Below, one piece after another: positions 1-64,000 of a stretch of 64,000 nt of DNA (positions within the stretch are counted from its first letter, which is position 1; the number at the start of each line of letters is the position of its first letter). The notes below the pieces were generated by a model. It was not told the origin of the DNA and did not search any database. It worked only from the letters and a program-made list of their open reading frames with translations. Both the position numbers and the translations under genes were made by a program. Origin of the DNA: Paenibacillus sp. JNUCC-31 (lineage in GTDB: Bacteria; Bacillota; Bacilli; Paenibacillales; Paenibacillaceae). Location of the stretch: NCBI RefSeq assembly GCF_014844075.1, contig NZ_CP062165.1, positions 2,852,001-2,916,000 of the forward strand, given 5' to 3'.

Positions 1-1140
1 TGGATCAGACAATAGGATCGCAAAATCCTCAGCTCCCAGCAGGTTTAACTGCACGCTCTTGTAAAAATGAGGCGGAAACTGTCCACTGATCCGGTCCTGC
101 TTGTACGGTTCGTAATCGTCATAAGCTTTTCGGCCTTTTTTATAAACCTGTTCTACTGCAAGTGTATCCAAGTTGGACAGCAGTACATAATCGGCCACTT
201 TGCCTGGGGCAATACTGCCGCGATCGGTCATTTTCATCCGGGATGCAGGGGTTGAGGTTGCAGCGTAAATCGCATCTTCCGGGCGCATACCCATCCGAAT
301 GGCCTTACGCACGATATGATCGAGATGCCCCCGTTCCACCAGCGAGTCCGGCATAACATCGTCCGTTACGAAGCAGAAATGCTGAGCGACATCATGCTGA
401 ATCAGGTACTCCATGACTTCTGGCGTCATCGATTTTTCCTGAATTTCAATGAACATGCCTGCCGCAATTCGAGCCTGCAAGCCCTCAATGCTCTGATGGG
501 TATGATCGGAATCCACGCCCGCATAGATCAGTCGGTGCAGATCCAGCCCAAGCAATTTCGGTGTATGACCTTCGATCACAAGATCGGGATAGTTTTTGCG
601 AATATGCTGAAGAATCTGATTGGTCTTGCATTCCGGATCACGGATGACGTCCACATAGTTCATGATCTCACCCAGACATATGATCTCTCCAGTAGCGAGC
701 AGCACATCCATGTCTTCGATTTCGATTGAACCACCTGTTGTTTCCATCGGCGTCGCCGGAACGGAGCTTGGGATAGCGTAGAACATGTCCACCGTTGTCT
801 CGCGACTGGCCGACATCATCTCCTGCACACCTTCCAGCCCAAACACATTCGCCATCTCATGCGGTTCCGCCACAATGGACGTTACTCCGCAGCGGATTAG
901 GCCATGGGAAAAGGTTGCTGGTGTCACCATTGTACTCTCAATGTGCAGATGAATATCAATAAGGCCCGGGATCATGTAACGTCCGCGTGCATCAATCACT
1001 TCATCCGCTTCAATCATCTCCGGCCCGCCTGAACCAACATACATAAATCTGCCGTCCAGTACAGCCACGTTGTTCATTTCAAATCGTTTATAATAACTGT
1101 TATACACATGTACATTCACAATTAGTTGATCTGCACGCAT
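1..1140 (-). CDS. ade: Adenine deaminase (amidohydrolase), 3' end cut by window
   Basis: Adenine deaminase converts adenine to hypoxanthine and ammonia in the cytosol for purine salvage. The 380 codons in view run without a stop off the left edge, so the C-terminal part is missing. Seen: a metal-binding stretch IHLHIESTM near residue 62, then CGVTSIVAEPHEMANV, both typical of the Ade family, and later a PGKVADYVLL segment common in amidohydrolases. An in-frame TGA lies just upstream of the chosen ATG, and AAGGAG sits 10 nt before it, fixing the start. It is the last gene visible in the minus-strand cluster that holds a nucleoside hydrolase and a PotABCD-like importer, which supports a purine role. 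A related deaminase with another base substrate cannot be excluded. Confidence 0.86.
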   Translation of the reverse strand, partial: MRADQLIVNVHVYNSYYKRFEMNNVAVLDGRFMYVGSGGPEMIEADEVIDARGRYMIPGLIDIHLHIESTMVTPATFSHGLIRCGVTSIVAEPHEMANVFGLEGVQEMMSASRETTVDMFYAIPSSVPATPMETTGGSIEIEDMDVLLATGEIICLGEIMNYVDVIRDPECKTNQILQHIRKNYPDLVIEGHTPKLLGLDLHRLIYAGVDSDHTHQSIEGLQARIAAGMFIEIQEKSMTPEVMEYLIQHDVAQHFCFVTDDVMPDSLVERGHLDHIVRKAIRMGMRPEDAIYAATSTPASRMKMTDRGSIAPGKVADYVLLSNLDTLAVEQVYKKGRKAYDDYEPYKQDRISGQFPPHFYKSVQLNLLGAEDFAILLSDP

Positions 1141-1258
1141 GGGGCATAATCTCCTTCTTCATGGGCATTTTCCAGAACCAGAGCAGCCGTTTACCATTAG
1201 CCATATGGAATGGAGACAGCCATTTTGGATATGCCGCACCAATATCACGTATTTCCAT
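1100..1258 (-). CDS. Possible 52-residue small ORF overlapping the start of ade
   Basis: The 188-bp gap between the ATPase gene and ade contains a 52-codon open frame that starts with ATG and overlaps the first 13 codons of ade in another frame. The peptide is basic and tryptophan-rich (KWLSPF, RLLWFWKMP). No good ribosome site precedes it and I recognise no family. It could be a chance frame or a leader whose translation is coupled to ade. Treat it as unproven. Confidence 0.15.
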   Translation of the reverse strand: MEIRDIGAAYPKWLSPFHMANGKRLLWFWKMPMKKEIMPHACRSTNCECTCV

Positions 1259-1328
1259 TCCATAGACTGTAACGGGACCCTGGATTCAACTGAAAAAATG
1301 CCTCTTTTGCTGCTTCTGCTTCCTGCCG

Positions 1329-2387
1329 CTATTCCACAAGGACAAGCTTATCCTGCGGGAAAATCAGATTAACCCGCTGTCCGCTGAGATAAGGCGTCTC
1401 CATCTCCTGATTGGCTGTGAAGTCGCCAAGTTCTGTCTCAATGACGTACTGATAGCTGCGTCCAAGGTATGTGCTTACTTTGATAATACCTGGCAAAGCG
1501 TTCAACACTTCTGCAGAGGTATCTCCACTAACGATCAGATCATCCGGGCGAATCGCACCTTTGCGTGCACCGGGACGTGCCGTTCCAGGATGAGCTGTTG
1601 CGGTGAACAAACGACCTCCCGCTTTCAGCGTGATCACTTCTCCTGCATCACTGCGCTCTGCGAATTCAATAAAATTATGGAACCCGATAAACCGGGCTAC
1701 AAATTCCGTCGCCGGGTATTTGAAAATGGTTTCCGGGCGGTCGAGCTGCTCGACCACGCCTTTGTTCATAATCGCTACCTGATCCGAGATGGAGAAGCAC
1801 TCCTCCTGATCATGAGAGACATATAGCGTCGTGATGCCCAGCTCCTGCTGAATCCGGCGGATCTCGACCCGCATATTCAGTCGCAGGTTGGCATCCAGGT
1901 TACTGAGTGGTTCATCGAACAACAGCAAATCCGGTTCAATGACGAGTGCGCGGGCAATCGCCACACGCTGACGCTGTCCACCAGACAGTTCCTGCGGGAA
2001 TCGTTTCTCGAAGCCGTTCAGGTTTACCACTTCAAGGATGCGCATGACGCGTGAAGAAATATCCTTGTCTTTTACCTTGCGCATCCGCAGGCCGAAGGCC
2101 ACGTTGTCATAGACAGACAGATGCGGGAACAGCGCATAACTCTGAAATACAAATCCGAAGTTCCGCTTGTTCGCCGGAACCTTCGTGTAGTCCTTGCCGC
2201 CGAACATAAACTTGCCCTGAGATGCTTCCAGAAACCCGGCGATGAGGCGCAGCGTAGTTGTTTTGCCGCAACCGCTCGGTCCGAGCAGGGAGAGCAGCTT
2301 GCCTTTTTCCAGCTCCAACTGAAAATCTTTCAGGATTGTCTGCTTATCGTATGCCACGGATACGTGGTCTAATGTCAGCAATGCCAT
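1329..2387 (-). CDS. ABC transporter ATP-binding protein, PotA-like
   Basis: Cytoplasmic ATPase that powers the adjacent PotB/PotC-like permeases, 352 residues. Seen: Walker A GPSGCGKTT near residue 37, Q-loop region, signature LSGGQRQRVAIARAL, Walker B LLLFDEP, switch histidine in YVSHDQEE, and a C-terminal TOBE-like domain of about 110 residues, as in PotA/CysA-type importers. A TTG 18 nt further upstream also opens the frame, but a GGAGG that overlaps the end of the permease gene lies 11 nt before the ATG at 2387, so I chose that ATG. It is third in the run permease-permease-ATPase. The substrate is inferred from the nucleoside hydrolase and adenine deaminase in the same cluster, not from the ATPase itself. 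Confidence 0.9.
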   Translation of the reverse strand: MALLTLDHVSVAYDKQTILKDFQLELEKGKLLSLLGPSGCGKTTTLRLIAGFLEASQGKFMFGGKDYTKVPANKRNFGFVFQSYALFPHLSVYDNVAFGLRMRKVKDKDISSRVMRILEVVNLNGFEKRFPQELSGGQRQRVAIARALVIEPDLLLFDEPLSNLDANLRLNMRVEIRRIQQELGITTLYVSHDQEECFSISDQVAIMNKGVVEQLDRPETIFKYPATEFVARFIGFHNFIEFAERSDAGEVITLKAGGRLFTATAHPGTARPGARKGAIRPDDLIVSGDTSAEVLNALPGIIKVSTYLGRSYQYVIETELGDFTANQEMETPYLSGQRVNLIFPQDKLVLVE

Positions 2388-2405
2388 AGCGTTCTGCGCC
2401 TCCAA

Positions 2406-3197
2406 TTAACGTTTAGTAAAGTATGAGAATCCGCCCATGATCCGTTCGATCACGAACATTAAAAGTCCAGTTAATACCATCAGCAACACGGAAATAGCTG
2501 CAATGGTTGGGTCAAAATAATTTTCCACATAGGTCAGCATCTGAATGGGCAATGTGCTTACCCCCGGTCCGGTCATAAACACGGAAATGTCCACGTTGTT
2601 GAAGGACTCCAGAAAGGCAATCAGGACCGCTGCGATAATTCCTGAACGAATGTTGGGCAGCACAATCTGGAAGAATGTTCTTACCCGGCCCGCGCCAAGA
2701 CTCAGGGCTGCTTCTTCCACCGCAAAGTCAAAGCTCGACAGACTCGATGCGATGACGCGAATAATAAATGGAAGCATAATAATCGTGTGACCAATCAGCA
2801 GACCCAGATACATCGGCAGATGGTAGATAACGATCAGGTATTTCATTAATGTAAAACCAAGCACGATTCCCGGAATGAGTACCGGAGACAGGAACAGTGC
2901 ATTCAGCACGGACTTGCCTTTGAAATCGTAACGACTAAGTGCATACGCAGCCGGAACCCCGAGTAACAGCGCCAGCAAATTCCCCAGCAGGGAAATAATA
3001 ATCGACGTCTGGAATGTGCGGAGGAAACCGCCTGTGTTGAAAATATTCTCGTACCAGCGGAGGGAGAAACCCTCCGGCGGAAATTTGAGTACCGTCCCCG
3101 GTTCAAACGAAGTCACCGAGATGATCAGAAGCGGGCCCAGCAGAAAGATAAAGACCAGCAGACTGAACAGGCCCAGCCCGATATGTTTCTCCCGCAT
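2406..3197 (-). CDS. ABC transporter permease, PotC-like
   Basis: Inner-membrane permease of 263 residues with about six hydrophobic segments. The first spans residues 7-28. The binding-protein-dependent transport signature (EAA loop) is seen as EEAALSLGAGRVRTFFQIVLP around residues 161-181, the contact site for the ATPase. AAGGGG lies 7 nt before the ATG. The stop codon of the preceding permease is only 4 nt upstream and the ATPase gene follows 18 nt later, so these three genes must be cotranscribed. It resembles the PotC half of spermidine/putrescine-type importers; the genomic context points to a purine or nucleoside substrate instead. Confidence 0.88.
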   Translation of the reverse strand: MREKHIGLGLFSLLVFIFLLGPLLIISVTSFEPGTVLKFPPEGFSLRWYENIFNTGGFLRTFQTSIIISLLGNLLALLLGVPAAYALSRYDFKGKSVLNALFLSPVLIPGIVLGFTLMKYLIVIYHLPMYLGLLIGHTIIMLPFIIRVIASSLSSFDFAVEEAALSLGAGRVRTFFQIVLPNIRSGIIAAVLIAFLESFNNVDISVFMTGPGVSTLPIQMLTYVENYFDPTIAAISVLLMVLTGLLMFVIERIMGGFSYFTKR

Positions 3198-3201
3198 ATG
3201 T

Positions 3202-4023
3202 CTACCCCTTCGGATTTAAAGTTTTGGCCATTTTGTTCATGACACCGACCACGACAAATGTAATCACAATCATAATCGCGGCAACGACCGAGGCCAGATA
3301 CCAGTCGTTCAGGGTCATCGCGTTCTGATAGAGGAACGTCGCAATGACGCGCTGTTTGCCTCCCAAAAGCGCAGGCGTCGTATAAGCCGTCAGGCTTCCG
3401 ACAAACACAAGTACAGCTCCGATCACAAGCCCTGGCACGGCCAGCGGGAAAACCACCCGGCGGAATGCCGTGAAGCGTGATGCACCCAGGCTCTGTGCTG
3501 CCTTGAGCAGATCACCATCGATGTTCTCAAGCACACCCACCAGAGAGATGATCATGAGTGGCAGAAACAGATGGGTCAAACCTATCATCATGGCTGCCGG
3601 CGTATACAGAATATCCAGCGGCTTGTCCACGATACCGAGTCCAACGAGGGCATTGTTGACCAGCCCTTTGCGTCCGAGAATAATCATCCAGCTAAACGAC
3701 CGTACGACAGGGCTCGTTAGCAGCGGGAAGATGGCCAGCGCCAGCAGAATGCCTTTGCGGCGCGGCGCTTTCCGTGAAATATAATAAGCTGTCGGGAATC
3801 CGAGCACCACGCAGACGATGGTGGTGACCACGCTGACCTGCAGCGTCGTAAGCAATATTTTCAAAAAGTAAGGGTCTCTGAAAAAATGCATGTATCCTTC
3901 AAACGTGAAGGAGTTTTCCTGAAAAAAAGTCGATCCGATCGTCAGGACAATCGGAATGATCATAAATGCCGCCAAAAACACAAACCCCGGCAGCAATAGC
4001 CAGTAGATTACTGATTTCTTCAT
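3202..4023 (-). CDS. ABC transporter permease, PotB-like
   Basis: Inner-membrane permease of 273 residues, six predicted membrane segments, EAA loop as LKAAQSLGASRFTAFRRVVFP in the second half. It would pair with the PotC-like permease to form the channel. The frame is open 12 codons further upstream, but AGGAG with a 7-nt spacer precedes the ATG at 4023 and the protein then begins with a positive-inside MKKSV followed by the first membrane helix, so I chose this start. A 222-bp gap separates it from the nucleoside hydrolase gene and is largely filled by a terminal-inverted-repeat element. Whether transcription crosses that element is not known. Confidence 0.88.
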   Translation of the reverse strand: MKKSVIYWLLLPGFVFLAAFMIIPIVLTIGSTFFQENSFTFEGYMHFFRDPYFLKILLTTLQVSVVTTIVCVVLGFPTAYYISRKAPRRKGILLALAIFPLLTSPVVRSFSWMIILGRKGLVNNALVGLGIVDKPLDILYTPAAMMIGLTHLFLPLMIISLVGVLENIDGDLLKAAQSLGASRFTAFRRVVFPLAVPGLVIGAVLVFVGSLTAYTTPALLGGKQRVIATFLYQNAMTLNDWYLASVVAAIMIVITFVVVGVMNKMAKTLNPKG

Positions 4024-4061
4024 CGCGGTACTCCTGACTTTTAAAATGGTTTTATTCACAT

Positions 4062-4237
4062 GTTAAAATTACAACTTTACACATCGACACTCCGTGCCAG
4101 AAGAATCTTACGATCGCTGTTATCCCCAGATTTTTTTGATCCTTTATTAAAGGGGTAAAATCCGGGGATAAAGGCGAGCGCTTCGCTTCTCCAGCTTTCT
4201 TCTGTCACTTCGTTCTTGTGTAAAAAATGAGTTTAAC
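4062..4237 (+). repeat. Dispersed structured intergenic repeat, copy 1 (176 bp)
   Basis: Bounded by GTTAAA and TTTAAC, with inner inverted ends TTTACAC and GTGTAAA. It shares with the copies at 6413-6669 and 20982-21212 the blocks CACTCCG, GATCGCTGTTATCCCCAGATTT (here split by positions) and the partner arm AAATCCGGGGATAA that folds back on TTATCCCCAGATTT. This copy is shorter, lacking part of the AGCTTTCTTTCAGAAAGCT palindrome. It lies between the nucleoside hydrolase gene and the PotB-like gene. Confidence 0.7.
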
Positions 4238-4245
4238 GCTCACAG

Positions 4246-5184
4246 CTACGCATTTAATGCGTTGATAAATAGTTCAAGGAAGGCTTCCGCGTCCACGGTC
4301 TCGCAGACGAGAGTGTTGGGCTGCTGGCCCAAACGATTTTGGAAGTCACATACCATCTGGCCATCGCACAATCGGCTGGCGGTTTCGACATCCACGTAAT
4401 ATGACTTGCGTCCAACGAGTTCCGGGGCTAGTGCGACGCCAACTGCCAGTGGATCATGCAGGGCACAGGCGCGTATCCCATTCATTTCTTCATACCGCTT
4501 GATGTAAATCTCCGTGCTCTGTGCCACATAATCACGTAATACCGGATCAGTTAACCGTCCAATGGCTTCTTCATTTAGCAACGTTTGACGGGTTACATCC
4601 AGACCTACTTGCGTGAGCTTCTCAAAGCCTGCATGCAGTACAATGCGTGCGGCTTCAGGGTCAGCATACGTGTTGTATTCGGCTGTCGGTGTAATGTTGC
4701 CATGTCCGCGTACGACGCCACCCATGAAGATAACTTCCTTCAATAATGTAGGTAGCTCAGGACATTTCATTAATGCCAGCGCCAGATTCGTTAACGGCGC
4801 GGTCATAATCAGTGTTAGCTCGCCTGGATACAACTTCGCTTGTTCAACGATAAAGTCTGGGGCGAAGCCTTCATCCGCCCGCTTGGACACCGCCGGATCA
4901 GGCAGCGCACCACCCAATCCGTCTTGTCCATGTACCCGGTGTTCATAGTGAGACTTGCGCGTGAGTGGGCCAGCCGCTCCGGCAATGACTGGAATGGAGG
5001 TCGCTCCGGCCAGTTCTAAAATTTTACATGTGTTATCCGTCGCCTGTTGGAGTGATACGTTCCCACAGACTGTGGTAATGCCGAGAATGTCCAGCTTCCG
5101 ACTCTTGACGGCCAGCAGAATTGCCAGCGCGTCATCTATACCGGTATCCACATCCAGAATGATGCGATTTCCTGTTTCACTCAT
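4246..5184 (-). CDS. Nucleoside hydrolase, IunH family
   Basis: Hydrolyses the N-glycosidic bond of nucleosides to free base and ribose, probably in the cytosol since no signal peptide is seen. 312 residues, normal for the inosine/uridine-preferring family. Seen: the calcium-binding motif DVDTGIDDA at residues 11-19, the NITPTAEYNTYADPEAA segment, and ALHDPLA with the active-site histidine near the C-terminal third. GAGGAG lies 10 nt before the ATG. Between the binding-protein gene and the permease genes it links import to catabolism: imported nucleoside would be split here and adenine deaminated by the Ade protein downstream. Exact base preference cannot be read from the sequence. Confidence 0.92.
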   Translation of the reverse strand: MSETGNRIILDVDTGIDDALAILLAVKSRKLDILGITTVCGNVSLQQATDNTCKILELAGATSIPVIAGAAGPLTRKSHYEHRVHGQDGLGGALPDPAVSKRADEGFAPDFIVEQAKLYPGELTLIMTAPLTNLALALMKCPELPTLLKEVIFMGGVVRGHGNITPTAEYNTYADPEAARIVLHAGFEKLTQVGLDVTRQTLLNEEAIGRLTDPVLRDYVAQSTEIYIKRYEEMNGIRACALHDPLAVGVALAPELVGRKSYYVDVETASRLCDGQMVCDFQNRLGQQPNTLVCETVDAEAFLELFINALNA

Positions 5185-5295
5185 GCATTCCCAACTCCTC
5201 TGCCGTTAAATGATTGCTTGCTGCAAATTTGGTTTGTCGAGCACAATCCATATCTCTACTGCCATTCAACCTCATCGTTCTAACGCTGATTAAGC

Positions 5296-6369
5296 TTATT
5301 GGGCAATTTCACGGTTCCAACGATCTGTCCATGCTTTGGCCTGTTGATTCACAAATTCCATATCCAGCTTGTTCAGCTTGCCAACCACGTCTGCACCATA
5401 CGTTACGCCTTCAGCTTCTTCAGCAGTCAATTCAACCTTCGTATTTACCGGGGAATCCACTTTGGCTTTAGCGGATTTGGCTTGTACATCCTGGCTCAGC
5501 TGCCAGTTGATGAATTCTTCAGCGAGTTCTTTGTTTTTGCTGCCTTTCACGACGTTGATCGTATTCATAACTGCATACGCACCCTCGCTAGGTGTAACAA
5601 ACTTCGCATTTGGCACAGCCGCTTTCAGATCTTTGAAGTACATTTCCATAATCGGTCCGCCAGCGATCTCTTCCTGGGAGAACATGTTCACGAATTCGGA
5701 AGTTTGAGTGTAGAATTTAACAACGTTGCCGCTTAATTTTTTAAGTTCCGCAAATGCTGCATCTTCATTAAATGTTTCGTTTCCGGCTACACGGGAAGCT
5801 GCATCCAATACCATTGGGCCTGCTGTTGCTGTAATGTTCGGAATGGTCAGGTTATTGGCAAATGCCGGGTCCCACAGATCAGACCATGAAGTCACTTCTT
5901 TGGAAACGAGGTCCGGGTTATAGGCGATTCCGAGCTGTCCAACCGTATAGGCCGGGCCGTAATCTTCGCCAAGCGGTGCTTTGGCAATATCATAAATATC
6001 GTTCACATTCGGAATTTTGGAGCGGTCGATTTTCTCAAACAAACCTTCATCGATGCCTTGCTGTGCATAGTAATCGGACAGATAGATCACATCGACATTG
6101 GATGTACCTTGGCGGATTTTGTTCAAACGCTCCGCGTTGTTACCCACTTCAAGTACGATGTCTACATTATGTTCTTTTTCAAATGGACCAAATACTTCTT
6201 CATTGAAGAAATCTTCCGAGAACCCCCAAGTGGAGATGACCAGTTTGGTTGGCGCCGTGCCCCCGCTGCCTGATCCGCCTGTTGCATTCTCTGTACTGCT
6301 GCCGCATCCTGCAAGTAATACCGATGTCATTGCCACTGCCGCCAAACCGCTAATCCACTTTTTCATCAT
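5296..6369 (-). CDS. Extracellular solute-binding lipoprotein, PotD-like
   Basis: Substrate-binding lipoprotein of an ABC importer, anchored outside the membrane. 357 residues. Seen: signal peptide MMKKWISGLAAVAMTSV followed by lipobox LLAGC with the lipidated cysteine near residue 22, a Ser/Gly linker, then LVISTWG at the start of the mature fold and the VDVIYLSDYY and GQLGIAYN segments typical of PotD-class proteins. GGGGG lies 9 nt before the first of two ATGs. It is the first gene of the minus-strand cluster and lies next to the nucleoside hydrolase. A polyamine substrate is possible from the fold; nucleosides or nucleobases are more likely from context. Confidence 0.9.
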   Translation of the reverse strand: MMKKWISGLAAVAMTSVLLAGCGSSTENATGGSGSGGTAPTKLVISTWGFSEDFFNEEVFGPFEKEHNVDIVLEVGNNAERLNKIRQGTSNVDVIYLSDYYAQQGIDEGLFEKIDRSKIPNVNDIYDIAKAPLGEDYGPAYTVGQLGIAYNPDLVSKEVTSWSDLWDPAFANNLTIPNITATAGPMVLDAASRVAGNETFNEDAAFAELKKLSGNVVKFYTQTSEFVNMFSQEEIAGGPIMEMYFKDLKAAVPNAKFVTPSEGAYAVMNTINVVKGSKNKELAEEFINWQLSQDVQAKSAKAKVDSPVNTKVELTAEEAEGVTYGADVVGKLNKLDMEFVNQQAKAWTDRWNREIAQ

Positions 6370-6412
6370 GATCCTATTCCCCCTAATATGTGTGTTTTAA
6401 CAACCCAAACCA

Positions 6413-6669
6413 TTAAGTTGAACTAGCTTGATATTCTCAACTAAAAATTTTACACAATAACGTAGAGGACAGAAAAAACCTGTAGAAGCGAAGCGTTCGC
6501 CTGAAAGCTTTCTGAAAGAAAGCTACTTCGGAAGCATACGCCTATTTCCGGATTTCACCCTTTCTAAATACCATCGAAGAAATCTGGGAATAATAGCGAT
6601 CGGAAGGTTGTTCTGTCATCGGAGTGCCAGTGTAAATCTTTGTTAGTCGGCTTATATAGTTCAACTTAA
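6413..6669 (-). repeat. Dispersed structured intergenic repeat, copy 2 (257 bp, inverted)
   Basis: Flanked by a perfect 13-bp inverted repeat TTAAGTTGAACTA / TAGTTCAACTTAA. Read on the minus strand it matches the copy at 20982-21212 over long blocks: CACTCCGATGACAGAACAAC, CCTTCCGATCGCT, AGCTTTCTTTCAGAAAGCTTT and TTCTGTCCTCTACGTT. The inner TTTACAC/GTGTAAA ends are kept. The internal hairpin arms differ from the other copies, with one base-pair exchange (C-G to T-A) and one mismatch. It fills the space between the terminator at 6668-6714 and the binding-protein gene. Confidence 0.75.
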
Positions 6670-6714
6670 AAAAACAAAAAGAAAAGCATTCTTGTATAAA
6701 CAAGAACACTTTTC
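6668..6714 (-). terminator. Rho-independent terminator after the MpsC-like gene
   Basis: On the minus strand a 14-bp stem with GAAAAG...TTCTTG and CAAGAATGCTTTTC arms around TTTATA is followed by TTTTTGTTTTTTT. It lies about 160 bp after the stop of the MpsC-like gene. The stretch 6715-6874 holds no gene that I can support. Confidence 0.85.
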
Positions 6715-6874
6715 TTCGTAAACAAAGGAAAGCGACACCCGCTGCCGGTACATCATCGGTTTCTGCTTCAGAATCAATCCGAAGACAGACGCCATCATAT
6801 GAAATTGTTTGTTCGGAATTAGAACCATGAACGGGAACCACGTACAACGCATGTATCGAACCAGTCGATCCATC

Positions 6875-7219
6875 CTATGCCTGTTCCAATATCACATTCG
6901 TAATGGCCCATTGCGTGGACGCATCATAATCCCGTAATACAGCTTCGATTGGCAAACCCATGTGTTGCTCCAACTTCTCCCTGAATTTCTTCTTATACAA
7001 GACAGACATGCGGAAGTCCACTTCCAGCTTCAAGCCGGGGGCCTCCCCTTCCAGGGCGTCAGAGCGCGGTGAACGTCGGTGCTTCGCGTAGAAGGTCACG
7101 ATGTTCTGATCAATGGTCACTCTCAGGAGAGTGGTCCCAAAGCCGAACAGTTCCTTCGAAATTTCGTTATAATACTGGCACATCTTCTTCTTGCTCTCAT
7201 TACTGTCCAGCAGTTCCAT
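6875..7219 (-). CDS. DUF2294 / MpsC-family protein
   Basis: Small soluble protein of 114 residues from the ATG at 7219 (a GTG four codons upstream also opens the frame; GGTGAG just before the ATG favours the shorter form). It shows the features of the DUF2294 family, called MpsC in staphylococci after a membrane-potential-generating system: N-terminal helix with YYNEISKELFGFG, the LLRVTIDQNIVTFYAK strand pair, and a second copy-like LEVDFRMSVLYKKKFR stretch. No MpsA/MpsB partner is nearby, so the name only marks the family. It has its own terminator and a perfect 12-bp palindrome upstream. Confidence 0.65.
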   Translation of the reverse strand: MELLDSNESKKKMCQYYNEISKELFGFGTTLLRVTIDQNIVTFYAKHRRSPRSDALEGEAPGLKLEVDFRMSVLYKKKFREKLEQHMGLPIEAVLRDYDASTQWAITNVILEQA

Positions 7220-7254
7220 GAACTCACCCACATCATTTACTACCGTACGTTCGA

Positions 7255-7266
7255 CGTGTTAACACG
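7255..7266. promoter_or_regulatory. 12-bp palindrome upstream of the MpsC-like gene
   Basis: CGTGTTAACACG is a perfect palindrome 35 bp before the MpsC-like start. It could be an operator. No partner site or matching promoter elements are obvious, so the role is a guess. Confidence 0.3.
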
Positions 7267-7422
7267 ATTGATTATACATATATCTACGATTTTAGGCAAC
7301 CCAAAAGATATAGTTAACATGTAAATAACACATAAAAGCGAACGATAGGTATAAACTAGCGAAAACAATTCGTAAATGTTCACCGTGAGCGCGCTTGGCG
7401 ATACCTGCATCCCTTTTCACTA

Positions 7423-10400
7423 TTATTGTTGCTTAAAAACCCATTTTTGATACTTGTTCTCTTGACGAAGCTCACCCATCACCAGTTCTGATCCATCCTC
7501 GGATATGCCGAGTGCGTGCCCGTTATGTGCATTTGTAATACGCATCGTCCCATCCTCATTCTTTGAAATGTTCCAGCGTTGATTCGCATAACCAAGATAC
7601 GAATAGAGCTGAATACGATTCTGTCCTACATCCCAATCAAGAGACATTCCACTCAAAGTTCGAATGGAGTAAGAGCCGGAATCATCGCCTGTCGGTACAA
7701 GTACCCATTTGAAGCCTTCACTTGCATTCTCTGTATTCTCAGCAACCTTTATCACTTCTCCTGCTTCAGATGGAACAGCCTGCAACGCAATAGAACGTCC
7801 TGTGTTACGAATTATCACCTGCTCCAGATCTGCTTTCTTCGTATGGATGGCATTCACATTCTGAAAGGAGACACTGCCACCAAATACATGAATTCCAAAA
7901 TGTCCTTCGGCGAACGTTCCATCCTGAAGATCCATTATTCGCTCACCGTTTACTTCAACCTGGATACGGGGACCGTCTGTTTGAATCCGGATGTGATACG
8001 TTTGATCCTTACGAATGAATCTTGGGATTTGGGCAAGCACCTGCCGATTTTCGATTTTCCCGTTCACTTTATAAAAAAGTCGGATGGCCTTCAGATTAGG
8101 GTCAATATTCAAATAATAGCCGCTTCGTCCATCCTCGCTGGCACGGAATACAATAGACCCCGCTCCCCCTTGAGCGCCCAGCGTCAGGTCAGCATCATAT
8201 TGAAAATCGCCTGCCGTTTCCTTTGCGATATACTGTGAATCTCCATTATGGCTGCCCTGTATGCCTTGTTTGGAAACAAGCCATTGGGCAGATGATTGAT
8301 CCGACTTCCAGCCAGACAAGTTGGTGTGGAATGTGCCGCTGGATACTGTAATCGGTATTTTGGCAGAAGCTTTGCCGTTAGCTGTCGATACCGTTACTAC
8401 TGCTTCGCCTCCACCCACGGCCCTAACCGTCGCTTGCGTCTTGCCAGAATGAACGATCTGCACCACTTTAGGATCGCTCACTTTCCATTTCAACGGTTGA
8501 ACACCTTTACCCAGTCCGCCCTCAACTGTGGCGTACAGGGTTTGAGTCTGCCCTATATTCGCCATCCTTCTTTGCACATCTGCAATAACCTGCGTCCTAG
8601 AGGACGTGCTCTTTCTCCAGATGTTGTCCAAGGCGTGCACCTTCATGGAGCTGACCTTCACTTCCCCACCAAGGCTATAGAACGACATTGCTCTGCCTGC
8701 CGGATCTGGAAAAATGACATCCGAGAAAACAACCTTGCCATCATTGCCGAAGACTTCAACAGAGGATTCATCTACAAATATGCGCAGCTTCACCTTTTGA
8801 TTTTCCGGTTGTAACGGGGCCTCATGAACCTTGGTAAATAGGTCGGAGAAGCTCACGTCACCCGAGGTGGTGCGATCCACAAACAGGTTCTGCTTATTCA
8901 CGCTGTATCCTACTGTGGTTTTCTGTCCTTCCCTTTTACGCAGTTGAAAACCGAACTCGGTTACAGGACTATTAGCCGGAATTTCCACTTCAGCTTCAAT
9001 CTCATAAGCCCCCGCTGTTAGACCATCAAGCATATTTTTTGATTTTGGTCCAACCAGCATTTGTTGTGCACTATACAGGTCGTGCCGCAGTGTCTGGAGC
9101 TCGGTGATTGGTGTTTGTACCAATCGCACTCCTTCATCCGTGGTTCGAAGCGATACTTCTCTCGGAATGGTCAGTTGTCCTTTCCAAGAGGAGGTTGGAA
9201 ATTCAAACGGGTAATCCCAATTCGTCATCCATGCAAGCATGACTTTCCGCTGGTCTGGCATATTTGCAAAGGACATCGATGCGTAGAACTCCTTCCCAAA
9301 GTCCGTTCTCAACACCTGCCCTGCTGGATAATCGTTCAGGAATTTCCCATCAGCTGTCAGCTGGCCTACAAAATATTCCGCATCAGAACCCTGGGTCTTG
9401 GGATTGGCCCCTGTACTGATCATAAGCACCCACTTACGCTGACCTGTTCCATCTACAGGCAGCTGAATCAGATCAGGACACTCCCATACACCACCACGAA
9501 CGTAGTCCCCGTATCCGAAGTTATCGGTTAATGTCCAATCGAGCAGATTCGTTGAAGTAAAGAACCGGATGTGATCGCCACCGGATACAACCATAATCCA
9601 GCGGTTGTTGTCTTCATCCCGAACGACCTTCGGATCACGAAAATCCCAACTCCCCGGATCATCACCTTTCTTGCCAGGGTTATCAATGACAATCGGACGA
9701 TCTTCAGCGTATTTCCAATTCCGGCCTTGATCGGTGCTGTAGGCAAGACCGATGCGCTGATTGCCACCCGGTTTATCCGGATGATGAGACGTGTAGTATG
9801 CAATCAGACCCTTACCACCCGAATCCGAGAATAGACCGGATGCATTATTAAGATCGGCAATAGCCGATCCCGACCATACATGGCCCTGATCATTCCATGG
9901 CAAGGCAATAGGTAAACGCTTCCAATTTATAAGATCAGAACTGACTGCATGAGCCCAAGTACCTCCATCCTGATGAAACAGATGATACTCTCCCTCGTAA
10001 TAGATCAGCCCGTTCGGATCGCTTGCCGATCCCCGAATCGGAGAATAATGGTACTGGGGACGATAGTTTTCCTTATAGTACGCCGACTCCTCGGTGATGT
10101 ATGTATCCTGAAAATAGGCCGTACCTTGTTGAACAACAAACCCTGCATGACCACTTGCATAACTTGTGTCCGTGACCTCCACAGCCGCCGGAGAATAACC
10201 ATCCATATACACCTGAATAAGGTCGACCGAGGCAATAACTTCAACGTGATGCTTCGCACCCGGTTGGCTTGGGTATGTTCGATCCGAGCTGGCGAGCACG
10301 GTACCATCAGCTTTTCGCAGCTGCACCCGAACTTCTTCCCCTTCCCTGATCAGGGCTGCTTCATACCCCCTCGCTCCGTCTGGACTCGCCCTGAATAACA

Positions 10401-11262
10401 GCCCTGCTGAGGTACTCGTATTTGCTAGAGATATATTCCCCTCATATACAAAATCAGACGCCGCCTTCTCGTAAATGACTCTTCCTTTGCCCTGAGCGTT
10501 TCCATTCCCTTTATAGCCTTTCAAATCCGGCTGCCATTCGCCTATGCTGCTCATCGGTTTGCCCATGTTGCCATTCATGGCACTGACCTGCACATTCTGG
10601 AACAAAGCCGCCCCATCCCATACATGGAGCCCCAGATTCCCTGATGAGTAGGCACCGTCCTTCACATCAATCACCGGGTCATACCGATTATCCCAATATA
10701 CCTGAAGGCTCTCCCCGTTCGCTTTCACTTTCAGATGATAGATACCTCCAGAATCCAGGCTTACTTTATGTTCTACATTTAACGTTCCCGGCTGTCCACT
10801 TGCATCTTTTAGACGTATCACACCAGCCTGGGGAATGACTTGCAGCATATATGAAGCCCAGCCTGTATCATTGGAGCGAAAAACAAGACTTGTATCCGCT
10901 TTCATATCCTGAATCATCAAGTCAGCTTCGTAGATAAAATTATCGGCTCGTGTGGCTGATATGGCTATCGCATTCTCCCCGGCATCTGAAGTCAGACGGA
11001 TTCCTTCATCCGTATCTTCCAGACTGCCTTTGCCCTCCATTCTCCAACCCGACAAATTCGTTACTGCCTTGGACACGTCCGACAATATGTCAGCCCCCTC
11101 CTCTGGTTGTTCTACGGTCGTTTCATTTGTTTCGGATGTTCCCTTTGCACCCATTGGCATCTCCCTACCCTCATCAGAATGGATGGAATACGCACCTACA
11201 GAAGCAGATCCGAGAACACTTAACAGCAAGACACACCCGATGAATCCCGAAATAAATTTCAT
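7423..11262 (-). CDS. Secreted multidomain GH32 fructan hydrolase (levanase/inulinase type)
   Basis: Exported enzyme of 1279 residues that would cleave levan or inulin outside the cell. Seen in order: signal peptide (1-25), two concanavalin-like lectin/LamG-type modules (about 55-230 and 240-395), GH32 five-blade catalytic domain with nucleophile D415 in SDPNG, transition-state D543 in FRDPK and acid/base E594 in WECPD, GH32 C-terminal beta-sandwich to about 880, a Big_2-like immunoglobulin fold (about 890-975), a third lectin-like module and a C-terminal ricin-type beta-trefoil. Odd: the usual WMN before DPNG is replaced by SAS. GAGGG lies 6 nt before ATG. It has its own transcript, since a terminator precedes it. 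Exo or endo action and levan versus inulin preference cannot be decided. Confidence 0.9.
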   Translation of the reverse strand: MKFISGFIGCVLLLSVLGSASVGAYSIHSDEGREMPMGAKGTSETNETTVEQPEEGADILSDVSKAVTNLSGWRMEGKGSLEDTDEGIRLTSDAGENAIAISATRADNFIYEADLMIQDMKADTSLVFRSNDTGWASYMLQVIPQAGVIRLKDASGQPGTLNVEHKVSLDSGGIYHLKVKANGESLQVYWDNRYDPVIDVKDGAYSSGNLGLHVWDGAALFQNVQVSAMNGNMGKPMSSIGEWQPDLKGYKGNGNAQGKGRVIYEKAASDFVYEGNISLANTSTSAGLLFRASPDGARGYEAALIREGEEVRVQLRKADGTVLASSDRTYPSQPGAKHHVEVIASVDLIQVYMDGYSPAAVEVTDTSYASGHAGFVVQQGTAYFQDTYITEESAYYKENYRPQYHYSPIRGSASDPNGLIYYEGEYHLFHQDGGTWAHAVSSDLINWKRLPIALPWNDQGHVWSGSAIADLNNASGLFSDSGGKGLIAYYTSHHPDKPGGNQRIGLAYSTDQGRNWKYAEDRPIVIDNPGKKGDDPGSWDFRDPKVVRDEDNNRWIMVVSGGDHIRFFTSTNLLDWTLTDNFGYGDYVRGGVWECPDLIQLPVDGTGQRKWVLMISTGANPKTQGSDAEYFVGQLTADGKFLNDYPAGQVLRTDFGKEFYASMSFANMPDQRKVMLAWMTNWDYPFEFPTSSWKGQLTIPREVSLRTTDEGVRLVQTPITELQTLRHDLYSAQQMLVGPKSKNMLDGLTAGAYEIEAEVEIPANSPVTEFGFQLRKREGQKTTVGYSVNKQNLFVDRTTSGDVSFSDLFTKVHEAPLQPENQKVKLRIFVDESSVEVFGNDGKVVFSDVIFPDPAGRAMSFYSLGGEVKVSSMKVHALDNIWRKSTSSRTQVIADVQRRMANIGQTQTLYATVEGGLGKGVQPLKWKVSDPKVVQIVHSGKTQATVRAVGGGEAVVTVSTANGKASAKIPITVSSGTFHTNLSGWKSDQSSAQWLVSKQGIQGSHNGDSQYIAKETAGDFQYDADLTLGAQGGAGSIVFRASEDGRSGYYLNIDPNLKAIRLFYKVNGKIENRQVLAQIPRFIRKDQTYHIRIQTDGPRIQVEVNGERIMDLQDGTFAEGHFGIHVFGGSVSFQNVNAIHTKKADLEQVIIRNTGRSIALQAVPSEAGEVIKVAENTENASEGFKWVLVPTGDDSGSYSIRTLSGMSLDWDVGQNRIQLYSYLGYANQRWNISKNEDGTMRITNAHNGHALGISEDGSELVMGELRQENKYQKWVFKQQ

Positions 11263-11330
11263 GGCATACCCTCTTTTCTTTTAATTGACCATGCACATCC
11301 ATATCTCACACCTCTATACCACAGATACCA

Positions 11331-11391
11331 AAAATCCAAAAAGGGGCACCATACAGTTCCTTATGCAAAATAAGTAACCTGTACCTGCCCC
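11331..11391 (-). terminator. Terminator after the fructokinase gene
   Basis: Read on the minus strand, GGGGCA pairs with TGCCCC around an inner imperfect stem (GGTACAG / CTGTATGG and TTACTTA / TAAGGAA), followed by TTTTTGGATTTTT. It separates the fructokinase transcript from the secreted GH32 gene, which therefore needs its own promoter in 11263-11330. I see no clear one. Confidence 0.7.
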
Positions 11392-11417
11392 TCCTGAGAT
11401 GTAGCTTGATTCACAAA

Positions 11418-12311
11418 CTATGAAACAGACGCCGCCGAATGTTGCAGTGCTTCCAACCCCAGCGCAACGGCCCCGCACAGTCCAGCCTGTTGTCCAAGTC
11501 CCGGCGGTACAATGTATTGGTCGATATGTTCCGTGATCTGAGCTGCATTCACATAACCATTCAGATTTCGCACAACCCGCTCCCTAATCATGGGGAACAG
11601 ATGAGCCTGCTGCATCACACCACCGCCTAATATCACCTTCTGCGGAGAGTGAAGGAGAATGGAAGACGTAATGGCCTCAGCCAGATAAAAGGATTCCATC
11701 GCCCACGCAGGGTGATCCACAGCCAATTCACTGCCATTTCGCCCCCAGCGGGCTTCAATTGCGGGGCCTGCTGCCATTCCCTCCAGACAATCACCATGAT
11801 AGGGGCATAATCCATGATATGGGTCATCCGGGTGCCTTCTCGTCATGATGTGACCACCCTCCGGGTGCATCAATCCGTGTACCCGTTTCCCTTCTGCAAT
11901 CAGACCAATCCCAACCCCTGTGCCAATCGTGTAGTATACACAGCTGTGCAATCCTTGGGCTGCTCCCCATTTGAGTTCACCAAGGGCAGCCGCGTTTACA
12001 TCGGTATCCCAACCAATCGGAACGGGGAACTCGCGTCGAAGAGTCCCTACAACATTACAATTCCCCCAACCCGGCTTGGGTGTCGTTGTGATATAACCAT
12101 AGGTCGGGCTATCTTTCCGAAGATCAATTGGACCGAAGGAACCAATCCCGATCGCTGTTACCCCTTTATCCCTAAAATAGTCAACAGCCTTCAAAAGTGT
12201 CCTATCCGGATGTTCCGTTGGGAAACTGATCCTGTCCTGAATAACTCCGTGTTCATCGCCAATACCACAGACGAACTTCGTTCCGCCCGCTTCAATCGCC
12301 CCTATGCGCAT
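11418..12311 (-). CDS. Fructokinase, ROK family
   Basis: Phosphorylates fructose released by the cytoplasmic GH32 enzyme to fructose-6-phosphate. 297 residues, usual for the ScrK/GmuE group. Seen: phosphate-binding EAGGTKFVCGIG near the N-terminus, catalytic-loop aspartate in GWDTDVNAAALGE, second glycine-rich motif TIGTGVGIG, and the ROK zinc site HPEGGH with CPYHGDC. The gene starts 27 nt after the stop of the GH32 gene, so both are on one transcript. Related ROK kinases act on glucose or mannose; the neighbours favour fructose. Confidence 0.9.
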   Translation of the reverse strand: MRIGAIEAGGTKFVCGIGDEHGVIQDRISFPTEHPDRTLLKAVDYFRDKGVTAIGIGSFGPIDLRKDSPTYGYITTTPKPGWGNCNVVGTLRREFPVPIGWDTDVNAAALGELKWGAAQGLHSCVYYTIGTGVGIGLIAEGKRVHGLMHPEGGHIMTRRHPDDPYHGLCPYHGDCLEGMAAGPAIEARWGRNGSELAVDHPAWAMESFYLAEAITSSILLHSPQKVILGGGVMQQAHLFPMIRERVVRNLNGYVNAAQITEHIDQYIVPPGLGQQAGLCGAVALGLEALQHSAASVS

Positions 12312-12338
12312 GACTCGTTCCTCCTTGCTCTCATCCGC

Positions 12339-13811
12339 CTATCCTTCGCTCTTCACCGAAGACAACTCATAAATATTCAGTGATGAGATAACGATATCAC
12401 TGACTTTTGCCTCCATTGAAATCCCCTTGGAACTCGCGTCCGGATAGATCAAATCCGTGATTACTGCTTCCCCGTCATTAGCGAAAACCTCTACAGATGA
12501 TTCATCGACATAGATACGCAGGTTCAGGTTCCCCTCTGTGGTGTACAAATGAGCTGCATGACGACCACAAAAATGTTCATGAAAATCAGAAACTCCCGAT
12601 TGGTTGCGATCCACATAAACCTCATTTCGTTCACAATCGATACCCACAACCGTTTCGTTTCCTGCCCCGCTTCTCAATGCAAAATGGATTGACTGATTCG
12701 GTGCCCACTCCATATGAATCTCATAACTGACCAGCTTCAGGTCTTTCAGTTGTTCCTGCACATGACCTATCGAAACGTCCTGCAAGGACAAGACCGGAGT
12801 TCTGGCTTGCTCCAATTCGTGTGCCGGACGCTGGATCAATACAATTTCTCCGCCCCTGGTCTCCAGCGCCAGTTCCCGAGCAATAGTCATGGCACCTCGA
12901 TAATCTTCGGTTGGTGTGAGGTTGGCATACATCCAGTTGCTCATCCAGCCGATAAAGAGACGTCTGCCATCCTCTGCAGGAATATCGGACCAACTCACTC
13001 CAGCATAATTATCACGACCATGGTCAATCCACCGAACAGCATGTGAAGCCTCGTCTGGTACAAATGTCTTTCCATCGAACTCGCCAGTAAAGTACTGGGT
13101 TCTGGAACCTTCTGTGAAGGCAGGGTCCGCACCGATGCTGACCAGCATCACCCATTTCTGCAGACTTGGCTCTCCATCCACATTCAGCAGGAACAGATCG
13201 GGACACTCCCATACGCCGTCATGCGAACCAATACCCTCACCGAATTCGCTCGAGAATTCCCAATCTTTCAGATTGGGGGAACGGTACAGGCAAACCGTCT
13301 GACCGCTAGCGATAATCATCACCCACTCTTCGTTCTGCTCATGCCAGAATACTTTGGGGTCACGGAAATCAACGAACGAGTCATGCTTCAATACAGGGTT
13401 ACCCTCGTACTTAATCCACGTTCTCCCATTATCCTTACTATACGCGAGGCTTTGTCGCTGAATCGGATTTTGATTCTCCACTTCGAGGTGATGGGTGAAA
13501 ATGGCTACCAACCCCGGCCCATCCTCGAAAAATCCGGTAGTATTCTCCCAATCCACCACGGCACTACCCGAGAATATCGTGCCATTCTCATCGGGAGCAA
13601 GAGCCACAGGCAGCTCTTCCCAAGAAACGAGATCCTTGCTAACCGCGTGGCCCCAATGCATCGGCCCCCACGTTGTACCATAAGGATGATACTGATAGAA
13701 CAAGTGATACTCTCCCTTGAAAAATACCATGCCATTCGGGTCGTTCATCCATTTCTCCTTCGGCGAGAAATGGTAGGTGCTTCTGTAATCTTGTTTAAAA
13801 ACCGTAGACAT
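12339..13811 (-). CDS. Cytoplasmic GH32 enzyme (sucrase / levanase type)
   Basis: Cleaves beta-fructosides such as sucrose, sucrose-6-phosphate or imported fructo-oligosaccharides. 490 residues, no signal peptide. Seen: nucleophile D24 in WMNDPNG, FRDPKV near residue 160, WECPDL near 212, then the GH32 C-terminal beta-sandwich with IYVDESSVEVFANDGE. The frame opens 13 codons upstream, but GGAGGAG with an 8-nt spacer precedes the ATG at 13811. Its sequence around WSDIP and WMSNW is closer to levanase-type enzymes than to classical ScrB, and it follows an oligosaccharide importer rather than a PTS gene, so hydrolysis of imported fructan fragments is the likely job. Confidence 0.9.
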   Translation of the reverse strand: MSTVFKQDYRSTYHFSPKEKWMNDPNGMVFFKGEYHLFYQYHPYGTTWGPMHWGHAVSKDLVSWEELPVALAPDENGTIFSGSAVVDWENTTGFFEDGPGLVAIFTHHLEVENQNPIQRQSLAYSKDNGRTWIKYEGNPVLKHDSFVDFRDPKVFWHEQNEEWVMIIASGQTVCLYRSPNLKDWEFSSEFGEGIGSHDGVWECPDLFLLNVDGEPSLQKWVMLVSIGADPAFTEGSRTQYFTGEFDGKTFVPDEASHAVRWIDHGRDNYAGVSWSDIPAEDGRRLFIGWMSNWMYANLTPTEDYRGAMTIARELALETRGGEIVLIQRPAHELEQARTPVLSLQDVSIGHVQEQLKDLKLVSYEIHMEWAPNQSIHFALRSGAGNETVVGIDCERNEVYVDRNQSGVSDFHEHFCGRHAAHLYTTEGNLNLRIYVDESSVEVFANDGEAVITDLIYPDASSKGISMEAKVSDIVISSLNIYELSSVKSEG

Positions 13812-13901
13812 TATGGTTTCTCCTCCATTTAAGCTTGGATGAGGGGACAATGCATTGGCTTAAAATCAAACTAGCACAGCCCCTGTTTTCCACCCGTTGT
13901 T

Positions 13902-15515
13902 TTATTTATTATTGCGGTCATATCCCGCTTGTTTAATCTGAAGCCATTCTTGCAAGCCAAGACGATCCAACTCTTTCAGATAAGCGTCCCACTCCTGATC
14001 GATCTTCCCATTCTGATACCACTCAGTACGCATCCGCAGCACGTAAGCAAAAAGATCCGTTTCAATCGTAGACAAACGATCTAATTCATCGATGGAGAAG
14101 AACACGCTTGGATACACGTTTTCCGCTTTCATGTGTGGAACCATGTATTTATCCAGGAGATCCATGCGCCATGCGGCATCTTCTGGCTTGGTTGTGTATT
14201 TGCCATAGTAGCTGTCGAGAATCGCCAGTGGTCCTGCAATACTCGTTTTCTGTCTGAGCTCTACAGGTGCAGCGCCTTTCAGCGGCAGATGTTTCAGCAT
14301 GCCTTTGGCTTCATCGAATTCAAAGATATTCTGTTGAGTTTCATCCCCATATGTCCCCCAGTTGTCCTGGACGGATTGGAGTGGATCATATAACTGATCT
14401 ACCCACTTTGCAGTGGATTCCAGGTTTTTGTTGCTGCTCGTAATCACCATGCGTCCCCGGTCAAGTCCGATGCCATTGGTTCTTGTTACATTGACTTCCC
14501 CTGTTGGCCCTGCTACCGGAGGCATTACATCGTAGGTATCGTTCATGCCCGTAATGTTAGCCTTATCCCAGGTGAAGTACATGCCGTATTTTTGATCTTT
14601 TCCTTTGGCCAGATAGGTGTTCCAATCTTGTTGATAAGCCTCCACATCAACGAGACCTTCCTGAACCAGTTCGTGGATGTATTTGATCGCTTCCTTGTAG
14701 CCTTCATCAGCTGCCGTGAATACCACTTTGCCATCGTTGGTCACCACGGTATGATCCCAGTTCTCCCCGAGTCCAAATGCCGCAAAGAGGAATGTCAAGT
14801 CTTCACCACCGGGTTTGTTAATGAAAGACAGCGGAATTTCGTCTGCCTTGCCATTGCCATTCGGGTCCTGGGTTTTGAACGCAATCAGCACTTTCTTCAG
14901 TTCTTCGGTTGTCGTTGGCATCTTCAGTCCAAGCTTGTTCAGCCACTCCACGTTGATCCAGGGCAAGTCGTCCACCGCCTGTATGCGCTGCTTGCCACTG
15001 CCGAGCTCCTCAATCCAGGGAAAGGAATAAATATGTCCGTCTGGAGCTGTAATCATGCTCTTGTATTCGGGAGCTTCCTCCAGTACCTTTTTCAGATTGG
15101 GCATATGTTGCTCAATCAGGTCCTCCAGTGGAATGATGGCCCCGTCCTTCGCCAGTTTCAGGAGCTCATAATCCGTATAAGCCGCGTCAAAAATGGCATC
15201 TGGCAAATCACCGCTGGCTACCGCCAGGTTCCTTTTTTCCTTAAACACATCACTCGTATAGTTCTTCCAGTTGATATGCACGTTGGTTTTCTCTTCGAGT
15301 CTCTTGTTAATCAGCTTCTCGTTCGGGTCAGCAGGGGCCAGCGGAGAGCTCTGTGTTATAAAATTCAATGTCACTTTGCCATCAGGTGACTGGGCTTCGC
15401 TGGCTGCACCGCCCTCTGCCCTACCACCACCACATGCCGAGAGCAGCAGCATGGCAGACAGCATGGAGATGGATGCCGTTGTAACGGCTTTTCTGGACTT
15501 TTTCACTTTTTTCAT
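13902..15515 (-). CDS. Extracellular solute-binding lipoprotein, LplA/LipO-like
   Basis: Binds oligosaccharides outside the cell and hands them to the two permeases upstream in the operon. 537 residues, long as usual for the LipO group found with LplB/YtcP permeases. Seen: basic N-terminus MKKVKKSRK, hydrophobic stretch, lipobox LLSAC near residue 27, then FITQSSPLAPADPNEKL at the start of the mature domain. The frame opens earlier, but GGAGG followed by an 8-nt spacer selects the ATG at 15515. No ATPase gene lies in the operon; in this transporter class a shared MsmX-type ATPase encoded elsewhere usually supplies energy. Substrate is inferred as fructo-oligosaccharide from the GH32 neighbours. 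Confidence 0.88.
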   Translation of the reverse strand: MKKVKKSRKAVTTASISMLSAMLLLSACGGGRAEGGAASEAQSPDGKVTLNFITQSSPLAPADPNEKLINKRLEEKTNVHINWKNYTSDVFKEKRNLAVASGDLPDAIFDAAYTDYELLKLAKDGAIIPLEDLIEQHMPNLKKVLEEAPEYKSMITAPDGHIYSFPWIEELGSGKQRIQAVDDLPWINVEWLNKLGLKMPTTTEELKKVLIAFKTQDPNGNGKADEIPLSFINKPGGEDLTFLFAAFGLGENWDHTVVTNDGKVVFTAADEGYKEAIKYIHELVQEGLVDVEAYQQDWNTYLAKGKDQKYGMYFTWDKANITGMNDTYDVMPPVAGPTGEVNVTRTNGIGLDRGRMVITSSNKNLESTAKWVDQLYDPLQSVQDNWGTYGDETQQNIFEFDEAKGMLKHLPLKGAAPVELRQKTSIAGPLAILDSYYGKYTTKPEDAAWRMDLLDKYMVPHMKAENVYPSVFFSIDELDRLSTIETDLFAYVLRMRTEWYQNGKIDQEWDAYLKELDRLGLQEWLQIKQAGYDRNNK

Positions 15516-15595
15516 GATCATGACCTCCGTGGATTGTGTTGGGTCGAACTTTTCCATTTATAGTGGGTCAAACGTGCTGTATCTCAGGCTGCTCA

Positions 15596-16477
15596 CTATT
15601 TGAGTGAACCTACCATGACACCTTTTTCGAAATATTTCTGAAAGAACGGATACATGATGATGAGCGGCAGACTCGAAATGACAATGGCTGAATATTTGAT
15701 CATCTCCGAGAGCCGTTTCAATTCCGCCATCGCAAGCTGATCACTGATCATGCCAGGCGCGGCCTGGTTCTGAATCAGAATGGAACGCAGAACAAGCTGC
15801 AGCGGATGGAGATTCGGATTATCCAGATAGATCATGGCGTCAAAATAGGAATTCCACTGCCCTACAAACGCGTACAACGCAAGTACAAAAATGATGGGTT
15901 TCGATAGCGGAATGACGATCTGGAAGAAAATCTTCATCTCGGAGGCACCATCCACATTGGCGGCCTCTTTCAACTCTCGAGGGACCCCTTTGAAGAAGGT
16001 TCTGGAGAGAATGATGTTCCAGACGTTAACCGCTCCCGGAATGATAATGGCCCACACCGTATCCAGCATGCCGAGACTGCGCACGAGCAGATAGGTTGGG
16101 ATCAATCCGCCGCCGAAGAACATCGTAATGATAAAGATAATCATGAAAAATCCTCGTCCGGCCAATCTGTCATCCGAGAGGGCATAACCTGCAAATATCG
16201 AAACGGTAACCGTCAACAAGGCAAAGGACACAGAGTAAAGCACGGCATTTCCAAAACCTCGGATCATGGCCGGATTGGATAGAATCATCTGATAACCGTC
16301 CAGGCTCCAGTCGGATACATTGAAGGACAGTCCGCGGTTCAGTAGCACAGTCGGATCCATGAATGAGGCAATAACGATATAAATCAGGGGAACGACAACC
16401 ACGAGTACTGCACATGTGAGAAATATGGCATTCAACGTAAGAATCAGGCGATCCATTCCCGTATGCTTAACAACCAT
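15596..16477 (-). CDS. Carbohydrate ABC transporter permease, YtcP-like
   Basis: Inner-membrane permease of 293 residues with six hydrophobic segments. The ATPase-contact loop is seen as ELKEAANVDGASEMKIFFQIVIPLSKP (cited in part) around residues 175-195, and the C-terminus ends in YFEKGVMVGSLKG-like residues, a hallmark of YtcP/LplC permeases. It starts 18 nt after the partner permease gene, and the lipoprotein gene follows 80 nt after its stop, giving the common order LplB-YtcP-LipO. Function: second half of the channel for fructan fragments. Confidence 0.88.
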   Translation of the reverse strand: MVVKHTGMDRLILTLNAIFLTCAVLVVVVPLIYIVIASFMDPTVLLNRGLSFNVSDWSLDGYQMILSNPAMIRGFGNAVLYSVSFALLTVTVSIFAGYALSDDRLAGRGFFMIIFIITMFFGGGLIPTYLLVRSLGMLDTVWAIIIPGAVNVWNIILSRTFFKGVPRELKEAANVDGASEMKIFFQIVIPLSKPIIFVLALYAFVGQWNSYFDAMIYLDNPNLHPLQLVLRSILIQNQAAPGMISDQLAMAELKRLSEMIKYSAIVISSLPLIIMYPFFQKYFEKGVMVGSLK

Positions 16478-16494
16478 GGGTATAACTCCTTTCT

Positions 16495-17460
16495 TTAATA
16501 GAGGCCTTCGCCTTCATTCAATTTCTTAACAATCAGGTTCACCGTCACTAGCAGGATGACGTTAATTACCGAGTTAAACAATCCCACTGCCGCAGAGTAA
16601 GCATAATCCCCTGATTGAAGTCCCACCTTATAAACGTAGGTTGCAATGATCTCCGAGGAAGGTAGGTTCATCGAGGTTTGCATTAGATATGCCTTCTCGA
16701 AGCCAATAGACATAATTCCACCCGCAGCAAGGATAAACACGATGGCCATAATCGGACGGATCGTCGGCAGGTCAATATGCCGAATGCGTTGGAGGAGATT
16801 GGCCCCATCCAGATTGGCTGCATTATGAAGTTCCGGATCGACATTGGCCAGTGCGGCAACGTAGATAATCGAAGCCCAGCCTGCCCCGGTCCAGATATCG
16901 GATAAAATGTAGATCCAGCGGAAATATTCAGGTTCAGACATGAACATGATCGGCTGTCCAGTAATCCAGGTTGCAAGCTGATTCAAAGGCCCGGTTGGGG
17001 AGAGGAAGATAAATAGCATCCCCACAACAACGACGACCGAAATAAAATTGGGGGCGTAGAGAAACAATTGAATCCTCTTCTTCACCCCGGCCTTGCGTAC
17101 CTGATTCAGCATTAGTGCAAGCAGAATGGGTACCGGGAAGCTGAAAATCAAACCAAAGAAGCTGAGCTTAAGCGTATTCATAAAGATGACATCGAAATTG
17201 GGCGAAGCCAAAAACTTCTCGAAATTCTTCAATCCTACCCAATCACTGCCCATAATACCCTTGATTGGACTGAAATCCTTAAATGCGATAATGGCTCCAT
17301 ACATCGGGATGTATTTGAAGACAAGAGTCAGGATCAGAGCTGGTGCAAGCAACAAATATAAAAAGTAATTCTTCTTGAGTTGCTGCAACTTGTAGCTGGT
17401 TGATGTCCTCTCTTTCAGCACCCTTCCCGTACCCTTTTTGTTGTCCACTGCGTTATCCAA
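16495..17460 (-). CDS. Carbohydrate ABC transporter permease, LplB-like
   Basis: First gene of the fructan operon, a membrane permease of about 321 residues. Six hydrophobic segments are seen after a charged 30-residue N-terminus, with KYIPMYGAIIAFKDF near residue 57, a motif found in LplB-type permeases, and the ATPase-contact loop ELHNAANLDGANLLQRI. An ATG opens the frame at 17478 without a ribosome site; GGAGG inside that stretch lies 7 nt before a TTG at 17460, so TTG is the more likely start. It is divergent from the LacI gene and would be repressed by it through the sites at 17524-17812. Confidence 0.85.
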   Translation of the reverse strand: MDNAVDNKKGTGRVLKERTSTSYKLQQLKKNYFLYLLLAPALILTLVFKYIPMYGAIIAFKDFSPIKGIMGSDWVGLKNFEKFLASPNFDVIFMNTLKLSFFGLIFSFPVPILLALMLNQVRKAGVKKRIQLFLYAPNFISVVVVVGMLFIFLSPTGPLNQLATWITGQPIMFMSEPEYFRWIYILSDIWTGAGWASIIYVAALANVDPELHNAANLDGANLLQRIRHIDLPTIRPIMAIVFILAAGGIMSIGFEKAYLMQTSMNLPSSEIIATYVYKVGLQSGDYAYSAAVGLFNSVINVILLVTVNLIVKKLNEGEGLY

Positions 17461-17523
17461 CGTGTTACCTCCGTTCATTACTTAAGTTGACAATTGTTTG
17501 TAGTAAGGGCTTTCAATATTTAC

Positions 17524-17540
17524 AATTGCTCATTTGATAA
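17524..17540. promoter_or_regulatory. Candidate LacI operator, copy 1
   Basis: AATTGCTCATTTGATAA lies directly downstream of the -10 box of the fructan operon promoter, where a bound repressor would block initiation. It matches the copies at 17594 and 17796 (core ATTGTGCATTTG) at most positions. Confidence 0.5.
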
Positions 17541-17546
17541 TTTACA

Positions 17547-17575
17547 ATTTAACAGGAAATACAGGCGTTAGTCAA
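17547..17575 (-). promoter_or_regulatory. Predicted promoter of the fructan uptake operon
   Basis: On the minus strand -35 TTGACT (17575-17570) and -10 TTAAAT (17552-17547) are separated by 17 bp. The predicted transcript start falls about 80 nt before the TTG start of the LplB-like gene and inside or next to operator copy 1. Confidence 0.55.
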
Positions 17576-17593
17576 TACATTTTGTAAAAAAAT

Positions 17594-17610
17594 AATTGTG
17601 CATTTGATGA
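17594..17610. promoter_or_regulatory. Candidate LacI operator, copy 2
   Basis: AATTGTGCATTTGATGA sits 19 bp upstream of the -35 box of the minus-strand operon promoter. It shares AATTG-(T)-GCAT-TTGAT with copy 1 and AATTGTGCAT with copy 3. Confidence 0.5.
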
Positions 17611-17795
17611 TATATTCGTATGTTTTTGTACTGAGTGTCCATAAAATTGCATATATAACGTTTATCAAATTCCCTAAAATTGTCCCTACCCTTAATAGCA
17701 GTAAGAAAACAGGAAAAATTGATTACAACATCATTTGTAACAGGACTCCTAAATACATACAAAAAGCGATATTACTAAATTTAAAATGTAAATAA

Positions 17796-17812
17796 AATTG
17801 TGCATATGTAAA
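17796..17812. promoter_or_regulatory. Candidate LacI operator, copy 3
   Basis: AATTGTGCATATGTAAA lies 89 bp before the LacI start, within the expected lacI promoter region, which suggests autoregulation. The spacing to the other copies would allow looping by a tetrameric repressor. Confidence 0.5.
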
Positions 17813-17900
17813 ATTAAATTGCTATTTGCCTCGATCTATTATACATTTGACTTAGATACTAATATGGACGACCATTTGATCATTAGAGGTGAAATGCTAG

Positions 17901-18962
17901 ATGGCAAAAGAAAAGGTCACGATACAGGACATCGCGGATGCTTTGGGCATCTCTAGGAATACGGCTTCCAAAGCATTGAATGACAGCGGAAATATCCCGG
18001 AAGAGACACGAAATCGTGTAATCAAAAAAGCAATTGAACTTAAATATAAACAATTCGCCTATATGGACAGTGAGCATGTTCTAACCAAAGCTCAAAGCAA
18101 TATCGCCCTCTTAACCGAAAACCTGCCCAATACATCTCACTTCGGCTCGTTGTTGATTAGCGGGTTGGAGAAAAGAATCAGTGCGGAGGGATACAATCTC
18201 TCCATTCATATCGTGCGTGACGTGGATCAGGAATCACTTACACTTCCCAACAATTTTGATATATCCAACGTGGACGGGATCATTTGCATTGAACTATTTG
18301 ATCTGGAATATACCCGTCTTATCACCGATCTGGGGATTCCCACGATCTTTATTGATTGCGCCTCCAACGTATGTTATCCGGATTTTCATGCGGATCTGCT
18401 GCTGATGGAGAATGAACACAGCACATACCAGTTAACCAAAAAATTAATTGAGAGCGGCTACAAAAGTATCGGATTTGCCGGGGATTACAATCACTGCAAG
18501 AGTTTTAATGAACGATGGGTTGGATATCACCGGGCGATGCTGGAATCGGGGTTGCAGGTCGATCTGTCCCAATGCATCGTGGATGATGATCGCCTGTTTT
18601 TCTCCAGGCCGGGATGGATGAACCTGAGAGTTGCAGAGATGGAGTCCTTCCCTTCCGCTTATGTATGCGCCAATGACTTCATCGCGGTCGAACTGATCAG
18701 GGCTTTGAAAGCGAAAAATGTTACAGTCCCACAGGATATTGTGGTATGCGGATTCGATAATGCTCCCGAATCACGAATTATTGAACCCGCTTTAACAACG
18801 GTTCATATCTACAGCACTGAAATGGGCATCAAGGCTGCGGAGATGCTGTTATCCCGGATTGATAACCCGTCACAGCCTTATCAGGTCGCGCACATTGTGA
18901 CCAAACCAATCATACGGGAGTCCACGCCTACGATTATGAGGGCCAATCCACAGACCATCTAA
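17901..18962 (+). CDS. LacI-family transcriptional regulator
   Basis: Sugar-responsive DNA-binding repressor, 353 residues, typical LacI length. Seen: N-terminal helix-turn-helix TIQDIADALGISRNTASKAL at residues 7-26 with the hinge region after it, then a periplasmic-binding-protein fold of about 280 residues containing NVDGIICIELFD and VCGFDNAPES near the C-terminus. AGAGGTGA precedes the ATG. It is transcribed away from the fructan operon and is the obvious controller of it; three repeated motifs in the shared intergenic region are candidate binding sites. A GalR/LacI regulator of another sugar is less likely given the position. Confidence 0.9.
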   Translation: MAKEKVTIQDIADALGISRNTASKALNDSGNIPEETRNRVIKKAIELKYKQFAYMDSEHVLTKAQSNIALLTENLPNTSHFGSLLISGLEKRISAEGYNLSIHIVRDVDQESLTLPNNFDISNVDGIICIELFDLEYTRLITDLGIPTIFIDCASNVCYPDFHADLLLMENEHSTYQLTKKLIESGYKSIGFAGDYNHCKSFNERWVGYHRAMLESGLQVDLSQCIVDDDRLFFSRPGWMNLRVAEMESFPSAYVCANDFIAVELIRALKAKNVTVPQDIVVCGFDNAPESRIIEPALTTVHIYSTEMGIKAAEMLLSRIDNPSQPYQVAHIVTKPIIRESTPTIMRANPQTI

Positions 18963-18995
18963 CCCAAGATATATTTTCTCTCTGCAAAACAAATA

Positions 18996-19039
18996 ACCGT
19001 GTCCTTCACGAGCCATTCGTCGTAAAGGATACGGTTTTC
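18996..19039. terminator. Bidirectional terminator between lacI-type gene and efeU
   Basis: ACCGTGTCCTT pairs with AAGGATACGGT across a 18-nt centre that itself pairs partly (ACGA/TCGT). A T-run follows on the plus strand (TTTTCTT) and TTATTTGTTTT follows on the minus strand. It serves two converging genes. Confidence 0.7.
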
Positions 19040-19044
19040 TTGAA

Positions 19045-20937
19045 TTACAGAGATGCCTTGGATGCTCCTTGGGCTGAACGTACCTCCGTACGAATCAGAT
19101 TAAAGATCATGAAGACCAGCACAACCATTTGTGGGATAAATGTCTCCCATGTCGGATACATGCCAAGCCAGCCAATCGTCGGCAGACTCGGTGCAACATG
19201 AGCCCCCAGCGCCGCTGAGACTTGAAGGGAGTGAATACTCTCGCCAAGGAAACGAAAGACCAGATAATATATCAGCAGCGTAGCGGTCAGGAAAAACCAT
19301 CGTACAGGCAGGCGTACACTGAACTGAATAATCGCCACAGCCAATACCATCAGGATAAGCAACGCTCCCCCCATACCGATCAATAGTTGCGAGGTCGCAA
19401 TCGCAGGCGCCATGCCGATATAAAAGATTGCGGTCTCCGCTCCTTCACGCAATATGGCAAGACCCGCCACAGCGAAGAGTGACCACAGACTTCCCCGGGC
19501 CAGCGCACCGCCTACCTGTCGATGTACATAGCTATTCCAGGAGCGGGTATTCGACTTGCTATGCATCCATTGTCCAACCGTTAACATCAGTACAACCGCT
19601 GCAAGCCCCGTATACCCCTCAATCATCTCCCGTGTGCTGCCCGAAGATGCCACAGCAAGAGTCAGTGTCAGTACAACTGCCAGCGCCCCACTGAGCAGCA
19701 AACCACTACCGGCACCAGCCCAGATCCAGCGCCGGGCCGCAGTCTCTCCACTCTTCTTGGCATAGGCCAGCAATGCAGCCAGTACCAGAATGGCTTCCAG
19801 TCCTTCGCGAAGTAGAATCAATGCTGCATCCCATGCATTGTATGAGGTGGTAGTCGTTAACGGCTCCAGCCGATTGATCATTCGGGAAACAACCTCGGTA
19901 GCCTTCGCCGTATTAGGCGGGTTGGAGACGACATAACCGGATGCTTCCGCCATTTCATTCTCAATAGCCGTATATGAAGCCGGAGATGATATCTGTACCT
20001 GACCTTCAACCAAAGGCCAGGCCACGATAAACTGCTCCAATCCCGCTGCGCCAGAAGTGGTATCCCCCGCCTGAATCTGCTGCTCTATTTGCTCCAGTAA
20101 TTTCAGCAGGTCGGACAATGAAGAAACGTCAGAGGATGCTGCCGGGTCCTCAATTTCCCCTTCCTTAAGTGTCCCTGCACTGTAGTCCGCGAGCAGCGTG
20201 ACCAGGTTCTGCATATGCTCGGTTGCCTGTTCTTCCTTGCGGGGCTCAGCCTGCATTGAAATGCGAACCAGGCTAATGTCTTTCTCCAACTGGCTGTATA
20301 CGCCAAAATGATCCTGACGAATTGGAGCTTCGGTGCCTTTCCAGGCCGTAACGATCCGTTTATAGGCAAGCTCTGCCTGTTTCCAATCGCCCTGTTCCAT
20401 TGCACTTAAACTTTTACGTGCGTCCGGCAACAACCGTTCAGCCGCTCTACGGCCTGCGTCGCTGCTCTCTTCCGCACCCTGAAACGCCTCAATATACTGA
20501 TTGGTCGCACGGGCCAGATCGGCCAGTGCTTTCTTGGCTGCATCAGGATCATTGCCAGACAGTGCCTGTTCTGCTTTGGTCATGGCATCACTTACAACGC
20601 TGGCGGCCGTCGCAACCTGATCTGCATTCTGCTCGGGCACCAGCGTACTGGCGTCATCCCACAGTTGCCGGAATTCGGCGACGTCCTCTGTTGCTTCTGC
20701 CAGCTTGCCCTGTCCCGCTTCAACCAAGGCGCTGCCCACAGGCGGCAATAGGCCATCCAATTGTTTTTGCACAGACTGCTCCCTGTTTGGGAACCCCTCA
20801 GCAGAAGCATATGGAATGCCCAGTAAACGAACTCCCCCGGCCCCCACCATCAGGAACACCAGCAGCAGCAGCACGGGGCGCATCAACCTTCCTTTGTACC
20901 GCCACTTCTGCGCCTTCCGATCCGCGATCCTGCCCAT
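19045..20937 (-). CDS. efeU: EfeU/FTR1-type iron permease with long extracytoplasmic N-terminal region
   Basis: High-affinity iron permease that moves iron oxidised or delivered by EfeB and EfeO. 630 residues. Seen: signal/anchor helix (about 18-38), a helical extracytoplasmic region of some 330 residues, then seven-helix FTR1 core with the two REXXE motifs, REGLE near residue 377 and REGAE near 499. FTR1 proteins are often shorter; the N-terminal region belongs to the longer Bacillus-type variant. AGGAGG overlaps an upstream ATG too closely, so the next ATG at 20937, 9 nt after it, is the likely start. It is last in the order efeO-efeB-efeU and is separated from efeB by repeat copy 3. Confidence 0.9.
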   Translation of the reverse strand: MGRIADRKAQKWRYKGRLMRPVLLLLVFLMVGAGGVRLLGIPYASAEGFPNREQSVQKQLDGLLPPVGSALVEAGQGKLAEATEDVAEFRQLWDDASTLVPEQNADQVATAASVVSDAMTKAEQALSGNDPDAAKKALADLARATNQYIEAFQGAEESSDAGRRAAERLLPDARKSLSAMEQGDWKQAELAYKRIVTAWKGTEAPIRQDHFGVYSQLEKDISLVRISMQAEPRKEEQATEHMQNLVTLLADYSAGTLKEGEIEDPAASSDVSSLSDLLKLLEQIEQQIQAGDTTSGAAGLEQFIVAWPLVEGQVQISSPASYTAIENEMAEASGYVVSNPPNTAKATEVVSRMINRLEPLTTTTSYNAWDAALILLREGLEAILVLAALLAYAKKSGETAARRWIWAGAGSGLLLSGALAVVLTLTLAVASSGSTREMIEGYTGLAAVVLMLTVGQWMHSKSNTRSWNSYVHRQVGGALARGSLWSLFAVAGLAILREGAETAIFYIGMAPAIATSQLLIGMGGALLILMVLAVAIIQFSVRLPVRWFFLTATLLIYYLVFRFLGESIHSLQVSAALGAHVAPSLPTIGWLGMYPTWETFIPQMVVLVFMIFNLIRTEVRSAQGASKASL

Positions 20938-20981
20938 CTTTGTCATCCTCCTCATTCCTCTGAAACCGTTCAGTGCCGTCA

Positions 20982-21212
20982 ATATAAATTGAACTAAAGA
21001 TTATTTACACTTGCCACTCCGATGACAGAACAACCTTCCGATCGCTGTTATCCCCAGATTTATAGATTTCTATTTTTCAATGGGAAAAATCCGGGGATAA
21101 ATGCGAGGTGAATGCTTCCGATGCAGCTTTCTTTCAGAAAGCTTTTAGTTCCGCTGCTTCAGGTTATTTCTGTCCTCTACGTTCTCGTGTAAATGTTTAG
21201 TTCAATCTATAT
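20982..21212 (+). repeat. Dispersed structured intergenic repeat, copy 3 (231 bp)
   Basis: Ends are a 17-bp inverted repeat with one mismatch (ATATAAATTGAACTAAA / TTTAGTTCAATCTATAT). Inside lie TTTACAC/GTGTAAA, a GACAGAA/TTCTGTC pair, the hairpin TTATCCCCAGATTT / AAATCCGGGGATAA and the palindrome AGCTTTCTTTCAGAAAGCT. It begins 9 nt after the efeB stop codon and ends 44 nt before the efeU start codon, so efeU can only be cotranscribed with efeB through this element. Confidence 0.8.
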
Positions 21213-21221
21213 AACTATTTA

Positions 21222-22496
21222 TTAAATTAAGGTGTCACCAATATATCCGCCATTTGTACTTCCGGGGAAACAGGCAAATACAGCACTGCCCGTATGCACG
21301 GTGTATTCATTCAGCTTGTCGTTCTTCGCCAGCCGTTTCTGGATCGGAATAAACTGATTCTCCAAGTCCCGTTGATAGCTAATGAACAATAATCCTGCAT
21401 CCAGCTGTCCGGTCTTGGCATCGAGTCCACTCGAATATGAGTAGGAGCGGCGTAAAATTTGCTGACTGCCATCCCCCTTCGCCAGACGGAGATGTGACGT
21501 TGCAGGAATGATCGGCTGTCCGTCGGAAGACTTGGCCTTCAGATCTACCGGATCAAACTCACCGCTGCTGCCGAGCGGCGCTCCGCTGTCCCGGTGGCGT
21601 CCAAAAGTCGCCTCCTGGTCTTTCAGTGTGGAGCGGTCCCACACCTCCACACGCATGCGCACCCGGCGGACGGCCATATAGCTCCCGCCGGCCATCCACC
21701 CCGGACCGTCAGCAGGCTGCGCCCAGACGGTCTGGTCCATCAGCACCGCATCCGTGGTATCCGGATTGCCGGTGCCATCCTTGAAGCCGAGCAAGTTGCG
21801 CGGTGTTCCACCCGCAGGGTCAGCTCGGCCCGTGCGCTGGAAACCTTCCTGCGTCCAGCGCAATACCGCATGCCCGCGTGCGATGCGCGCGAGATTGCGG
21901 ATAGCATGGAAGGCGACCTGCATATCGTCTGCGCAGACTTGCACGCATAGGTCGCCACCACACCACTGCGGGTCCAGCGCATCTCCGGCGAATGCCGGCA
22001 GATCACGCAGGCCCTTGGGCTTCCGGCCCTGCAGCCCGAAGCGCCCGTCAAACAAAGAGGGCCCCACACCAAACGTCAATGTGGTTCGAGACGGTGTCAG
22101 GCCTGCCGCTTCGCCCGTATCGGTGGGCGGCGTGTTCAGCGTTGTATTATGTTCGCCGATCATCTCTCCGGCGGCCATGGCAGCGGAAGCCGCCGTCCAG
22201 TTCTTGAACAGACGGCGGAGATCATCCGCACTTCCTGCCGTCACATCAAAGGCGGCAAAGCAGATGAAATCCTGAGCCGGGGTAATAATGCCCGCCTGGT
22301 GCTTGCCATAGAAGGGCAGTGCCTTGTCCGGCGTAGTCTCGGACATCGCCGCCAGACTGCTTTTTCGGCCCAGCGTCATCAGACCACTGGCACCGCCTCC
22401 GCCTAACAGCAGACCCAGACCGGCTACACCGGTCAGCTTCAGCATCTCACGCCGTGACAACGGCTTTTTCAGCGAATCCTTTTTCTGCTCGGTCAC
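21222..22496 (-). CDS. efeB: EfeB, Tat-exported Dyp-type heme peroxidase
   Basis: Deferrochelatase/peroxidase of the EfeUOB iron system, exported folded with heme. 424 residues. Seen: twin-arginine signal SRREMLKLTG followed by a glycine/leucine-rich hydrophobic stretch, Dyp motif GFKDGTGNPD (GXXDG type) near residue 235, and FGRHRDSGAPLG downstream with a candidate heme-ligand histidine region. A longer frame overlaps efeO, but GGGGGTA lies 9 nt before the GTG at 22496, which begins right after the efeO stop. Tight spacing means translation with efeO from one message. Confidence 0.92.
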   Translation of the reverse strand: MTEQKKDSLKKPLSRREMLKLTGVAGLGLLLGGGGASGLMTLGRKSSLAAMSETTPDKALPFYGKHQAGIITPAQDFICFAAFDVTAGSADDLRRLFKNWTAASAAMAAGEMIGEHNTTLNTPPTDTGEAAGLTPSRTTLTFGVGPSLFDGRFGLQGRKPKGLRDLPAFAGDALDPQWCGGDLCVQVCADDMQVAFHAIRNLARIARGHAVLRWTQEGFQRTGRADPAGGTPRNLLGFKDGTGNPDTTDAVLMDQTVWAQPADGPGWMAGGSYMAVRRVRMRVEVWDRSTLKDQEATFGRHRDSGAPLGSSGEFDPVDLKAKSSDGQPIIPATSHLRLAKGDGSQQILRRSYSYSSGLDAKTGQLDAGLLFISYQRDLENQFIPIQKRLAKNDKLNEYTVHTGSAVFACFPGSTNGGYIGDTLI

Positions 22497-22500
22497 GGTT

Positions 22501-23400
22501 CTATACCCCCAGTACCTGTCCCATATTCGACAGCGGCTCGGCCAATGCATCCAGATTCTGGCTCAGCTTGCGCACGTCCTCATCCTTCAGCTTCTCATAG
22601 GAAACGTACCCGTCACCATCCTTGAATGGAGCAAGCTCTTTCTCAAGGGCATCGAATCGTTCCGCAATCTGCTGATTCAGATCCTTGTCTTTGGCAGCCA
22701 GATCATCCTTGAGCAGGTTATAGATCTCTCGTGCCCCTTCCACATTTGCCGCAAAATCATACAGATCTGTATGGGAGTAACGTTCCTCTTCGCCGGTTAC
22801 CTTGCTGGAGGAAACCTCATTCAGCAGTTCTACCGCACCCGTTACCATCAGACTCGCATCAATGTCCATCGTCTCAACCTTGGCACGCAGCAGCTTCGCA
22901 TCACTTAGCAATGTATCCGCAAATTCAGTCATGCCTTCGGTCGTCTTGTCTTCCCAGAGTGCTTTCTCAATCCGGTGGAATCCGCGCCAGTCGGCAGCCT
23001 CCACATCTCCGTCACGCGCATCGATATTCGGGTCCAGATCACCAAGTGCCTCGGCTACCGGTTCAATGCGTTCATAATACATACGAGCTGGTGCATATAA
23101 TGATTTGGCAGTCTCCAGATCACCAGCTTTCACGGCATCCGTGAACTTCTCCGTTTGCTTCACGAATTCATCAATCTGCTCGATTGCAAATGACCGATAG
23201 CCATCCACTGCGGTTGTATACTCGCTCCCGGTCGCTTCCTGATCTGCTGCATCTGCAGTTTCAGTGGACGTTTGAGTTTCGCTTTGCGCAGCAGACGTTC
23301 CTGCCTGCTTGTCCGAAGCAGTCTCATTATTGCCGCAAGCGGCGAGCAAAACCGAAGTTGCCAGCACAACAGCCGGCAATGCCAATATTTTTTTCAACAC
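22501..23400 (-). CDS. efeO: EfeO/EfeM-type lipoprotein, peptidase-M75 (imelysin-like) domain
   Basis: Extracytoplasmic iron-binding component of the Efe system. 299 residues from GTG at 23400, which follows AGGGAG by 7 nt (TTG one codon later is equally possible). Seen: lipoprotein signal ending in LLAAC near residue 22, a Thr/Glu-rich linker, then a helical M75 domain with the HXXE-type metal motif in HRIEKALWED. The N-terminal cupredoxin domain found in E. coli EfeO is absent, which makes this the shorter EfeM-like form. First gene of the operon, with a Fur box and consensus promoter upstream. Confidence 0.9.
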   Translation of the reverse strand: MLKKILALPAVVLATSVLLAACGNNETASDKQAGTSAAQSETQTSTETADAADQEATGSEYTTAVDGYRSFAIEQIDEFVKQTEKFTDAVKAGDLETAKSLYAPARMYYERIEPVAEALGDLDPNIDARDGDVEAADWRGFHRIEKALWEDKTTEGMTEFADTLLSDAKLLRAKVETMDIDASLMVTGAVELLNEVSSSKVTGEEERYSHTDLYDFAANVEGAREIYNLLKDDLAAKDKDLNQQIAERFDALEKELAPFKDGDGYVSYEKLKDEDVRKLSQNLDALAEPLSNMGQVLGV

Positions 23401-23490
23401 GATACACTCCCTATTGGTTAAACTGATTTGTTTGTACTCCTGCACATGAAATGGCGGATGAGTACACCCCTTGGATTAACGTCCATTTAA

Positions 23491-23505
23491 TGATAATGAT
23501 TATCA
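23491..23505. promoter_or_regulatory. Fur box of the efe operon
   Basis: TGATAATGATTATCA is a perfect 7-1-7 inverted repeat, the classic Fur operator of Bacilli. It lies just downstream of the predicted transcription start of efeO, so iron-loaded Fur would block the operon. Confidence 0.92.
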
Positions 23506-23519
23506 ATTTCGATATTGAC

Positions 23520-23548
23520 ATCATAATTCCGACACATACTTATGTCAA
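23520..23548 (-). promoter_or_regulatory. SigA-type promoter of efeOBU
   Basis: Minus-strand -35 TTGACA (23548-23543) and -10 TATGAT (23525-23520) with exactly 17 bp between them. The Fur box begins 15 bp after the -10 box. Confidence 0.85.
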
Positions 23549-23698
23549 TATGAAAATAAGGGGACCGCCCAACCCCTAACTCGGTAGGAGATACCGGGTT
23601 TTAGTTCCTTTGAAATCATAGACAAACTTCGCCATCAACCGTTAAAATGAGACAAAATGTCTATATTATTATAATTTTTGTCATTGGAGGCTCATGTC

Positions 23699-24613
23699 AT
23701 GAAATGCCCAGTATGTAATCATGAAAATGGAAATGCCAGCTTTTGCGAGAGGTGCGGCTCTAATCTGACCCCTTCCTCCCCTACTTCAGATGCTGTTCAG
23801 GGTCAACAATCTGCTGCTGCCGAACCTGAATATACCCGTTGGTCCAGCACCCAGGCGACACCTTCCCATGTTCCCGGCTCATCCAATACGCCTTCTGCTC
23901 CCAGACCCGTACAACAAGGATCAGACTCTTCCAGCACAGCTGGACATTCTTCTTCGGGAGACAATACCGCCAATCAATGGAACAATATTGTACAAAATGA
24001 GAAAGTTCAGCAAGCCAAAGAAGTAAGCAAACAGTATCTATCCTATTTCCTTAGCGTACTCACCCGTCCTTATCAAACCATGAAGACCGTCGGTGAACAG
24101 CATTCAATTAACGGCTGGATTACGATGGCTCTGATTGCAATTCTAACCTCTACATACTTTTTGATTACATTTAGCCGGATGGATGTGGACGGACTGTTCA
24201 TCGCCGGGTTCATCAGACCGCTGTTGTTCACCGCCATCTCCTTGATCGTTTCGATCGCATTGATCTATGCCATACTGAAGATTGAAAAAATAACGTTCCG
24301 TCCCAAAACGCTGGTTGCCCAGTTCGGTACATTACTCGTGCCTGCTGTAGCATCTCTTGTTCTGGCGAATCTGTTTATTGTTATCTCGTATTCCATCGCC
24401 ATCTTCTTCCTTGTTGTCTCTTATGTAGTTACCTTTGTATCTCTTAACACAGTGCTGTTCCAATATCCGCTGAATCGAACCAAGGCTGTTATTGACAGCA
24501 TGTACAGCGTGCTGATTGCTAACGTTGTATTGTTTTATATGCTGTATCGCTTGCTGGGTGCTACGATTATTGGATTGATTGGCCTGATGTTTTCTCCATA
24601 CGGGCGTCTCTAG
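23699..24613 (+). CDS. Zinc-ribbon and Yip1-domain membrane protein
   Basis: Membrane protein of 304 residues with unknown role. Seen: N-terminal zinc ribbon with CPVC (residues 3-6) and CERC (residues 18-21), a long Ser/Thr/Pro-rich linker to about residue 105, then YFLSVLTRPYQTMKTV and five hydrophobic segments typical of the Yip1/DUF1282 fold. A longer frame starts with TTG, but GGAGG lies 8 nt before the ATG at 23699. It has its own terminator. Such proteins are common in Bacilli and are not tied to a pathway by these neighbours. Confidence 0.75.
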   Translation: MKCPVCNHENGNASFCERCGSNLTPSSPTSDAVQGQQSAAAEPEYTRWSSTQATPSHVPGSSNTPSAPRPVQQGSDSSSTAGHSSSGDNTANQWNNIVQNEKVQQAKEVSKQYLSYFLSVLTRPYQTMKTVGEQHSINGWITMALIAILTSTYFLITFSRMDVDGLFIAGFIRPLLFTAISLIVSIALIYAILKIEKITFRPKTLVAQFGTLLVPAVASLVLANLFIVISYSIAIFFLVVSYVVTFVSLNTVLFQYPLNRTKAVIDSMYSVLIANVVLFYMLYRLLGATIIGLIGLMFSPYGRL

Positions 24614-24640
24614 CATCCATATCCAAAGCAATCACGAAGT

Positions 24641-24673
24641 CTCTCCCCGCTTAGGCGAGGAGGGCCTTTTTTT
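24641..24673 (+). terminator. Terminator after the Yip1-domain gene
   Basis: CTCTCCCCGC and GCGAGGAGGGCC form a GC-rich hairpin with a TTAG loop and a run of seven T. Confidence 0.8.
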
Positions 24674-24692
24674 GTTCTCATCGTTAGCAGGA

Positions 24693-24722
24693 TTGCACTC
24701 GTTGCGTTTCATACACTATAAT
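24693..24722 (+). promoter_or_regulatory. Predicted promoter of the DUF3105 gene
   Basis: -35 TTGCAC (24693-24698) and -10 TATAAT (24717-24722) are 18 bp apart. The -10 box is embedded in dyad operator 1, so a bound protein would block RNA polymerase. Confidence 0.6.
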
Positions 24723-24731
24723 GTGTAGTGT
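24713..24731. promoter_or_regulatory. Dyad operator 1 upstream of the DUF3105 gene
   Basis: ACACTATAATGTGTAGTGT has 7-bp arms around 5 bp and overlaps the -10 box. The arms match those of operator 2, 98 bp downstream, giving the shared pattern ACACTAY-N5-GTAGTGT. Confidence 0.65.
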
Positions 24732-24810
24732 AAAAGGTATGTTCTTTTTTACGTAAGGAAGGAGGTAAGAAACGCTCTAGACTTACATAAGAATCTTACT
24801 ACTGTCAATT

Positions 24811-24829
24811 ACACTACATATCGTAGTGT
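24811..24829. promoter_or_regulatory. Dyad operator 2 upstream of the DUF3105 gene
   Basis: ACACTACATATCGTAGTGT is a perfect 7-5-7 inverted repeat in the leader, 41 bp before the start codon. The shape recalls operators of the BlaI/CopY class, but the regulator is not encoded nearby. Confidence 0.65.
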
Positions 24830-24869
24830 TATATCATCCATTTTATGAAGAAGGGCAGAGGAAATTGAT

Positions 24870-25613
24870 ATGAACATGAATATGAATCATATGCAAATGG
24901 AGCACGAGGCAGGGACAACCTACCTGTGGCTTATCGTTGGTGCAGTCGTTCTGTTACTCTCCATCGCAGCTTATATCTGGTCTTCACGCACTCATAGGTC
25001 TGTACTGGCACATATGAAGAAGAATGAACGGGCAGCCATCAAAAAGAAAACCCGATCCATCCGCCTGGCTGCACACTCACTGCTAGGTGTGTCGATCATC
25101 ATCATTGCTCTTTTCTTCATGCAGGATGCGTTCACCAAGTATGATGTGGCCGACCTCGGCACCAATGCAACAATTGACGTGACGGACGATAAATACTACG
25201 GGGCAGATCATACAGAAGAACCGATTCAATATGAGATGACCATCCCAACGTCGGGACCTCATAATCCGCATGATATCAAGTTTGGATTTTACACCGATTT
25301 CCCCGGCTATCCGTATCTGGTACATAATCTGGAACACGGGGATATCATCATTTATTATCGTGAGAACGCAAGTGATGAGCTGAAGGAGCATTTGAAATAC
25401 CTTGCCAAGTTCCGCAAAGCTGGGGCAGGTATTCTCGCTGTACCGAACAAAGACATTCCCGAGGGCAGTGAGGTCGTCGTGACGGCGTGGACGAAAACAA
25501 TGAAACTGGACACGTTCGATGATGCCAAAGTAGGCACCTTTATTAATACATATATTAATCAAGGACCTGAAAAGATTCCTGCCTCCATCCGCCAGGGTGG
25601 CGGAACGATGTAA
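24870..25613 (+). CDS. Membrane-anchored DUF3105 protein with Met-rich N-terminus
   Basis: Protein of 247 residues with unknown role. Seen: a methionine/asparagine/histidine-rich start (MNMNMNHMQMEHE), one membrane helix (about 19-39), a lysine/arginine-rich stretch, a second hydrophobic segment (about 69-88), then the DUF3105 domain with PTSGPHNPHD and VHNLEHGDIIIYY. The Met/His-rich start recalls copper-binding termini, an inference only. AGAGGA precedes ATG. Two dyad operators in the leader mean regulation by a dedicated repressor. Other DUF3105 proteins are also of unknown function. Confidence 0.75.
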   Translation: MNMNMNHMQMEHEAGTTYLWLIVGAVVLLLSIAAYIWSSRTHRSVLAHMKKNERAAIKKKTRSIRLAAHSLLGVSIIIIALFFMQDAFTKYDVADLGTNATIDVTDDKYYGADHTEEPIQYEMTIPTSGPHNPHDIKFGFYTDFPGYPYLVHNLEHGDIIIYYRENASDELKEHLKYLAKFRKAGAGILAVPNKDIPEGSEVVVTAWTKTMKLDTFDDAKVGTFINTYINQGPEKIPASIRQGGGTM

Positions 25614-25699
25614 TGCCCCTTTGCAGCAACAGCCAAGATTGGTTCCTTCCATAGGACATGGAACACATCTCGGGCCAGGTCATTAGCCCATCGAAAACA

Positions 25700-25762
25700 T
25701 AAAAACCGCATGACAGAAACCGGGGACATCCCCGGCCTCTCTGCCTGCGGCTTTGGTTTTTT
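25700..25762. terminator. Bidirectional terminator
   Basis: Nested stem AAACCGCA...TGCGG with inner CCGGGGA/TCCCCGG hairpin. T-runs lie on both sides (GGTTTTTT on the plus strand, GGTTTTTATG on the minus strand), serving the DUF3105 gene and the converging nucleoside hydrolase gene. Confidence 0.8.
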
Positions 25763-25803
25763 GTTATGATTGTGATGTAGGACAACCCTTCGGGTTACCT
25801 AAA

Positions 25804-26769
25804 TTAATAGCGCTGCGGAGCAGCTTTTTTGCCCAAATCCGTCATGTACGTAAAGAACGCTTCCGGATCGGTATCATACACGAGTTGCACAGGACGTCCG
25901 TCTGCTTGTTCCACCGTACGGCCCTGGCTTGGACCATCCGGGATGACAATGCAGTTCACCGTTTTCTTCTTCACGATGTCCTCACGTCCAACGGAAGCCG
26001 TAGTCAACACATCCCACAGATAGTATGTGGAATTCGTTTCACTGTACACCAGTGGCGGACATCCTGCGTAACAGTTACCCAGGAAATCAACGCCTTCAAA
26101 GCGACGCTCTGCAGCCCAACGGTTACGTACAGCAGGGGTCAGAGGTACTTTGTTCGTGCTTTCCAGGGCTACCAGATCAATCTGGATGCCGCTCTGCCAT
26201 ACACGGTAAGCCGCTTCCGGGTCCCAGAATACGTTCCATTCCGCTGTACCATCATGCTCAGGCTCCTCAACGTTCCCTCTTTCAAACGTACCGCCCATCC
26301 ATACGAGCTTGTCGATTTTCTCTTCAATATCTGGTGCTTCATCCAGTGCACGCGCGAGGTCAGTCAGCGGTCCTGTGAACAAGAGCAGCGTTTTACCTTC
26401 GGTGCTGCGCACTTTCTCAATCAGATGCTGATGAGCCGGAACGGCAGACAGAGGAGCTTCCATTTTGCCGGATTCGTTCAGTACCGGAAGTGCATCTACA
26501 TAGAAGGAATGCAGTCTCCACGCCGCAGGAAACGGATTTTTTCCTCTGGAGTTGGATTTCGCTACCTCTACGGAATATGTGCCGAAGCGATCGATAATTT
26601 TACGGCTGGCATCTGTAGCTGGCTCCAGATATCCGTCTGCCGGAATAACCGATACGCCGGTTACATGTACATTGTCCATTTGCAGAAGCATGAACAGCGA
26701 TACGAGGTCATCCACGCCGCCGTCATGGTTAAAATACACATTAAGTTGGTTCGTCATGCTTGCTTTCAT
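25804..26769 (-). CDS. Nucleoside hydrolase-like protein with altered active-site motifs
   Basis: Member of the IunH fold family, 321 residues (a second ATG four codons in is also possible; ribosome sites do not decide). The family's calcium motif DXDXGXDD reads NHDGGVDD at residues 14-21, so the first aspartate is asparagine. The HDP motif around the catalytic histidine reads LWDVL. LLLFTGPLTDLARAL and WMGGTFERG are kept. These changes suggest altered substrate or weak nucleosidase action; a hydrolase for other ribosides is possible. It stands alone between terminators and is not in the purine cluster at the window start. Confidence 0.8.
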   Translation of the reverse strand: MKASMTNQLNVYFNHDGGVDDLVSLFMLLQMDNVHVTGVSVIPADGYLEPATDASRKIIDRFGTYSVEVAKSNSRGKNPFPAAWRLHSFYVDALPVLNESGKMEAPLSAVPAHQHLIEKVRSTEGKTLLLFTGPLTDLARALDEAPDIEEKIDKLVWMGGTFERGNVEEPEHDGTAEWNVFWDPEAAYRVWQSGIQIDLVALESTNKVPLTPAVRNRWAAERRFEGVDFLGNCYAGCPPLVYSETNSTYYLWDVLTTASVGREDIVKKKTVNCIVIPDGPSQGRTVEQADGRPVQLVYDTDPEAFFTYMTDLGKKAAPQRY

Positions 26770-26970
26770 CCTTCCCCCTGGTTGTCCTATTGATGTTCAT
26801 CCCATCCGTCTGCCCAAGGCCGACGTTCTCTCTATTATGTCCCATAACCCCGGGCTACGTAAACCTTCTACCTCCAAACAAAGCAGGAAACATCCCTCAT
26901 CCTGCGGACATTTTACTGTTAAACCATTCCATCTCAGACCTTGTCCGGTCCAGCTTCATAATGAAAAGGG

Positions 26971-27015
26971 TACAAAGACAAGGACAGCCAGGCATGAGGC
27001 CCCACTGTCCTTGTC
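26971..27015 (-). terminator. Terminator after the MMPL transporter gene
   Basis: GACAAGGACAG and CTGTCCTTGTC form a perfect 11-bp stem, with TTTGT on the minus-strand exit side, 18 bp past the stop codon. Confidence 0.7.
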
Positions 27016-27032
27016 TGAATCCATCCATTTGA

Positions 27033-29264
27033 TTACATGGATGGATTTTGTTTCTCTTTGGATTTCTCTGCAACAGGCATGTACTTGCCTGGCCAGAATG
27101 CCCATTTGCCCAGCAGAGCTGTTATGGCTGGCACCATGAACGGACGAACAAGGAACGTATCGAGCAAGACACCCGCAGCCGTGATGATCCCGAACTGCAC
27201 CAGTACCTGAATCGGCAGTGTTGCCAGTACGGCAAACGTACCTGCGAGAATCAGACCTGCGGAAGTAATGACAGATCCGGTTTCACCTACACCTTCCTTA
27301 ATCGCTTGGCGAAGTGGCATCGTTTTGCGTTTTTGCCAGATGCTTGAGATCATGAAGATGTTATAGTCCTCACCCAGCGCCACAAGGAATACGAAGGAAT
27401 ACAGCGGAATCGCTCCCTGAATAGCGTCTGCGCCCAATCCATAGTGAATAATGAGCCACCCCAGTCCCAGTGCGGAGAAGTAGGACAGAACTACTGTGGC
27501 AATCAGATACGCGGTCGCAACGACGGAACGCAGGTATAACAGCAGCAGCAATGTGATCATCCCGATCACCACCGGAATAATGATGCTGGCATCCCGTTCT
27601 CCGGTGACTTCGATGTCATACTGTTCAGCCGTCTGACCGTCTATCCAGACATGACTATCCGCACCTGTAATTCCGGCGTCTGTAAGCGCCTGTTCAGCCG
27701 TTGCCCGCAGATCTGGAATATGCTGCATCGCCTCCATCGAGTATGGATTCAGATTGAATTCCACGTCGTAGGCAGTAATGTTCGCATTCTCAGCACCCTG
27801 CTGGGCATCGCCCACTTTGCTTACGTAATCCAGCGATTCCAGACGCTGTTTCAGATCCGTTTCTTTGCCCTCGGTGTCGATAATTACTTTGGCAGGAGCC
27901 AATTCACCTTCCGAGAACTGTTCCCCAATAACCTTGAAACCTTCGCGAGAAGACACATTCTCGGGGAAGGACGATAGCAAGTCATACGTGAATTTGATTT
28001 GGCTTGAGAAAGCAGCCAGTCCACCCAACAGCACCAGCGTAATTGCCAGAACCGTCCAAGGCTTGGTTACCACTATACGGCCAATCCAGCTTTCCTTGAT
28101 TTTGCGCGGAGCAGGCGCTGGTTTGCCTTTTTTCTTCGCACGTTCCACTTCCATATCGTGCGTACGCGGTACAAACGGGTAGAATGAACCCCGACCAAAG
28201 ATTGCCAGCAATGCCGGAACCAGCGTCAGGCTCGCAATAAACATGATGAAGATGGATAAACTGAATGGTACGGCAAAACGGTGATAGGCACCGTATTCCG
28301 CGAACAGCAGTACAAGAAGTGCTGCAACGACTGTAAATCCACTCATGGCGATCGCACCGGATGATCCAGTAATCGCTTGGAAGAGTGCTTTCTTTTTATC
28401 CGGCTCATGATAGAGGATCTGACGGAATCTGGAGATCATGAAGAGGCAGTAGTCTGTTCCTGCACCGAACAACAATACCGTCATAATAGAAATGGACTGC
28501 GCGTCAACCGTTATCCAGCCCTGATCCGCCATAAATCCGAGAATCGGACTGGTGACCATATAGGCGAATCCAACCGCAATAATCGGGATAATCGCCAGTA
28601 CAGGCGAACGGTAGATCAGGAGTAACAGCACCAAAACGAGCACAACGGTTGCAATCAGCAAGGATACATCCGCGGATGAGAACAGTCCGCTCGCATCAAT
28701 CGATATCCCGACCGGACCTGTGACTCGCGCGCTTAATGCGCTGGCATCATCAATGGCCACGTCAAATGGGTCGGAACCGAAAATGTCATTCGTTTTCTGC
28801 TCAAGTGCTTCAATGCCTTCCTTCAGCTGTGACGAATCCGCTTCCTGATTGAAAAAGAGCGGCATCACCAACGTGCTTCCATCTTCCGAAAGTTGACCAT
28901 TCAGAGCTTGTGGCGGCAACTGATAGAGCGGCACTACGGATTGCTGCTGCTCCACCGGATCCTGATCCAGCCGCTCGGTTAATGCCTGAATCTTCTCAAT
29001 CTGTTCATCCGTCAGCCCACCGGCTTGACGCCATACGATGAGAGCGGGGAGTCCTTCGCCGCCGGGAAACTCTTTCTGAGCAACCGCTGCTGCCTGTACC
29101 GATGGCTTGGAATCATTCAGATCCTGCGCATTATTCGTTTCACGTTCACCTACAGCAGGCCATACTAGACCAAGAACAACCGCGATAATGATCCATACCA
29201 ATAGTGTTATCCATTTGCTTCGCTTGCCCGCAACCCAGCGGCCGTAACCTGAACCTTCTTGCAT
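27033..29264 (-). CDS. MMPL/RND-family membrane transporter
   Basis: Proton-driven exporter of 743 residues in the cytoplasmic membrane. Seen: first helix at residues 19-40, a large extracytoplasmic loop, helices 2-6 with LLFGAGTDYCLFMISRF (MMPL core, about residue 263), a second loop after KIKESWIGRIV, and the mirrored core VALGEDYNIFMIS near residue 636. The two-half layout is that of MmpL/YdfJ proteins, which move lipids, drugs or other hydrophobic compounds; substrate not readable. It is divergent from a TetR regulator, the usual arrangement for a repressed efflux pump. Confidence 0.9.
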   Translation of the reverse strand: MQEGSGYGRWVAGKRSKWITLLVWIIIAVVLGLVWPAVGERETNNAQDLNDSKPSVQAAAVAQKEFPGGEGLPALIVWRQAGGLTDEQIEKIQALTERLDQDPVEQQQSVVPLYQLPPQALNGQLSEDGSTLVMPLFFNQEADSSQLKEGIEALEQKTNDIFGSDPFDVAIDDASALSARVTGPVGISIDASGLFSSADVSLLIATVVLVLVLLLLIYRSPVLAIIPIIAVGFAYMVTSPILGFMADQGWITVDAQSISIMTVLLFGAGTDYCLFMISRFRQILYHEPDKKKALFQAITGSSGAIAMSGFTVVAALLVLLFAEYGAYHRFAVPFSLSIFIMFIASLTLVPALLAIFGRGSFYPFVPRTHDMEVERAKKKGKPAPAPRKIKESWIGRIVVTKPWTVLAITLVLLGGLAAFSSQIKFTYDLLSSFPENVSSREGFKVIGEQFSEGELAPAKVIIDTEGKETDLKQRLESLDYVSKVGDAQQGAENANITAYDVEFNLNPYSMEAMQHIPDLRATAEQALTDAGITGADSHVWIDGQTAEQYDIEVTGERDASIIIPVVIGMITLLLLLYLRSVVATAYLIATVVLSYFSALGLGWLIIHYGLGADAIQGAIPLYSFVFLVALGEDYNIFMISSIWQKRKTMPLRQAIKEGVGETGSVITSAGLILAGTFAVLATLPIQVLVQFGIITAAGVLLDTFLVRPFMVPAITALLGKWAFWPGKYMPVAEKSKEKQNPSM

Positions 29265-29323
29265 GATCTTTTCATCTCCCTATTCTGGTTCTATGAAGCC
29301 GTATTTATATGATAGTGTAGAAA

Positions 29324-29337
29324 TGAACCACGGGTCA
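29324..29337. promoter_or_regulatory. Candidate TetR operator between the MMPL and tetR genes
   Basis: TGAACCACGGGTCA is an imperfect inverted repeat (TGAACC / TGACCC half sites) 60 bp upstream of the MMPL start. It overlaps a weak minus-strand promoter, ATGACC-18-TATCAT. Confidence 0.45.
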
Positions 29338-29442
29338 TAGTATAGTAGATTTAATTATATATACCAGAAGGTTAATTATGCAATCCCTAATTTTGTGAAC
29401 ACTTTTGCACAGCCAACATAACAAGTAAAGAGGTATGCAACC

Positions 29443-30066
29443 ATGAGCAAACAAACAAACCCGCCCCGTTCCCCGGGCAGACCCAAAGCTGGTGCCGAAC
29501 AGACATCAGCCCAGTCCAAAATACTGATGACCGCCTCACAGCTCTTTATGGAATATGGGTACGAGCCCGTCTCCCTCCAGCAAATTGCTTCACTATGCGG
29601 AGTGACCAAAGCGTCGATCTATTATCATTTTTCCAGCAAAGCCGAGCTGTTCACCGTTGCCATCACTCGCATGATGGCGATGGCCATGCAGCAGACCGCC
29701 CTTCGCCTGGATGAACCACGAACGTTGCAAGAGCGGCTGATACGTGTTGCGGAAGCGAAGATGGAACATTCACATATTGAAACCGAGGCCATGTTGCGTG
29801 AAGCGGAGAAGCATCTTAATCCGGAACAGCTTGCCCAGATTCGGGAAGCCGAGGTTCGAATTTTTGAAGTTCTTGCTGCCCACTTCCAGCGGGAGATGGA
29901 TAACGGTTATCTGCGGACTGCCAGCCCTATGCTGCTGGCTCATGCGTTTACGTCTCTGCTGATGTTGGCTAATCGTGAAGACGTGCGTAACATGCATGCA
30001 AATATTACCGATCTGGCACGCGAGCTGGTGGCACTGTTTTTGGTGGGGGCCGTTCACCGGGCGTAA
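29443..30066 (+). CDS. TetR-family regulator
   Basis: Repressor of 207 residues. Seen: after a basic, proline-rich tail (residues 1-22), the helix-turn-helix LQQIASLCGVTKASIYYHF at about 46-64, then a helical ligand domain with a C-terminal dimerisation part. AGAGGT precedes the ATG. It lies opposite the MMPL transporter gene with 178 bp between the start codons and most likely represses both. The inducer is unknown. Confidence 0.9.
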   Translation: MSKQTNPPRSPGRPKAGAEQTSAQSKILMTASQLFMEYGYEPVSLQQIASLCGVTKASIYYHFSSKAELFTVAITRMMAMAMQQTALRLDEPRTLQERLIRVAEAKMEHSHIETEAMLREAEKHLNPEQLAQIREAEVRIFEVLAAHFQREMDNGYLRTASPMLLAHAFTSLLMLANREDVRNMHANITDLARELVALFLVGAVHRA

Positions 30067-30150
30067 AAGACCTCTCTACACTTTTGCCAATGCAGCGATA
30101 CCGGTTCAATTTGTTAAGCAAGTATTTTTGAACTACAGGAGGAATGAACC

Positions 30151-30741
30151 ATGTCCCAACCAACACCATCCCAACGAATCCCACGTCTGTTGGAAACGAA
30201 GCGCATCTATCTGCGTCCGCTTGAACCAACTGACATTGATACCTATTTTCCCGGATTGTTTGACCCCGAGATGCGCAGACTCACCGGAACACAAAACAGC
30301 TTTACCCGTACCCAAGTAGAACGCTACATCGAAAACGCGGCCCAGGATGACTCGCGGTTGCTGCTGCTGATTGCCTTACAGGAAAATGACCAGGTCATCG
30401 GGGATATTGCCCTAATGGACATGCACGCCAAGAATCGCAGTGCGCACATTCGGATCGCCATTGATAACATTGAGCACCAAGGAAAGGGGTATGGAAGCGA
30501 AGCTATGCTTCTCATGCTGGATTATGGTTTCGGCATCTGCAATCTGCACCGAATCGAACTTGAAGTATATGCCTTTAATCCACGTGCTATTCATACATAT
30601 GAGAAGCTCGGATTTCAGCGCGAAGGCGTGAAGCGGGATGCTTTCTATTATAATCACCAATATCACGATGCCATTCAGATGAGCATACTGGAGGATGAAT
30701 TCCGTGAACGCCATACCCCCCGTCAGACAGGTAACGATTAG
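30151..30741 (+). CDS. GNAT acetyltransferase, RimJ/SpeG-like
   Basis: Transfers acetyl from acetyl-CoA to an amino group of a protein, polyamine or small molecule. 196 residues. Seen: YLRPLEPTDID near residue 19, the strand IGDIALMDMHAKNRSAHIRI, the acetyl-CoA loop QGKGYGSEA near residue 112 and YEKLGFQREG near 151, all GNAT_3 features. GGAGG with an 8-nt spacer fixes the ATG. It follows the tetR gene by 84 bp and might share its message. Substrate not assignable. Confidence 0.85.
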   Translation: MSQPTPSQRIPRLLETKRIYLRPLEPTDIDTYFPGLFDPEMRRLTGTQNSFTRTQVERYIENAAQDDSRLLLLIALQENDQVIGDIALMDMHAKNRSAHIRIAIDNIEHQGKGYGSEAMLLMLDYGFGICNLHRIELEVYAFNPRAIHTYEKLGFQREGVKRDAFYYNHQYHDAIQMSILEDEFRERHTPRQTGND

Positions 30742-30756
30742 TCTATTTGCCCATTT

Positions 30757-30793
30757 AAAAAGAAAAAACCGCGGAGCAGTAACCGTCCGCGGT
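30757..30793 (-). terminator. Terminator after the serpin gene
   Basis: ACCGCGGA / TCCGCGGT stem with a 10-nt loop followed by TTTTTTCTTTTT on the minus strand. It lies 130 bp past the serpin stop codon; 30797-30922 holds no gene I can support. Confidence 0.8.
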
Positions 30794-30922
30794 CAGAAAA
30801 GTCAGATGATCGGCCAGCGTGACAGCTCGCTGGGTATCTATATATTTAAATCCATTCGTATCGTTTGACTCCGGCCCATCCATCACATGAAAGAACGGTT
30901 TGGAAGGTTTGCTCTACTGCGC

Positions 30923-32224
30923 TTATTTCTCCTCAAGTGGTTCCGGGTTATAAATAGATCCAGCAAACACCCATGCATCTGTAGCCTCATCTACTACAGC
31001 GACCATAAATGGACGATTCACCTCAAACTTCGCCGGATCAGTTGGCGGAGCACTTCCGGCCTCCATTCCCACCATTGTTGAAGCAGCAGCTACAGTACCT
31101 TGCTCGTTAACCTCCATCACTGCATGATGAAGTATCTGACCAATGTATGCTTGCAAGTTCGGTCCGGGAGTAATCATATCCGTGAAATTGGCGGCATAAG
31201 GGTCAAAGGCCATTTCCATACCCAGCCGTTGCAATACCTCTTTCAGGTTCAAGCCATACTCTGCACGAAAACGTGGCAAGGACAGCTCAACCAGCCTGTA
31301 TTCAGAACCGGTATCGAGTCTTTTCGGGTCATCCAGCAACTGCTGATGGACCTCTTCCAACGTATGACCCTCTCGCGGCAAAACGACGAGTAGATACATC
31401 TGTCCTTCTCCGTAGGGCAGTCTAACCGCCTGCCAATCCTCATTCTCCGTGTAGTGGAACTGCCTCGACTGATGCATCATCCGCACAGAAAGGGCTTTTC
31501 CACTTGCCGGCTTGAACTCGTCGTCAGTCGTGTACTCCGGGTTAAACTCATCCATCCAGTTTCCATCAAATGCAATAGCATTCACCAGAATCATCAGAGC
31601 TTCATCTCCAGGAGGCTCCTGCATCAAATTTGGGATCATGCCTTCGGTATGCTGCTTCACCCATTGGTTGATCTCTTCCTTTGCTTGTGCCGGTTGTTCA
31701 TTCAACGTCCTGATCTCGGCATCATAAGCGTGCTGTATGGTTGTTTGGTATGCTTCCTCTACCGGAATTCCTTTCTTCGTCCACATGGAGTTCGCTACAC
31801 CGATCTGTATGCCTTTTCCCGGATGGGTCAACAACTGCTGCAAAGCCGCTTGAGAAGCATTCACTCGGTCCATTTCCATCCCCGACCAGCCCATGACCTC
31901 TGCCATCTCTCGCCTGGTCTCACCTATGCTACCGTTATATGCCATGCCAATCGCCGCCGCAATGCTGTAAGGTGAAATCAGCAGATTATTCCCGCCAGCC
32001 TTCTCTTTTGCGCTCATCTGTTGAAGGATGCGCAGCCCCATGGCGTTCATGGCTTGGACTCTTTCGGGTTTGATTTCTTTGAGAGCAGCATTTCGTTCTG
32101 TCTGGGATAGCTCCTGATTCGAATTGGATTCCATCTTGTCCGGGTCCTCCTCTGATGAACAGCTTGTAATGATCAGCCCACTTATACAACATAATAACAG
32201 CAGTATCCCTAACCGTGTATGCAT
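30923..32224 (-). CDS. Lipoprotein serpin (serine-protease inhibitor fold)
   Basis: Predicted surface-anchored serpin of 433 residues. Seen: signal peptide with lipobox IITSC (cysteine near residue 22), linker, then the full serpin fold with NLLISPYSIAAAIGMAYNG near residue 80, the breach/shutter region and the C-terminal VNRPFMVAVVDE. The reactive-loop hinge reads EQGTVAAAST, with small residues at P12-P9 as needed for loop insertion, so it is probably inhibitory. By alignment to the usual numbering P1-P1' would fall at about G-S in MEAGSAPP. GGAGGG precedes ATG. Target protease unknown. Confidence 0.9.
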   Translation of the reverse strand: MHTRLGILLLLCCISGLIITSCSSEEDPDKMESNSNQELSQTERNAALKEIKPERVQAMNAMGLRILQQMSAKEKAGGNNLLISPYSIAAAIGMAYNGSIGETRREMAEVMGWSGMEMDRVNASQAALQQLLTHPGKGIQIGVANSMWTKKGIPVEEAYQTTIQHAYDAEIRTLNEQPAQAKEEINQWVKQHTEGMIPNLMQEPPGDEALMILVNAIAFDGNWMDEFNPEYTTDDEFKPASGKALSVRMMHQSRQFHYTENEDWQAVRLPYGEGQMYLLVVLPREGHTLEEVHQQLLDDPKRLDTGSEYRLVELSLPRFRAEYGLNLKEVLQRLGMEMAFDPYAANFTDMITPGPNLQAYIGQILHHAVMEVNEQGTVAAASTMVGMEAGSAPPTDPAKFEVNRPFMVAVVDEATDAWVFAGSIYNPEPLEEK

Positions 32225-32422
32225 CGTAATCCCTCCTCATCCGTAGTACTCAGATACTCGTCAAAGCTATTCACTGATTTCCTTTTTTTACTAGACGTAT
32301 GGTTGAGAAAAAAGGTTACTTACACTTCTATACCAGGGTCACCAATTTCTACTGTAGAAAGCACCATTCAAAACGAGTCAAAACGGTTATATCTATACCA
32401 TATACGAATGGAGGGATTCCCT

Positions 32423-33025
32423 ATGATTCCGTCAACGTTGGAACAATTGGAGCAAGTTCGCAAGGAATGCCGTACCATGGTCAAAAAGAGAGCCACCGCT
32501 TCAGCCGGTTCAACACTCGTTCCTCTTCCCGGTACAGACGTACTGGCCGATGTGGGGATGCTCATGCAGCTATTGCCTGCCATTAATAATAAATTTGGAT
32601 TATCGCAAAAGCAGCTTGATGGTATGGACCCTGAGACCAAATCCATGATCTACGGGTTCGTCATGTCCATCGGAAGTAAAATCATCGGACGTATGGTAAC
32701 CAAAGAACTGGTGGTACAGGTGCTGAAAAAAGTCGGGGTACGCGTAGCTACCAAATCGGTCGCCAAATTTGTCCCTTTTGCAGGTCAGGGGCTGGCTGCC
32801 GCACTCAGCTTCACGGCGATGCGTTATGTCGGGAATAAACATATCGAGGACTGTTATGAAGTTGTGAAACGCATGATCGAGCAGCGTGAATTACTACCGG
32901 GTGAACCAGCGCCTTCTGCGCTTGAGGAAGCTACCGGTGACGCGAAGGTGGAAGTGAAGACGTCCTCCAGCTCCTTCGCAGATGTACCTGCGAAGGAGCC
33001 TGACGATCAGCAAGAAAGTAAATAA
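32423..33025 (+). CDS. DUF697-like protein
   Basis: Protein of 200 residues of uncertain role. The frame opens 68 codons earlier, but that part overlaps the serpin promoter side and is of low complexity; GGAGGG with a 7-nt spacer selects the ATG at 32423. Seen: helical start QLEQVRKECRTMV, a hydrophobic helical hairpin with STLVPLPGTDVLADVG, then VGVRVATKSVAKFVPFAGQG and an acidic, Ser-rich tail. The PLPGTD and FVPFAGQG pair resembles DUF697/YcjF or EcsC-like membrane-associated proteins. The gene is followed by a hairpin now split by an insertion sequence. Confidence 0.55.
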   Translation: MIPSTLEQLEQVRKECRTMVKKRATASAGSTLVPLPGTDVLADVGMLMQLLPAINNKFGLSQKQLDGMDPETKSMIYGFVMSIGSKIIGRMVTKELVVQVLKKVGVRVATKSVAKFVPFAGQGLAAALSFTAMRYVGNKHIEDCYEVVKRMIEQRELLPGEPAPSALEEATGDAKVEVKTSSSSFADVPAKEPDDQQESK

Positions 33026-33126
33026 ATGAGTCGTGATAATTTCGGTTATACAGTGCCGATATGACAAAATTGGATTATCTTATAAGACTCTTGGAACATC
33101 GTATGTGGATAAGATGAAGAACCTAG

Positions 33127-33151
33127 ACAACAAAAAGGGACGCAGCAGTGG
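33127..33151 (+). repeat. Left half of a hairpin interrupted by the IS element
   Basis: ACAACAAAAAGGGACGCAGC at 33127-33146 pairs with 34623-34642 at 18 of 20 positions. The IS and one TGG copy removed, the loop would be AGTGGTTCACATG. Before insertion it probably was a stem-loop, perhaps a terminator, behind the DUF697-like gene. Confidence 0.75.
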
Positions 33152-33188
33152 TAAAATGTACCCCTTGTAAAGGACAATTAAAAAAAGG

Positions 33189-34058
33189 TTAGGCCACCTC
33201 AAGCTGCTGCCTGTAACGCGCAGGCGGCAGCTTCTTTAAGTTCCATTGACCTCGATAATGATTGTAATAGATCATGTAGCTTTTCACTTCTTGCGTAACT
33301 TCTTCCAAAGTCATACACGTTTTGAAATTCGTTTCATCTTTAAAATGCCCAAAGAATGATTCTTGTGGAGCGTTATCCCAACAGTTTCCTCTACGTGACA
33401 TGGATTGACTTAGCCCCATTTCTTTCACAAGCTTTTGGAACTTCGGATTGGTGTAGTGAAATCCTTGATCCGAATGAATCAAGGCATCCGAGGTGAGATG
33501 GCGATGTTTCTTGAGTTGTTTCAACGTGTCGATCGCAATGTCCAAACCAAGTGAAGCAGAGACTTCATAGGCTAAAATTTCATTCGTTTCGGCGTCTTTT
33601 ATCGTGGACAGATAGGCCCGCTTGTTTTTCCCATAGGTTAAATACGTGATGTCGGTTAAGAGAACTTGACCGGCGACCCCTGGCTTAAAGGCTCGCTTTA
33701 ACGTGTTGGGACAGGTTCGATGCTCTTGAGTGGCTTTGGCCATACGTCGTGCAGGATTGGCTTTTCGAATCGGACAAACGATGTTGTACTTTTGCATGAC
33801 TCGACGGATACGCTTGAGGTTGTATGTAACTCCATATTGGTTCTCCAGCGTCATTTTGATTTGACGAGCTCCCTTCTTCCTTCCCCGGTAACGGTAGGCT
33901 TTCAGAAGAATCGCTTTGACGTTTTCATCGTTTTGTTCCTGTTTTTGACGATGTAATTGAGCATTTTCACTACGATATCGATAGTAGCCCGAACGTGAGA
34001 CCCCGGCGATTTCACATAGAACATGCACCTTTCGCTGGAGAGGGTATGCCCTCATCAT
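33189..34058 (-). CDS. IS3-family transposase OrfB (DDE integrase core)
   Basis: Catalytic transposase part, 289 residues from the first internal ATG. Seen: HTH_21-like start, then rve integrase core with aspartates in LLTDITYLTYG and LIHSDQGFHY and the glutamate in APQESFFGHFKDE, giving the DDE triad with the usual 35-residue last spacing. It is likely made mainly as an OrfAB fusion by -1 slippage at AAAAAAG (34109-34103), after which reading continues KEIQLSTWQKFELIQQMMRAY into this frame. No stop or frameshift breaks it, so the element may be active. Confidence 0.9.
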   Translation of the reverse strand: MMRAYPLQRKVHVLCEIAGVSRSGYYRYRSENAQLHRQKQEQNDENVKAILLKAYRYRGRKKGARQIKMTLENQYGVTYNLKRIRRVMQKYNIVCPIRKANPARRMAKATQEHRTCPNTLKRAFKPGVAGQVLLTDITYLTYGKNKRAYLSTIKDAETNEILAYEVSASLGLDIAIDTLKQLKKHRHLTSDALIHSDQGFHYTNPKFQKLVKEMGLSQSMSRRGNCWDNAPQESFFGHFKDETNFKTCMTLEEVTQEVKSYMIYYNHYRGQWNLKKLPPARYRQQLEVA

Positions 34059-34090
34059 CTGTTGAATCAGTTCGAATTTTTGCCACGTAC

Positions 34091-34516
34091 TTAATTGAAT
34101 TTCTTTTTTCTCATCTGCCTTTCGAGTTGATCGAGCTTTTTTAAGAATTCATTCTCCGCTTCAAGCCATTTCATTTTCGCTTCTAAACGGGCATATTTTT
34201 CTTCGAGACTTAATTCGCGGGTCAGAGGACGTCCTGAGGCGTGTTTTCTAGCGTCTGTTAATCCTGCAGGTCCTTGTTCCTGAAAAGCCGCACGCCATCG
34301 ATTGGAAGCCTTTCGAATCCGGGTTGCCCCCAAAACGTCAATGGCAAAGCCCGCCTCCTGAAAAATCTCACTTGGAAACTTACCTTGATTATACTCTTGA
34401 ATAAATCGTTCTTTAAAAGCATCCGTATATGTAATGGCTTTAGCACTGACATTTTTCACATAGGGATTTGTTCTTAACTGAGCTTGCTCTTGAGTTGTAA
34501 ATAACTTTTTAGACAT
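34091..34516 (-). CDS. IS3-family transposase OrfA (HTH and leucine zipper)
   Basis: DNA-binding part of the transposase, 141 residues. Seen: ITYTDAFKERFIQEY (start of the HTH_Tnp domain), helix-turn-helix to about residue 70, then a charged coiled coil with EKYARLEAKMKWLEAENEFLKKL (cited from its centre), used for OrfA-OrfAB contact. It ends 12 codons after the AAAAAAG slip site. The ATG has only a weak ribosome site, as is common for transposases. Confidence 0.88.
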   Translation of the reverse strand: MSKKLFTTQEQAQLRTNPYVKNVSAKAITYTDAFKERFIQEYNQGKFPSEIFQEAGFAIDVLGATRIRKASNRWRAAFQEQGPAGLTDARKHASGRPLTRELSLEEKYARLEAKMKWLEAENEFLKKLDQLERQMRKKKFN

Positions 34517-34622
34517 CCACTTTGACCACCGCTCGTTTTTTATTCATTGTACACAAAAAAGACCCTATAAGATGACCTTTTTAAAGTGTCCATCTTATAG
34601 GGTACATTTTATGGTTCACATG

Positions 34623-34642
34623 GCTTCGTCCCTTTTCGTTGT
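34623..34642 (+). repeat. Right half of the hairpin split by the IS element
   Basis: GCTTCGTCCCTTTTCGTTGT is the reverse complement of 33127-33146 except at two positions. It directly follows the right target duplication by eight bases. Confidence 0.75.
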
Positions 34643-34714
34643 TACTATCTTCTAGACTGCATCGTATCTTTTGCTCTGTTGTTGCAACCTCAGTATGATG
34701 ATGATCTGTGGACG

Positions 34715-34920
34715 AACGTTTAACGAACCGAGCACACGCTATTGGGCCAAATAACACCATTTCTGCGGTCTAACGAACCTCAGACGCTTTATTTCCTCAT
34801 TCTGTGCTCCCTTTCGCCGCTTTTTACTAATTTCGTGGGATTAGCGTGTCTCCAGTTCGTTAGCTCTGGCATCCCACGCTAATCCCCGATATAAGGTGCC
34901 CTCGATTCGTTAGCGTTGGG
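34715..34920. repeat. Intergenic repeat array, four 23-bp cores at 50-bp period
   Basis: Cores of the form TAACGAAC-N3-G-N2-CACGCTATT lie at 34721-34743 and 34771-34793 on the plus strand and, inverted, at 34840-34862 and 34891-34912. Within each pair the period is 50 bp. The inner inverted arms CACGCTAATC/GATTAGCGTG allow a long stem. No coding potential is visible from 34643 to 34985. Confidence 0.65.
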
Positions 34921-34987
34921 AGATGAGACATCGTACACTGCATTGCATGATACACTGCTTCTTGCCCTGCATCACACCATTCACGAT

Positions 34988-35026
34988 AAATAGCCGGGAT
35001 CACCCAGAGGGTGCCCGGCTATTTTT
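34988..35026. terminator. Terminator after the ABC exporter operon
   Basis: AATAGCCGGG / CCCGGCTATT stem with inner CACCC/GGGTG and T-runs on either side, directly after the stop codon at 35041. Confidence 0.75.
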
Positions 35027-35040
35027 AACGCTGTCAGTTA

Positions 35041-36921
35041 TTAGATCGCCTGCGGCTGTTGCTCCGTGAACTGACTGTTGTACAGATCGGCATAGAAGCC
35101 CTGTTTGGCCATTAACTCCTCATGATTGCCCTGCTCAATGACGTTACCATGATCCATGACAAGAATCAGGTCGGCACCACGAATGGTGGACAATCTATGG
35201 GCAATGACAAAGCTGGTGCGATCCTTCATCAGATCATTCATCGCTTTCTGGATGAACACTTCAGTCCGCGTATCGACACTGCTCGTCGCTTCATCCAGAA
35301 TCAGAATGGCCGGATTCGCCAGAATCGCTCTCGCAATGGTCAGCAATTGCTTCTGTCCTTGGGAAATGTTCGATGCTTCTTCATTCAGCACCGTGTCATA
35401 TCCATCAGGCAAGGTACGAATGAAGTGATCGGCATGGGCTGCATCGGCCGCTCTGATGACTTCCTCTTCCGTTGCACCTTCCCGGCCATAGGCAATGTTG
35501 TCACGGATCGTTCCGTTGAACAGCCATGTGTCCTGAAGCACCATCCCAAACAGGCTACGCAGCTTACCGCGTTCCATGTCCACGATATTAACGCCGTCAA
35601 TCGTAATTTGGCCGTCCTGAATTTCATAGAAACGCATCAGGAGGTTGATCAAGGTCGTTTTCCCCGCCCCAGTAGGCCCGACAATGGCTACCGTCTGTCC
35701 CGGTTTTACATCAATATTCATATTATGAATGAGTAACTCATCCGCTTTATATCCAAAATTCACACCATGGAATGCAACGGCACCCTGTGGCTGCTGCAAT
35801 TGTACCGGTTTTGAAGACTCCGGAACTTCTTCCTCTTCATCCAGCAATTCAAATACCCGCTCCGCCGAAGCGATCGTGGACTGAATGATATTCGAGATGT
35901 TGGCGATTTGGTTGATCGGCTGAGTGAATTGACGGGAGTACTGTGTAAATGCAAGGATATCCCCGATGGAAATGGCACCACGCGTAACAAAGATCCCACC
36001 GACTACACAGATCAGCACGTAACCAAGGTTACCTACAAACGTCATCAGCGGCATGATAATACCCGAGATAAACTGGGCTTTCCAACCGGATTCATACAGT
36101 TCTTCGTTCACTTTTTCGAACTGTTCTACCGAATGCTCTTCCCGTCCAAAGGCTTTGACCACCTTGTGTCCGGTGTACATTTCCTCGACATGCCCGTTCA
36201 ATTCACCAAGTGATTTTTGCTGGCCTGCAAAGTGCTTTTGCGAACGGGATGCCACCAGCATTACAACAACTACGCTTAATGGCAGTGTCAAAATGGTAAT
36301 GAGGGTCATCCATGGACTAATGGTCAGCATCATGATGATAACTCCGACAATGGTGACTACAGACGTAATGAACTGTGCCAAACTTTGTTGGAGCGTATTA
36401 CTGATGTTGTCCACATCATTTGTCGCCCGGCTTAAGGTTTCCCCATGGGTACGGGAGTCAAAATATTTCAGTGGCAGACGTCCAACCTTGGCACTGATCT
36501 GCTCACGCATGTCATACACAACTCGCTGAGCGACACCAGCCATCAGATATTGCTGAATGTACATGAAAGCTGCACTAAACAGATAGAGTCCCACAAGCAG
36601 ATACAATACTTTCATCAAGGCAGGAAAATCAATCCCGGCACCTTGCACTCCCTGAAGGATGGCAATAGCGCCTTGACTGAGAATATCGGTCCCTTCCGCC
36701 ATAACCTTCGGACTGATGATGCTGAACACGGTACTTAGAATTGCAGCAACCAACACACCCAGCAAACGATAGCTATGAGGCTGAAGATAACGCATCAAGC
36801 GCCGCAGTGTACCCTTGAAATCCTTTGCTTTCTCCACAGGAGGCCGCATGCCCATTCCGCCTCCGGGATGACCCGGCCCGCCAGGGGGACGAGGTGACTT
36901 GCGTTCTGTACGTTCACTCAT
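35041..36921 (-). CDS. ABC exporter half-transporter (type IV), second subunit
   Basis: Membrane and ATPase domains in one chain of 626 residues; it would form a heterodimer with the product of the preceding gene. Seen: Pro/Gly/Met-rich cytoplasmic tail (1-30), six membrane helices (about 50-330), Walker A VGPTGAGKTT near residue 413, signature NISQGQKQLLTIARAI near 516, Walker B AILILDEATSS. The signature serine is in SQGQ instead of SGGQ. It resembles YfiC/LmrCD-type multidrug exporters. Its ATG overlaps the previous stop by 4 nt. Regulated with its partner by the MarR protein at the operon start. Confidence 0.9.
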   Translation of the reverse strand: MSERTERKSPRPPGGPGHPGGGMGMRPPVEKAKDFKGTLRRLMRYLQPHSYRLLGVLVAAILSTVFSIISPKVMAEGTDILSQGAIAILQGVQGAGIDFPALMKVLYLLVGLYLFSAAFMYIQQYLMAGVAQRVVYDMREQISAKVGRLPLKYFDSRTHGETLSRATNDVDNISNTLQQSLAQFITSVVTIVGVIIMMLTISPWMTLITILTLPLSVVVVMLVASRSQKHFAGQQKSLGELNGHVEEMYTGHKVVKAFGREEHSVEQFEKVNEELYESGWKAQFISGIIMPLMTFVGNLGYVLICVVGGIFVTRGAISIGDILAFTQYSRQFTQPINQIANISNIIQSTIASAERVFELLDEEEEVPESSKPVQLQQPQGAVAFHGVNFGYKADELLIHNMNIDVKPGQTVAIVGPTGAGKTTLINLLMRFYEIQDGQITIDGVNIVDMERGKLRSLFGMVLQDTWLFNGTIRDNIAYGREGATEEEVIRAADAAHADHFIRTLPDGYDTVLNEEASNISQGQKQLLTIARAILANPAILILDEATSSVDTRTEVFIQKAMNDLMKDRTSFVIAHRLSTIRGADLILVMDHGNVIEQGNHEELMAKQGFYADLYNSQFTEQQPQAI

Positions 36922-38645
36922 GCGATCTCCTCCTCTGTCAGCTGGGAGGATACAATCTCGCGATACACTTCATTGTGCTCCAGCAGCTCTCTATGTGTTC
37001 CTGAACCGACAATCCGTCCCTCATCCATCACCAGAATACGATCCGCATCCATCACCGTACTTACACGCTGAGCCACAATAAGCACTGCTGCTTCAGTCGT
37101 TTCAGTCTTCAGGGCAGCACGAAGTTTGGCATCGGTTTTGAAATCGAGAGCCGAGAAGCTGTCATCAAAAATATATACTTCCGGACGGCGAATGAGTGCG
37201 CGTGCAATGGACAAACGCTGCTTCTGTCCACCGGATACGTTGTTACCTCCCTGCGCAATGACGCTGTCGTAACCGTCTTTCATCTCCGTAATGAAGTTCT
37301 CTGCCTGGGCCGTTTGAGCGGCTCGCACAATTTCCTCCATCGTGGCGTCATCCTTCCCGTGCCGAATATTCTCCGCAATCGTTCCGGTGAAAAGAACCGC
37401 CTTCTGCGGTACAAATCCAATTTTGGCCCGCAAATCTTCCTGCCGAAGCTCACGCACATCCGTACCATTCACCCGTACAGTACCCTCGGTTACATCATAA
37501 AAACGTGGGATAAGACTAAGTAATGTGGATTTCCCTGAGCCCGTACCGCCAATAATGGCTGTAGTCTCACCCGGGCGTGCCGTAAATGAAATGCCTGACA
37601 AAGCAGCATTCTCTGCACCCGGATAACGGAATGTCACGTTGTCGAATTCAATGGTGCCTTGCAGCGATTTCATATTTCGAGGCTGCTCTGGGTTGCTGAG
37701 ATCCGGATGCATATCCAATACTTCGTTGATCCGCTCTGCCGAAGCCGAAGCTCTTGGAATCATGACAAAGATAATGGAGACCATAATGAGAGAGAACATG
37801 ATTTGCATCGCATACTGAATAAAGGCAATCAATGAACCAATATCCATATTGCCGCTGTCAATCCGCTGTCCACCAAAATAAAGGATCGCAATCATAGAAA
37901 AGTTCATAACCAGCATCATGACAGGCATTAATGTTGCCATGAGTACATTCACTTTAATGGAAACGTCTCTCAGATCCGTATTGGCTCCATTAAAACGAAC
38001 ACGCTCATGCTCCCCGCGATTAAAGGAACGAACTACACGAATCCCTGTTAGTTGCTCACGCAATACCAAATTAAGTCGGTCCAGCTTTTTCTGAATTTGT
38101 TTGAACAAAGGCAGACCCTTCGCACCAATCAGTGCAATGGCTCCCGCCAGCACAGGCAGGACCACCAGGAAGATGGTCGATAATTTGGCATCCTGGGATA
38201 CAGCCATAAAGATACCACCGATACACATCATCGGAGCCATAACCATCATGCGCAGCATCATCGTTAGTACGTTCTGAACCTGCGTTATATCATTGGTCGT
38301 ACGGGTAATCAGCGATGCTGTACCCAATTTATCGAATTCCTGTAACGAAAAGTTCTCCACATGGCGGAACACTCTGCTGCGCAGTTTTTTGGCAAATCCA
38401 CCCGCTGTACGGGAGGACAGATAACTGGCTGTTACGGAACAGGCTGTGCCTCCAATGGCGATTACCAGCATCCAGCCGCCAATCTGCCAGATGTAAGGAA
38501 CATCCCCTTTTACGATACCGTCATTGACGATATCCGCCATCAGGGTTGGCAAGTACAGCTCAGCCAATGACTGCAGCAGCACCAGACCCAAAATAAAGAA
38601 AATGGGGATTCGGTACGGCTTCAGCATGCGAAACAATTTCATCAT
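36918..38645 (-). CDS. ABC exporter half-transporter (type IV), first subunit
   Basis: Partner of the downstream exporter, 575 residues, YfiB-like. Seen: six membrane helices in the first 310 residues, Walker A IGGTGSGKST near residue 368, Q-loop GFVPQKAVLF, signature NVSGGQKQRLSIARAL near 469. The residue after Walker B IFDD is aspartate-serine (FDDSFSALD) where a catalytic glutamate is expected (FDEAT), as in the degenerate site of heterodimeric exporters. It overlaps marR and its partner gene by 4 nt each, so all three are one transcript. Substrates unknown, probably drugs or hydrophobic compounds. Confidence 0.9.
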   Translation of the reverse strand: MMKLFRMLKPYRIPIFFILGLVLLQSLAELYLPTLMADIVNDGIVKGDVPYIWQIGGWMLVIAIGGTACSVTASYLSSRTAGGFAKKLRSRVFRHVENFSLQEFDKLGTASLITRTTNDITQVQNVLTMMLRMMVMAPMMCIGGIFMAVSQDAKLSTIFLVVLPVLAGAIALIGAKGLPLFKQIQKKLDRLNLVLREQLTGIRVVRSFNRGEHERVRFNGANTDLRDVSIKVNVLMATLMPVMMLVMNFSMIAILYFGGQRIDSGNMDIGSLIAFIQYAMQIMFSLIMVSIIFVMIPRASASAERINEVLDMHPDLSNPEQPRNMKSLQGTIEFDNVTFRYPGAENAALSGISFTARPGETTAIIGGTGSGKSTLLSLIPRFYDVTEGTVRVNGTDVRELRQEDLRAKIGFVPQKAVLFTGTIAENIRHGKDDATMEEIVRAAQTAQAENFITEMKDGYDSVIAQGGNNVSGGQKQRLSIARALIRRPEVYIFDDSFSALDFKTDAKLRAALKTETTEAAVLIVAQRVSTVMDADRILVMDEGRIVGSGTHRELLEHNEVYREIVSSQLTEEEIA

Positions 38646-39184
38646 GGCTTATCATCTCCTTGTGTGGACGTATCCGTCTGTTGGGAAACCAATGTATCAA
38701 AAAAGGTGTACACCTTGGTCAACAACTCCGCTAATTGAAGACTGTCTTCCTCTCCCAAATGCTCGACGAGCTGGTTGAATGTTTGCATTCGCTCCTCATG
38801 TGCAGCTCGAATAATCTCTCGGCCTGCGTCGGTAATGGTGATGCGAACTGCCCGTCGATCCTCGGGGTCCATAGTTCGCTTGACCAGTCCCTCATCCTCA
38901 AGACCTCGAATGACAGGAGTAATCGTCGGTGATTTTACGCGCAACAAAGCACTGATTTCCGATACTTTCAGTCCTGGATGATTCGATTGGATTGTGTCAT
39001 TGAAATCAGGCGGATTGTCCTTCCAGTTCAACCGTTCTCCAGGATGCATGCCGTGGAGTAAACTGCCCAATACCATAATTTCATTATGATTGCGCCCATG
39101 AGGTTTATGCTGCCTCCATTTGCCTTTACTAAACTGCATGATGGAGTATAAAACCTTCTGGGCGACCGGATCTATACCAGTCAT
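38642..39184 (-). CDS. MarR-family regulator of the ABC exporter
   Basis: Repressor of 180 residues, first gene of the exporter operon. Seen: winged helix-turn-helix VSEISALLRVKSPTITPVI at about 82-100 and wing DPEDRRAVRITIT, flanked by dimerisation helices. A frame open 31 codons upstream lacks a ribosome site; GAGGGGGG lies before the ATG at 39184. It probably represses its own operon by binding the three 16-bp repeats at 39243-39288 and is released by transported compounds. Confidence 0.9.
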   Translation of the reverse strand: MTGIDPVAQKVLYSIMQFSKGKWRQHKPHGRNHNEIMVLGSLLHGMHPGERLNWKDNPPDFNDTIQSNHPGLKVSEISALLRVKSPTITPVIRGLEDEGLVKRTMDPEDRRAVRITITDAGREIIRAAHEERMQTFNQLVEHLGEEDSLQLAELLTKVYTFFDTLVSQQTDTSTQGDDKP

Positions 39185-39242
39185 TATTGTCCCCCCTCTT
39201 ATTTTCGTTATCATTCCATAGAGATCCAACACCATAGGATAT

Positions 39243-39288
39243 CTATTAAATAGCATCTCAATTAAATAGCCATTCAATTAATTAGGTG
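39243..39288. promoter_or_regulatory. Three 16-bp direct repeats upstream of marR
   Basis: Cores ATTAAATAGC (39245-39254), ATTAAATAGC (39261-39270) and ATTAATTAGG (39277-39286) recur every 16 bp, preceded by TCA or TCT. They are 60-100 bp upstream of the marR start, where the promoter should be, and are likely regulator sites. Confidence 0.6.
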
Positions 39289-39345
39289 TACTAAGTATAT
39301 TCTTGTGAAAGTTGAAAGTCAAACAACAAATTTATATATAAATTT

Positions 39346-39379
39346 AACACCCCAAGAGGCTACTTAGGCTTGGGGTGTT
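39346..39379 (+). other. Stem-loop in the leader of the SLH gene
   Basis: AACACCCCAAG / CTTGGGGTGTT forms a perfect 11-bp stem with a 12-nt loop. A T-rich stretch, GGGTTTGTC, follows. It sits 86 bp before the SLH gene; it could be an mRNA stabiliser or a terminator facing marR. Confidence 0.4.
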
Positions 39380-39464
39380 GGGTTTGTCATTTTCCCGTCA
39401 TTGGCAGTAGATATACTTGTTTTAAAAGCAATTAGTCACAATTTGAAGGAGATGAAGGTTCGAA

Positions 39465-41738
39465 ATGAACAGGTTTACAATAGGAAAAACAGGGGTGCTG
39501 CTGGCTTTGTTTGCAGCTTTGCTGAGCGGTTGCGTGGGAAACTACTCTTCCGCAAAGGTTGTTTTTAAGAATGATAAGCCAAATGCAGACGAACAGCTTT
39601 ATATCCGTTATGCGGATGGAACTGTAGCTGACGTTCCAAATCCCGAAGCGGAAACAACCGTTACCGTTCCACTCGATAATAGTAAATTAACGGTCGGTGG
39701 ATATATTGAAAGCAACGACATCGCATGGGTACCGCAATACTCCTATGACTCAAGTGATTTTTCAGATATTAAGCTGAATATCGACGCCATTGCGAACACA
39801 AAACCTTCCATGTCCGCTCATCGTGTGGATTTCACCGAAGCGCCGAAGATGGATGCCTCTCATCCTGGATACGCAAGTGTTACACTTAGCGTATATGACG
39901 GTCAAGATGATCTTGTGGATGGTCAGACCGAAATCTTTTTGAAAAGCGATACTTCGAACGTGTTGTTTTATAACACCAATCCACGGCCGAATAGCGGACA
40001 AATGACAGCTAATGGAGCATTTTCCTGGTATACGACAAACGGATACGTCACATTCCTTATTCAAGCCAATTCTCCTCAAATCAATAAAAAAATTAGTGTG
40101 TATTCCGGATCTAAGCTTCTGACGGATAATCTCTTTCATGTCGTGTCCGATATCAAGGTATACAGCACGAACGTCGCCAATTCGATTCCAACGGGCCAAA
40201 CGTTGTCCATGAATGCAGAGGTGACCCCAGCGAACGCAATTAACCCTGCCGTAACCTGGTCTGTCACCAATGAAACAGGAACAGCAACCATCGACTCAGA
40301 GTCAGGTGTACTGACAGCCGGAGATCCAGGGACGGTCTTGGTACAGGCTACTGCAACGGATGGTAGTGGAGTCGTCGGCAGTGTTCGAGTTACGATCACG
40401 CCACTTCCCGTTCTGGTGAACTCCATTACCGTAACAGGAAACACCTCTGTACAAGTGGGCCAGTCCATTCCATTGACCGCGAATGTTCTGCCAGCTGATG
40501 CAACGAATTCTTCAGTCGTATGGACAGTACAGAACGGAACTGGCAAAGCGACCATTGATACGAACGGAGTGCTGACTGGAACTTCCGCAGGAACCGTTCT
40601 GGTTCAAGCCAAAGCAGCAGATGGCAGCGAAGTATTGGGTGACGTTGAGATCACGGTTACACCTGTTCTCGTGAACTCCATTACCGTAACAGGAAACACC
40701 TCTGTACAAGCGGGCCAGTCCATTCCATTGACCGCGAATGTTCTGCCAGCTGATGCAACGAATTCTTCAGTCGTATGGACAGTACAGAACAGAACTGGCA
40801 AAGCGACCATTGATACGCACGGAATGCTGACTGGAACTTCCGCAGGAACCGTTCTGGTTCAAGCCAAAGCAGCAGATCTTTCAGGCGTGTTCGGAACCAA
40901 AACCATTGAGATTACCGCGATCAACAATGGGGGTACAGGAGGCAACACAGGTGGAAGTACTGGAGGAAGTACTGGAGGTAGTTCAGGTGGCGGTTCAAGC
41001 TCAACGCCGACCACTGCCCCAACACCAGCACCAACTCCTGTGGTAAAACCGGAGCCGACTCCCGAGCCAACAACGATACCAAACGCTGTATCAGGAGCGA
41101 AATTCAACGAGCAAGTCGTGAATTTGGATAACCTTATGACGAGCCTTAACCAAAAAATTAAAGCAGCACAGTCTAATCCTGCTGTACAGTTATCGGATAC
41201 AAGTAAGCACTGGGCTGCATCAACAGTAAATACCTTCGTGAAGCTGGGAGTCGTAACAGGTTATGCCGATGGCTCCTTCCACCCGAACGCCAGTATCACA
41301 CGTGCCGAGTTTGCAACGCTGATCGCCAAAGTATTCGATCTATCGAGTAGCCAGGGCAGTGCAATGAGTGACGTATCCGGTCACTGGGCCGAAGCTTCCA
41401 TTCGCTCCCTGCAAGGTAAGGGCATATTATCGGGCTACCCCGACGGCACATTCAAGCCAAATCAGGAGATTAAGCGTTCCGAGATGATCGCCATCATCTC
41501 TCGCATTATGGATCTGAGGAATGTAATCACGACGGAAGCCCCTGTCATCACGGACCTTGAACAGACCTGGAATAAAGAGCAGCTTCAGCAGGCTGCTGCA
41601 GCCGGAATCATCACAGGAGACGGAAAAGGACAGTTCCATCCCGCAGACTCCGCCTCCCGTGCTGAAGCACTGACGATTATGCTACGAGTGCTCCAGACCA
41701 ATCCCGAACTTGGTGCACTTCTGAAATCCATCCAATAA
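39465..41738 (+). CDS. SLH-domain lipoprotein with Big_2 repeats
   Basis: Surface protein of 757 residues with two apparent anchors. Seen: signal peptide with lipobox LLSGC (cysteine near residue 23), an N-terminal domain of about 200 residues that I do not recognise, three bacterial Ig-like Big_2 domains (about 225-310, 312-400, 400-485), a Gly/Ser then Pro/Thr-rich linker (490-545), and three SLH motifs with TGYADGSFHPNASITRAEF, SGYPDGTFKPNQEIKRSE and a weaker ITGDGKGQFHP. SLH motifs bind pyruvylated cell-wall polymer. Big_2 domains 2 and 3 are nearly identical at DNA level, a 255-bp duplication. Role: cell-surface structure or adhesion, inferred. Confidence 0.88.
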   Translation: MNRFTIGKTGVLLALFAALLSGCVGNYSSAKVVFKNDKPNADEQLYIRYADGTVADVPNPEAETTVTVPLDNSKLTVGGYIESNDIAWVPQYSYDSSDFSDIKLNIDAIANTKPSMSAHRVDFTEAPKMDASHPGYASVTLSVYDGQDDLVDGQTEIFLKSDTSNVLFYNTNPRPNSGQMTANGAFSWYTTNGYVTFLIQANSPQINKKISVYSGSKLLTDNLFHVVSDIKVYSTNVANSIPTGQTLSMNAEVTPANAINPAVTWSVTNETGTATIDSESGVLTAGDPGTVLVQATATDGSGVVGSVRVTITPLPVLVNSITVTGNTSVQVGQSIPLTANVLPADATNSSVVWTVQNGTGKATIDTNGVLTGTSAGTVLVQAKAADGSEVLGDVEITVTPVLVNSITVTGNTSVQAGQSIPLTANVLPADATNSSVVWTVQNRTGKATIDTHGMLTGTSAGTVLVQAKAADLSGVFGTKTIEITAINNGGTGGNTGGSTGGSTGGSSGGGSSSTPTTAPTPAPTPVVKPEPTPEPTTIPNAVSGAKFNEQVVNLDNLMTSLNQKIKAAQSNPAVQLSDTSKHWAASTVNTFVKLGVVTGYADGSFHPNASITRAEFATLIAKVFDLSSSQGSAMSDVSGHWAEASIRSLQGKGILSGYPDGTFKPNQEIKRSEMIAIISRIMDLRNVITTEAPVITDLEQTWNKEQLQQAAAAGIITGDGKGQFHPADSASRAEALTIMLRVLQTNPELGALLKSIQ
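40416..40877 (+). repeat. Near-identical tandem duplication of a Big_2 domain
   Basis: The segment from GTGAACTCCATTACCGTAAC at 40416 to about 40622 recurs from 40671 to about 40877, exactly 255 bp (85 codons) later, with only a handful of differences. The separating part, 40623-40670, is unique. Confidence 0.88.
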
Positions 41739-41753
41739 GTCCGGAATCACATC

Positions 41754-41792
41754 AGTCCGCTCGGCCTCTCGAAGGCAGAGTGGACTTTTTTT
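41754..41792 (+). terminator. Terminator after the SLH gene
   Basis: AGTCC-G-CTC arm with a GCCT-CTCG-AAGGC inner hairpin closes on GAG-T-GGACT, followed by seven T. Confidence 0.85.
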
Positions 41793-41904
41793 CAAACAAA
41801 AAAATGTAAATCCCCCTTTCAAACACATATGTTTTTGATTCTATTTCTGCTAAAATTGGATGCATATCATGCAAGAATATGACTTGATTAAAGGCGGCTC
41901 ATCT

Positions 41905-43713
41905 ATGAATTATAATCTGTACTTATCTGCACTATTGATGGCTGCAACCTGCTGTTCTTTAATGATGGCTTACCTCTCCTACAAAAGAAGAAATTTGCCC
42001 ATTGCTGTTAGTTACGGCCTCGGGATGTTTGTCAGTTCTTTTTATACTTTCGGGTACGCATTTGAGATCGTTAGCGGAAGCCTGGATCAGATCCAATTCT
42101 GGCTCCGAATCGAATATATCGGCATTCTGCTCGGTCCCATCTGTTTCTTTCTTATGGTGCTGCAATATACGGGACGAGAAGCCTGGGTACGCATGCGTAA
42201 CGTTTTATTGCTGCTCATTGTACCTCTCCTTACGTTTATCGCACATATCACCAATAAGTCGCATCACCTATACTACAAGAGTATGACGATCGATAATTCC
42301 GCAGGCTTTCCTCTGTTCTCTTTTGAGAAAGGACCCCTATATCAGGTTCATGTCCTATTTTCCTACACGCTGTTTTTTATGGGTATTTTCTTCCTTGTAC
42401 AGATGTTCCGACGTGCTATACCACGCATGAAAAAGCAAATCTCGCTGATGATTCTTGGCTCCTGGGGGCCATTCGGTTTTTCTCTTGTTTACTTAAGTGG
42501 TGTCCTCCATTCACCAATCGATATCTCACCTTTTGGATTTATCATCTCGGGTGTCTTCTTTATGTGGGGAATCTTTCAATTCAACATGTTTCGTTTGGCT
42601 CCGCTGGCTTGGCAAAAGGTGTTTGAGTCCATGCAGGATGCTGTCATTGTCTTTGATCTGGACCACGTCTTAACCAGTTTCAATCGCTCTGCACGTGGAG
42701 TTATTGAGGGACTGCACCCCAAACATATTGGTCAGCCCGCAAGTCTTGTCCTTGCGGATTACCCACTTCTATTGGAGAAATTGATCCAGCAACCCTCTTT
42801 TGCCAGCAAGGTTCGGCTATCCGGCGTGCAAAGTAACAAGTTGTATAATGTACATTTTTCTCTGGTAACTCACCGAGGCGGGAAACACATCGGCAAAATG
42901 ATGCTGCTCAGCGATGTGACTGAAGCCATCCGGGCAGAAGATAAGCTTCAGGATAATGCCAGAAAATTAACTGAATTGAACACATTCAAGGACAGAATGT
43001 TCAATGTGGTCGCTCACGATATTCGTGATCCCGTTGCCGTACTTGTCAATCTGATGGATTTGCTTGAAGAAGAGATACAGGACTTCGGCGGGGATTCGGA
43101 GGAGATTGTTCAGGAGATGAGACAACAGATCCAGAATACGTTCGCCTTGGTGGAGGGATTGCTCGAATGGTTCCGTAGTCAGAGCGGAGGCCAGGTCTTT
43201 CATCCCGTGGAGCGGAACCTGACCCATTCCGTTGAAGCGAGCATACGTCTGCTTCGCTTGCGCAGTGAAAATAAGCAGATTCGGATCATTTCTAACATAT
43301 CGCCGGGAATCTCCGTATATGCAGACAAGGATATGCTCGATCTGATCCTTCGAAATCTGTTATCCAATAGCATTAAATTTACGAATTTGGGTGGACGAAT
43401 CACATTGAACGCTAATCGGGTGGACCAGCATATTGTCGTATCCGTAAGTGATACCGGGGAAGGCATCTCGGATGAACATGCACACTCTCTCCTTCAGGAC
43501 GAATATCCGATATCTGCCACAGGAACTGCTGGAGAACGAGGGATCGGGTTTGGATTGAATCTGTGCAGAGAGTTCGTGCGCCTGAACGGGGGCGAAATCT
43601 GGTTTGACAGCAAACTCTCACAGGGCAGCAATTTCTACTTTTCCGTTCCGGTTCCTCCTGAACCTGGTGCGGCTCAGCCACTATTCTCAATGAAAGCGGG
43701 GATTGGGGCATGA
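41905..43713 (+). CDS. Sensor histidine kinase with N-terminal 7TM domain
   Basis: Membrane kinase of 602 residues. Seen: seven hydrophobic segments in the first 225 residues (histidine-kinase N-terminal 7TM type), a PAS-like region (about 230-345), HisKA with H371 in VVAHDIRDP, then HATPase with NLLSNSIKF, DTGEGIS and GIGFGLNLC. All ATP-binding boxes look intact. GGCGG before the ATG at 41905 is preferred over a start 15 codons upstream. Its stop overlaps the next start in ATGA, so it forms a pair with the BTAD-type regulator that follows. Signal unknown. Confidence 0.9.
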   Translation: MNYNLYLSALLMAATCCSLMMAYLSYKRRNLPIAVSYGLGMFVSSFYTFGYAFEIVSGSLDQIQFWLRIEYIGILLGPICFFLMVLQYTGREAWVRMRNVLLLLIVPLLTFIAHITNKSHHLYYKSMTIDNSAGFPLFSFEKGPLYQVHVLFSYTLFFMGIFFLVQMFRRAIPRMKKQISLMILGSWGPFGFSLVYLSGVLHSPIDISPFGFIISGVFFMWGIFQFNMFRLAPLAWQKVFESMQDAVIVFDLDHVLTSFNRSARGVIEGLHPKHIGQPASLVLADYPLLLEKLIQQPSFASKVRLSGVQSNKLYNVHFSLVTHRGGKHIGKMMLLSDVTEAIRAEDKLQDNARKLTELNTFKDRMFNVVAHDIRDPVAVLVNLMDLLEEEIQDFGGDSEEIVQEMRQQIQNTFALVEGLLEWFRSQSGGQVFHPVERNLTHSVEASIRLLRLRSENKQIRIISNISPGISVYADKDMLDLILRNLLSNSIKFTNLGGRITLNANRVDQHIVVSVSDTGEGISDEHAHSLLQDEYPISATGTAGERGIGFGLNLCREFVRLNGGEIWFDSKLSQGSNFYFSVPVPPEPGAAQPLFSMKAGIGA

Positions 43714-44846
43714 AAGTCATTCTGGTGGATGATGAGAAGGCCATGCATCTCATTATGAAAAAAATGCTGGCCAAGATCGAGAAGGTCCAGATTGTGGGCG
43801 CATTTCTGGATACTACGGCCGCAACAGCATACTTGGCCGATCATGAGGTAGACTTGATTTTTGTAGATATTAACATGCCCAGGGAAAGCGGGCTCGAATT
43901 TGCTGAAGGGCTGCGAAAGCTGGGCAAACAGACGCGAATCGTCTTTATAACCTCCCACAAGGAATATGCCTTATCCGCTTTTGATGTCTTCGCTTTTGAC
44001 TACATGGTTAAACCTGTGGATCAAAATAGACTTCAACAGACTGTTCATCGGGCACTTGAGGAATGGCGTAAAAGCCCGGTAGCTGAGACCACGAAAGTCT
44101 CACAGGCTCAATCTGTCGAATTCAATGGGCTGGGGAGAATTGAGATTCAGAGTCCCAAAGGAATCAAAACGAAATGGAAATCCAGCAAAAGTGCAGAACT
44201 GTTCGCATATCTGCTCATTCATAAAGGCCGGCTTGTGTCCAGAGCACGTCTAATTGAAAATATTTTTGGGGGCATGCCACAGAAAAATGCGGAAGTCTAT
44301 CTCAATACGACGGTCTATCAACTGCGTAAACTGCTGGATGCGTACGGATTGAAACAAGTACTTCACACAGACAACAACCATTACGCCCTGAATTTGACGG
44401 ATATCACAGTAGATTTTCTTCGTTTTGAAGAGGGTTGCAAGATGCTTTCTGTCATTCAATCCGAGGAAGACATTGAGCAGGCGCGGACACTGGAGCAATT
44501 ATATGTGGGCGATTTATTCGGGGATAATGTCTATACCTGGGCCTGGAGCGAAATCGAGCGTTTATCAATCGTGTATACCTCGTTAACCCGTCGATTATGT
44601 CTGGCCCTGATGAGAGTACGCGACATCAGCTCAGCCACCCTTTTGCTCAAGAAGCTGCTGTCTCGTAACGAACTAGACGAGGAATCATTAATGCTGCTCT
44701 TGCAGGCGTTAACTACACAGAAGAACAAAGAGGCGCTGATCGAGCAATACGCACATTTTACGAGTCAGTTGCTTCGGGAAATCGGTACAGGCCCTTCTCC
44801 CGAAGCATCCGCTCTATACGCAAAGCTGCTGTCTGAACTGGAATAG
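43710..44846 (+). CDS. Response regulator with SARP-like DNA-binding and BTAD domains
   Basis: Partner of the upstream 7TM kinase, 378 residues. Seen: receiver domain with acidic pocket VDDEK near residue 6 and phospho-acceptor D53 in FVDINMP, linker, an OmpR-like winged helix (about 140-230) with SKSAELFAYLLIHKG, and a C-terminal helical bacterial transcriptional activator domain (BTAD, about 235-378) with LYVGDLFGDNVYTWA. This makes-up is known for SARP-type regulators. The gene overlaps the kinase by 4 nt. Targets are not evident from neighbours. Confidence 0.88.
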   Translation: MKVILVDDEKAMHLIMKKMLAKIEKVQIVGAFLDTTAATAYLADHEVDLIFVDINMPRESGLEFAEGLRKLGKQTRIVFITSHKEYALSAFDVFAFDYMVKPVDQNRLQQTVHRALEEWRKSPVAETTKVSQAQSVEFNGLGRIEIQSPKGIKTKWKSSKSAELFAYLLIHKGRLVSRARLIENIFGGMPQKNAEVYLNTTVYQLRKLLDAYGLKQVLHTDNNHYALNLTDITVDFLRFEEGCKMLSVIQSEEDIEQARTLEQLYVGDLFGDNVYTWAWSEIERLSIVYTSLTRRLCLALMRVRDISSATLLLKKLLSRNELDEESLMLLLQALTTQKNKEALIEQYAHFTSQLLREIGTGPSPEASALYAKLLSELE

Positions 44847-44882
44847 ATATGGGACCATCGGTACGAACTATAACATAAAGAA

Positions 44883-44934
44883 GCTCCCTTCAAGTCATCA
44901 GGTTGATCTTTAAGCCTGACGACTTGAAGGGAGC
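44883..44934. terminator. Long stem-loop between the response regulator and uxaC
   Basis: GCTCCCTTCAAGTCATCAGG pairs with CCTGACGACTTGAAGGGAGC, 19 of 20 bases. The exit on the minus strand (TTCTTT) is T-rich. It lies between converging genes and likely ends both. Confidence 0.8.
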
Positions 44935-44995
44935 ATTTGGTTTACTCGAAAGAGACAGGTGATCTGAATCGAGGAAACATTTAAATTTTACCGGA

Positions 44996-46438
44996 TCAGG
45001 ATTGCGAAGCAGAGACCGTCTTCAGTGTGGATGCAAAAGGGAAATACGCCTTCGCATTGTTGTAGGCGATGCCTTGAACGATCTGTCCAAGCATTTCCAT
45101 ATCATGCGGTACCTCACCCTGTTCGGCCCATTCACCGATGAGATTGCAGACCAGGCGGCGGAAATACTCATGTCTTGTGTACGAGAGGAAACTGCGGGAA
45201 TCGGTCAGCATGCCGACAAAACGGCTGATCAGACCAACATTCGCCAGCGCCTTCATTTGAGCGAGCATGCCGTCCTTTGTATCGTTGAACCACCAGGCTG
45301 CACCCAACTGGATTTTGCCTGGAATACCGCCGCCCTGGAAGCTGCCGATAATCGCAGCGAGCACTTCATTATCCCGAGGATTCAGGGAATACAGTATCGT
45401 TTTGGGCAACGCCTGCTCCTGCTCCAATGCGTCCAGCAGTCCAATCACCGCAGAAGAAAGCGGCGTATCATTTACGGAATCATAACCGGTATCCGGACCA
45501 AGCTGTGCGAACATCCGGCTGTTATTGTTGCGGGCAGCATTAATATGGAACTGCATCACCCAGCCGCGATCTGCGTACAGTTTGCCGAGGAAAGTCAATG
45601 TTACCGTCTTGTACTTGTCCTCTTCCTCACGGCTAACCTTCTGCCCTGCGAGAGCCTTGGCAAATATAGCTCCTGCTTCCTCCCGTGTAGCCACACCGAA
45701 AGGTACATAATCCAGTGCATGATCCGATACTCTGCCACCTACGGAATGGAAGAACTCCACCCGGGATTCTAGGGCAGCAAGGAATGAGTCATAATCAGAA
45801 ATCGCCGTTCCGGCTGCCTGGGACAGCTTGCCTACCCATTCCGAGAAAGTATCGCGGTTCAATTCCAGCCCTTTATCCGGACGGAATGAAGGCAGCACAG
45901 CGGTATTGAATCCTTCCATCTCCTGAATCTTCAGGTGATATTCCAGGGAATCACATGGATCATCGGTTGTGCATACCACGGTGACATTGGATTTGGTAAT
46001 CAGATCACGCGCACCGAAACCTTCACTGTTCAGTTTGGCATTTACCTTTTCCCAGATGGCCGGGGCACTCGTCTCATTCAATACTTCATAGACACCGAAA
46101 TAACGCTGCAATTCCAGATGAGACCATGCATACAGCGGATTACCAATCATCATCGGCACGGTTTTGGCATAAGCGAGGAAACGATCGTAATCAGTTACGC
46201 CTTCTCCACCCGTAATATACCGCTCCTCAATTCCGTTTGCGCGCATGAGCCGCCACTTGTAGTGATCACCGTATAACCAGGCCTCCGTAATATTGCTAAA
46301 GGCTTTATTCTCGTAGATCTCCTGTGGACTGAGGTGGCAGTGATAGTCCATAATCGGCATGTCCTTTGCATAGTCCTCATATAACTTGATCGCCGTTTCA
46401 TTGTGCAACAGAAATTGTTCATCCAGAAAAGACTTCAT
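44996..46438 (-). CDS. uxaC: Glucuronate isomerase (uronate isomerase)
   Basis: Interconverts D-glucuronate and D-fructuronate, or D-galacturonate and D-tagaturonate, in the cytosol; first step of hexuronate breakdown. 480 residues from ATG at 46438 (E. coli enzyme about 470). Seen: the family start FLDEQFLLHNETA, metal-binding MDYHCHLSP near residue 30, VCTTDDPCDSLEYH near 164, and VMQFHINAARNNN near 300. A GTG three codons earlier is possible. No other hexuronate gene is adjacent. The dyad TGATAGCGTTATCA lies upstream, so carbon control by CcpA or a LacI-type regulator is likely. Confidence 0.95.
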   Translation of the reverse strand: MKSFLDEQFLLHNETAIKLYEDYAKDMPIMDYHCHLSPQEIYENKAFSNITEAWLYGDHYKWRLMRANGIEERYITGGEGVTDYDRFLAYAKTVPMMIGNPLYAWSHLELQRYFGVYEVLNETSAPAIWEKVNAKLNSEGFGARDLITKSNVTVVCTTDDPCDSLEYHLKIQEMEGFNTAVLPSFRPDKGLELNRDTFSEWVGKLSQAAGTAISDYDSFLAALESRVEFFHSVGGRVSDHALDYVPFGVATREEAGAIFAKALAGQKVSREEEDKYKTVTLTFLGKLYADRGWVMQFHINAARNNNSRMFAQLGPDTGYDSVNDTPLSSAVIGLLDALEQEQALPKTILYSLNPRDNEVLAAIIGSFQGGGIPGKIQLGAAWWFNDTKDGMLAQMKALANVGLISRFVGMLTDSRSFLSYTRHEYFRRLVCNLIGEWAEQGEVPHDMEMLGQIVQGIAYNNAKAYFPFASTLKTVSASQS

Positions 46439-46534
46439 TCGCCTCACACGCTCCCTTTAGGTGAGTTTACGTTCATATGGGTTCACTTCCCAATCTTTAC
46501 GCTACACTGTTTGCCCACAAAGTTCAATATAAAA

Positions 46535-46548
46535 TGATAGCGTTATCA
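46535..46548. promoter_or_regulatory. cre-like or LacI-type operator upstream of uxaC
   Basis: TGATAGCGTTATCA matches the cre consensus TGWAANCGNTNWCA at 13 of 14 positions and is nearly symmetric. It is 97 bp upstream of uxaC on one side and 96 bp upstream of the MBL-fold gene on the other. Confidence 0.6.
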
Positions 46549-46643
46549 AAAAAGGTTGCTTTAGGCATATTTCCTGGAACAAGGTATACTGAATTTAATC
46601 GCACTGATACTGATCTGAAGATTGATAGAAGGAGATGGAATGG

Positions 46644-47390
46644 ATGAAAATAACATTTCTTGGTACAGGAGACATGTTCAGCGTGGAGCAATACCACAAC
46701 AGTATGCTGGCCGAATTCGGCGACACCCATCTGGTTATTGATTTTCCTGAATCCAATGCAAAAGCATTAAAGGAATATGGCTTTTCTATGACGGAAATCC
46801 ACAATGTGTTTATTACCCATCTGCATGAAGATCATATTAACGGAGTACAGATGCTCGGATATTATTCACAGATTGTGGGCAATCGTAAGCCACGTCTTTT
46901 TATCCACGAAGAGTTGATTGATCCGTTATGGAATATTTTATCTCCAGGCATGCGCTATACCACAGATGGGGAGCGCACGATGAGCGACTATTACGATATC
47001 GTACCTTTACCGGATGGAGGCACATTTGAACTGGGGGGCGTGACGTTTGAAACTTTTCGAACACAGCATGTGCCGGGCATGGTCAGCAATGGCCTTCTTG
47101 CAAAACCCTACTTCTACTATAGTGCGGACAGCACACTGGATCAGGAACGGGTGGAACAGAATGCCGCTGACGTGCAGCTCATTTTCCATGAATGTCATAT
47201 GCATGATCTGGTGATCAAATCCCATACTTCATTGAAGGATCTGCAGCAGCTGCCTGCCGAAGTGAGACAGAAAACCGTGCTGATGCACTATCACGATGAA
47301 TACGCGGATGCTGACAAACGGACACAGTTCAACCAAGAGCATGATCTGCAAATGGTGGGCACGCTGGAATCGTTTGAACTGGATGTGTAA
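46644..47390 (+). CDS. MBL-fold metallo-hydrolase
   Basis: Soluble hydrolase of 248 residues with a metallo-beta-lactamase fold. Seen: start ITFLGTGD, metal motif THLHEDH near residue 59 (HXHXDH), then FRTQHVP with another metal-ligand histidine, and MHYHDE near the end. The layout recalls RNase Z/PhnP-like small hydrolases but the substrate cannot be told. GGAG at 9 nt selects the ATG at 46644; an ATG three codons earlier directly abuts the GGAG. Divergent from uxaC. Confidence 0.8.
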   Translation: MKITFLGTGDMFSVEQYHNSMLAEFGDTHLVIDFPESNAKALKEYGFSMTEIHNVFITHLHEDHINGVQMLGYYSQIVGNRKPRLFIHEELIDPLWNILSPGMRYTTDGERTMSDYYDIVPLPDGGTFELGGVTFETFRTQHVPGMVSNGLLAKPYFYYSADSTLDQERVEQNAADVQLIFHECHMHDLVIKSHTSLKDLQQLPAEVRQKTVLMHYHDEYADADKRTQFNQEHDLQMVGTLESFELDV

Positions 47391-47516
47391 GTAAGTCAGT
47401 TAATTTAACGAAATATGGGGAACCGTTCCTAAAAACGAAGTTAACCCAAAGAGGGTATCTTCGAAGCCTGATTCCATGGCAACGAGACACCCTCTTTGCT
47501 TACTGTTATATCTAAA

Positions 47517-48989
47517 TTATTCTCCCTGCTCACCCTGATCCGGGAGAGCCCATACGGAGACGCCCCCGCCACATACATGGAAGGTGGCCCAGCCGTCTTT
47601 CCCAATGGTAATGCTATCCTCACAGCTATGCGTCAGATCGGTCCAGACTTCGCCAGCACGGTGCTCGCCAACAAACATTCGTTTCTCGCCATCTTCTCCG
47701 TTCGAGATCACAACCGCACAGCCAGAGCCTTCGATTTCCTCCACGCCGCGGCGCACCCAGCCAATGGTATTCGGATGATCGAAGTAGTCCTCCTGCTCCC
47801 CGTATGCCTTATGACAGCGAGTTGACAATAGAATGTCCAGAATCTCCTTTTTGCCATCTACAGGCTCGGGTCCACCTATACCGTAATAATCTCCATAAAA
47901 GACAACAGGATATCCGTCACGGCGCAGCAGCGTCAGTGCATACGCACTGGGCTTGAACCAGTCCGCAACCCAGGATTCCAGTGCTTCATGCGGCTGGGAG
48001 TCATGGTTGTCGACGAATGTTACGGCATGGGTAGGATGGGTCTGTACCAGCGTATCCTCGAAAATTTTCGAAAGGTCAAAATTTCTGCCCGCCAGCGAGG
48101 CCTCATGCAGCTTGTAATGCAAGGACACATCAAACAGATCAATCTGATAGTCTACGGTGTCCAAAAATTCACGACACGCATCCAGGTTGGAGTTCCAGAA
48201 CTCACCTACGATGTAGAAATCCTGACCGCGTTTGCGGATCATCTCAGCTGCGAATTCCTTGATGAATTCGTGGTTGATATGCTTGATCGCATCCAGTCGG
48301 AAACCGCTGCATTGCAGCGTATCGATGAGCCATTTTCCCCATTGCAGCATTTCCTTTCGGACATCCGGGTGATTGTAATCAATATTGGCGAACATCAGGT
48401 AATCATAGTTGCCGAACTCATCGTCGACATTCTGATTCCAGTTCTTGTTCTCTCCTGCAATGCGGAACACACCGCTTCGTTCTTCTTTGGCATCAAAGTC
48501 GGTGCCGTTGAAATGTTCGGCGTTCCATTTGAAAGAGGAGTATTGATCCCCGCGACCCGGAAATGTGAATTTGGTCCAGCCCTCAATCTCGAACGGTTTG
48601 GAGATTTCCTTCAACCGATCATTGGGATCGACCTCAATCACCTTGAAGACTTCGGTCTCATCCGCACCTGCCTTATGATTCATTACCAGATCCACATAGA
48701 CGGAAATGCCATTCTTCTGGCACTCGGCAATTGCCTCGACCAGTTCCTGTTTGGTGCCATATTTAGTGCGCACGCTGCCCTTCTGGTCAAATTCGCCCAG
48801 ATCGTACAGGTCATATACGCCGTAACCAGTATCCTCAGCAGATATGGCTTTCGTCACCGGAGGCACCCACACGGAGTCGATACCTTTGGCTTTCAGCTCT
48901 GGCGCCATTTCGGCCAATCGCTTCCAGTGGTTTCCGTCTGCGGCCAGGTGCCATTCAAAAAACTGCATCATCGTATGATTTCTCTTCAT
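47517..48989 (-). CDS. Cytoplasmic alpha-amylase, GH13
   Basis: Hydrolyses alpha-1,4-glucans inside the cell, no signal peptide. 490 residues. Seen: start HTMMQFFEWHLAADG, calcium/substrate region VYVDLVMNHKAGAD, catalytic nucleophile D233 in GFRLDAIKH, acid/base E263 in VGEFW, and D330 in VDNHDSQ, then a C-terminal beta domain ending near GGGVSVWALP. Close in layout to AmyS of E. coli and B. licheniformis liquefying amylase, the latter secreted. A longer frame exists but GGAGGT precedes the ATG at 48989. It would use glycogen or imported maltodextrin. Confidence 0.93.
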   Translation of the reverse strand: MKRNHTMMQFFEWHLAADGNHWKRLAEMAPELKAKGIDSVWVPPVTKAISAEDTGYGVYDLYDLGEFDQKGSVRTKYGTKQELVEAIAECQKNGISVYVDLVMNHKAGADETEVFKVIEVDPNDRLKEISKPFEIEGWTKFTFPGRGDQYSSFKWNAEHFNGTDFDAKEERSGVFRIAGENKNWNQNVDDEFGNYDYLMFANIDYNHPDVRKEMLQWGKWLIDTLQCSGFRLDAIKHINHEFIKEFAAEMIRKRGQDFYIVGEFWNSNLDACREFLDTVDYQIDLFDVSLHYKLHEASLAGRNFDLSKIFEDTLVQTHPTHAVTFVDNHDSQPHEALESWVADWFKPSAYALTLLRRDGYPVVFYGDYYGIGGPEPVDGKKEILDILLSTRCHKAYGEQEDYFDHPNTIGWVRRGVEEIEGSGCAVVISNGEDGEKRMFVGEHRAGEVWTDLTHSCEDSITIGKDGWATFHVCGGGVSVWALPDQGEQGE

Positions 48990-49181
48990 TCCCAACCGAC
49001 CTCCTTGATTGCTTTCGAAGCGGACCACGGTACGGATGTATATCGTCCTTGTTCGTTCGTATGCTATCCAAGTAATACCCTTTTCGGCCTATCCTTCAAT
49101 CATACTGAGAAAGAAAACTGAAAAAACCTGCTATCGTTCTTTACATGACAGAATGTGTAGTTCAATTCCATATCATTATCA

Positions 49182-51503
49182 TTATTGGGGCAAAATTCGT
49201 GTGTAGTCCTGCCATTCTTCGGGCAGCAATGAACGATACGGTTCCTGGGTGAATCGATCGTCAACCAGCACCAGCACACCTCTGTCCTCTTCCGTACGTA
49301 TCAGCCTGCCACCTGCCTGCAATACCTTGTTCATGCCGGGGAATACATAAGCATAATTAAATCCATTGCGCCCTGTCCGACTATAATAATCACGGAGTAC
49401 GTTGTTCTCCAGACCAATCTGGGGAAGTCCCGCCCCAACCACCACAACACCGTTCAGACGATCACCCGGCAGATCCACACCTTCCGAAAATACACCGCCC
49501 ATAACGGCAAATACCAATCGTGTTCGTTCCGGATGTGGCTGGAACGCGTCCAGAAACGCCTCCCGTTCCTCTTCACTCATGCCCTGCTCCTGCATCACGA
49601 CTTCTGCCTCGCCAGGCTGTTCCATATACGTCCCGTGTACTTCGCGCATATACGGATAAGAAGGGAAAAAGACGAGCAGGTTGCTATGGGGCCACTCGGC
49701 AACCAACTGGCGCAGCATATTGGCAATGGGCTGCCTCGAAGCTTCACGATCCCGATAGCGAATCGATAATGGCAGCAATCTCACATCAAGCTGTTCCCGC
49801 TGGAACGGCGAAGGGATACGTAAGGTATAATCCTCTTCCTCCGCACCTAGCATATCCCGGTAATAGCCGAGTGGTGACAATGTCGCAGAGAAATGAATCG
49901 TGGAACGGAATCCTTTGGCCGTCTGGCGCAGCAGCACGGATGGATCAAGGCAGAACAGCTTCACTCGTACTTCACTTCGCACACATTCTGCATAGGTAAT
50001 GAAGCGTTCATCGTACAGCTTGGCAATGCGCAAGAAATTCTGTGCGGTGAAATAAGCATCCAGCAGCAATTCATCCGTCTCGGCATTACCCGAACCCCCT
50101 TCTACAAGGCATTGCTCTGCAACCATGACAAAAGGCTCCAGCAGTTCAATCAGTTCCTCGGGTGCTTCCTGCTGCAATATTTTTCCTTCATCTCCACCGT
50201 TCTTGCGAAGCGTGATCAGGTATTTGTCGATGGCACCCGTACGATCAGCGATGGCTTTGGCGGCGGGCACACGGTTGCCCAGCGGTTGGAACTCCCTTTT
50301 GACATCCAGAAAGACCGCCTTCTCCAGCTCAGCCGAAAACATCATTCGGCCCCGATCAACCAGATTATGTGCCTCATCGACCAGTAAAACCGTCTTGCGT
50401 TTCTGCTCCTCCAGCATGCGTTTGAGAGAGATACGCGGGTCGAAAATATAGTTATAATCGCAGATCACTGCATCCGCTGCATACGCAGCATCCAGTGAAA
50501 ATTCAAATGGACATACCCGATGCTTGCGTGCGTACTGTTCAATAACCGGGCGTGTCATTAACGTCTCATGTTCCAGCATATCCAGCACGGCCCCATTAAT
50601 ACGGTCATAATACCCTTCACACATGCCACATTGTCCCGTATCACAGGCTTCTTCTTCCTTAAAACAGATCTTGTCCTTCGCGGTCAGACTGACCACATGC
50701 ATCTTCAATCCTTCCGCCTGCATCCGGGCAAAAGCCTCTTCTGCCGCAACACGCGTCGTCGTTCTTGCGGTCAGATAGAACAATCGCTTGGCTTCCCCTT
50801 CACCAATGGCCTTGACCGTGGGAAACAGTACGGACATCGTTTTGCCAATACCCGTTGGCGCCTTCGCCATCAGTCCCTGCCCCTCACGAATCGTCTTGTA
50901 TACCGCTCCTGCCAGCTTGCGCTGTCCCTCTCTATATTTGCGAAAAGGAAAGGGCAGCTCTCGAACGCTTCTATCTCGCTTCTCTTCATAGGCCACGATC
51001 ATCTCTGCATATGGCGCATAGCCAGCCAACAGCTCTGCCGCAAACTGTTCAAGCTCCTGCCGTTCCAGCATCCGACGAAACCGTCTTTCTTCATTACTCA
51101 CGGTGTGCACGTATGTAAGCTGTACCTGCATACGGGGTTCATCATGCTGAACAGCATACATATAGGCATACATCATAGCCTGCGCCCAGTGTACAGGGGC
51201 CCCATCGCCCAGATCGTCCAGGTTTCCCGCAGTTGATTTGATCTCATCCACCGTCAGCTGGCCATCCAGACGAATCAACCCGTCGCATCGGCCCTCCACC
51301 ACGTAGGTTAAGTCGCCATGTTGCAGCTCCACTTCGAGAACCACTTCTTTTAGATCCTCTTCTGTGTAATCTTTCTGCACCCGCTGGTGTATTCGGGTTC
51401 CCTCCTGCATCGATGCATTCGTACGAAACCCTGGACGTATGCTGCCGCTGCGGTACACATATTCCACCAAAGGCCTGACTGATATTCGAATTGCGGTTGT
51501 CAT
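49182..51503 (-). CDS. RecB/Cas4-like nuclease fused to an XPD/DinG-type helicase
   Basis: DNA helicase of 773 residues with a nuclease-like N-terminus. Seen: PD-(D/E)XK motifs of the RecB/Cas4 type in order, H39 in EGTRIHQ, D74 in GRCDGL, E87 and K89 in DEIKST, and QAMMY near 108-112; no Cas4 cysteine cluster. Then superfamily-2 motifs: Walker A APTGIGKT near 217, four cysteines (about 279-330) for an iron-sulfur cluster as in XPD/DinG, DEAH box near 377 and C-terminal GRLIRTEEDRG. Family COG1199. Role in repair or replication restart inferred. Single gene with ATG 51503, downstream of no obvious partner. Confidence 0.88.
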   Translation of the reverse strand: MTTAIRISVRPLVEYVYRSGSIRPGFRTNASMQEGTRIHQRVQKDYTEEDLKEVVLEVELQHGDLTYVVEGRCDGLIRLDGQLTVDEIKSTAGNLDDLGDGAPVHWAQAMMYAYMYAVQHDEPRMQVQLTYVHTVSNEERRFRRMLERQELEQFAAELLAGYAPYAEMIVAYEEKRDRSVRELPFPFRKYREGQRKLAGAVYKTIREGQGLMAKAPTGIGKTMSVLFPTVKAIGEGEAKRLFYLTARTTTRVAAEEAFARMQAEGLKMHVVSLTAKDKICFKEEEACDTGQCGMCEGYYDRINGAVLDMLEHETLMTRPVIEQYARKHRVCPFEFSLDAAYAADAVICDYNYIFDPRISLKRMLEEQKRKTVLLVDEAHNLVDRGRMMFSAELEKAVFLDVKREFQPLGNRVPAAKAIADRTGAIDKYLITLRKNGGDEGKILQQEAPEELIELLEPFVMVAEQCLVEGGSGNAETDELLLDAYFTAQNFLRIAKLYDERFITYAECVRSEVRVKLFCLDPSVLLRQTAKGFRSTIHFSATLSPLGYYRDMLGAEEEDYTLRIPSPFQREQLDVRLLPLSIRYRDREASRQPIANMLRQLVAEWPHSNLLVFFPSYPYMREVHGTYMEQPGEAEVVMQEQGMSEEEREAFLDAFQPHPERTRLVFAVMGGVFSEGVDLPGDRLNGVVVVGAGLPQIGLENNVLRDYYSRTGRNGFNYAYVFPGMNKVLQAGGRLIRTEEDRGVLVLVDDRFTQEPYRSLLPEEWQDYTRILPQ

Positions 51504-51971
51504 GCGATCACCCGTTCTGATTGTAGTCTTTATACTTTATCACGAAAAGTAGTGCTCAAACCAGCCAATCAGCAGATTGGACTCCCCCCACCGCAACCGC
51601 AGCACGAGTGAGGGGCTGACAGCACAGAAGCCTGCCATGTTCCCAAGACCGTCTTTCATCACCGCATTCACTATTGAATAATCCAAAGGGAAACTTTGGC
51701 TTTTAATTGGGTATATAATTTACAGGATATCATGCTGCACGTTGGGCAAGCATCATTAAACTTTCAATTAACAGCCCTTTCCGCCTCTTCTTCCATTGGA
51801 AGGGGTTGTTTGCATATTCGAGATTATGAATGGCCCCATGCTCTGCTCTCTGTTCTTAGTATTCCTAAACAGGCGAGCCGGTTATGAAGTTGGGTACTTT
51901 TTGACACAACATGCCATGAGATAGCATAATACTTGTTAAATGAAACTTCGGAAAGGAAGGAAGGCGGTAAC
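51504..51971. other. 468-bp intergenic region before ltaS
   Basis: No credible gene. It holds a 6-bp-arm hairpin CCAAAG...CTTTGG (51683-51699) and the ltaS promoter at 51901-51930. The rest shows no repeat or structure I can name. Confidence 0.5.
51901..51930 (+). promoter_or_regulatory. Predicted SigA promoter of the LTA synthase gene
   Basis: -35 TTGACA (51901-51906) and -10 CATAAT (51925-51930) are 18 bp apart, giving a short leader before the TTG start at 51972. Confidence 0.7.
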
Positions 51972-53879
51972 TTGTCACGCAATTCACTCACCCGGTTTCT
52001 AAGCGGACCGTTTATAGTGTTCACCGTTATTATGATGATCAAAAGCTCTCTGGCCTGGATTGTAATCTTCGATGACATCCCCGTCTGGAAACCGCTTCTG
52101 ACAGAGTTGCCGCTGATCTGGATTTGCTTCTGTCTGATTGAATGGTTCGCAGCGAAACGCCGGATGTGGCTTTACCTCGGGCTAGATCTGATTCTGTCGG
52201 GTATCTTCTTCGCAGCCATTATGTACTACAAATATTATGGTGTCATTGTCAATTATCACGCCCTCGCACAGGTGAATCAGGTAACCTCGGTCAAGAGCAG
52301 CATGTTCTCTTTGCTCGATCCGTATTATTTGTTTATTTTTGCGGATATTCTGGTTATTGCAGGGATACTCATTCGTCGCCGGATCAAGCTCGGCGTGACC
52401 GAACGTTTGGGCAGAATGCCGCTGGAACGACGCGCCAGAAGACGGATTGCCTCGGTCATCCTGATGCTGTCCATGGTGCTCTGCATGCTCAACATATACC
52501 CTAACCGGGCGAGCATGAGCGAGATTACACAAGCGGAGCAGATGGGAATTCTCGGTTATGAAGCGTATACCATTCTGGCTGACCGCCCTGATAAGCCCGT
52601 ACCCATCGATAAGATCGATCAGGACCATATCGACGAGATTAAACAAACGACAGCATTGCCTGCTGTTGTAGAGCAAGGCGCAGCCAAAGGACGTAACGTC
52701 ATTGTCCTCCAGCTCGAATCATTCCAGAACTTCCTGATCGGATTGCAGGTGGATGGACAGGAGGTTACACCCCATCTGAATCAATTGGCTGCACAGAGCC
52801 TGTACTTCCCCAACTTTTATCAGCAAGTGGGACAGGGCAATACGTCGGACGCCGAATTTGTGGTGAATACATCGTTCTACACGCCACCCAACGGGGCCGC
52901 AGCTACCGTCTATGCCAATAAGGAGCTCCCAAGTCTGCCCAGATTGATGTCAGCGAACGGCTACCAGACAGCCACTTTCCATACGAATGATGTGCACTTC
53001 TGGAATCGAGATCAGTTGTACAGGGCGCTTGGATTCGACCATTATTATGACATTAATTATTTTGGAACTGAAGATTCCATCGCCTTCTCGGCATCGGATG
53101 AAGTGTTGTACAGCAAGACACTGGATAAACTGGAGGCCATGCAGGATTCAGGATCACCCTTCTACGCACAAATTATTTCCATGTCTGCACACCATCCTTA
53201 CCATTTACCAGAAGATAAGAAGAGTCTGACGTTGCCGGAGCGGTATGTTAATACGTTGCCAGGGGATTATCTTGTATCCCAGCATTATGCCGATCAGGCT
53301 GTGGGGCAGTTTATCGAGGGACTTAAGGAACGCGGACTATGGGAAAATAGCCTGCTGGTCGTTTACGGGGACCATCTGGGTCTGCCGATTTACTCGCTGG
53401 ATCGGACTGACGAGAAGTTGATGCAGGAAATCTACGGTCGGGAATACACGTCCGCAGACATGATCAATATTCCACTCATCGTCACCGCTCCTGGCATCAC
53501 CCCGGCAGCTAAGCTGGAACAGATCGGAGGACAGGTGGATATTCTGCCAACGATCGCCGGGTTGACCGGTGCCTCTCTCCAGAACCAACTGCATTTTGGG
53601 CAGGATTTGCTGCGTGAGGGAAATAATCTGCTGCCAGAGCGCTATTATCTGCCCTCCGGTTCCGTATTGAACGATGCTTCACTGTTCGTTCCTGCGACGG
53701 GATATGGAGATGGAACCCATTACTCTCTTGCGAATGCGGGAAGACAGGATGTAATTTCAGCAGAGCAATCAACTTCTTCTGGCTATATTACGAAGGAAGA
53801 GTATGAACGGGCATTGGATCTCCTTCATTTATCCAATAGTTATCTAACTCAGTTGCCTAATCGAAATGCAGTAAAATGA
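51972..53879 (+). CDS. ltaS: Lipoteichoic acid synthase (LtaS family)
   Basis: Polymerises glycerol-phosphate from phosphatidylglycerol on the outer face of the membrane. 635 residues. Seen: five membrane helices in the first 205 residues, then the extracellular sulfatase-like domain with NVIVLQLESFQ, nucleophile T291 in GNTSDAEF, HTNDVHFWNRD, ISMSAHHPYH and VYGDHLG metal-site motifs. No ATG is suitably placed; TTG at 51972 follows AAGGCGGTAAC, so I take TTG. A consensus promoter lies just upstream. Related LTA primase or phosphoglycerol transferase roles (YvgJ, YqgS) remain possible. Confidence 0.92.
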   Translation: MSRNSLTRFLSGPFIVFTVIMMIKSSLAWIVIFDDIPVWKPLLTELPLIWICFCLIEWFAAKRRMWLYLGLDLILSGIFFAAIMYYKYYGVIVNYHALAQVNQVTSVKSSMFSLLDPYYLFIFADILVIAGILIRRRIKLGVTERLGRMPLERRARRRIASVILMLSMVLCMLNIYPNRASMSEITQAEQMGILGYEAYTILADRPDKPVPIDKIDQDHIDEIKQTTALPAVVEQGAAKGRNVIVLQLESFQNFLIGLQVDGQEVTPHLNQLAAQSLYFPNFYQQVGQGNTSDAEFVVNTSFYTPPNGAAATVYANKELPSLPRLMSANGYQTATFHTNDVHFWNRDQLYRALGFDHYYDINYFGTEDSIAFSASDEVLYSKTLDKLEAMQDSGSPFYAQIISMSAHHPYHLPEDKKSLTLPERYVNTLPGDYLVSQHYADQAVGQFIEGLKERGLWENSLLVVYGDHLGLPIYSLDRTDEKLMQEIYGREYTSADMINIPLIVTAPGITPAAKLEQIGGQVDILPTIAGLTGASLQNQLHFGQDLLREGNNLLPERYYLPSGSVLNDASLFVPATGYGDGTHYSLANAGRQDVISAEQSTSSGYITKEEYERALDLLHLSNSYLTQLPNRNAVK

Positions 53880-53932
53880 TCCAACATGCAAAATGAACCC
53901 ATCTTTCACTTTTAATTCATGATAAAAAAGAC

Positions 53933-53979
53933 AAGAGTCCGTGAGAAGGTCCGATAACGACCTGATTCATGGGCTCTTT
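53933..53979 (+). terminator. Terminator-like hairpin after ltaS
   Basis: AAGAGTCCGTGA pairs with TCATGGGCTCTT, with an inner AGGTC/GACCT hairpin; T-rich exit TTTCTATTCCC. 53980-54157 is AT-rich leader without a gene. Confidence 0.6.
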
Positions 53980-54157
53980 CTATTCCCTCTATATCTAACA
54001 CTTTCTCCCCAATTCTCTAACAAAAAGACACCTATAACCACCCGATTCATCCATTACCAACAAATTCCCCTCTTTAGCGAAGACACCTGGACGTTCCTGT
54101 TCCTTGAGCAGCGGTTTACAATTAGAGCGTATTATTCCTTGTTGAAGGAGGACGATC

Positions 54158-55864
54158 ATGAAATTTGACCTGAACATTGTACCCTTCAGCCGCAGAGAGT
54201 CGTTCCTTGCAGTCTCTCTTCTGCCTGAAAGCAAGAATAGACAGCAGGGCCTCTATCTTCGAACTGTACGGGGTGGGGATGATAAATTTGGCGAAGCGTT
54301 CCGTATTGAACTGCTGGATCAGCAGAATCAGACGATTCCATTCACGGCAGAAGCTTCTCCAGAAACTGTCCGGCTGAATTCATCAGAGCCCGCAATCTTT
54401 GCTGAAATCTGTATTTCGGATAGCCGCACGGTCCGCTTCCGCTCGAAAGGGTGCGGGATCAGGTTGACCTTTATCCCGTCAACTTATGATTATGCATATG
54501 AGGTAAATAAGAACAGCTGGGAAGTGAACAGCTTCACCCATGAATGCCGATTCATGCTGACTGGACTTGTAGGCGACATGAAGCTGGAAGTGCCGTGGGA
54601 TAAAATCAAGAGCTCACGCGTAATCGCGGAGTTCAGTATGGATATGGACACGAATACAGCTGAGTTTGCCGTTGAGGAGTTCCGCACAGTATGGGAGCCT
54701 CGGCCAAAATGGGCGTCCTTTGATGATGACGTAGAAGCGGTTCAGACTGAGTTTAACCGGTGGCTTGACAGTAGTCTTGCGATCCCTGATCGCTGGCAGG
54801 ATGCGCGGGAGCTGGCGGCTTACATTACTTGGTCCTGTCTGGTTCCCGCGGAGGGATGTCTGACGCGTCCTGCCATGTACATGTCGAAGAACTGGATGAC
54901 AAATATATGGAGCTGGGACCACTGTTTCAATGCGATGGCGCTTGTTCGTCATGATCCAAAACTTGCATGGGACCAGTTCATGATCTTTTTTGATCGACAA
55001 GATGAAAGTGGCTTGATTCCTGACTTTGTGAACGATAAATATGAACTGTGGAACTGCAACAAACCTCCTATTCACGGATGGACACTAGCTTGGATGATGC
55101 AACGTACGGATGCTATCCGCGAGTCGCAGCTTCGTGAAGTGTACGGTCCATTGTCCAAGTGGACGAAATGGTGGTTCCGGTATCGTGATGATGATGGTGA
55201 TGGGATCCCCCAGTATAACCACGGTAATGATTCCGGCTGGGATAACAGCACAGCATTTAATAATGGAATACCTGTAGAAAGCCCGGATTTAGCTGCCTTT
55301 CTGATTATCCAGACAGAGCTTCTTGCTGAAATTGCAGGGTTGCTTGGGCTTACGAAGGAATCTTCGGAATGGAGAAAGCTGGCGGATGATACGCTGGAGA
55401 AGATGATCAGCCACTTCTGGAAAGATGATAGATTTATCTCCTTACGTTCAGGTACACATGAACCTTCAGCTGGAGACAGTCTGCTGTTATTCATTCCGAT
55501 TCTACTGGGCAAACGCCTGCCTGAACCGATCAGAGATCTTCTTCTGGAAGGGCTCAGGGAGGAGAATCGCTTTCTGACGGAAAATGGTTGGGCGACCGAG
55601 AGCATAAGCAGCCCTTACTATATACCAGACGGGTATTGGCGCGGACCGATCTGGGCACCATCGACCATGCTTCTCGTGGAAGGCGCAGCCGCAGCTGGTG
55701 ACCTGGAACTGGCTCGGGAAGTATCCCGCCGCTTCTGCAATATGCTCAGCCGAAGTGGTATGGCAGAGAATTTCGACGCGCTGACTGGTGAAGGCCTACG
55801 TGACAGGGCGTTCACATGGACATCGAGTGTGTTCCTGGTTCTGGGGCATGAGTACACAACCTAA
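54158..55864 (+). CDS. MGH1-like (GH63-type) glycoside hydrolase
   Basis: Cytoplasmic glycosidase of 568 residues with an (alpha/alpha)6 barrel. Seen: an N-terminal beta domain (to about 210), then MYMSKNWMTNIWSWDHCFNA near residue 245, GLIPDFVND, the loop WDNSTAFNNGIPVESPDL and C-terminal YWRGPIWAPS, all typical of mannosylglycerate-hydrolase-like and GH63 enzymes. No signal peptide. GGAGG with a 6-nt spacer sets the ATG. It has its own terminator but lies next to a sugar-sensing two-component system and importer, so it may act on imported glycan. Substrate unknown. Confidence 0.8.
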   Translation: MKFDLNIVPFSRRESFLAVSLLPESKNRQQGLYLRTVRGGDDKFGEAFRIELLDQQNQTIPFTAEASPETVRLNSSEPAIFAEICISDSRTVRFRSKGCGIRLTFIPSTYDYAYEVNKNSWEVNSFTHECRFMLTGLVGDMKLEVPWDKIKSSRVIAEFSMDMDTNTAEFAVEEFRTVWEPRPKWASFDDDVEAVQTEFNRWLDSSLAIPDRWQDARELAAYITWSCLVPAEGCLTRPAMYMSKNWMTNIWSWDHCFNAMALVRHDPKLAWDQFMIFFDRQDESGLIPDFVNDKYELWNCNKPPIHGWTLAWMMQRTDAIRESQLREVYGPLSKWTKWWFRYRDDDGDGIPQYNHGNDSGWDNSTAFNNGIPVESPDLAAFLIIQTELLAEIAGLLGLTKESSEWRKLADDTLEKMISHFWKDDRFISLRSGTHEPSAGDSLLLFIPILLGKRLPEPIRDLLLEGLREENRFLTENGWATESISSPYYIPDGYWRGPIWAPSTMLLVEGAAAAGDLELAREVSRRFCNMLSRSGMAENFDALTGEGLRDRAFTWTSSVFLVLGHEYTT

Positions 55865-55874
55865 AACGAATAAT

Positions 55875-55924
55875 GCACCTCCCCGTAAAGCTGTTTTAAA
55901 CGGCTTACGGAGAGGTGCTTTTCC
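55875..55924 (+). terminator. Terminator after the MGH1-like gene
   Basis: GCACCTCCCCGTAAAGC pairs with GCTTACGGAGAGGTGC around TGTTTTAAACG, followed by TTTT. Confidence 0.85.
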
Positions 55925-55960
55925 CGTTTCCCCGAGAAATTTTATTTGCACACAACAATT

Positions 55961-55974
55961 TGAAAGCGTTACCA
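55961..55974. promoter_or_regulatory. cre site upstream of the YesM-like kinase gene
   Basis: TGAAAGCGTTACCA agrees with the CcpA consensus TGWAANCGNTNWCA at 13 of 14 positions. It is 84 bp before the kinase start, suggesting glucose repression of the two-component system. Confidence 0.65.
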
Positions 55975-56057
55975 TGAAATGATTGGATTCTTCTATAGGC
56001 TATCTGTCCATGCTAGAATGCAGGTAGATGTAGTTATAGCGAGAGGGGAAATCGTTT

Positions 56058-57806
56058 ATGAACGTCCAATGGATCAGGCAGCTTAATAAACGCATTTTCT
56101 CTGGTTCCTATCGCAGTATACGGACCAAGCTGCTTTTCTGTTTTCTCATCGTCACTCTGATTCCTCTGCTCTCGCTTGGTGCGTTGTCATACTACCAATC
56201 TGCCAAAATTATCAATTCCCAGTTTGGCAAATATGGTGAAAATGCTGTAGCGCAGTTGGAGCAACAAACAAGTTCATCTTTAAGCCGAATGAAACAAATG
56301 AGTGAAACGATCTACTCGTATTTGCTTGACCCCGCCCATGCAGATTTAAGAAATCAGGCACCTGTAAGCTATAGTGAAATCATTGAGAAGAATGACTTTG
56401 AAGCCCTACTCAAATCGCTGCGGACGGATCTAACCGCTGGAATCTATATCATTACTCCCTCTGGTTATTATTATGGAGAGAACAATTTGAATGTTGATAA
56501 GCTGAAAAATATTCCAGAATGGAAGACAAAACCCGCTTCTTATAAAGGAATATACTGGCTCGGCTTTTATATGCAAAATCACGCAATGAGCAGCTCAGGT
56601 GATTCGAATCTTCCCGTCCTTGGACTCGCTGTTCCGATTCATAACTCCAACGGGACGCAAAACGGAAGTACCATACTCATAGAGGAGAATGCGCAGGAAC
56701 TGATCCATATGTTCAAACTATTTGAAACAGATACGAAGTCGCATCTGACCATTAAAGCTTCGGACGGAAGGATTGTGTATGAGAGCGCCTCCACTTTTAC
56801 GAAGAAGGACAGTGATATTACATGGATTCGGACCCTTGCCGTGAACCAGTGGACCATAGAAGCAAGATTGCCTGCCAAAGCCTTCTACCTATCCTCGGGC
56901 ATTATTCGGTCGAATACGATTGTCGTGGCCGTTATTTCATGTCTGCTTGCTTTTGGACTCGCTTATCTGTTTTCATCAAGATTTACAGCGCGTATTCGCA
57001 CGCTAAAGGATTCGATGAAGAAGGTCAGCTTCGGTAAGCTGGATACACGGATGCCGATCGAAGGTAAAGATGAGCTAGGTAGCCTTGATATGAGTTTTAA
57101 CCGGATGGTAAGCGGTGTCCAATCGCTCGTACAAGAAGTGGAACAGAGCGAACGACTCAAGAAGGAAGCGGAACTGAAGGCTTTCCATTATCAGATTAAC
57201 CCCCACCTGCTGTTCAATACGTTGAACTCCATTCAGTGGAAGGCCCGTCTGGAAGGGGCTGATGATATCCGTCAGATGTTATATCACTTAACGATGGTGT
57301 TAGAAGGAAATCTGGATATATCGCAGGAACTGATCACGTTGGGCAGAGAGCTACGCATGATAGAGCATTTTCTGAAAATTCAGGAGATCAGGTACGGAAA
57401 TGTGTTCAGCTATGAGCTGAATTGTGAGGACTCACTAAAACAGTATCTGATCCCACGTATGACTCTGCAGCCACTGTTTGAAAATATATTTTTCCATGGC
57501 TTCACGGATGGGATAGGTGTAATTAAGCTGGATATCACCGTAGTAGAAAGGAATGAGCTTCTGCTGATTCTCAGGGATAATGGAGCGGGTATGACGGAAG
57601 AGAAACGGGAGCGTCTGCTTCTTCCAGATCCGAAACGTCGTGGGCGCGGAGGATTAGGCGTACAGAATGCAGACCAGAAATTCAAACTGCACTTCGGCTC
57701 ACAGTACGGGCTTACGGTACATTCGACTAAGGGTGAAGGTACAGCGATTGTCATTCATTGGCCCAAAGAGGAGGAGCACCCGGATGGATACAGCAAAGAG
57801 AATTAA
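56058..57806 (+). CDS. Sensor histidine kinase, YesM type
   Basis: Membrane kinase of 582 residues that probably senses a glycan. Seen: helix 1 (about 27-47), an extracellular sensor (about 50-280), helix 2 (about 283-305), HAMP (about 305-360), His_kinase domain with H383 in FHYQINPHLLFNTLNS and HATPase with DNGAGM and GLGVQNADQ. GAGGGG precedes ATG. It overlaps the AraC-type regulator by 23 nt, so the two are translated together. A cre site lies upstream. Ligand likely the substrate of the adjacent ABC importer or a related sugar. Confidence 0.92.
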   Translation: MNVQWIRQLNKRIFSGSYRSIRTKLLFCFLIVTLIPLLSLGALSYYQSAKIINSQFGKYGENAVAQLEQQTSSSLSRMKQMSETIYSYLLDPAHADLRNQAPVSYSEIIEKNDFEALLKSLRTDLTAGIYIITPSGYYYGENNLNVDKLKNIPEWKTKPASYKGIYWLGFYMQNHAMSSSGDSNLPVLGLAVPIHNSNGTQNGSTILIEENAQELIHMFKLFETDTKSHLTIKASDGRIVYESASTFTKKDSDITWIRTLAVNQWTIEARLPAKAFYLSSGIIRSNTIVVAVISCLLAFGLAYLFSSRFTARIRTLKDSMKKVSFGKLDTRMPIEGKDELGSLDMSFNRMVSGVQSLVQEVEQSERLKKEAELKAFHYQINPHLLFNTLNSIQWKARLEGADDIRQMLYHLTMVLEGNLDISQELITLGRELRMIEHFLKIQEIRYGNVFSYELNCEDSLKQYLIPRMTLQPLFENIFFHGFTDGIGVIKLDITVVERNELLLILRDNGAGMTEEKRERLLLPDPKRRGRGGLGVQNADQKFKLHFGSQYGLTVHSTKGEGTAIVIHWPKEEEHPDGYSKEN

Positions 57807-58968
57807 GGTACTGATTGCAGATGATGAAAGTATTGTACGGAAAGGTCTACGTTCGACCGTACCTTGGGAGAAATTTGGAATGGAAGTTGTAGCTGACGCG
57901 CCCAATGGACAAAAAGCCTGGGAAGCCTTTCTGGAGCATAGGCCTGAAATTGTCATTACAGATATTGTAATGCCAGAGATGGATGGCATTGAGCTGTCTC
58001 GCAAGATAAAAGAGATGGCGGCGAAGACCAAAATAATTCTGCTCAGTTGCCACCGGGATTTTGAATACGCGCAGCAGGGAATTCAACTTGGGGCATCCGG
58101 ATATCTTTTGAAAACCGCTTTTGAGGACGAAGAACTTGAAGACATGTTAAAGAAGTTCCAGCAGGAACTGTCTGTCTTCGCCCCAGCCTCTCCAAAAGAC
58201 GAAGAACGAATGGAAACATTGCTCTTTGCATGGCTGAACGGGCATAGCTGTAAATTTCCAGAGGAGCTGGAGAAGCTGCATAGCGATCAATGGCATTGTA
58301 ATGGTCAGCCGCTGTTGATATATCTGATTCGAACGGCAGAATGCGGAGCAATGTGGACCGAGCTACTACAAGATGCTGGGAAGAATGAATGCAGCATGCG
58401 CGAGGGTACGATCATTCCTTATGGAGAAGAATACTGCTATTGGATCGTTCCTGATACGCTGCGAGAGTCAGCAGACAGCCTTCTGGTAGAGAGTAAGAGC
58501 AAATGCAGTCAGTTGAAGTGGACTCGTAAAGAATCCTTGCTCCACAGCGATGATCTGAAGCAGGCGTTCCAGAACCTTCATAAAGAAGCTGAGCTAGAGA
58601 AGCTGTATGGGATATCCGTAAATCATTGGCCAGATCCGATCTGGAAAGCCGTGAATCTACTGTATGCTAATCCCGCAGCTGACTGGTCAGCCAGCGAACT
58701 GGCGGAAGAGGTTGGGCTCAGCCGCAGTCATTTCTCCATTCTGTTTAAGAAGGCTGTCGGTGATAGTTTCATTGCCTTCCAATATAAACGGAAACTGCGC
58801 CTTGCTTATGGTTTACTGCGGGATACACATCTAACCATGCAGGAAATTGCGGAACGGACAGGACTTGGGGACAGCAAATATTTTAGCAAATGGTTCAAAC
58901 GCTGTACGGGTCAGACACCGAGTCATTACCGTGCCCAACAAAAAGACGACAGCTCTCGAACAGATTGA
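57784..58968 (+). CDS. Response regulator, AraC type (YesN-like)
   Basis: Transcription factor of 394 residues partnered with the YesM-like kinase. Seen: receiver domain with ADDE near residue 12 and phospho-acceptor D60 in ITDIVMP, a middle region (about 130-300) of low similarity, and a C-terminal AraC double helix-turn-helix with WSASELAEEVGLSRSHFSIL and MQEIAERTGLGDSKYFSKWF. A frame open 39 codons earlier overlaps the kinase; GGAGG upstream of 57784 decides the start. It probably activates the SBP-permease operon 129 bp downstream. Confidence 0.92.
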   Translation: MDTAKRIKVLIADDESIVRKGLRSTVPWEKFGMEVVADAPNGQKAWEAFLEHRPEIVITDIVMPEMDGIELSRKIKEMAAKTKIILLSCHRDFEYAQQGIQLGASGYLLKTAFEDEELEDMLKKFQQELSVFAPASPKDEERMETLLFAWLNGHSCKFPEELEKLHSDQWHCNGQPLLIYLIRTAECGAMWTELLQDAGKNECSMREGTIIPYGEEYCYWIVPDTLRESADSLLVESKSKCSQLKWTRKESLLHSDDLKQAFQNLHKEAELEKLYGISVNHWPDPIWKAVNLLYANPAADWSASELAEEVGLSRSHFSILFKKAVGDSFIAFQYKRKLRLAYGLLRDTHLTMQEIAERTGLGDSKYFSKWFKRCTGQTPSHYRAQQKDDSSRTD

Positions 58969-59023
58969 CACCTGCTTCAATAATTCGAACAAAATCACAA
59001 CAACATTCGAATAGATACACGTT

Positions 59024-59063
59024 TTGAACCGCTTTCATTCGCGTTACGATGAAAGCGGTTCAA
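59024..59063. promoter_or_regulatory. Perfect 15-bp inverted repeat before the sugar-binding-protein gene
   Basis: TTGAACCGCTTTCAT and ATGAAAGCGGTTCAA form perfect arms around 10 nt, ending 34 bp before the ATG. It may be the terminator of the two-component genes, though no T-run follows, or an operator or attenuator of the transporter operon. Both arms resemble a cre site with one base missing. Confidence 0.6.
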
Positions 59064-59097
59064 TTATTATAAACCTCACTGACAGGGAGCTGACAAT

Positions 59098-60360
59098 ATG
59101 AAAAAAAGAATTTCACACATTGTCCTTGCAACGACGCTGATGGTATCCATACTGTCTGCATGCAGCGGTAACGCTGGAACAGCCAATCCGGAGAACGGCG
59201 GTTCGGATCAGACGAAGACGCTTCGTTTTGCAACCTGGGATACGGGAGACGCGCTCAAAATTGAGCAGGATATCGCCAAGAAGTTTGAAGCAGAACATCC
59301 CGGTACAAAGGTGCAGGTTGAGGCCTATGCGGACGGATTTGACCAGAAGCTTGCCGCAGGCTTTGGAGCAGGTAACCCGCCAGACGTCATGTACATGTGG
59401 GACTTCCCTACCTACCACCAATCTCTTGAACCACTGGATAGCTTCGCAGAGAAGGATAAAGACCTGAAGATAGATGATTTTTACAAAGGATTGTTCAACT
59501 ATGGAAAAATTGACGATAAGCTATACGGCATTCCGGCCGGTTTCACGACACGTGTCGTCTATTATAACAAAAAGCTCTTTGACGCTGCCGGTGTCCCTTA
59601 TCCCAAAGACGGATGGGAATGGAGCGAATTCCAGGATATCGCTAAGAAACTAACGGATTCATCCAAGAAGCAGTACGGCTTTGGTGCCCGCGCCGAGAAT
59701 GATACGTATGACTTGCAGGGCTTTGTCTGGAGTAATGGCGGCTCCTTTATTTCCCCGGATGGTAAAACCATCGAAGGCTACATGAACAGTAAAGAAACCG
59801 CTGAAGCGATCCAAATGTTTGGTGATATGGTGAAGGACGGCACCGCCGTGCTTACAGGTGGTAAAGGCCAGCAAAGCGGTGATGATATTTTTAAAGGCGG
59901 TAAGATCGCCATGTGGGAAAGCGGAATCTGGCCGCTCGAATCATTCAAACAAGCGGGAGTCGATGTAGGTACGGTCGAAATTCCAGCTTTCCCAGGCAAA
60001 CCGGTTAAAGGTGTACTGGCCGAATCCGCCCTGTCTATTGCCAAAGACTCCAAGCACAAAGAGCTGGCATGGGAATTCGTTAAATTTTATGTCTCCAATG
60101 AATCGATCAAAATGCGCGTTGCTGACCTGCCAGTACGACAAAGTGTTGTAAACGAACTCAAGAAGGATCAGGACCCACTCTACAAGCCTTATTACACCAT
60201 GCTTGAGCGTTCGGACAATACACCTGCATTTCTACTCAATCCGAAGTGGAATGAAGTGAACCGACAGCTGTCGGCTGCGGTGGAAGCAGTCATGCACGGC
60301 AGCAATGCCCAAGAAGCATTGAATCAGGCGGTTAAGGACAGCGAGCGATATTTGAAATAA
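59098..60360 (+). CDS. Sugar-binding lipoprotein, family 1 SBP
   Basis: Extracellular binding lipoprotein of an ABC importer, 420 residues. Seen: signal peptide with lipobox LSAC (cysteine near residue 21), then LRFATWDTGDALKIEQDIAKKFE (in part), PPDVMYMWD, YNKKLFDAAGVP and GGKIAMWESGIW, all typical of family-1 solute-binding proteins (UgpB/CycB-like). AGGGAG precedes ATG. First gene of an operon with two permeases and lacZ. It would bind galactose-containing or other oligosaccharides; inferred from lacZ. Confidence 0.92.
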   Translation: MKKRISHIVLATTLMVSILSACSGNAGTANPENGGSDQTKTLRFATWDTGDALKIEQDIAKKFEAEHPGTKVQVEAYADGFDQKLAAGFGAGNPPDVMYMWDFPTYHQSLEPLDSFAEKDKDLKIDDFYKGLFNYGKIDDKLYGIPAGFTTRVVYYNKKLFDAAGVPYPKDGWEWSEFQDIAKKLTDSSKKQYGFGARAENDTYDLQGFVWSNGGSFISPDGKTIEGYMNSKETAEAIQMFGDMVKDGTAVLTGGKGQQSGDDIFKGGKIAMWESGIWPLESFKQAGVDVGTVEIPAFPGKPVKGVLAESALSIAKDSKHKELAWEFVKFYVSNESIKMRVADLPVRQSVVNELKKDQDPLYKPYYTMLERSDNTPAFLLNPKWNEVNRQLSAAVEAVMHGSNAQEALNQAVKDSERYLK

Positions 60361-60384
60361 CACTTGTAGAAAGAAGGTTAGGAG

Positions 60385-61371
60385 ATGGCTCAGACCTACC
60401 TGCAGAATACATCGGAACCGATAGCTACCCTTAAGGCCTTGAAAAAACGCAAATGGGGTGGGCTTGCGCCCTACCTCTTTATCTTCCCATGGATATTTGG
60501 ATTTGTTGTTTTCACTTTAGGTCCCCTGCTGTTCTCGCTGGTCATTTCATTTTTTGATTGGCCCATCGTCGGAAAGGTAACTTTTATCGGGCTAGACAAC
60601 TACGTAGAGATGTTTTCGAATGATCCACTTTTTTGGAAATCTCTATTTGTAACACTGAAATTTGCAGCCCTCTTCGTCCCGCTCAATATTATAGTCGCAC
60701 TCGGACTTGCCATGCTGCTAAACCAAAGGGTTAGAGGAAGCGCCATTTTCCGTACGGCATTTTATCTCCCCTCTGTCATCTCAGGTGTGGCGCTTGCTAT
60801 GATCTGGTCCTGGGTATACAGCGGAGACTATGGAATTCTGAACTATTTCTTGTCCGTCCTTGGCATCCAGGGGCCTGATTGGCTGAATGATACGAACTGG
60901 TCGCTTGTTGCGATGGTCGTTGCCAGCCTCTGGGGACAAGGATCCATGATGCTTATTTTCCTGGCTGGACTTAAAGGCATTCCCAAGGACCTGTACGAAT
61001 CCGCTTCAATCGACGGAGCAGGTAGAATCCGAAAGTTCTTGAGTGTAACCATTCCGATGATTACACCAACCATTCTGTTCAACCTCATCACATCGATTAT
61101 TGCAGCATTCCAGCAGTTAACTCTTGCCCTGCTACTCACGGGAGGCGGGCCAATGAAATCAACCTATTTCTATGCGATGTATATGTATGAGAACGCTTTC
61201 AAATATTTTAAAATGGGTTACTCTGCCGCAAACGCCTGGTTTATGTTTCTGATTGTGCTTACCTTGACGTTTCTGGTATTCAAATCTTCGGAAGCCTGGG
61301 TGTTCTATGAAGGTGAAATGAAAAAGAATCCGCAGAAGAAGCTTAAAGCCAGTAAAAGGGGGCGGGCCTGA
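60385..61371 (+). CDS. Sugar ABC transporter permease, MalF/UgpA-like
   Basis: Inner-membrane permease, 328 residues. Seen: six helices starting with LFIFPWIFGFVVFTLGPLLF near residue 32, the conserved GLDNYVEMF segment, and ATPase-contact loop ESASIDGAGRIRKFLSVTIP. Cotranscribed: 24 nt after the binding-protein stop, and its own stop overlaps the next ATG by 1 nt. An ATPase gene is not in view; an MsmX-type ATPase from elsewhere probably serves. Confidence 0.9.
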   Translation: MAQTYLQNTSEPIATLKALKKRKWGGLAPYLFIFPWIFGFVVFTLGPLLFSLVISFFDWPIVGKVTFIGLDNYVEMFSNDPLFWKSLFVTLKFAALFVPLNIIVALGLAMLLNQRVRGSAIFRTAFYLPSVISGVALAMIWSWVYSGDYGILNYFLSVLGIQGPDWLNDTNWSLVAMVVASLWGQGSMMLIFLAGLKGIPKDLYESASIDGAGRIRKFLSVTIPMITPTILFNLITSIIAAFQQLTLALLLTGGGPMKSTYFYAMYMYENAFKYFKMGYSAANAWFMFLIVLTLTFLVFKSSEAWVFYEGEMKKNPQKKLKASKRGRA

Positions 61372-62183
61372 TGAAAAAAGTATTTGCTTACGTGTTGCTG
61401 ATTGTTTTCTCACTGCTGTTCATCGCCCCACTCTTCTGGGCGGTGACCACGGCACTGAAATCACCGCAGGAGCTTTATCTGTTTCCTCCCAAATGGATTC
61501 CGTCCGACTGGAAATTCAGTAACTTCGCAGAGGCATGGAATATCCAGCCCTTTAATTTATTTTTAAAAAACACACTGCTCGTTACGGTTTTATCCACCAT
61601 AGGTCAGCTGATATCCTGTACGCTCGTTGCTTACGGCTTCGCCAGATTTCAGTTTAAAGGCCGTGATTTCCTGTTTCTTGTCGTTCTGGCGACCATGATG
61701 ATCCCGTGGGAAGTAACCATGATTCCGCAGTATATGGAATTCAACTATTTGGGATGGATCAACACACTCAAACCGCTGATTATTCCGTCGTGGTTTGGCT
61801 CTGCCTATTATATCTTTTTGTTACGGCAGTTCATTATGACCCTGCCCCGTGAGCTGGATGAAGCAGCGACGATTGACGGCGCCAGTAAAATGACGGTTCT
61901 GCTCCGAATCATTGTGCCGCTAATGGGACCTTCGCTGATCCTGGTTTCCGTATTCCAGTTCATGAGTTGTTGGAATGATTATCTGGGACCGCTCATTTTC
62001 CTGAATGATCAGACAAAATATACGTTGACGCTTGGCCTATCTCAATTTAAGGGCATGTACGGTGTTGATATGCAGTCCATCATGGCCATCACCTGCTTAA
62101 TTTCGATTCCGCCGCTTGCGATTTTCTTCTTCGCCCAGCGTTACATTGTCGGCGGAATTGCCACGACAGGTATTAAAGGATAG
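61371..62183 (+). CDS. Sugar ABC transporter permease, MalG/UgpE-like
   Basis: Second permease of the pair, 270 residues. Seen: six hydrophobic segments, start IAPLFWAVTTALKSPQELY, ATPase-contact loop ELDEAATIDGASKMTVLLRI, and the C-terminal RYIVGGIATTGIKG typical of MalG-type permeases. The one-base overlap with the upstream gene and 31 nt to lacZ place all in one operon controlled by the upstream two-component pair. Confidence 0.92.
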   Translation: MKKVFAYVLLIVFSLLFIAPLFWAVTTALKSPQELYLFPPKWIPSDWKFSNFAEAWNIQPFNLFLKNTLLVTVLSTIGQLISCTLVAYGFARFQFKGRDFLFLVVLATMMIPWEVTMIPQYMEFNYLGWINTLKPLIIPSWFGSAYYIFLLRQFIMTLPRELDEAATIDGASKMTVLLRIIVPLMGPSLILVSVFQFMSCWNDYLGPLIFLNDQTKYTLTLGLSQFKGMYGVDMQSIMAITCLISIPPLAIFFFAQRYIVGGIATTGIKG

Positions 62184-62196
62184 GACACACCGATAG

Positions 62197-64000
<1,804 letters not shown>

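Follow-up and report, generated by a model that had tools for sequence, protein, structure and literature searches.

The three repeats described here, from a 64,000-nucleotide window of the Paenibacillus sp. JNUCC-31 genome, probably belong to an old, order-wide family of structured elements whose core is carried as cargo by small transposons, in the window's genus by an IS630-type MITE. In copies 2 and 3 the shell is of MITE type with IS630 ends, and the core is a structured element that extends far beyond this shell. What the core does is only inferred.

The sequence-only reading had proposed three similar structured intergenic elements, and these were confirmed. All three window copies aligned with one another and were recovered by a profile built from 30 copies of the window's own genome, copies 2 and 3 among them. 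A covariance model made from 33 sequences, copy 1 among them, matched each of the three cores with an E-value of 5.5e-18 or better. Copy 1 was found by the profile at 4062-4245 on the plus strand (E 1.6e-35), between genes for an ABC permease (3202-4059) and a nucleoside hydrolase (4246-5184), both on the minus strand. Alignment, profile and covariance model agree on a short-form core without transposon ends at 4079-4219 (+). Its inner helix P2 was placed by sequence and alignment pairs, with the 5' arm TTATCCCC at 4120-4127 and the 3' arm GGGGATAA at 4164-4171, and one side of the conserved internal loop, GGCGAGCGCTTCGCTTCTCCAG, by sequence and conservation at 4173-4194 (all +). Copy 2, a long form on the minus strand, was recovered at 6426-6655 (E 6.1e-57), with its core at 6454-6633 (profile and covariance model). 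Its outer ends, TTGAACTA at 6418-6425 and TAGTTCAA at 6658-6665 (both given for the plus strand), were located by sequence and end scan, and an extra hairpin, AGCTTTCTTTCAGAAAGCT (module M), lies at 6506-6524 (-). Copy 3 was recovered at 20983-21215 on the plus strand (E 1.6e-69). Sequence, empty site and profile define it as a complete 229-bp MITE of the long form at 20983-21211, with terminal inverted repeats at 20983-20996 (TATAAATTGAACTA, +) and 21198-21211 (-) according to sequence and end scan, and with module M at 21125-21143 (+). The model match to its core, 21007-21149, is shortened by module M, and judged by anchors the core extends to about 21188. The folding z-scores of copy 3 were -6.79 and -7.90 for the two strands, and none of 200 shuffles folded as well.

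Several sequence blocks had been named as common to the copies. The inner TTTACAC/GTGTAAA is indeed present in copies 1, 2 and 3, and the outer TTGAACTA/TAGTTCAA, ascribed to two copies, was found in copies 2 and 3. Module M, listed as shared by all three, is confined to copies 2 and 3, and the block CACTCCGATGACAGAA was only partly upheld, as copy 1 has CACTCCGTGCCAGAA in its place.

The shell ends, TATAAGTTGAACTA with a TA target, are clean in copy 3 (two mismatches at each end) and less so in copy 2 (two and four). Both copies are short, have terminal inverted repeats and lack a transposase gene, as do MITEs; the absence of a transposase from the window copies had been noted before. Copy 1 has no IS630-type end within five mismatches and was therefore not classed as a MITE. 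The suggested search for empty sites was successful for copy 3: its site is vacant, as C-TA-A, in P. pabuli (L032) and P. xylanivorans (L077). By comparison with these relatives, the target copies are AA at 20981-20982, where TA is expected, and TA at 21212-21213. A TA duplication together with an empty site was found for copy 3 only, its left TA now being AA. A cleanly empty reading was obtained at this one site, the site of copy 2 being composite.

A full-length transposon with the same ends had also been suggested as a target, and such elements turned up elsewhere in the genus, but not in the window's own genome. Among 30 loci with an IS630 domain that were inspected for ends (L156-L185), six (L158, L159, L163, L177, L178, and L179) have clear shell-type ends 1135-1171 bp apart. 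These six belong to genomes G006, G045, G052, and G067, all of the same genus and distinct from the own genome. Weaker end pairs were seen at three further loci (L168, L169, and L174) and a single end at L162. The proteins of L178 and L159 match the IS630 transposase model of NCBIfam; L178 is in two pieces, one of which scores under the cut-off. In the own genome, no DDE_3 match exceeded the cut-off, and a search for an autonomous partner of the shell found none.

The family is much larger than the three copies first described. The own genome holds at least 104, that is, 124 search rows (E up to 0.01) minus 20 judged to be opposite-strand echoes of the palindrome; the figure is a lower bound because only 150 of 2583 first-look candidates were scored. 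Two recognisable IS630 ends were present in just 24 of the 104, and 55 had no such end within four mismatches. Many of the end-less copies retain TTTACAC...GTGTAAA and remnants of GTTGAAC. Some end-less copies resemble decayed MITEs, and others form a separate subfamily.

The core, about 125 nt long, folds into two helices, the outer P1 and the inner P2, with a conserved internal loop between them whose two sides carry CCGATCGCTGTT and AAAGGCGAACGCTnCGCTTCTnCAG. The proposed covariance model and check for covarying pairs gave a clear result. Double changes occurred in 20 of 30 pairs in a MAFFT alignment of 33 copies that was not fitted to the model (A3). In an alignment of 70 copies that was fitted to it (A6), they occurred in 26 of 30 pairs, with 407 cells versus 96.8 ± 11.5 after shuffling. 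Covariation in the core exceeds both shuffles and slides, and the double changes are almost all Watson-Crick. Across the order, the internal loop is nearly invariant, while the stems change yet stay paired. On one strand, the core has 4.0 copies of the motif CGCT, versus 0.66 in shuffled letters. At orthologous sites, stem columns varied less than unpaired ones (17/353 vs 83/481 with the window/L031 comparison left out, 27/412 vs 117/561 with it included; group V1 of this comparison consists only of the two copies without module M), and changed stem pairs comprised 22 single or broken cases versus one compensatory change. The change from C-G to T-A on both sides that had been pointed out in copy 2 is present, but the adjacent G has also become A and breaks a pair; both stem pairs are intact in the orthologue of copy 2 in P. 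xylanivorans (L077). A known Rfam family was rejected, with no match to the curated models for the whole window at the gathering cut-off or for six loci at E up to 1. An intrinsic terminator was rejected as well, no GC-rich hairpin with a following T run being found inside copies 1 and 2 in a scan of 3700-7500.

A search of relatives recovered the core in many genomes of the order: 47 of 59 in a family sample and 83 of 119 in an order sample. In a class-wide sample it was present in 12 of 151 genomes, all 12 within the window's family. In other families of the order it mostly lacks IS630 ends, and in a few genomes it is enclosed by other inverted repeats. Such other shells are rare: flanking inverted repeats exceeded the 99% null in 13 of the 79 copies from other genomes, some of these being IS630-type or doubtful. 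For the AGAGCGTGTTCAAAA ends of G144, whose assembly is in pieces, 43 matches were obtained versus 6 in a reversed control; no autonomous partner was seen, nor any two matches facing inwards at IS length on one contig. Three genomes (G166, G169, and G188) have one copy each, all at one common locus. A single ancestral functional locus was rejected, with 7 of 29 stem pairs one-sided or broken at the shared locus and none compensated. A single 185-base copy used as query matched no phage record and one plasmid record, a 2.7 Mb Paenibacillus replicon at 48% cover. The exact 22-base pattern in 13 stretches of viral_contigs probably marks host DNA.

The orientation of the copies points to transcription. 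In gene contexts derived from a home-made codon-usage caller rather than from annotation, 72 of 84 own copies between co-directional genes follow the gene direction (p 1.4e-11). This agreement held for copies with two IS630 ends (17/22), one (20/21) or none (35/41). Control of orientation by replication was rejected on few cases, as 7 of 9 copies on lagging-strand genes follow the gene, the origin being assumed near 3.5 Mb from gene direction. Among relatives, 79 of 82 loci could be analysed (three lacked gene calls), with same versus other genus assigned from tables and scores. In other genera and families 27 of 35 copies follow the gene direction; these 35 tandem loci contain two tandem pairs and one orthologous triple, which counted singly give 24/31 (p about 0.003). 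In the same-genus sample outside the own genome, 9 of 12 did so (p 0.15). Both genes lay within 130 nt in 39 of 71 sense tandem copies, and the next start codon lay a median of 63 nt from the core edge. Copies sit upstream of enolase-, his-, araA- and carA-like genes, Pfam having been applied to 20, chosen by the author, of 52 downstream genes.

It appears unlikely that the repeats are simply an ordinary IS630-type MITE family in which the core is leftover filler and the end-less copies are decayed MITEs. The IS630 ends, the partner elements and the TTTACAC...GTGTAAA and GTTGAAC remnants in many end-less copies would agree with this, and RUP of Streptococcus pneumoniae, described as a MITE whose ends resemble an IS630 element, is a known precedent (PMC3049150). 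The occurrence of the core across further families of the order, in most cases with no IS630 ends, its enclosure by other inverted repeats in a few genomes, and a near-invariant loop between stems that change but stay paired argue against it. That the pairing arose without selection, as a by-product of template switching between palindrome arms, is highly improbable: double changes with few intermediates would be in keeping with such a process, but neither the near-invariant loop across the order nor the 22 single or broken changes versus one compensatory change would be explained.

Of the alternatives first offered, a MITE or a structured RNA element, the MITE applies to the shell of copies 2 and 3 and the structured element to the core, while its RNA nature is not established. 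A cis-acting RNA located in the leader or intercistronic spacer, with rc(q) as the sense strand and acting as a processing site, a stabiliser or a new ribozyme-like or protein-binding motif, is conceivable but doubtful. It would be in line with the orientation along transcription, the short distance to the next start codon, the downstream genes, the conserved loop bases, the boxes on one strand and stems constrained in place. When the strands were folded separately, q gave 18 G.U and 22 A.C, and the sense strand rc(q) gave 56 G.U versus 27 A.C (p 0.002), which favours RNA. With one structure for both strands, however, 41 G.T and 56 A.C were counted on q among about 4,000 pairs, two pairs omitted, versus 56 and 6 in SAM riboswitches of the same order, and there is no Rfam relative in the searches described above. 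Wobble pairs are thus rarer in the core than in this riboswitch control. Of the omitted pairs, one is constantly T.G and the other is poorly paired; restoring them gives sums on q of 212 G.T and 80 A.C. Removal of partial and duplicate rows reduced the counted rows from 103 to 78 and from 118 to 72. The near-equal rarity of wobble pairs on both strands under one structure, the nearly exclusive Watson-Crick double changes and the head-to-tail copies in G172, G190, G151, and G028 would suit a core that works at the DNA level, as hairpin or cruciform, in movement, recombination or chromosome organisation, its orientation reflecting exposure of single-stranded DNA in transcription. We consider this rather unlikely, as the identified mover, the IS630 transposase, is a DDE enzyme and an internal hairpin should therefore be unnecessary, and the separate fold of the sense strand favours RNA.

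Under the preferred reading of a structured core carried by small transposons, part of the family in the window's genus would move as a non-autonomous IS630-type MITE that has a TA target and ends of 14-16 bp and depends in trans on an IS630 transposase now absent from the own genome. Different small transposons may have acquired the core as cargo because an insertion that carries it is tolerable or useful between co-transcribed genes. The core would act as transcription passes, possibly as a stable mRNA hairpin whose exposed AGCG boxes are bound or cut by a host factor, or alternatively as a DNA hairpin or cruciform. More specifically, and only tentatively, the core could be an undescribed, order-wide nucleic-acid device independent of any one transposon. 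A host factor would recognise the two helices, the near-invariant loop and the CGCT boxes, of which one strand has up to about five, and several unrelated miniature transposons would have gained it to live harmlessly between co-transcribed genes.

Correia/NEMIS and ERIC elements both offer parallels. The target of the former is TA, and the latter are imperfect palindromes of about 127 bp. Correia/NEMIS elements of Neisseria are outlined as short intergenic repeats with inverted ends that RNase III cleaves once they are transcribed (PMC10969869, PMC2649163); unlike them, the core is spread over an order, with more than one shell. ERIC of enterobacteria resembles the core, as far as its description goes, in its many intergenic copies (PMC10969869), and its effect on transcripts is reported to depend on orientation (PMC3049150). 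The core differs in lineage and in having, within one genus, a known IS family whose ends match. RUP shares IS630-like ends with the window MITEs, but at 107 bp it is termed simple, and the passages on it mention no conserved internal loop (PMC3049150). The bcr1-bcr18 repeats of the Bacillus cereus group, which lies outside the order studied here, are summarised as intergenic, some MITE-like and some with conserved secondary structure, in these respects like the core, and transcription was recorded for 84 of 165 copies in one strain and for 62 of 155 in another (PMC3446304). IS630 insertion sequences, found as elements in other genomes of the genus, have the same ends and TA target as the window MITE, whereas the window copies lack the transposase gene. 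In titles and abstract openings, largely from outside subscription journals, no element of this kind was described for Paenibacillus.

Bacteria commonly have small structured repeats, and those known to us are each linked to a single transposon family and species group. Here, one folded core turns up in the majority of the order's sampled genomes and within more than one kind of transposon end, a natural experiment on the effect of such cargo on an element or its host. Many copies lie in ordinary operons of cultivable soil bacteria, such as those upstream of enolase-, his- and araA-like genes.

Module M was present in 20 of the 104 own cores and was not seen outside cores in the roughly 410 kb examined. 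At orthologous sites it comes and goes.

The three intergenic copies that the sequence-only reading had grouped as one family, at 4062-4237 (copy 1), 6413-6669 (copy 2, inverted) and 20982-21212 (copy 3), aligned with one another and were recovered with strong scores by a profile built from copies of the strain's own genome (a single contig of 7,551,121 bases). With copy 3 as the query, 54 matches were obtained in this genome from 40 scored candidates. A covariance model of the ~125-nt core, which consists of an outer helix P1, a conserved internal loop and an inner helix P2, returned 124 rows (E up to 0.01); after removal of 20 opposite-strand echoes these represent at least 104 distinct copies. 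Rfam held no match to the core. Contigs listed as viral (L186-L198, viral_contigs) also contained the core-bearing repeat, and are presumably host DNA adjoining prophages.

A subset of the 104 copies was enclosed by ends of the TATATAAGTTGAACTA...TAGTTCAACTTATATA type: 24 had both ends, 25 had one and 55 had none, when up to four mismatches were tolerated (reversed control: 3 of 208 ends found). Internally shortened elements were seen as well (L141:1557-1652, ~96 bp with both ends present; L148:516-644; L196; L197). The sequence-only reading had suggested looking for empty sites and for a full-length transposon with the same ends, and both were found in other genomes of the genus. At copy 3, which is flanked by genes for a Dyp-type peroxidase and an FTR1 iron permease, the filled site reads GCCGTC-AA-[element]-TA-AC, and element-free sites are GCCATC-TA-AC in P. 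pabuli (L032) and GCGATC-TA-AC in P. xylanivorans (L077). Hence the target is TA, which is the rule for IS630. The bases outside the ends of 11 copies (right, G in eight; left, C in four and T in five) are compatible with a CTAG target preference but do not prove one. No DDE_3 transposase above the Pfam cut-off was detected in the own genome, which gave one weak match; such proteins were present in 19 of 75 genomes of the genus sample. Six of 30 inspected DDE_3 loci (genomes G006, G045, G052 and G067) had clear TATATAAGTTGAACTA/TAGTTCAACTTATATA-type ends 1135-1171 bp apart, and three further loci had weaker end pairs. The proteins of L178 and L159 matched the NCBIfam IS630 model. In L178, L179, L158 and L163 the transposase reading frame was split across two overlapping frames, a common arrangement in the IS630 family.

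From the end types, the TA target and the IS630 loci with such ends, it follows that copies 2 and 3 carry IS630-type MITE ends, here placed around an older, order-wide structured core. Copy 1 is the core without these ends. At its place six relatives, including two P. taichungensis strains, also hold a core in differing forms (L031, L032, L033, L035, L037, and L077). Site 2 has a composite make-up: between similar TTGAACTA outer ends, other sequence is present in P. taichungensis NC1 and P. pabuli.

The core was found in at least 47 of 59 genomes (at least 13 of 19 genera) of the family sample, at least 83 of 119 genomes (at least 20 of 34 genera) of the order sample, and at least 12 of 151 genomes of the class sample, all 12 belonging to the window's own family; in scoring these large samples, stricter filters were applied and the number of candidates was capped. 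It was present in 15 of 15 genomes of other families, chosen because the order sample had already shown it there. In more distant genomes the core stands without IS630-type ends and its stem sequences differ. Double changes at the paired positions of the core exceeded those in both shuffled and slid versions. In a MAFFT alignment of 33 copies, double changes occurred in 20 of 30 pairs (80 cells vs. 17.7 shuffled; slid versions ≤15). A second set comprised 70 copies taken outside the own genome, partly from the same genus; fitted to the covariance model, it showed double changes in 26 of 30 pairs (407 cells vs. 96.8 shuffled; slid versions ≤121).

Compensated stem diversity lies between families of copies. 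At orthologous sites (sites 1 and 2, together with groups V1, V2, D, and g12, whose flanks are 81-98% identical), 22 changed stem pairs were single or broken and one was compensatory. Stem columns nevertheless varied much less than unpaired ones (17/353 vs. 83/481, p 1.9e-8), and the stems are therefore constrained in place. One orthologous site differed by an extra hairpin module, absent at L187:9213-9353 and L192:6795-6935 and present at L188:4471-4648 and L190:4250-4428; other copies carry it at a second position within the core.

The internal loop was nearly constant across 53 MAFFT-aligned cores. CGCT occurred at least four times on one strand in 34 of them (mean 4.0 vs. 0.66 shuffled) and was absent from the opposite strand in 41; with counts this one-sided, strand specificity holds for the loops, even where the stems lack it. 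According to a simple gene caller, 84 of the 104 own copies are flanked by co-directional genes, and divergent and convergent gene pairs each flank 10; four overlap a predicted gene. The reverse complement of the reference orientation, rc(q), was the sense strand in 72 of the 84 (p 1.4e-11), whether copies had two, one or no ends, and seven of nine copies at lagging-strand genes followed the same rule. Eight of the 12 exceptions, which include copy 2, lie ≤46 nt past a stop codon. Outside the own genome, orientation agreed in 9 of 12 copies within the genus (p 0.15) and, among copies of other genera and families, in 27 of 35 (p 0.0019; 24 of 31 with tandem pairs and one orthologous triple counted once). 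Gene direction near the copies reverses around 3.5 Mb of the own contig, which suggests a replication origin near its middle. The 20 downstream proteins examined, out of 52, were diverse in Pfam. Besides transport proteins they include, among others, enolase, a protein of histidine biosynthesis, L-arabinose isomerase, the small chain of carbamoyl-phosphate synthase and a DEAD helicase; a single one of the 20 had no Pfam match.

Selection on RNA alone is expected to raise G.U above A.C on the acting strand. When a single structure was applied to both strands, ~4,000 core pairs contained 41 G.T and 56 A.C, a count that omits one constant T.G column and one badly paired column; in 24 distinct SAM riboswitch sequences of the same order, used as a control, the corresponding counts were 56 and 6. 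Wobble is clearly rarer in the core than in this riboswitch. When the strands were folded separately, the corresponding values were 18 and 22 for q, and 56 and 27 for the sense strand (p 0.002). Such an excess would speak for RNA, though the predicted fold differs from the shared structure. Shells of other kinds were also sought: against a null of flanks exchanged between copies, flanking inverted repeats rose above the 99% level at 13 of 79 copies from other genomes and at 17 of the 72 own copies compared. Among the 13, L125 and L240 are of IS630 type, and several may be hairpins of unrelated origin. Shells of other kinds that are judged clear enclose the core in G181 (GGCTCAACACTAAAATAAG...CTTATTATTGTTTTGAGCC; L357 above the 99% level, sister copies judged by eye) and G144 (AGAGCGTGTTCAAAA...TTTTGAACACGCTCT; L350), and one is likely in G125 (L245); in G174 and G190 the inverted ends are shorter and no more than suggestive. 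The G144 end sequence occurred 43 times, against six for the reversed control; among these occurrences no partner of IS length was found. Most likely, the core would act as transcription passes through it, either as RNA or as DNA. We consider an order-wide core, partly in IS630-type MITEs and putatively acting during transcription, a fairly probable explanation overall, though slightly less so once due weight is given to how the sense strand folds by itself and to how seldom other shells occur. Head-to-tail tandem cores were observed in G172 (L339, L349, L359 and neighbours; three cores spaced ~145 bp), G190, G151, and G028.
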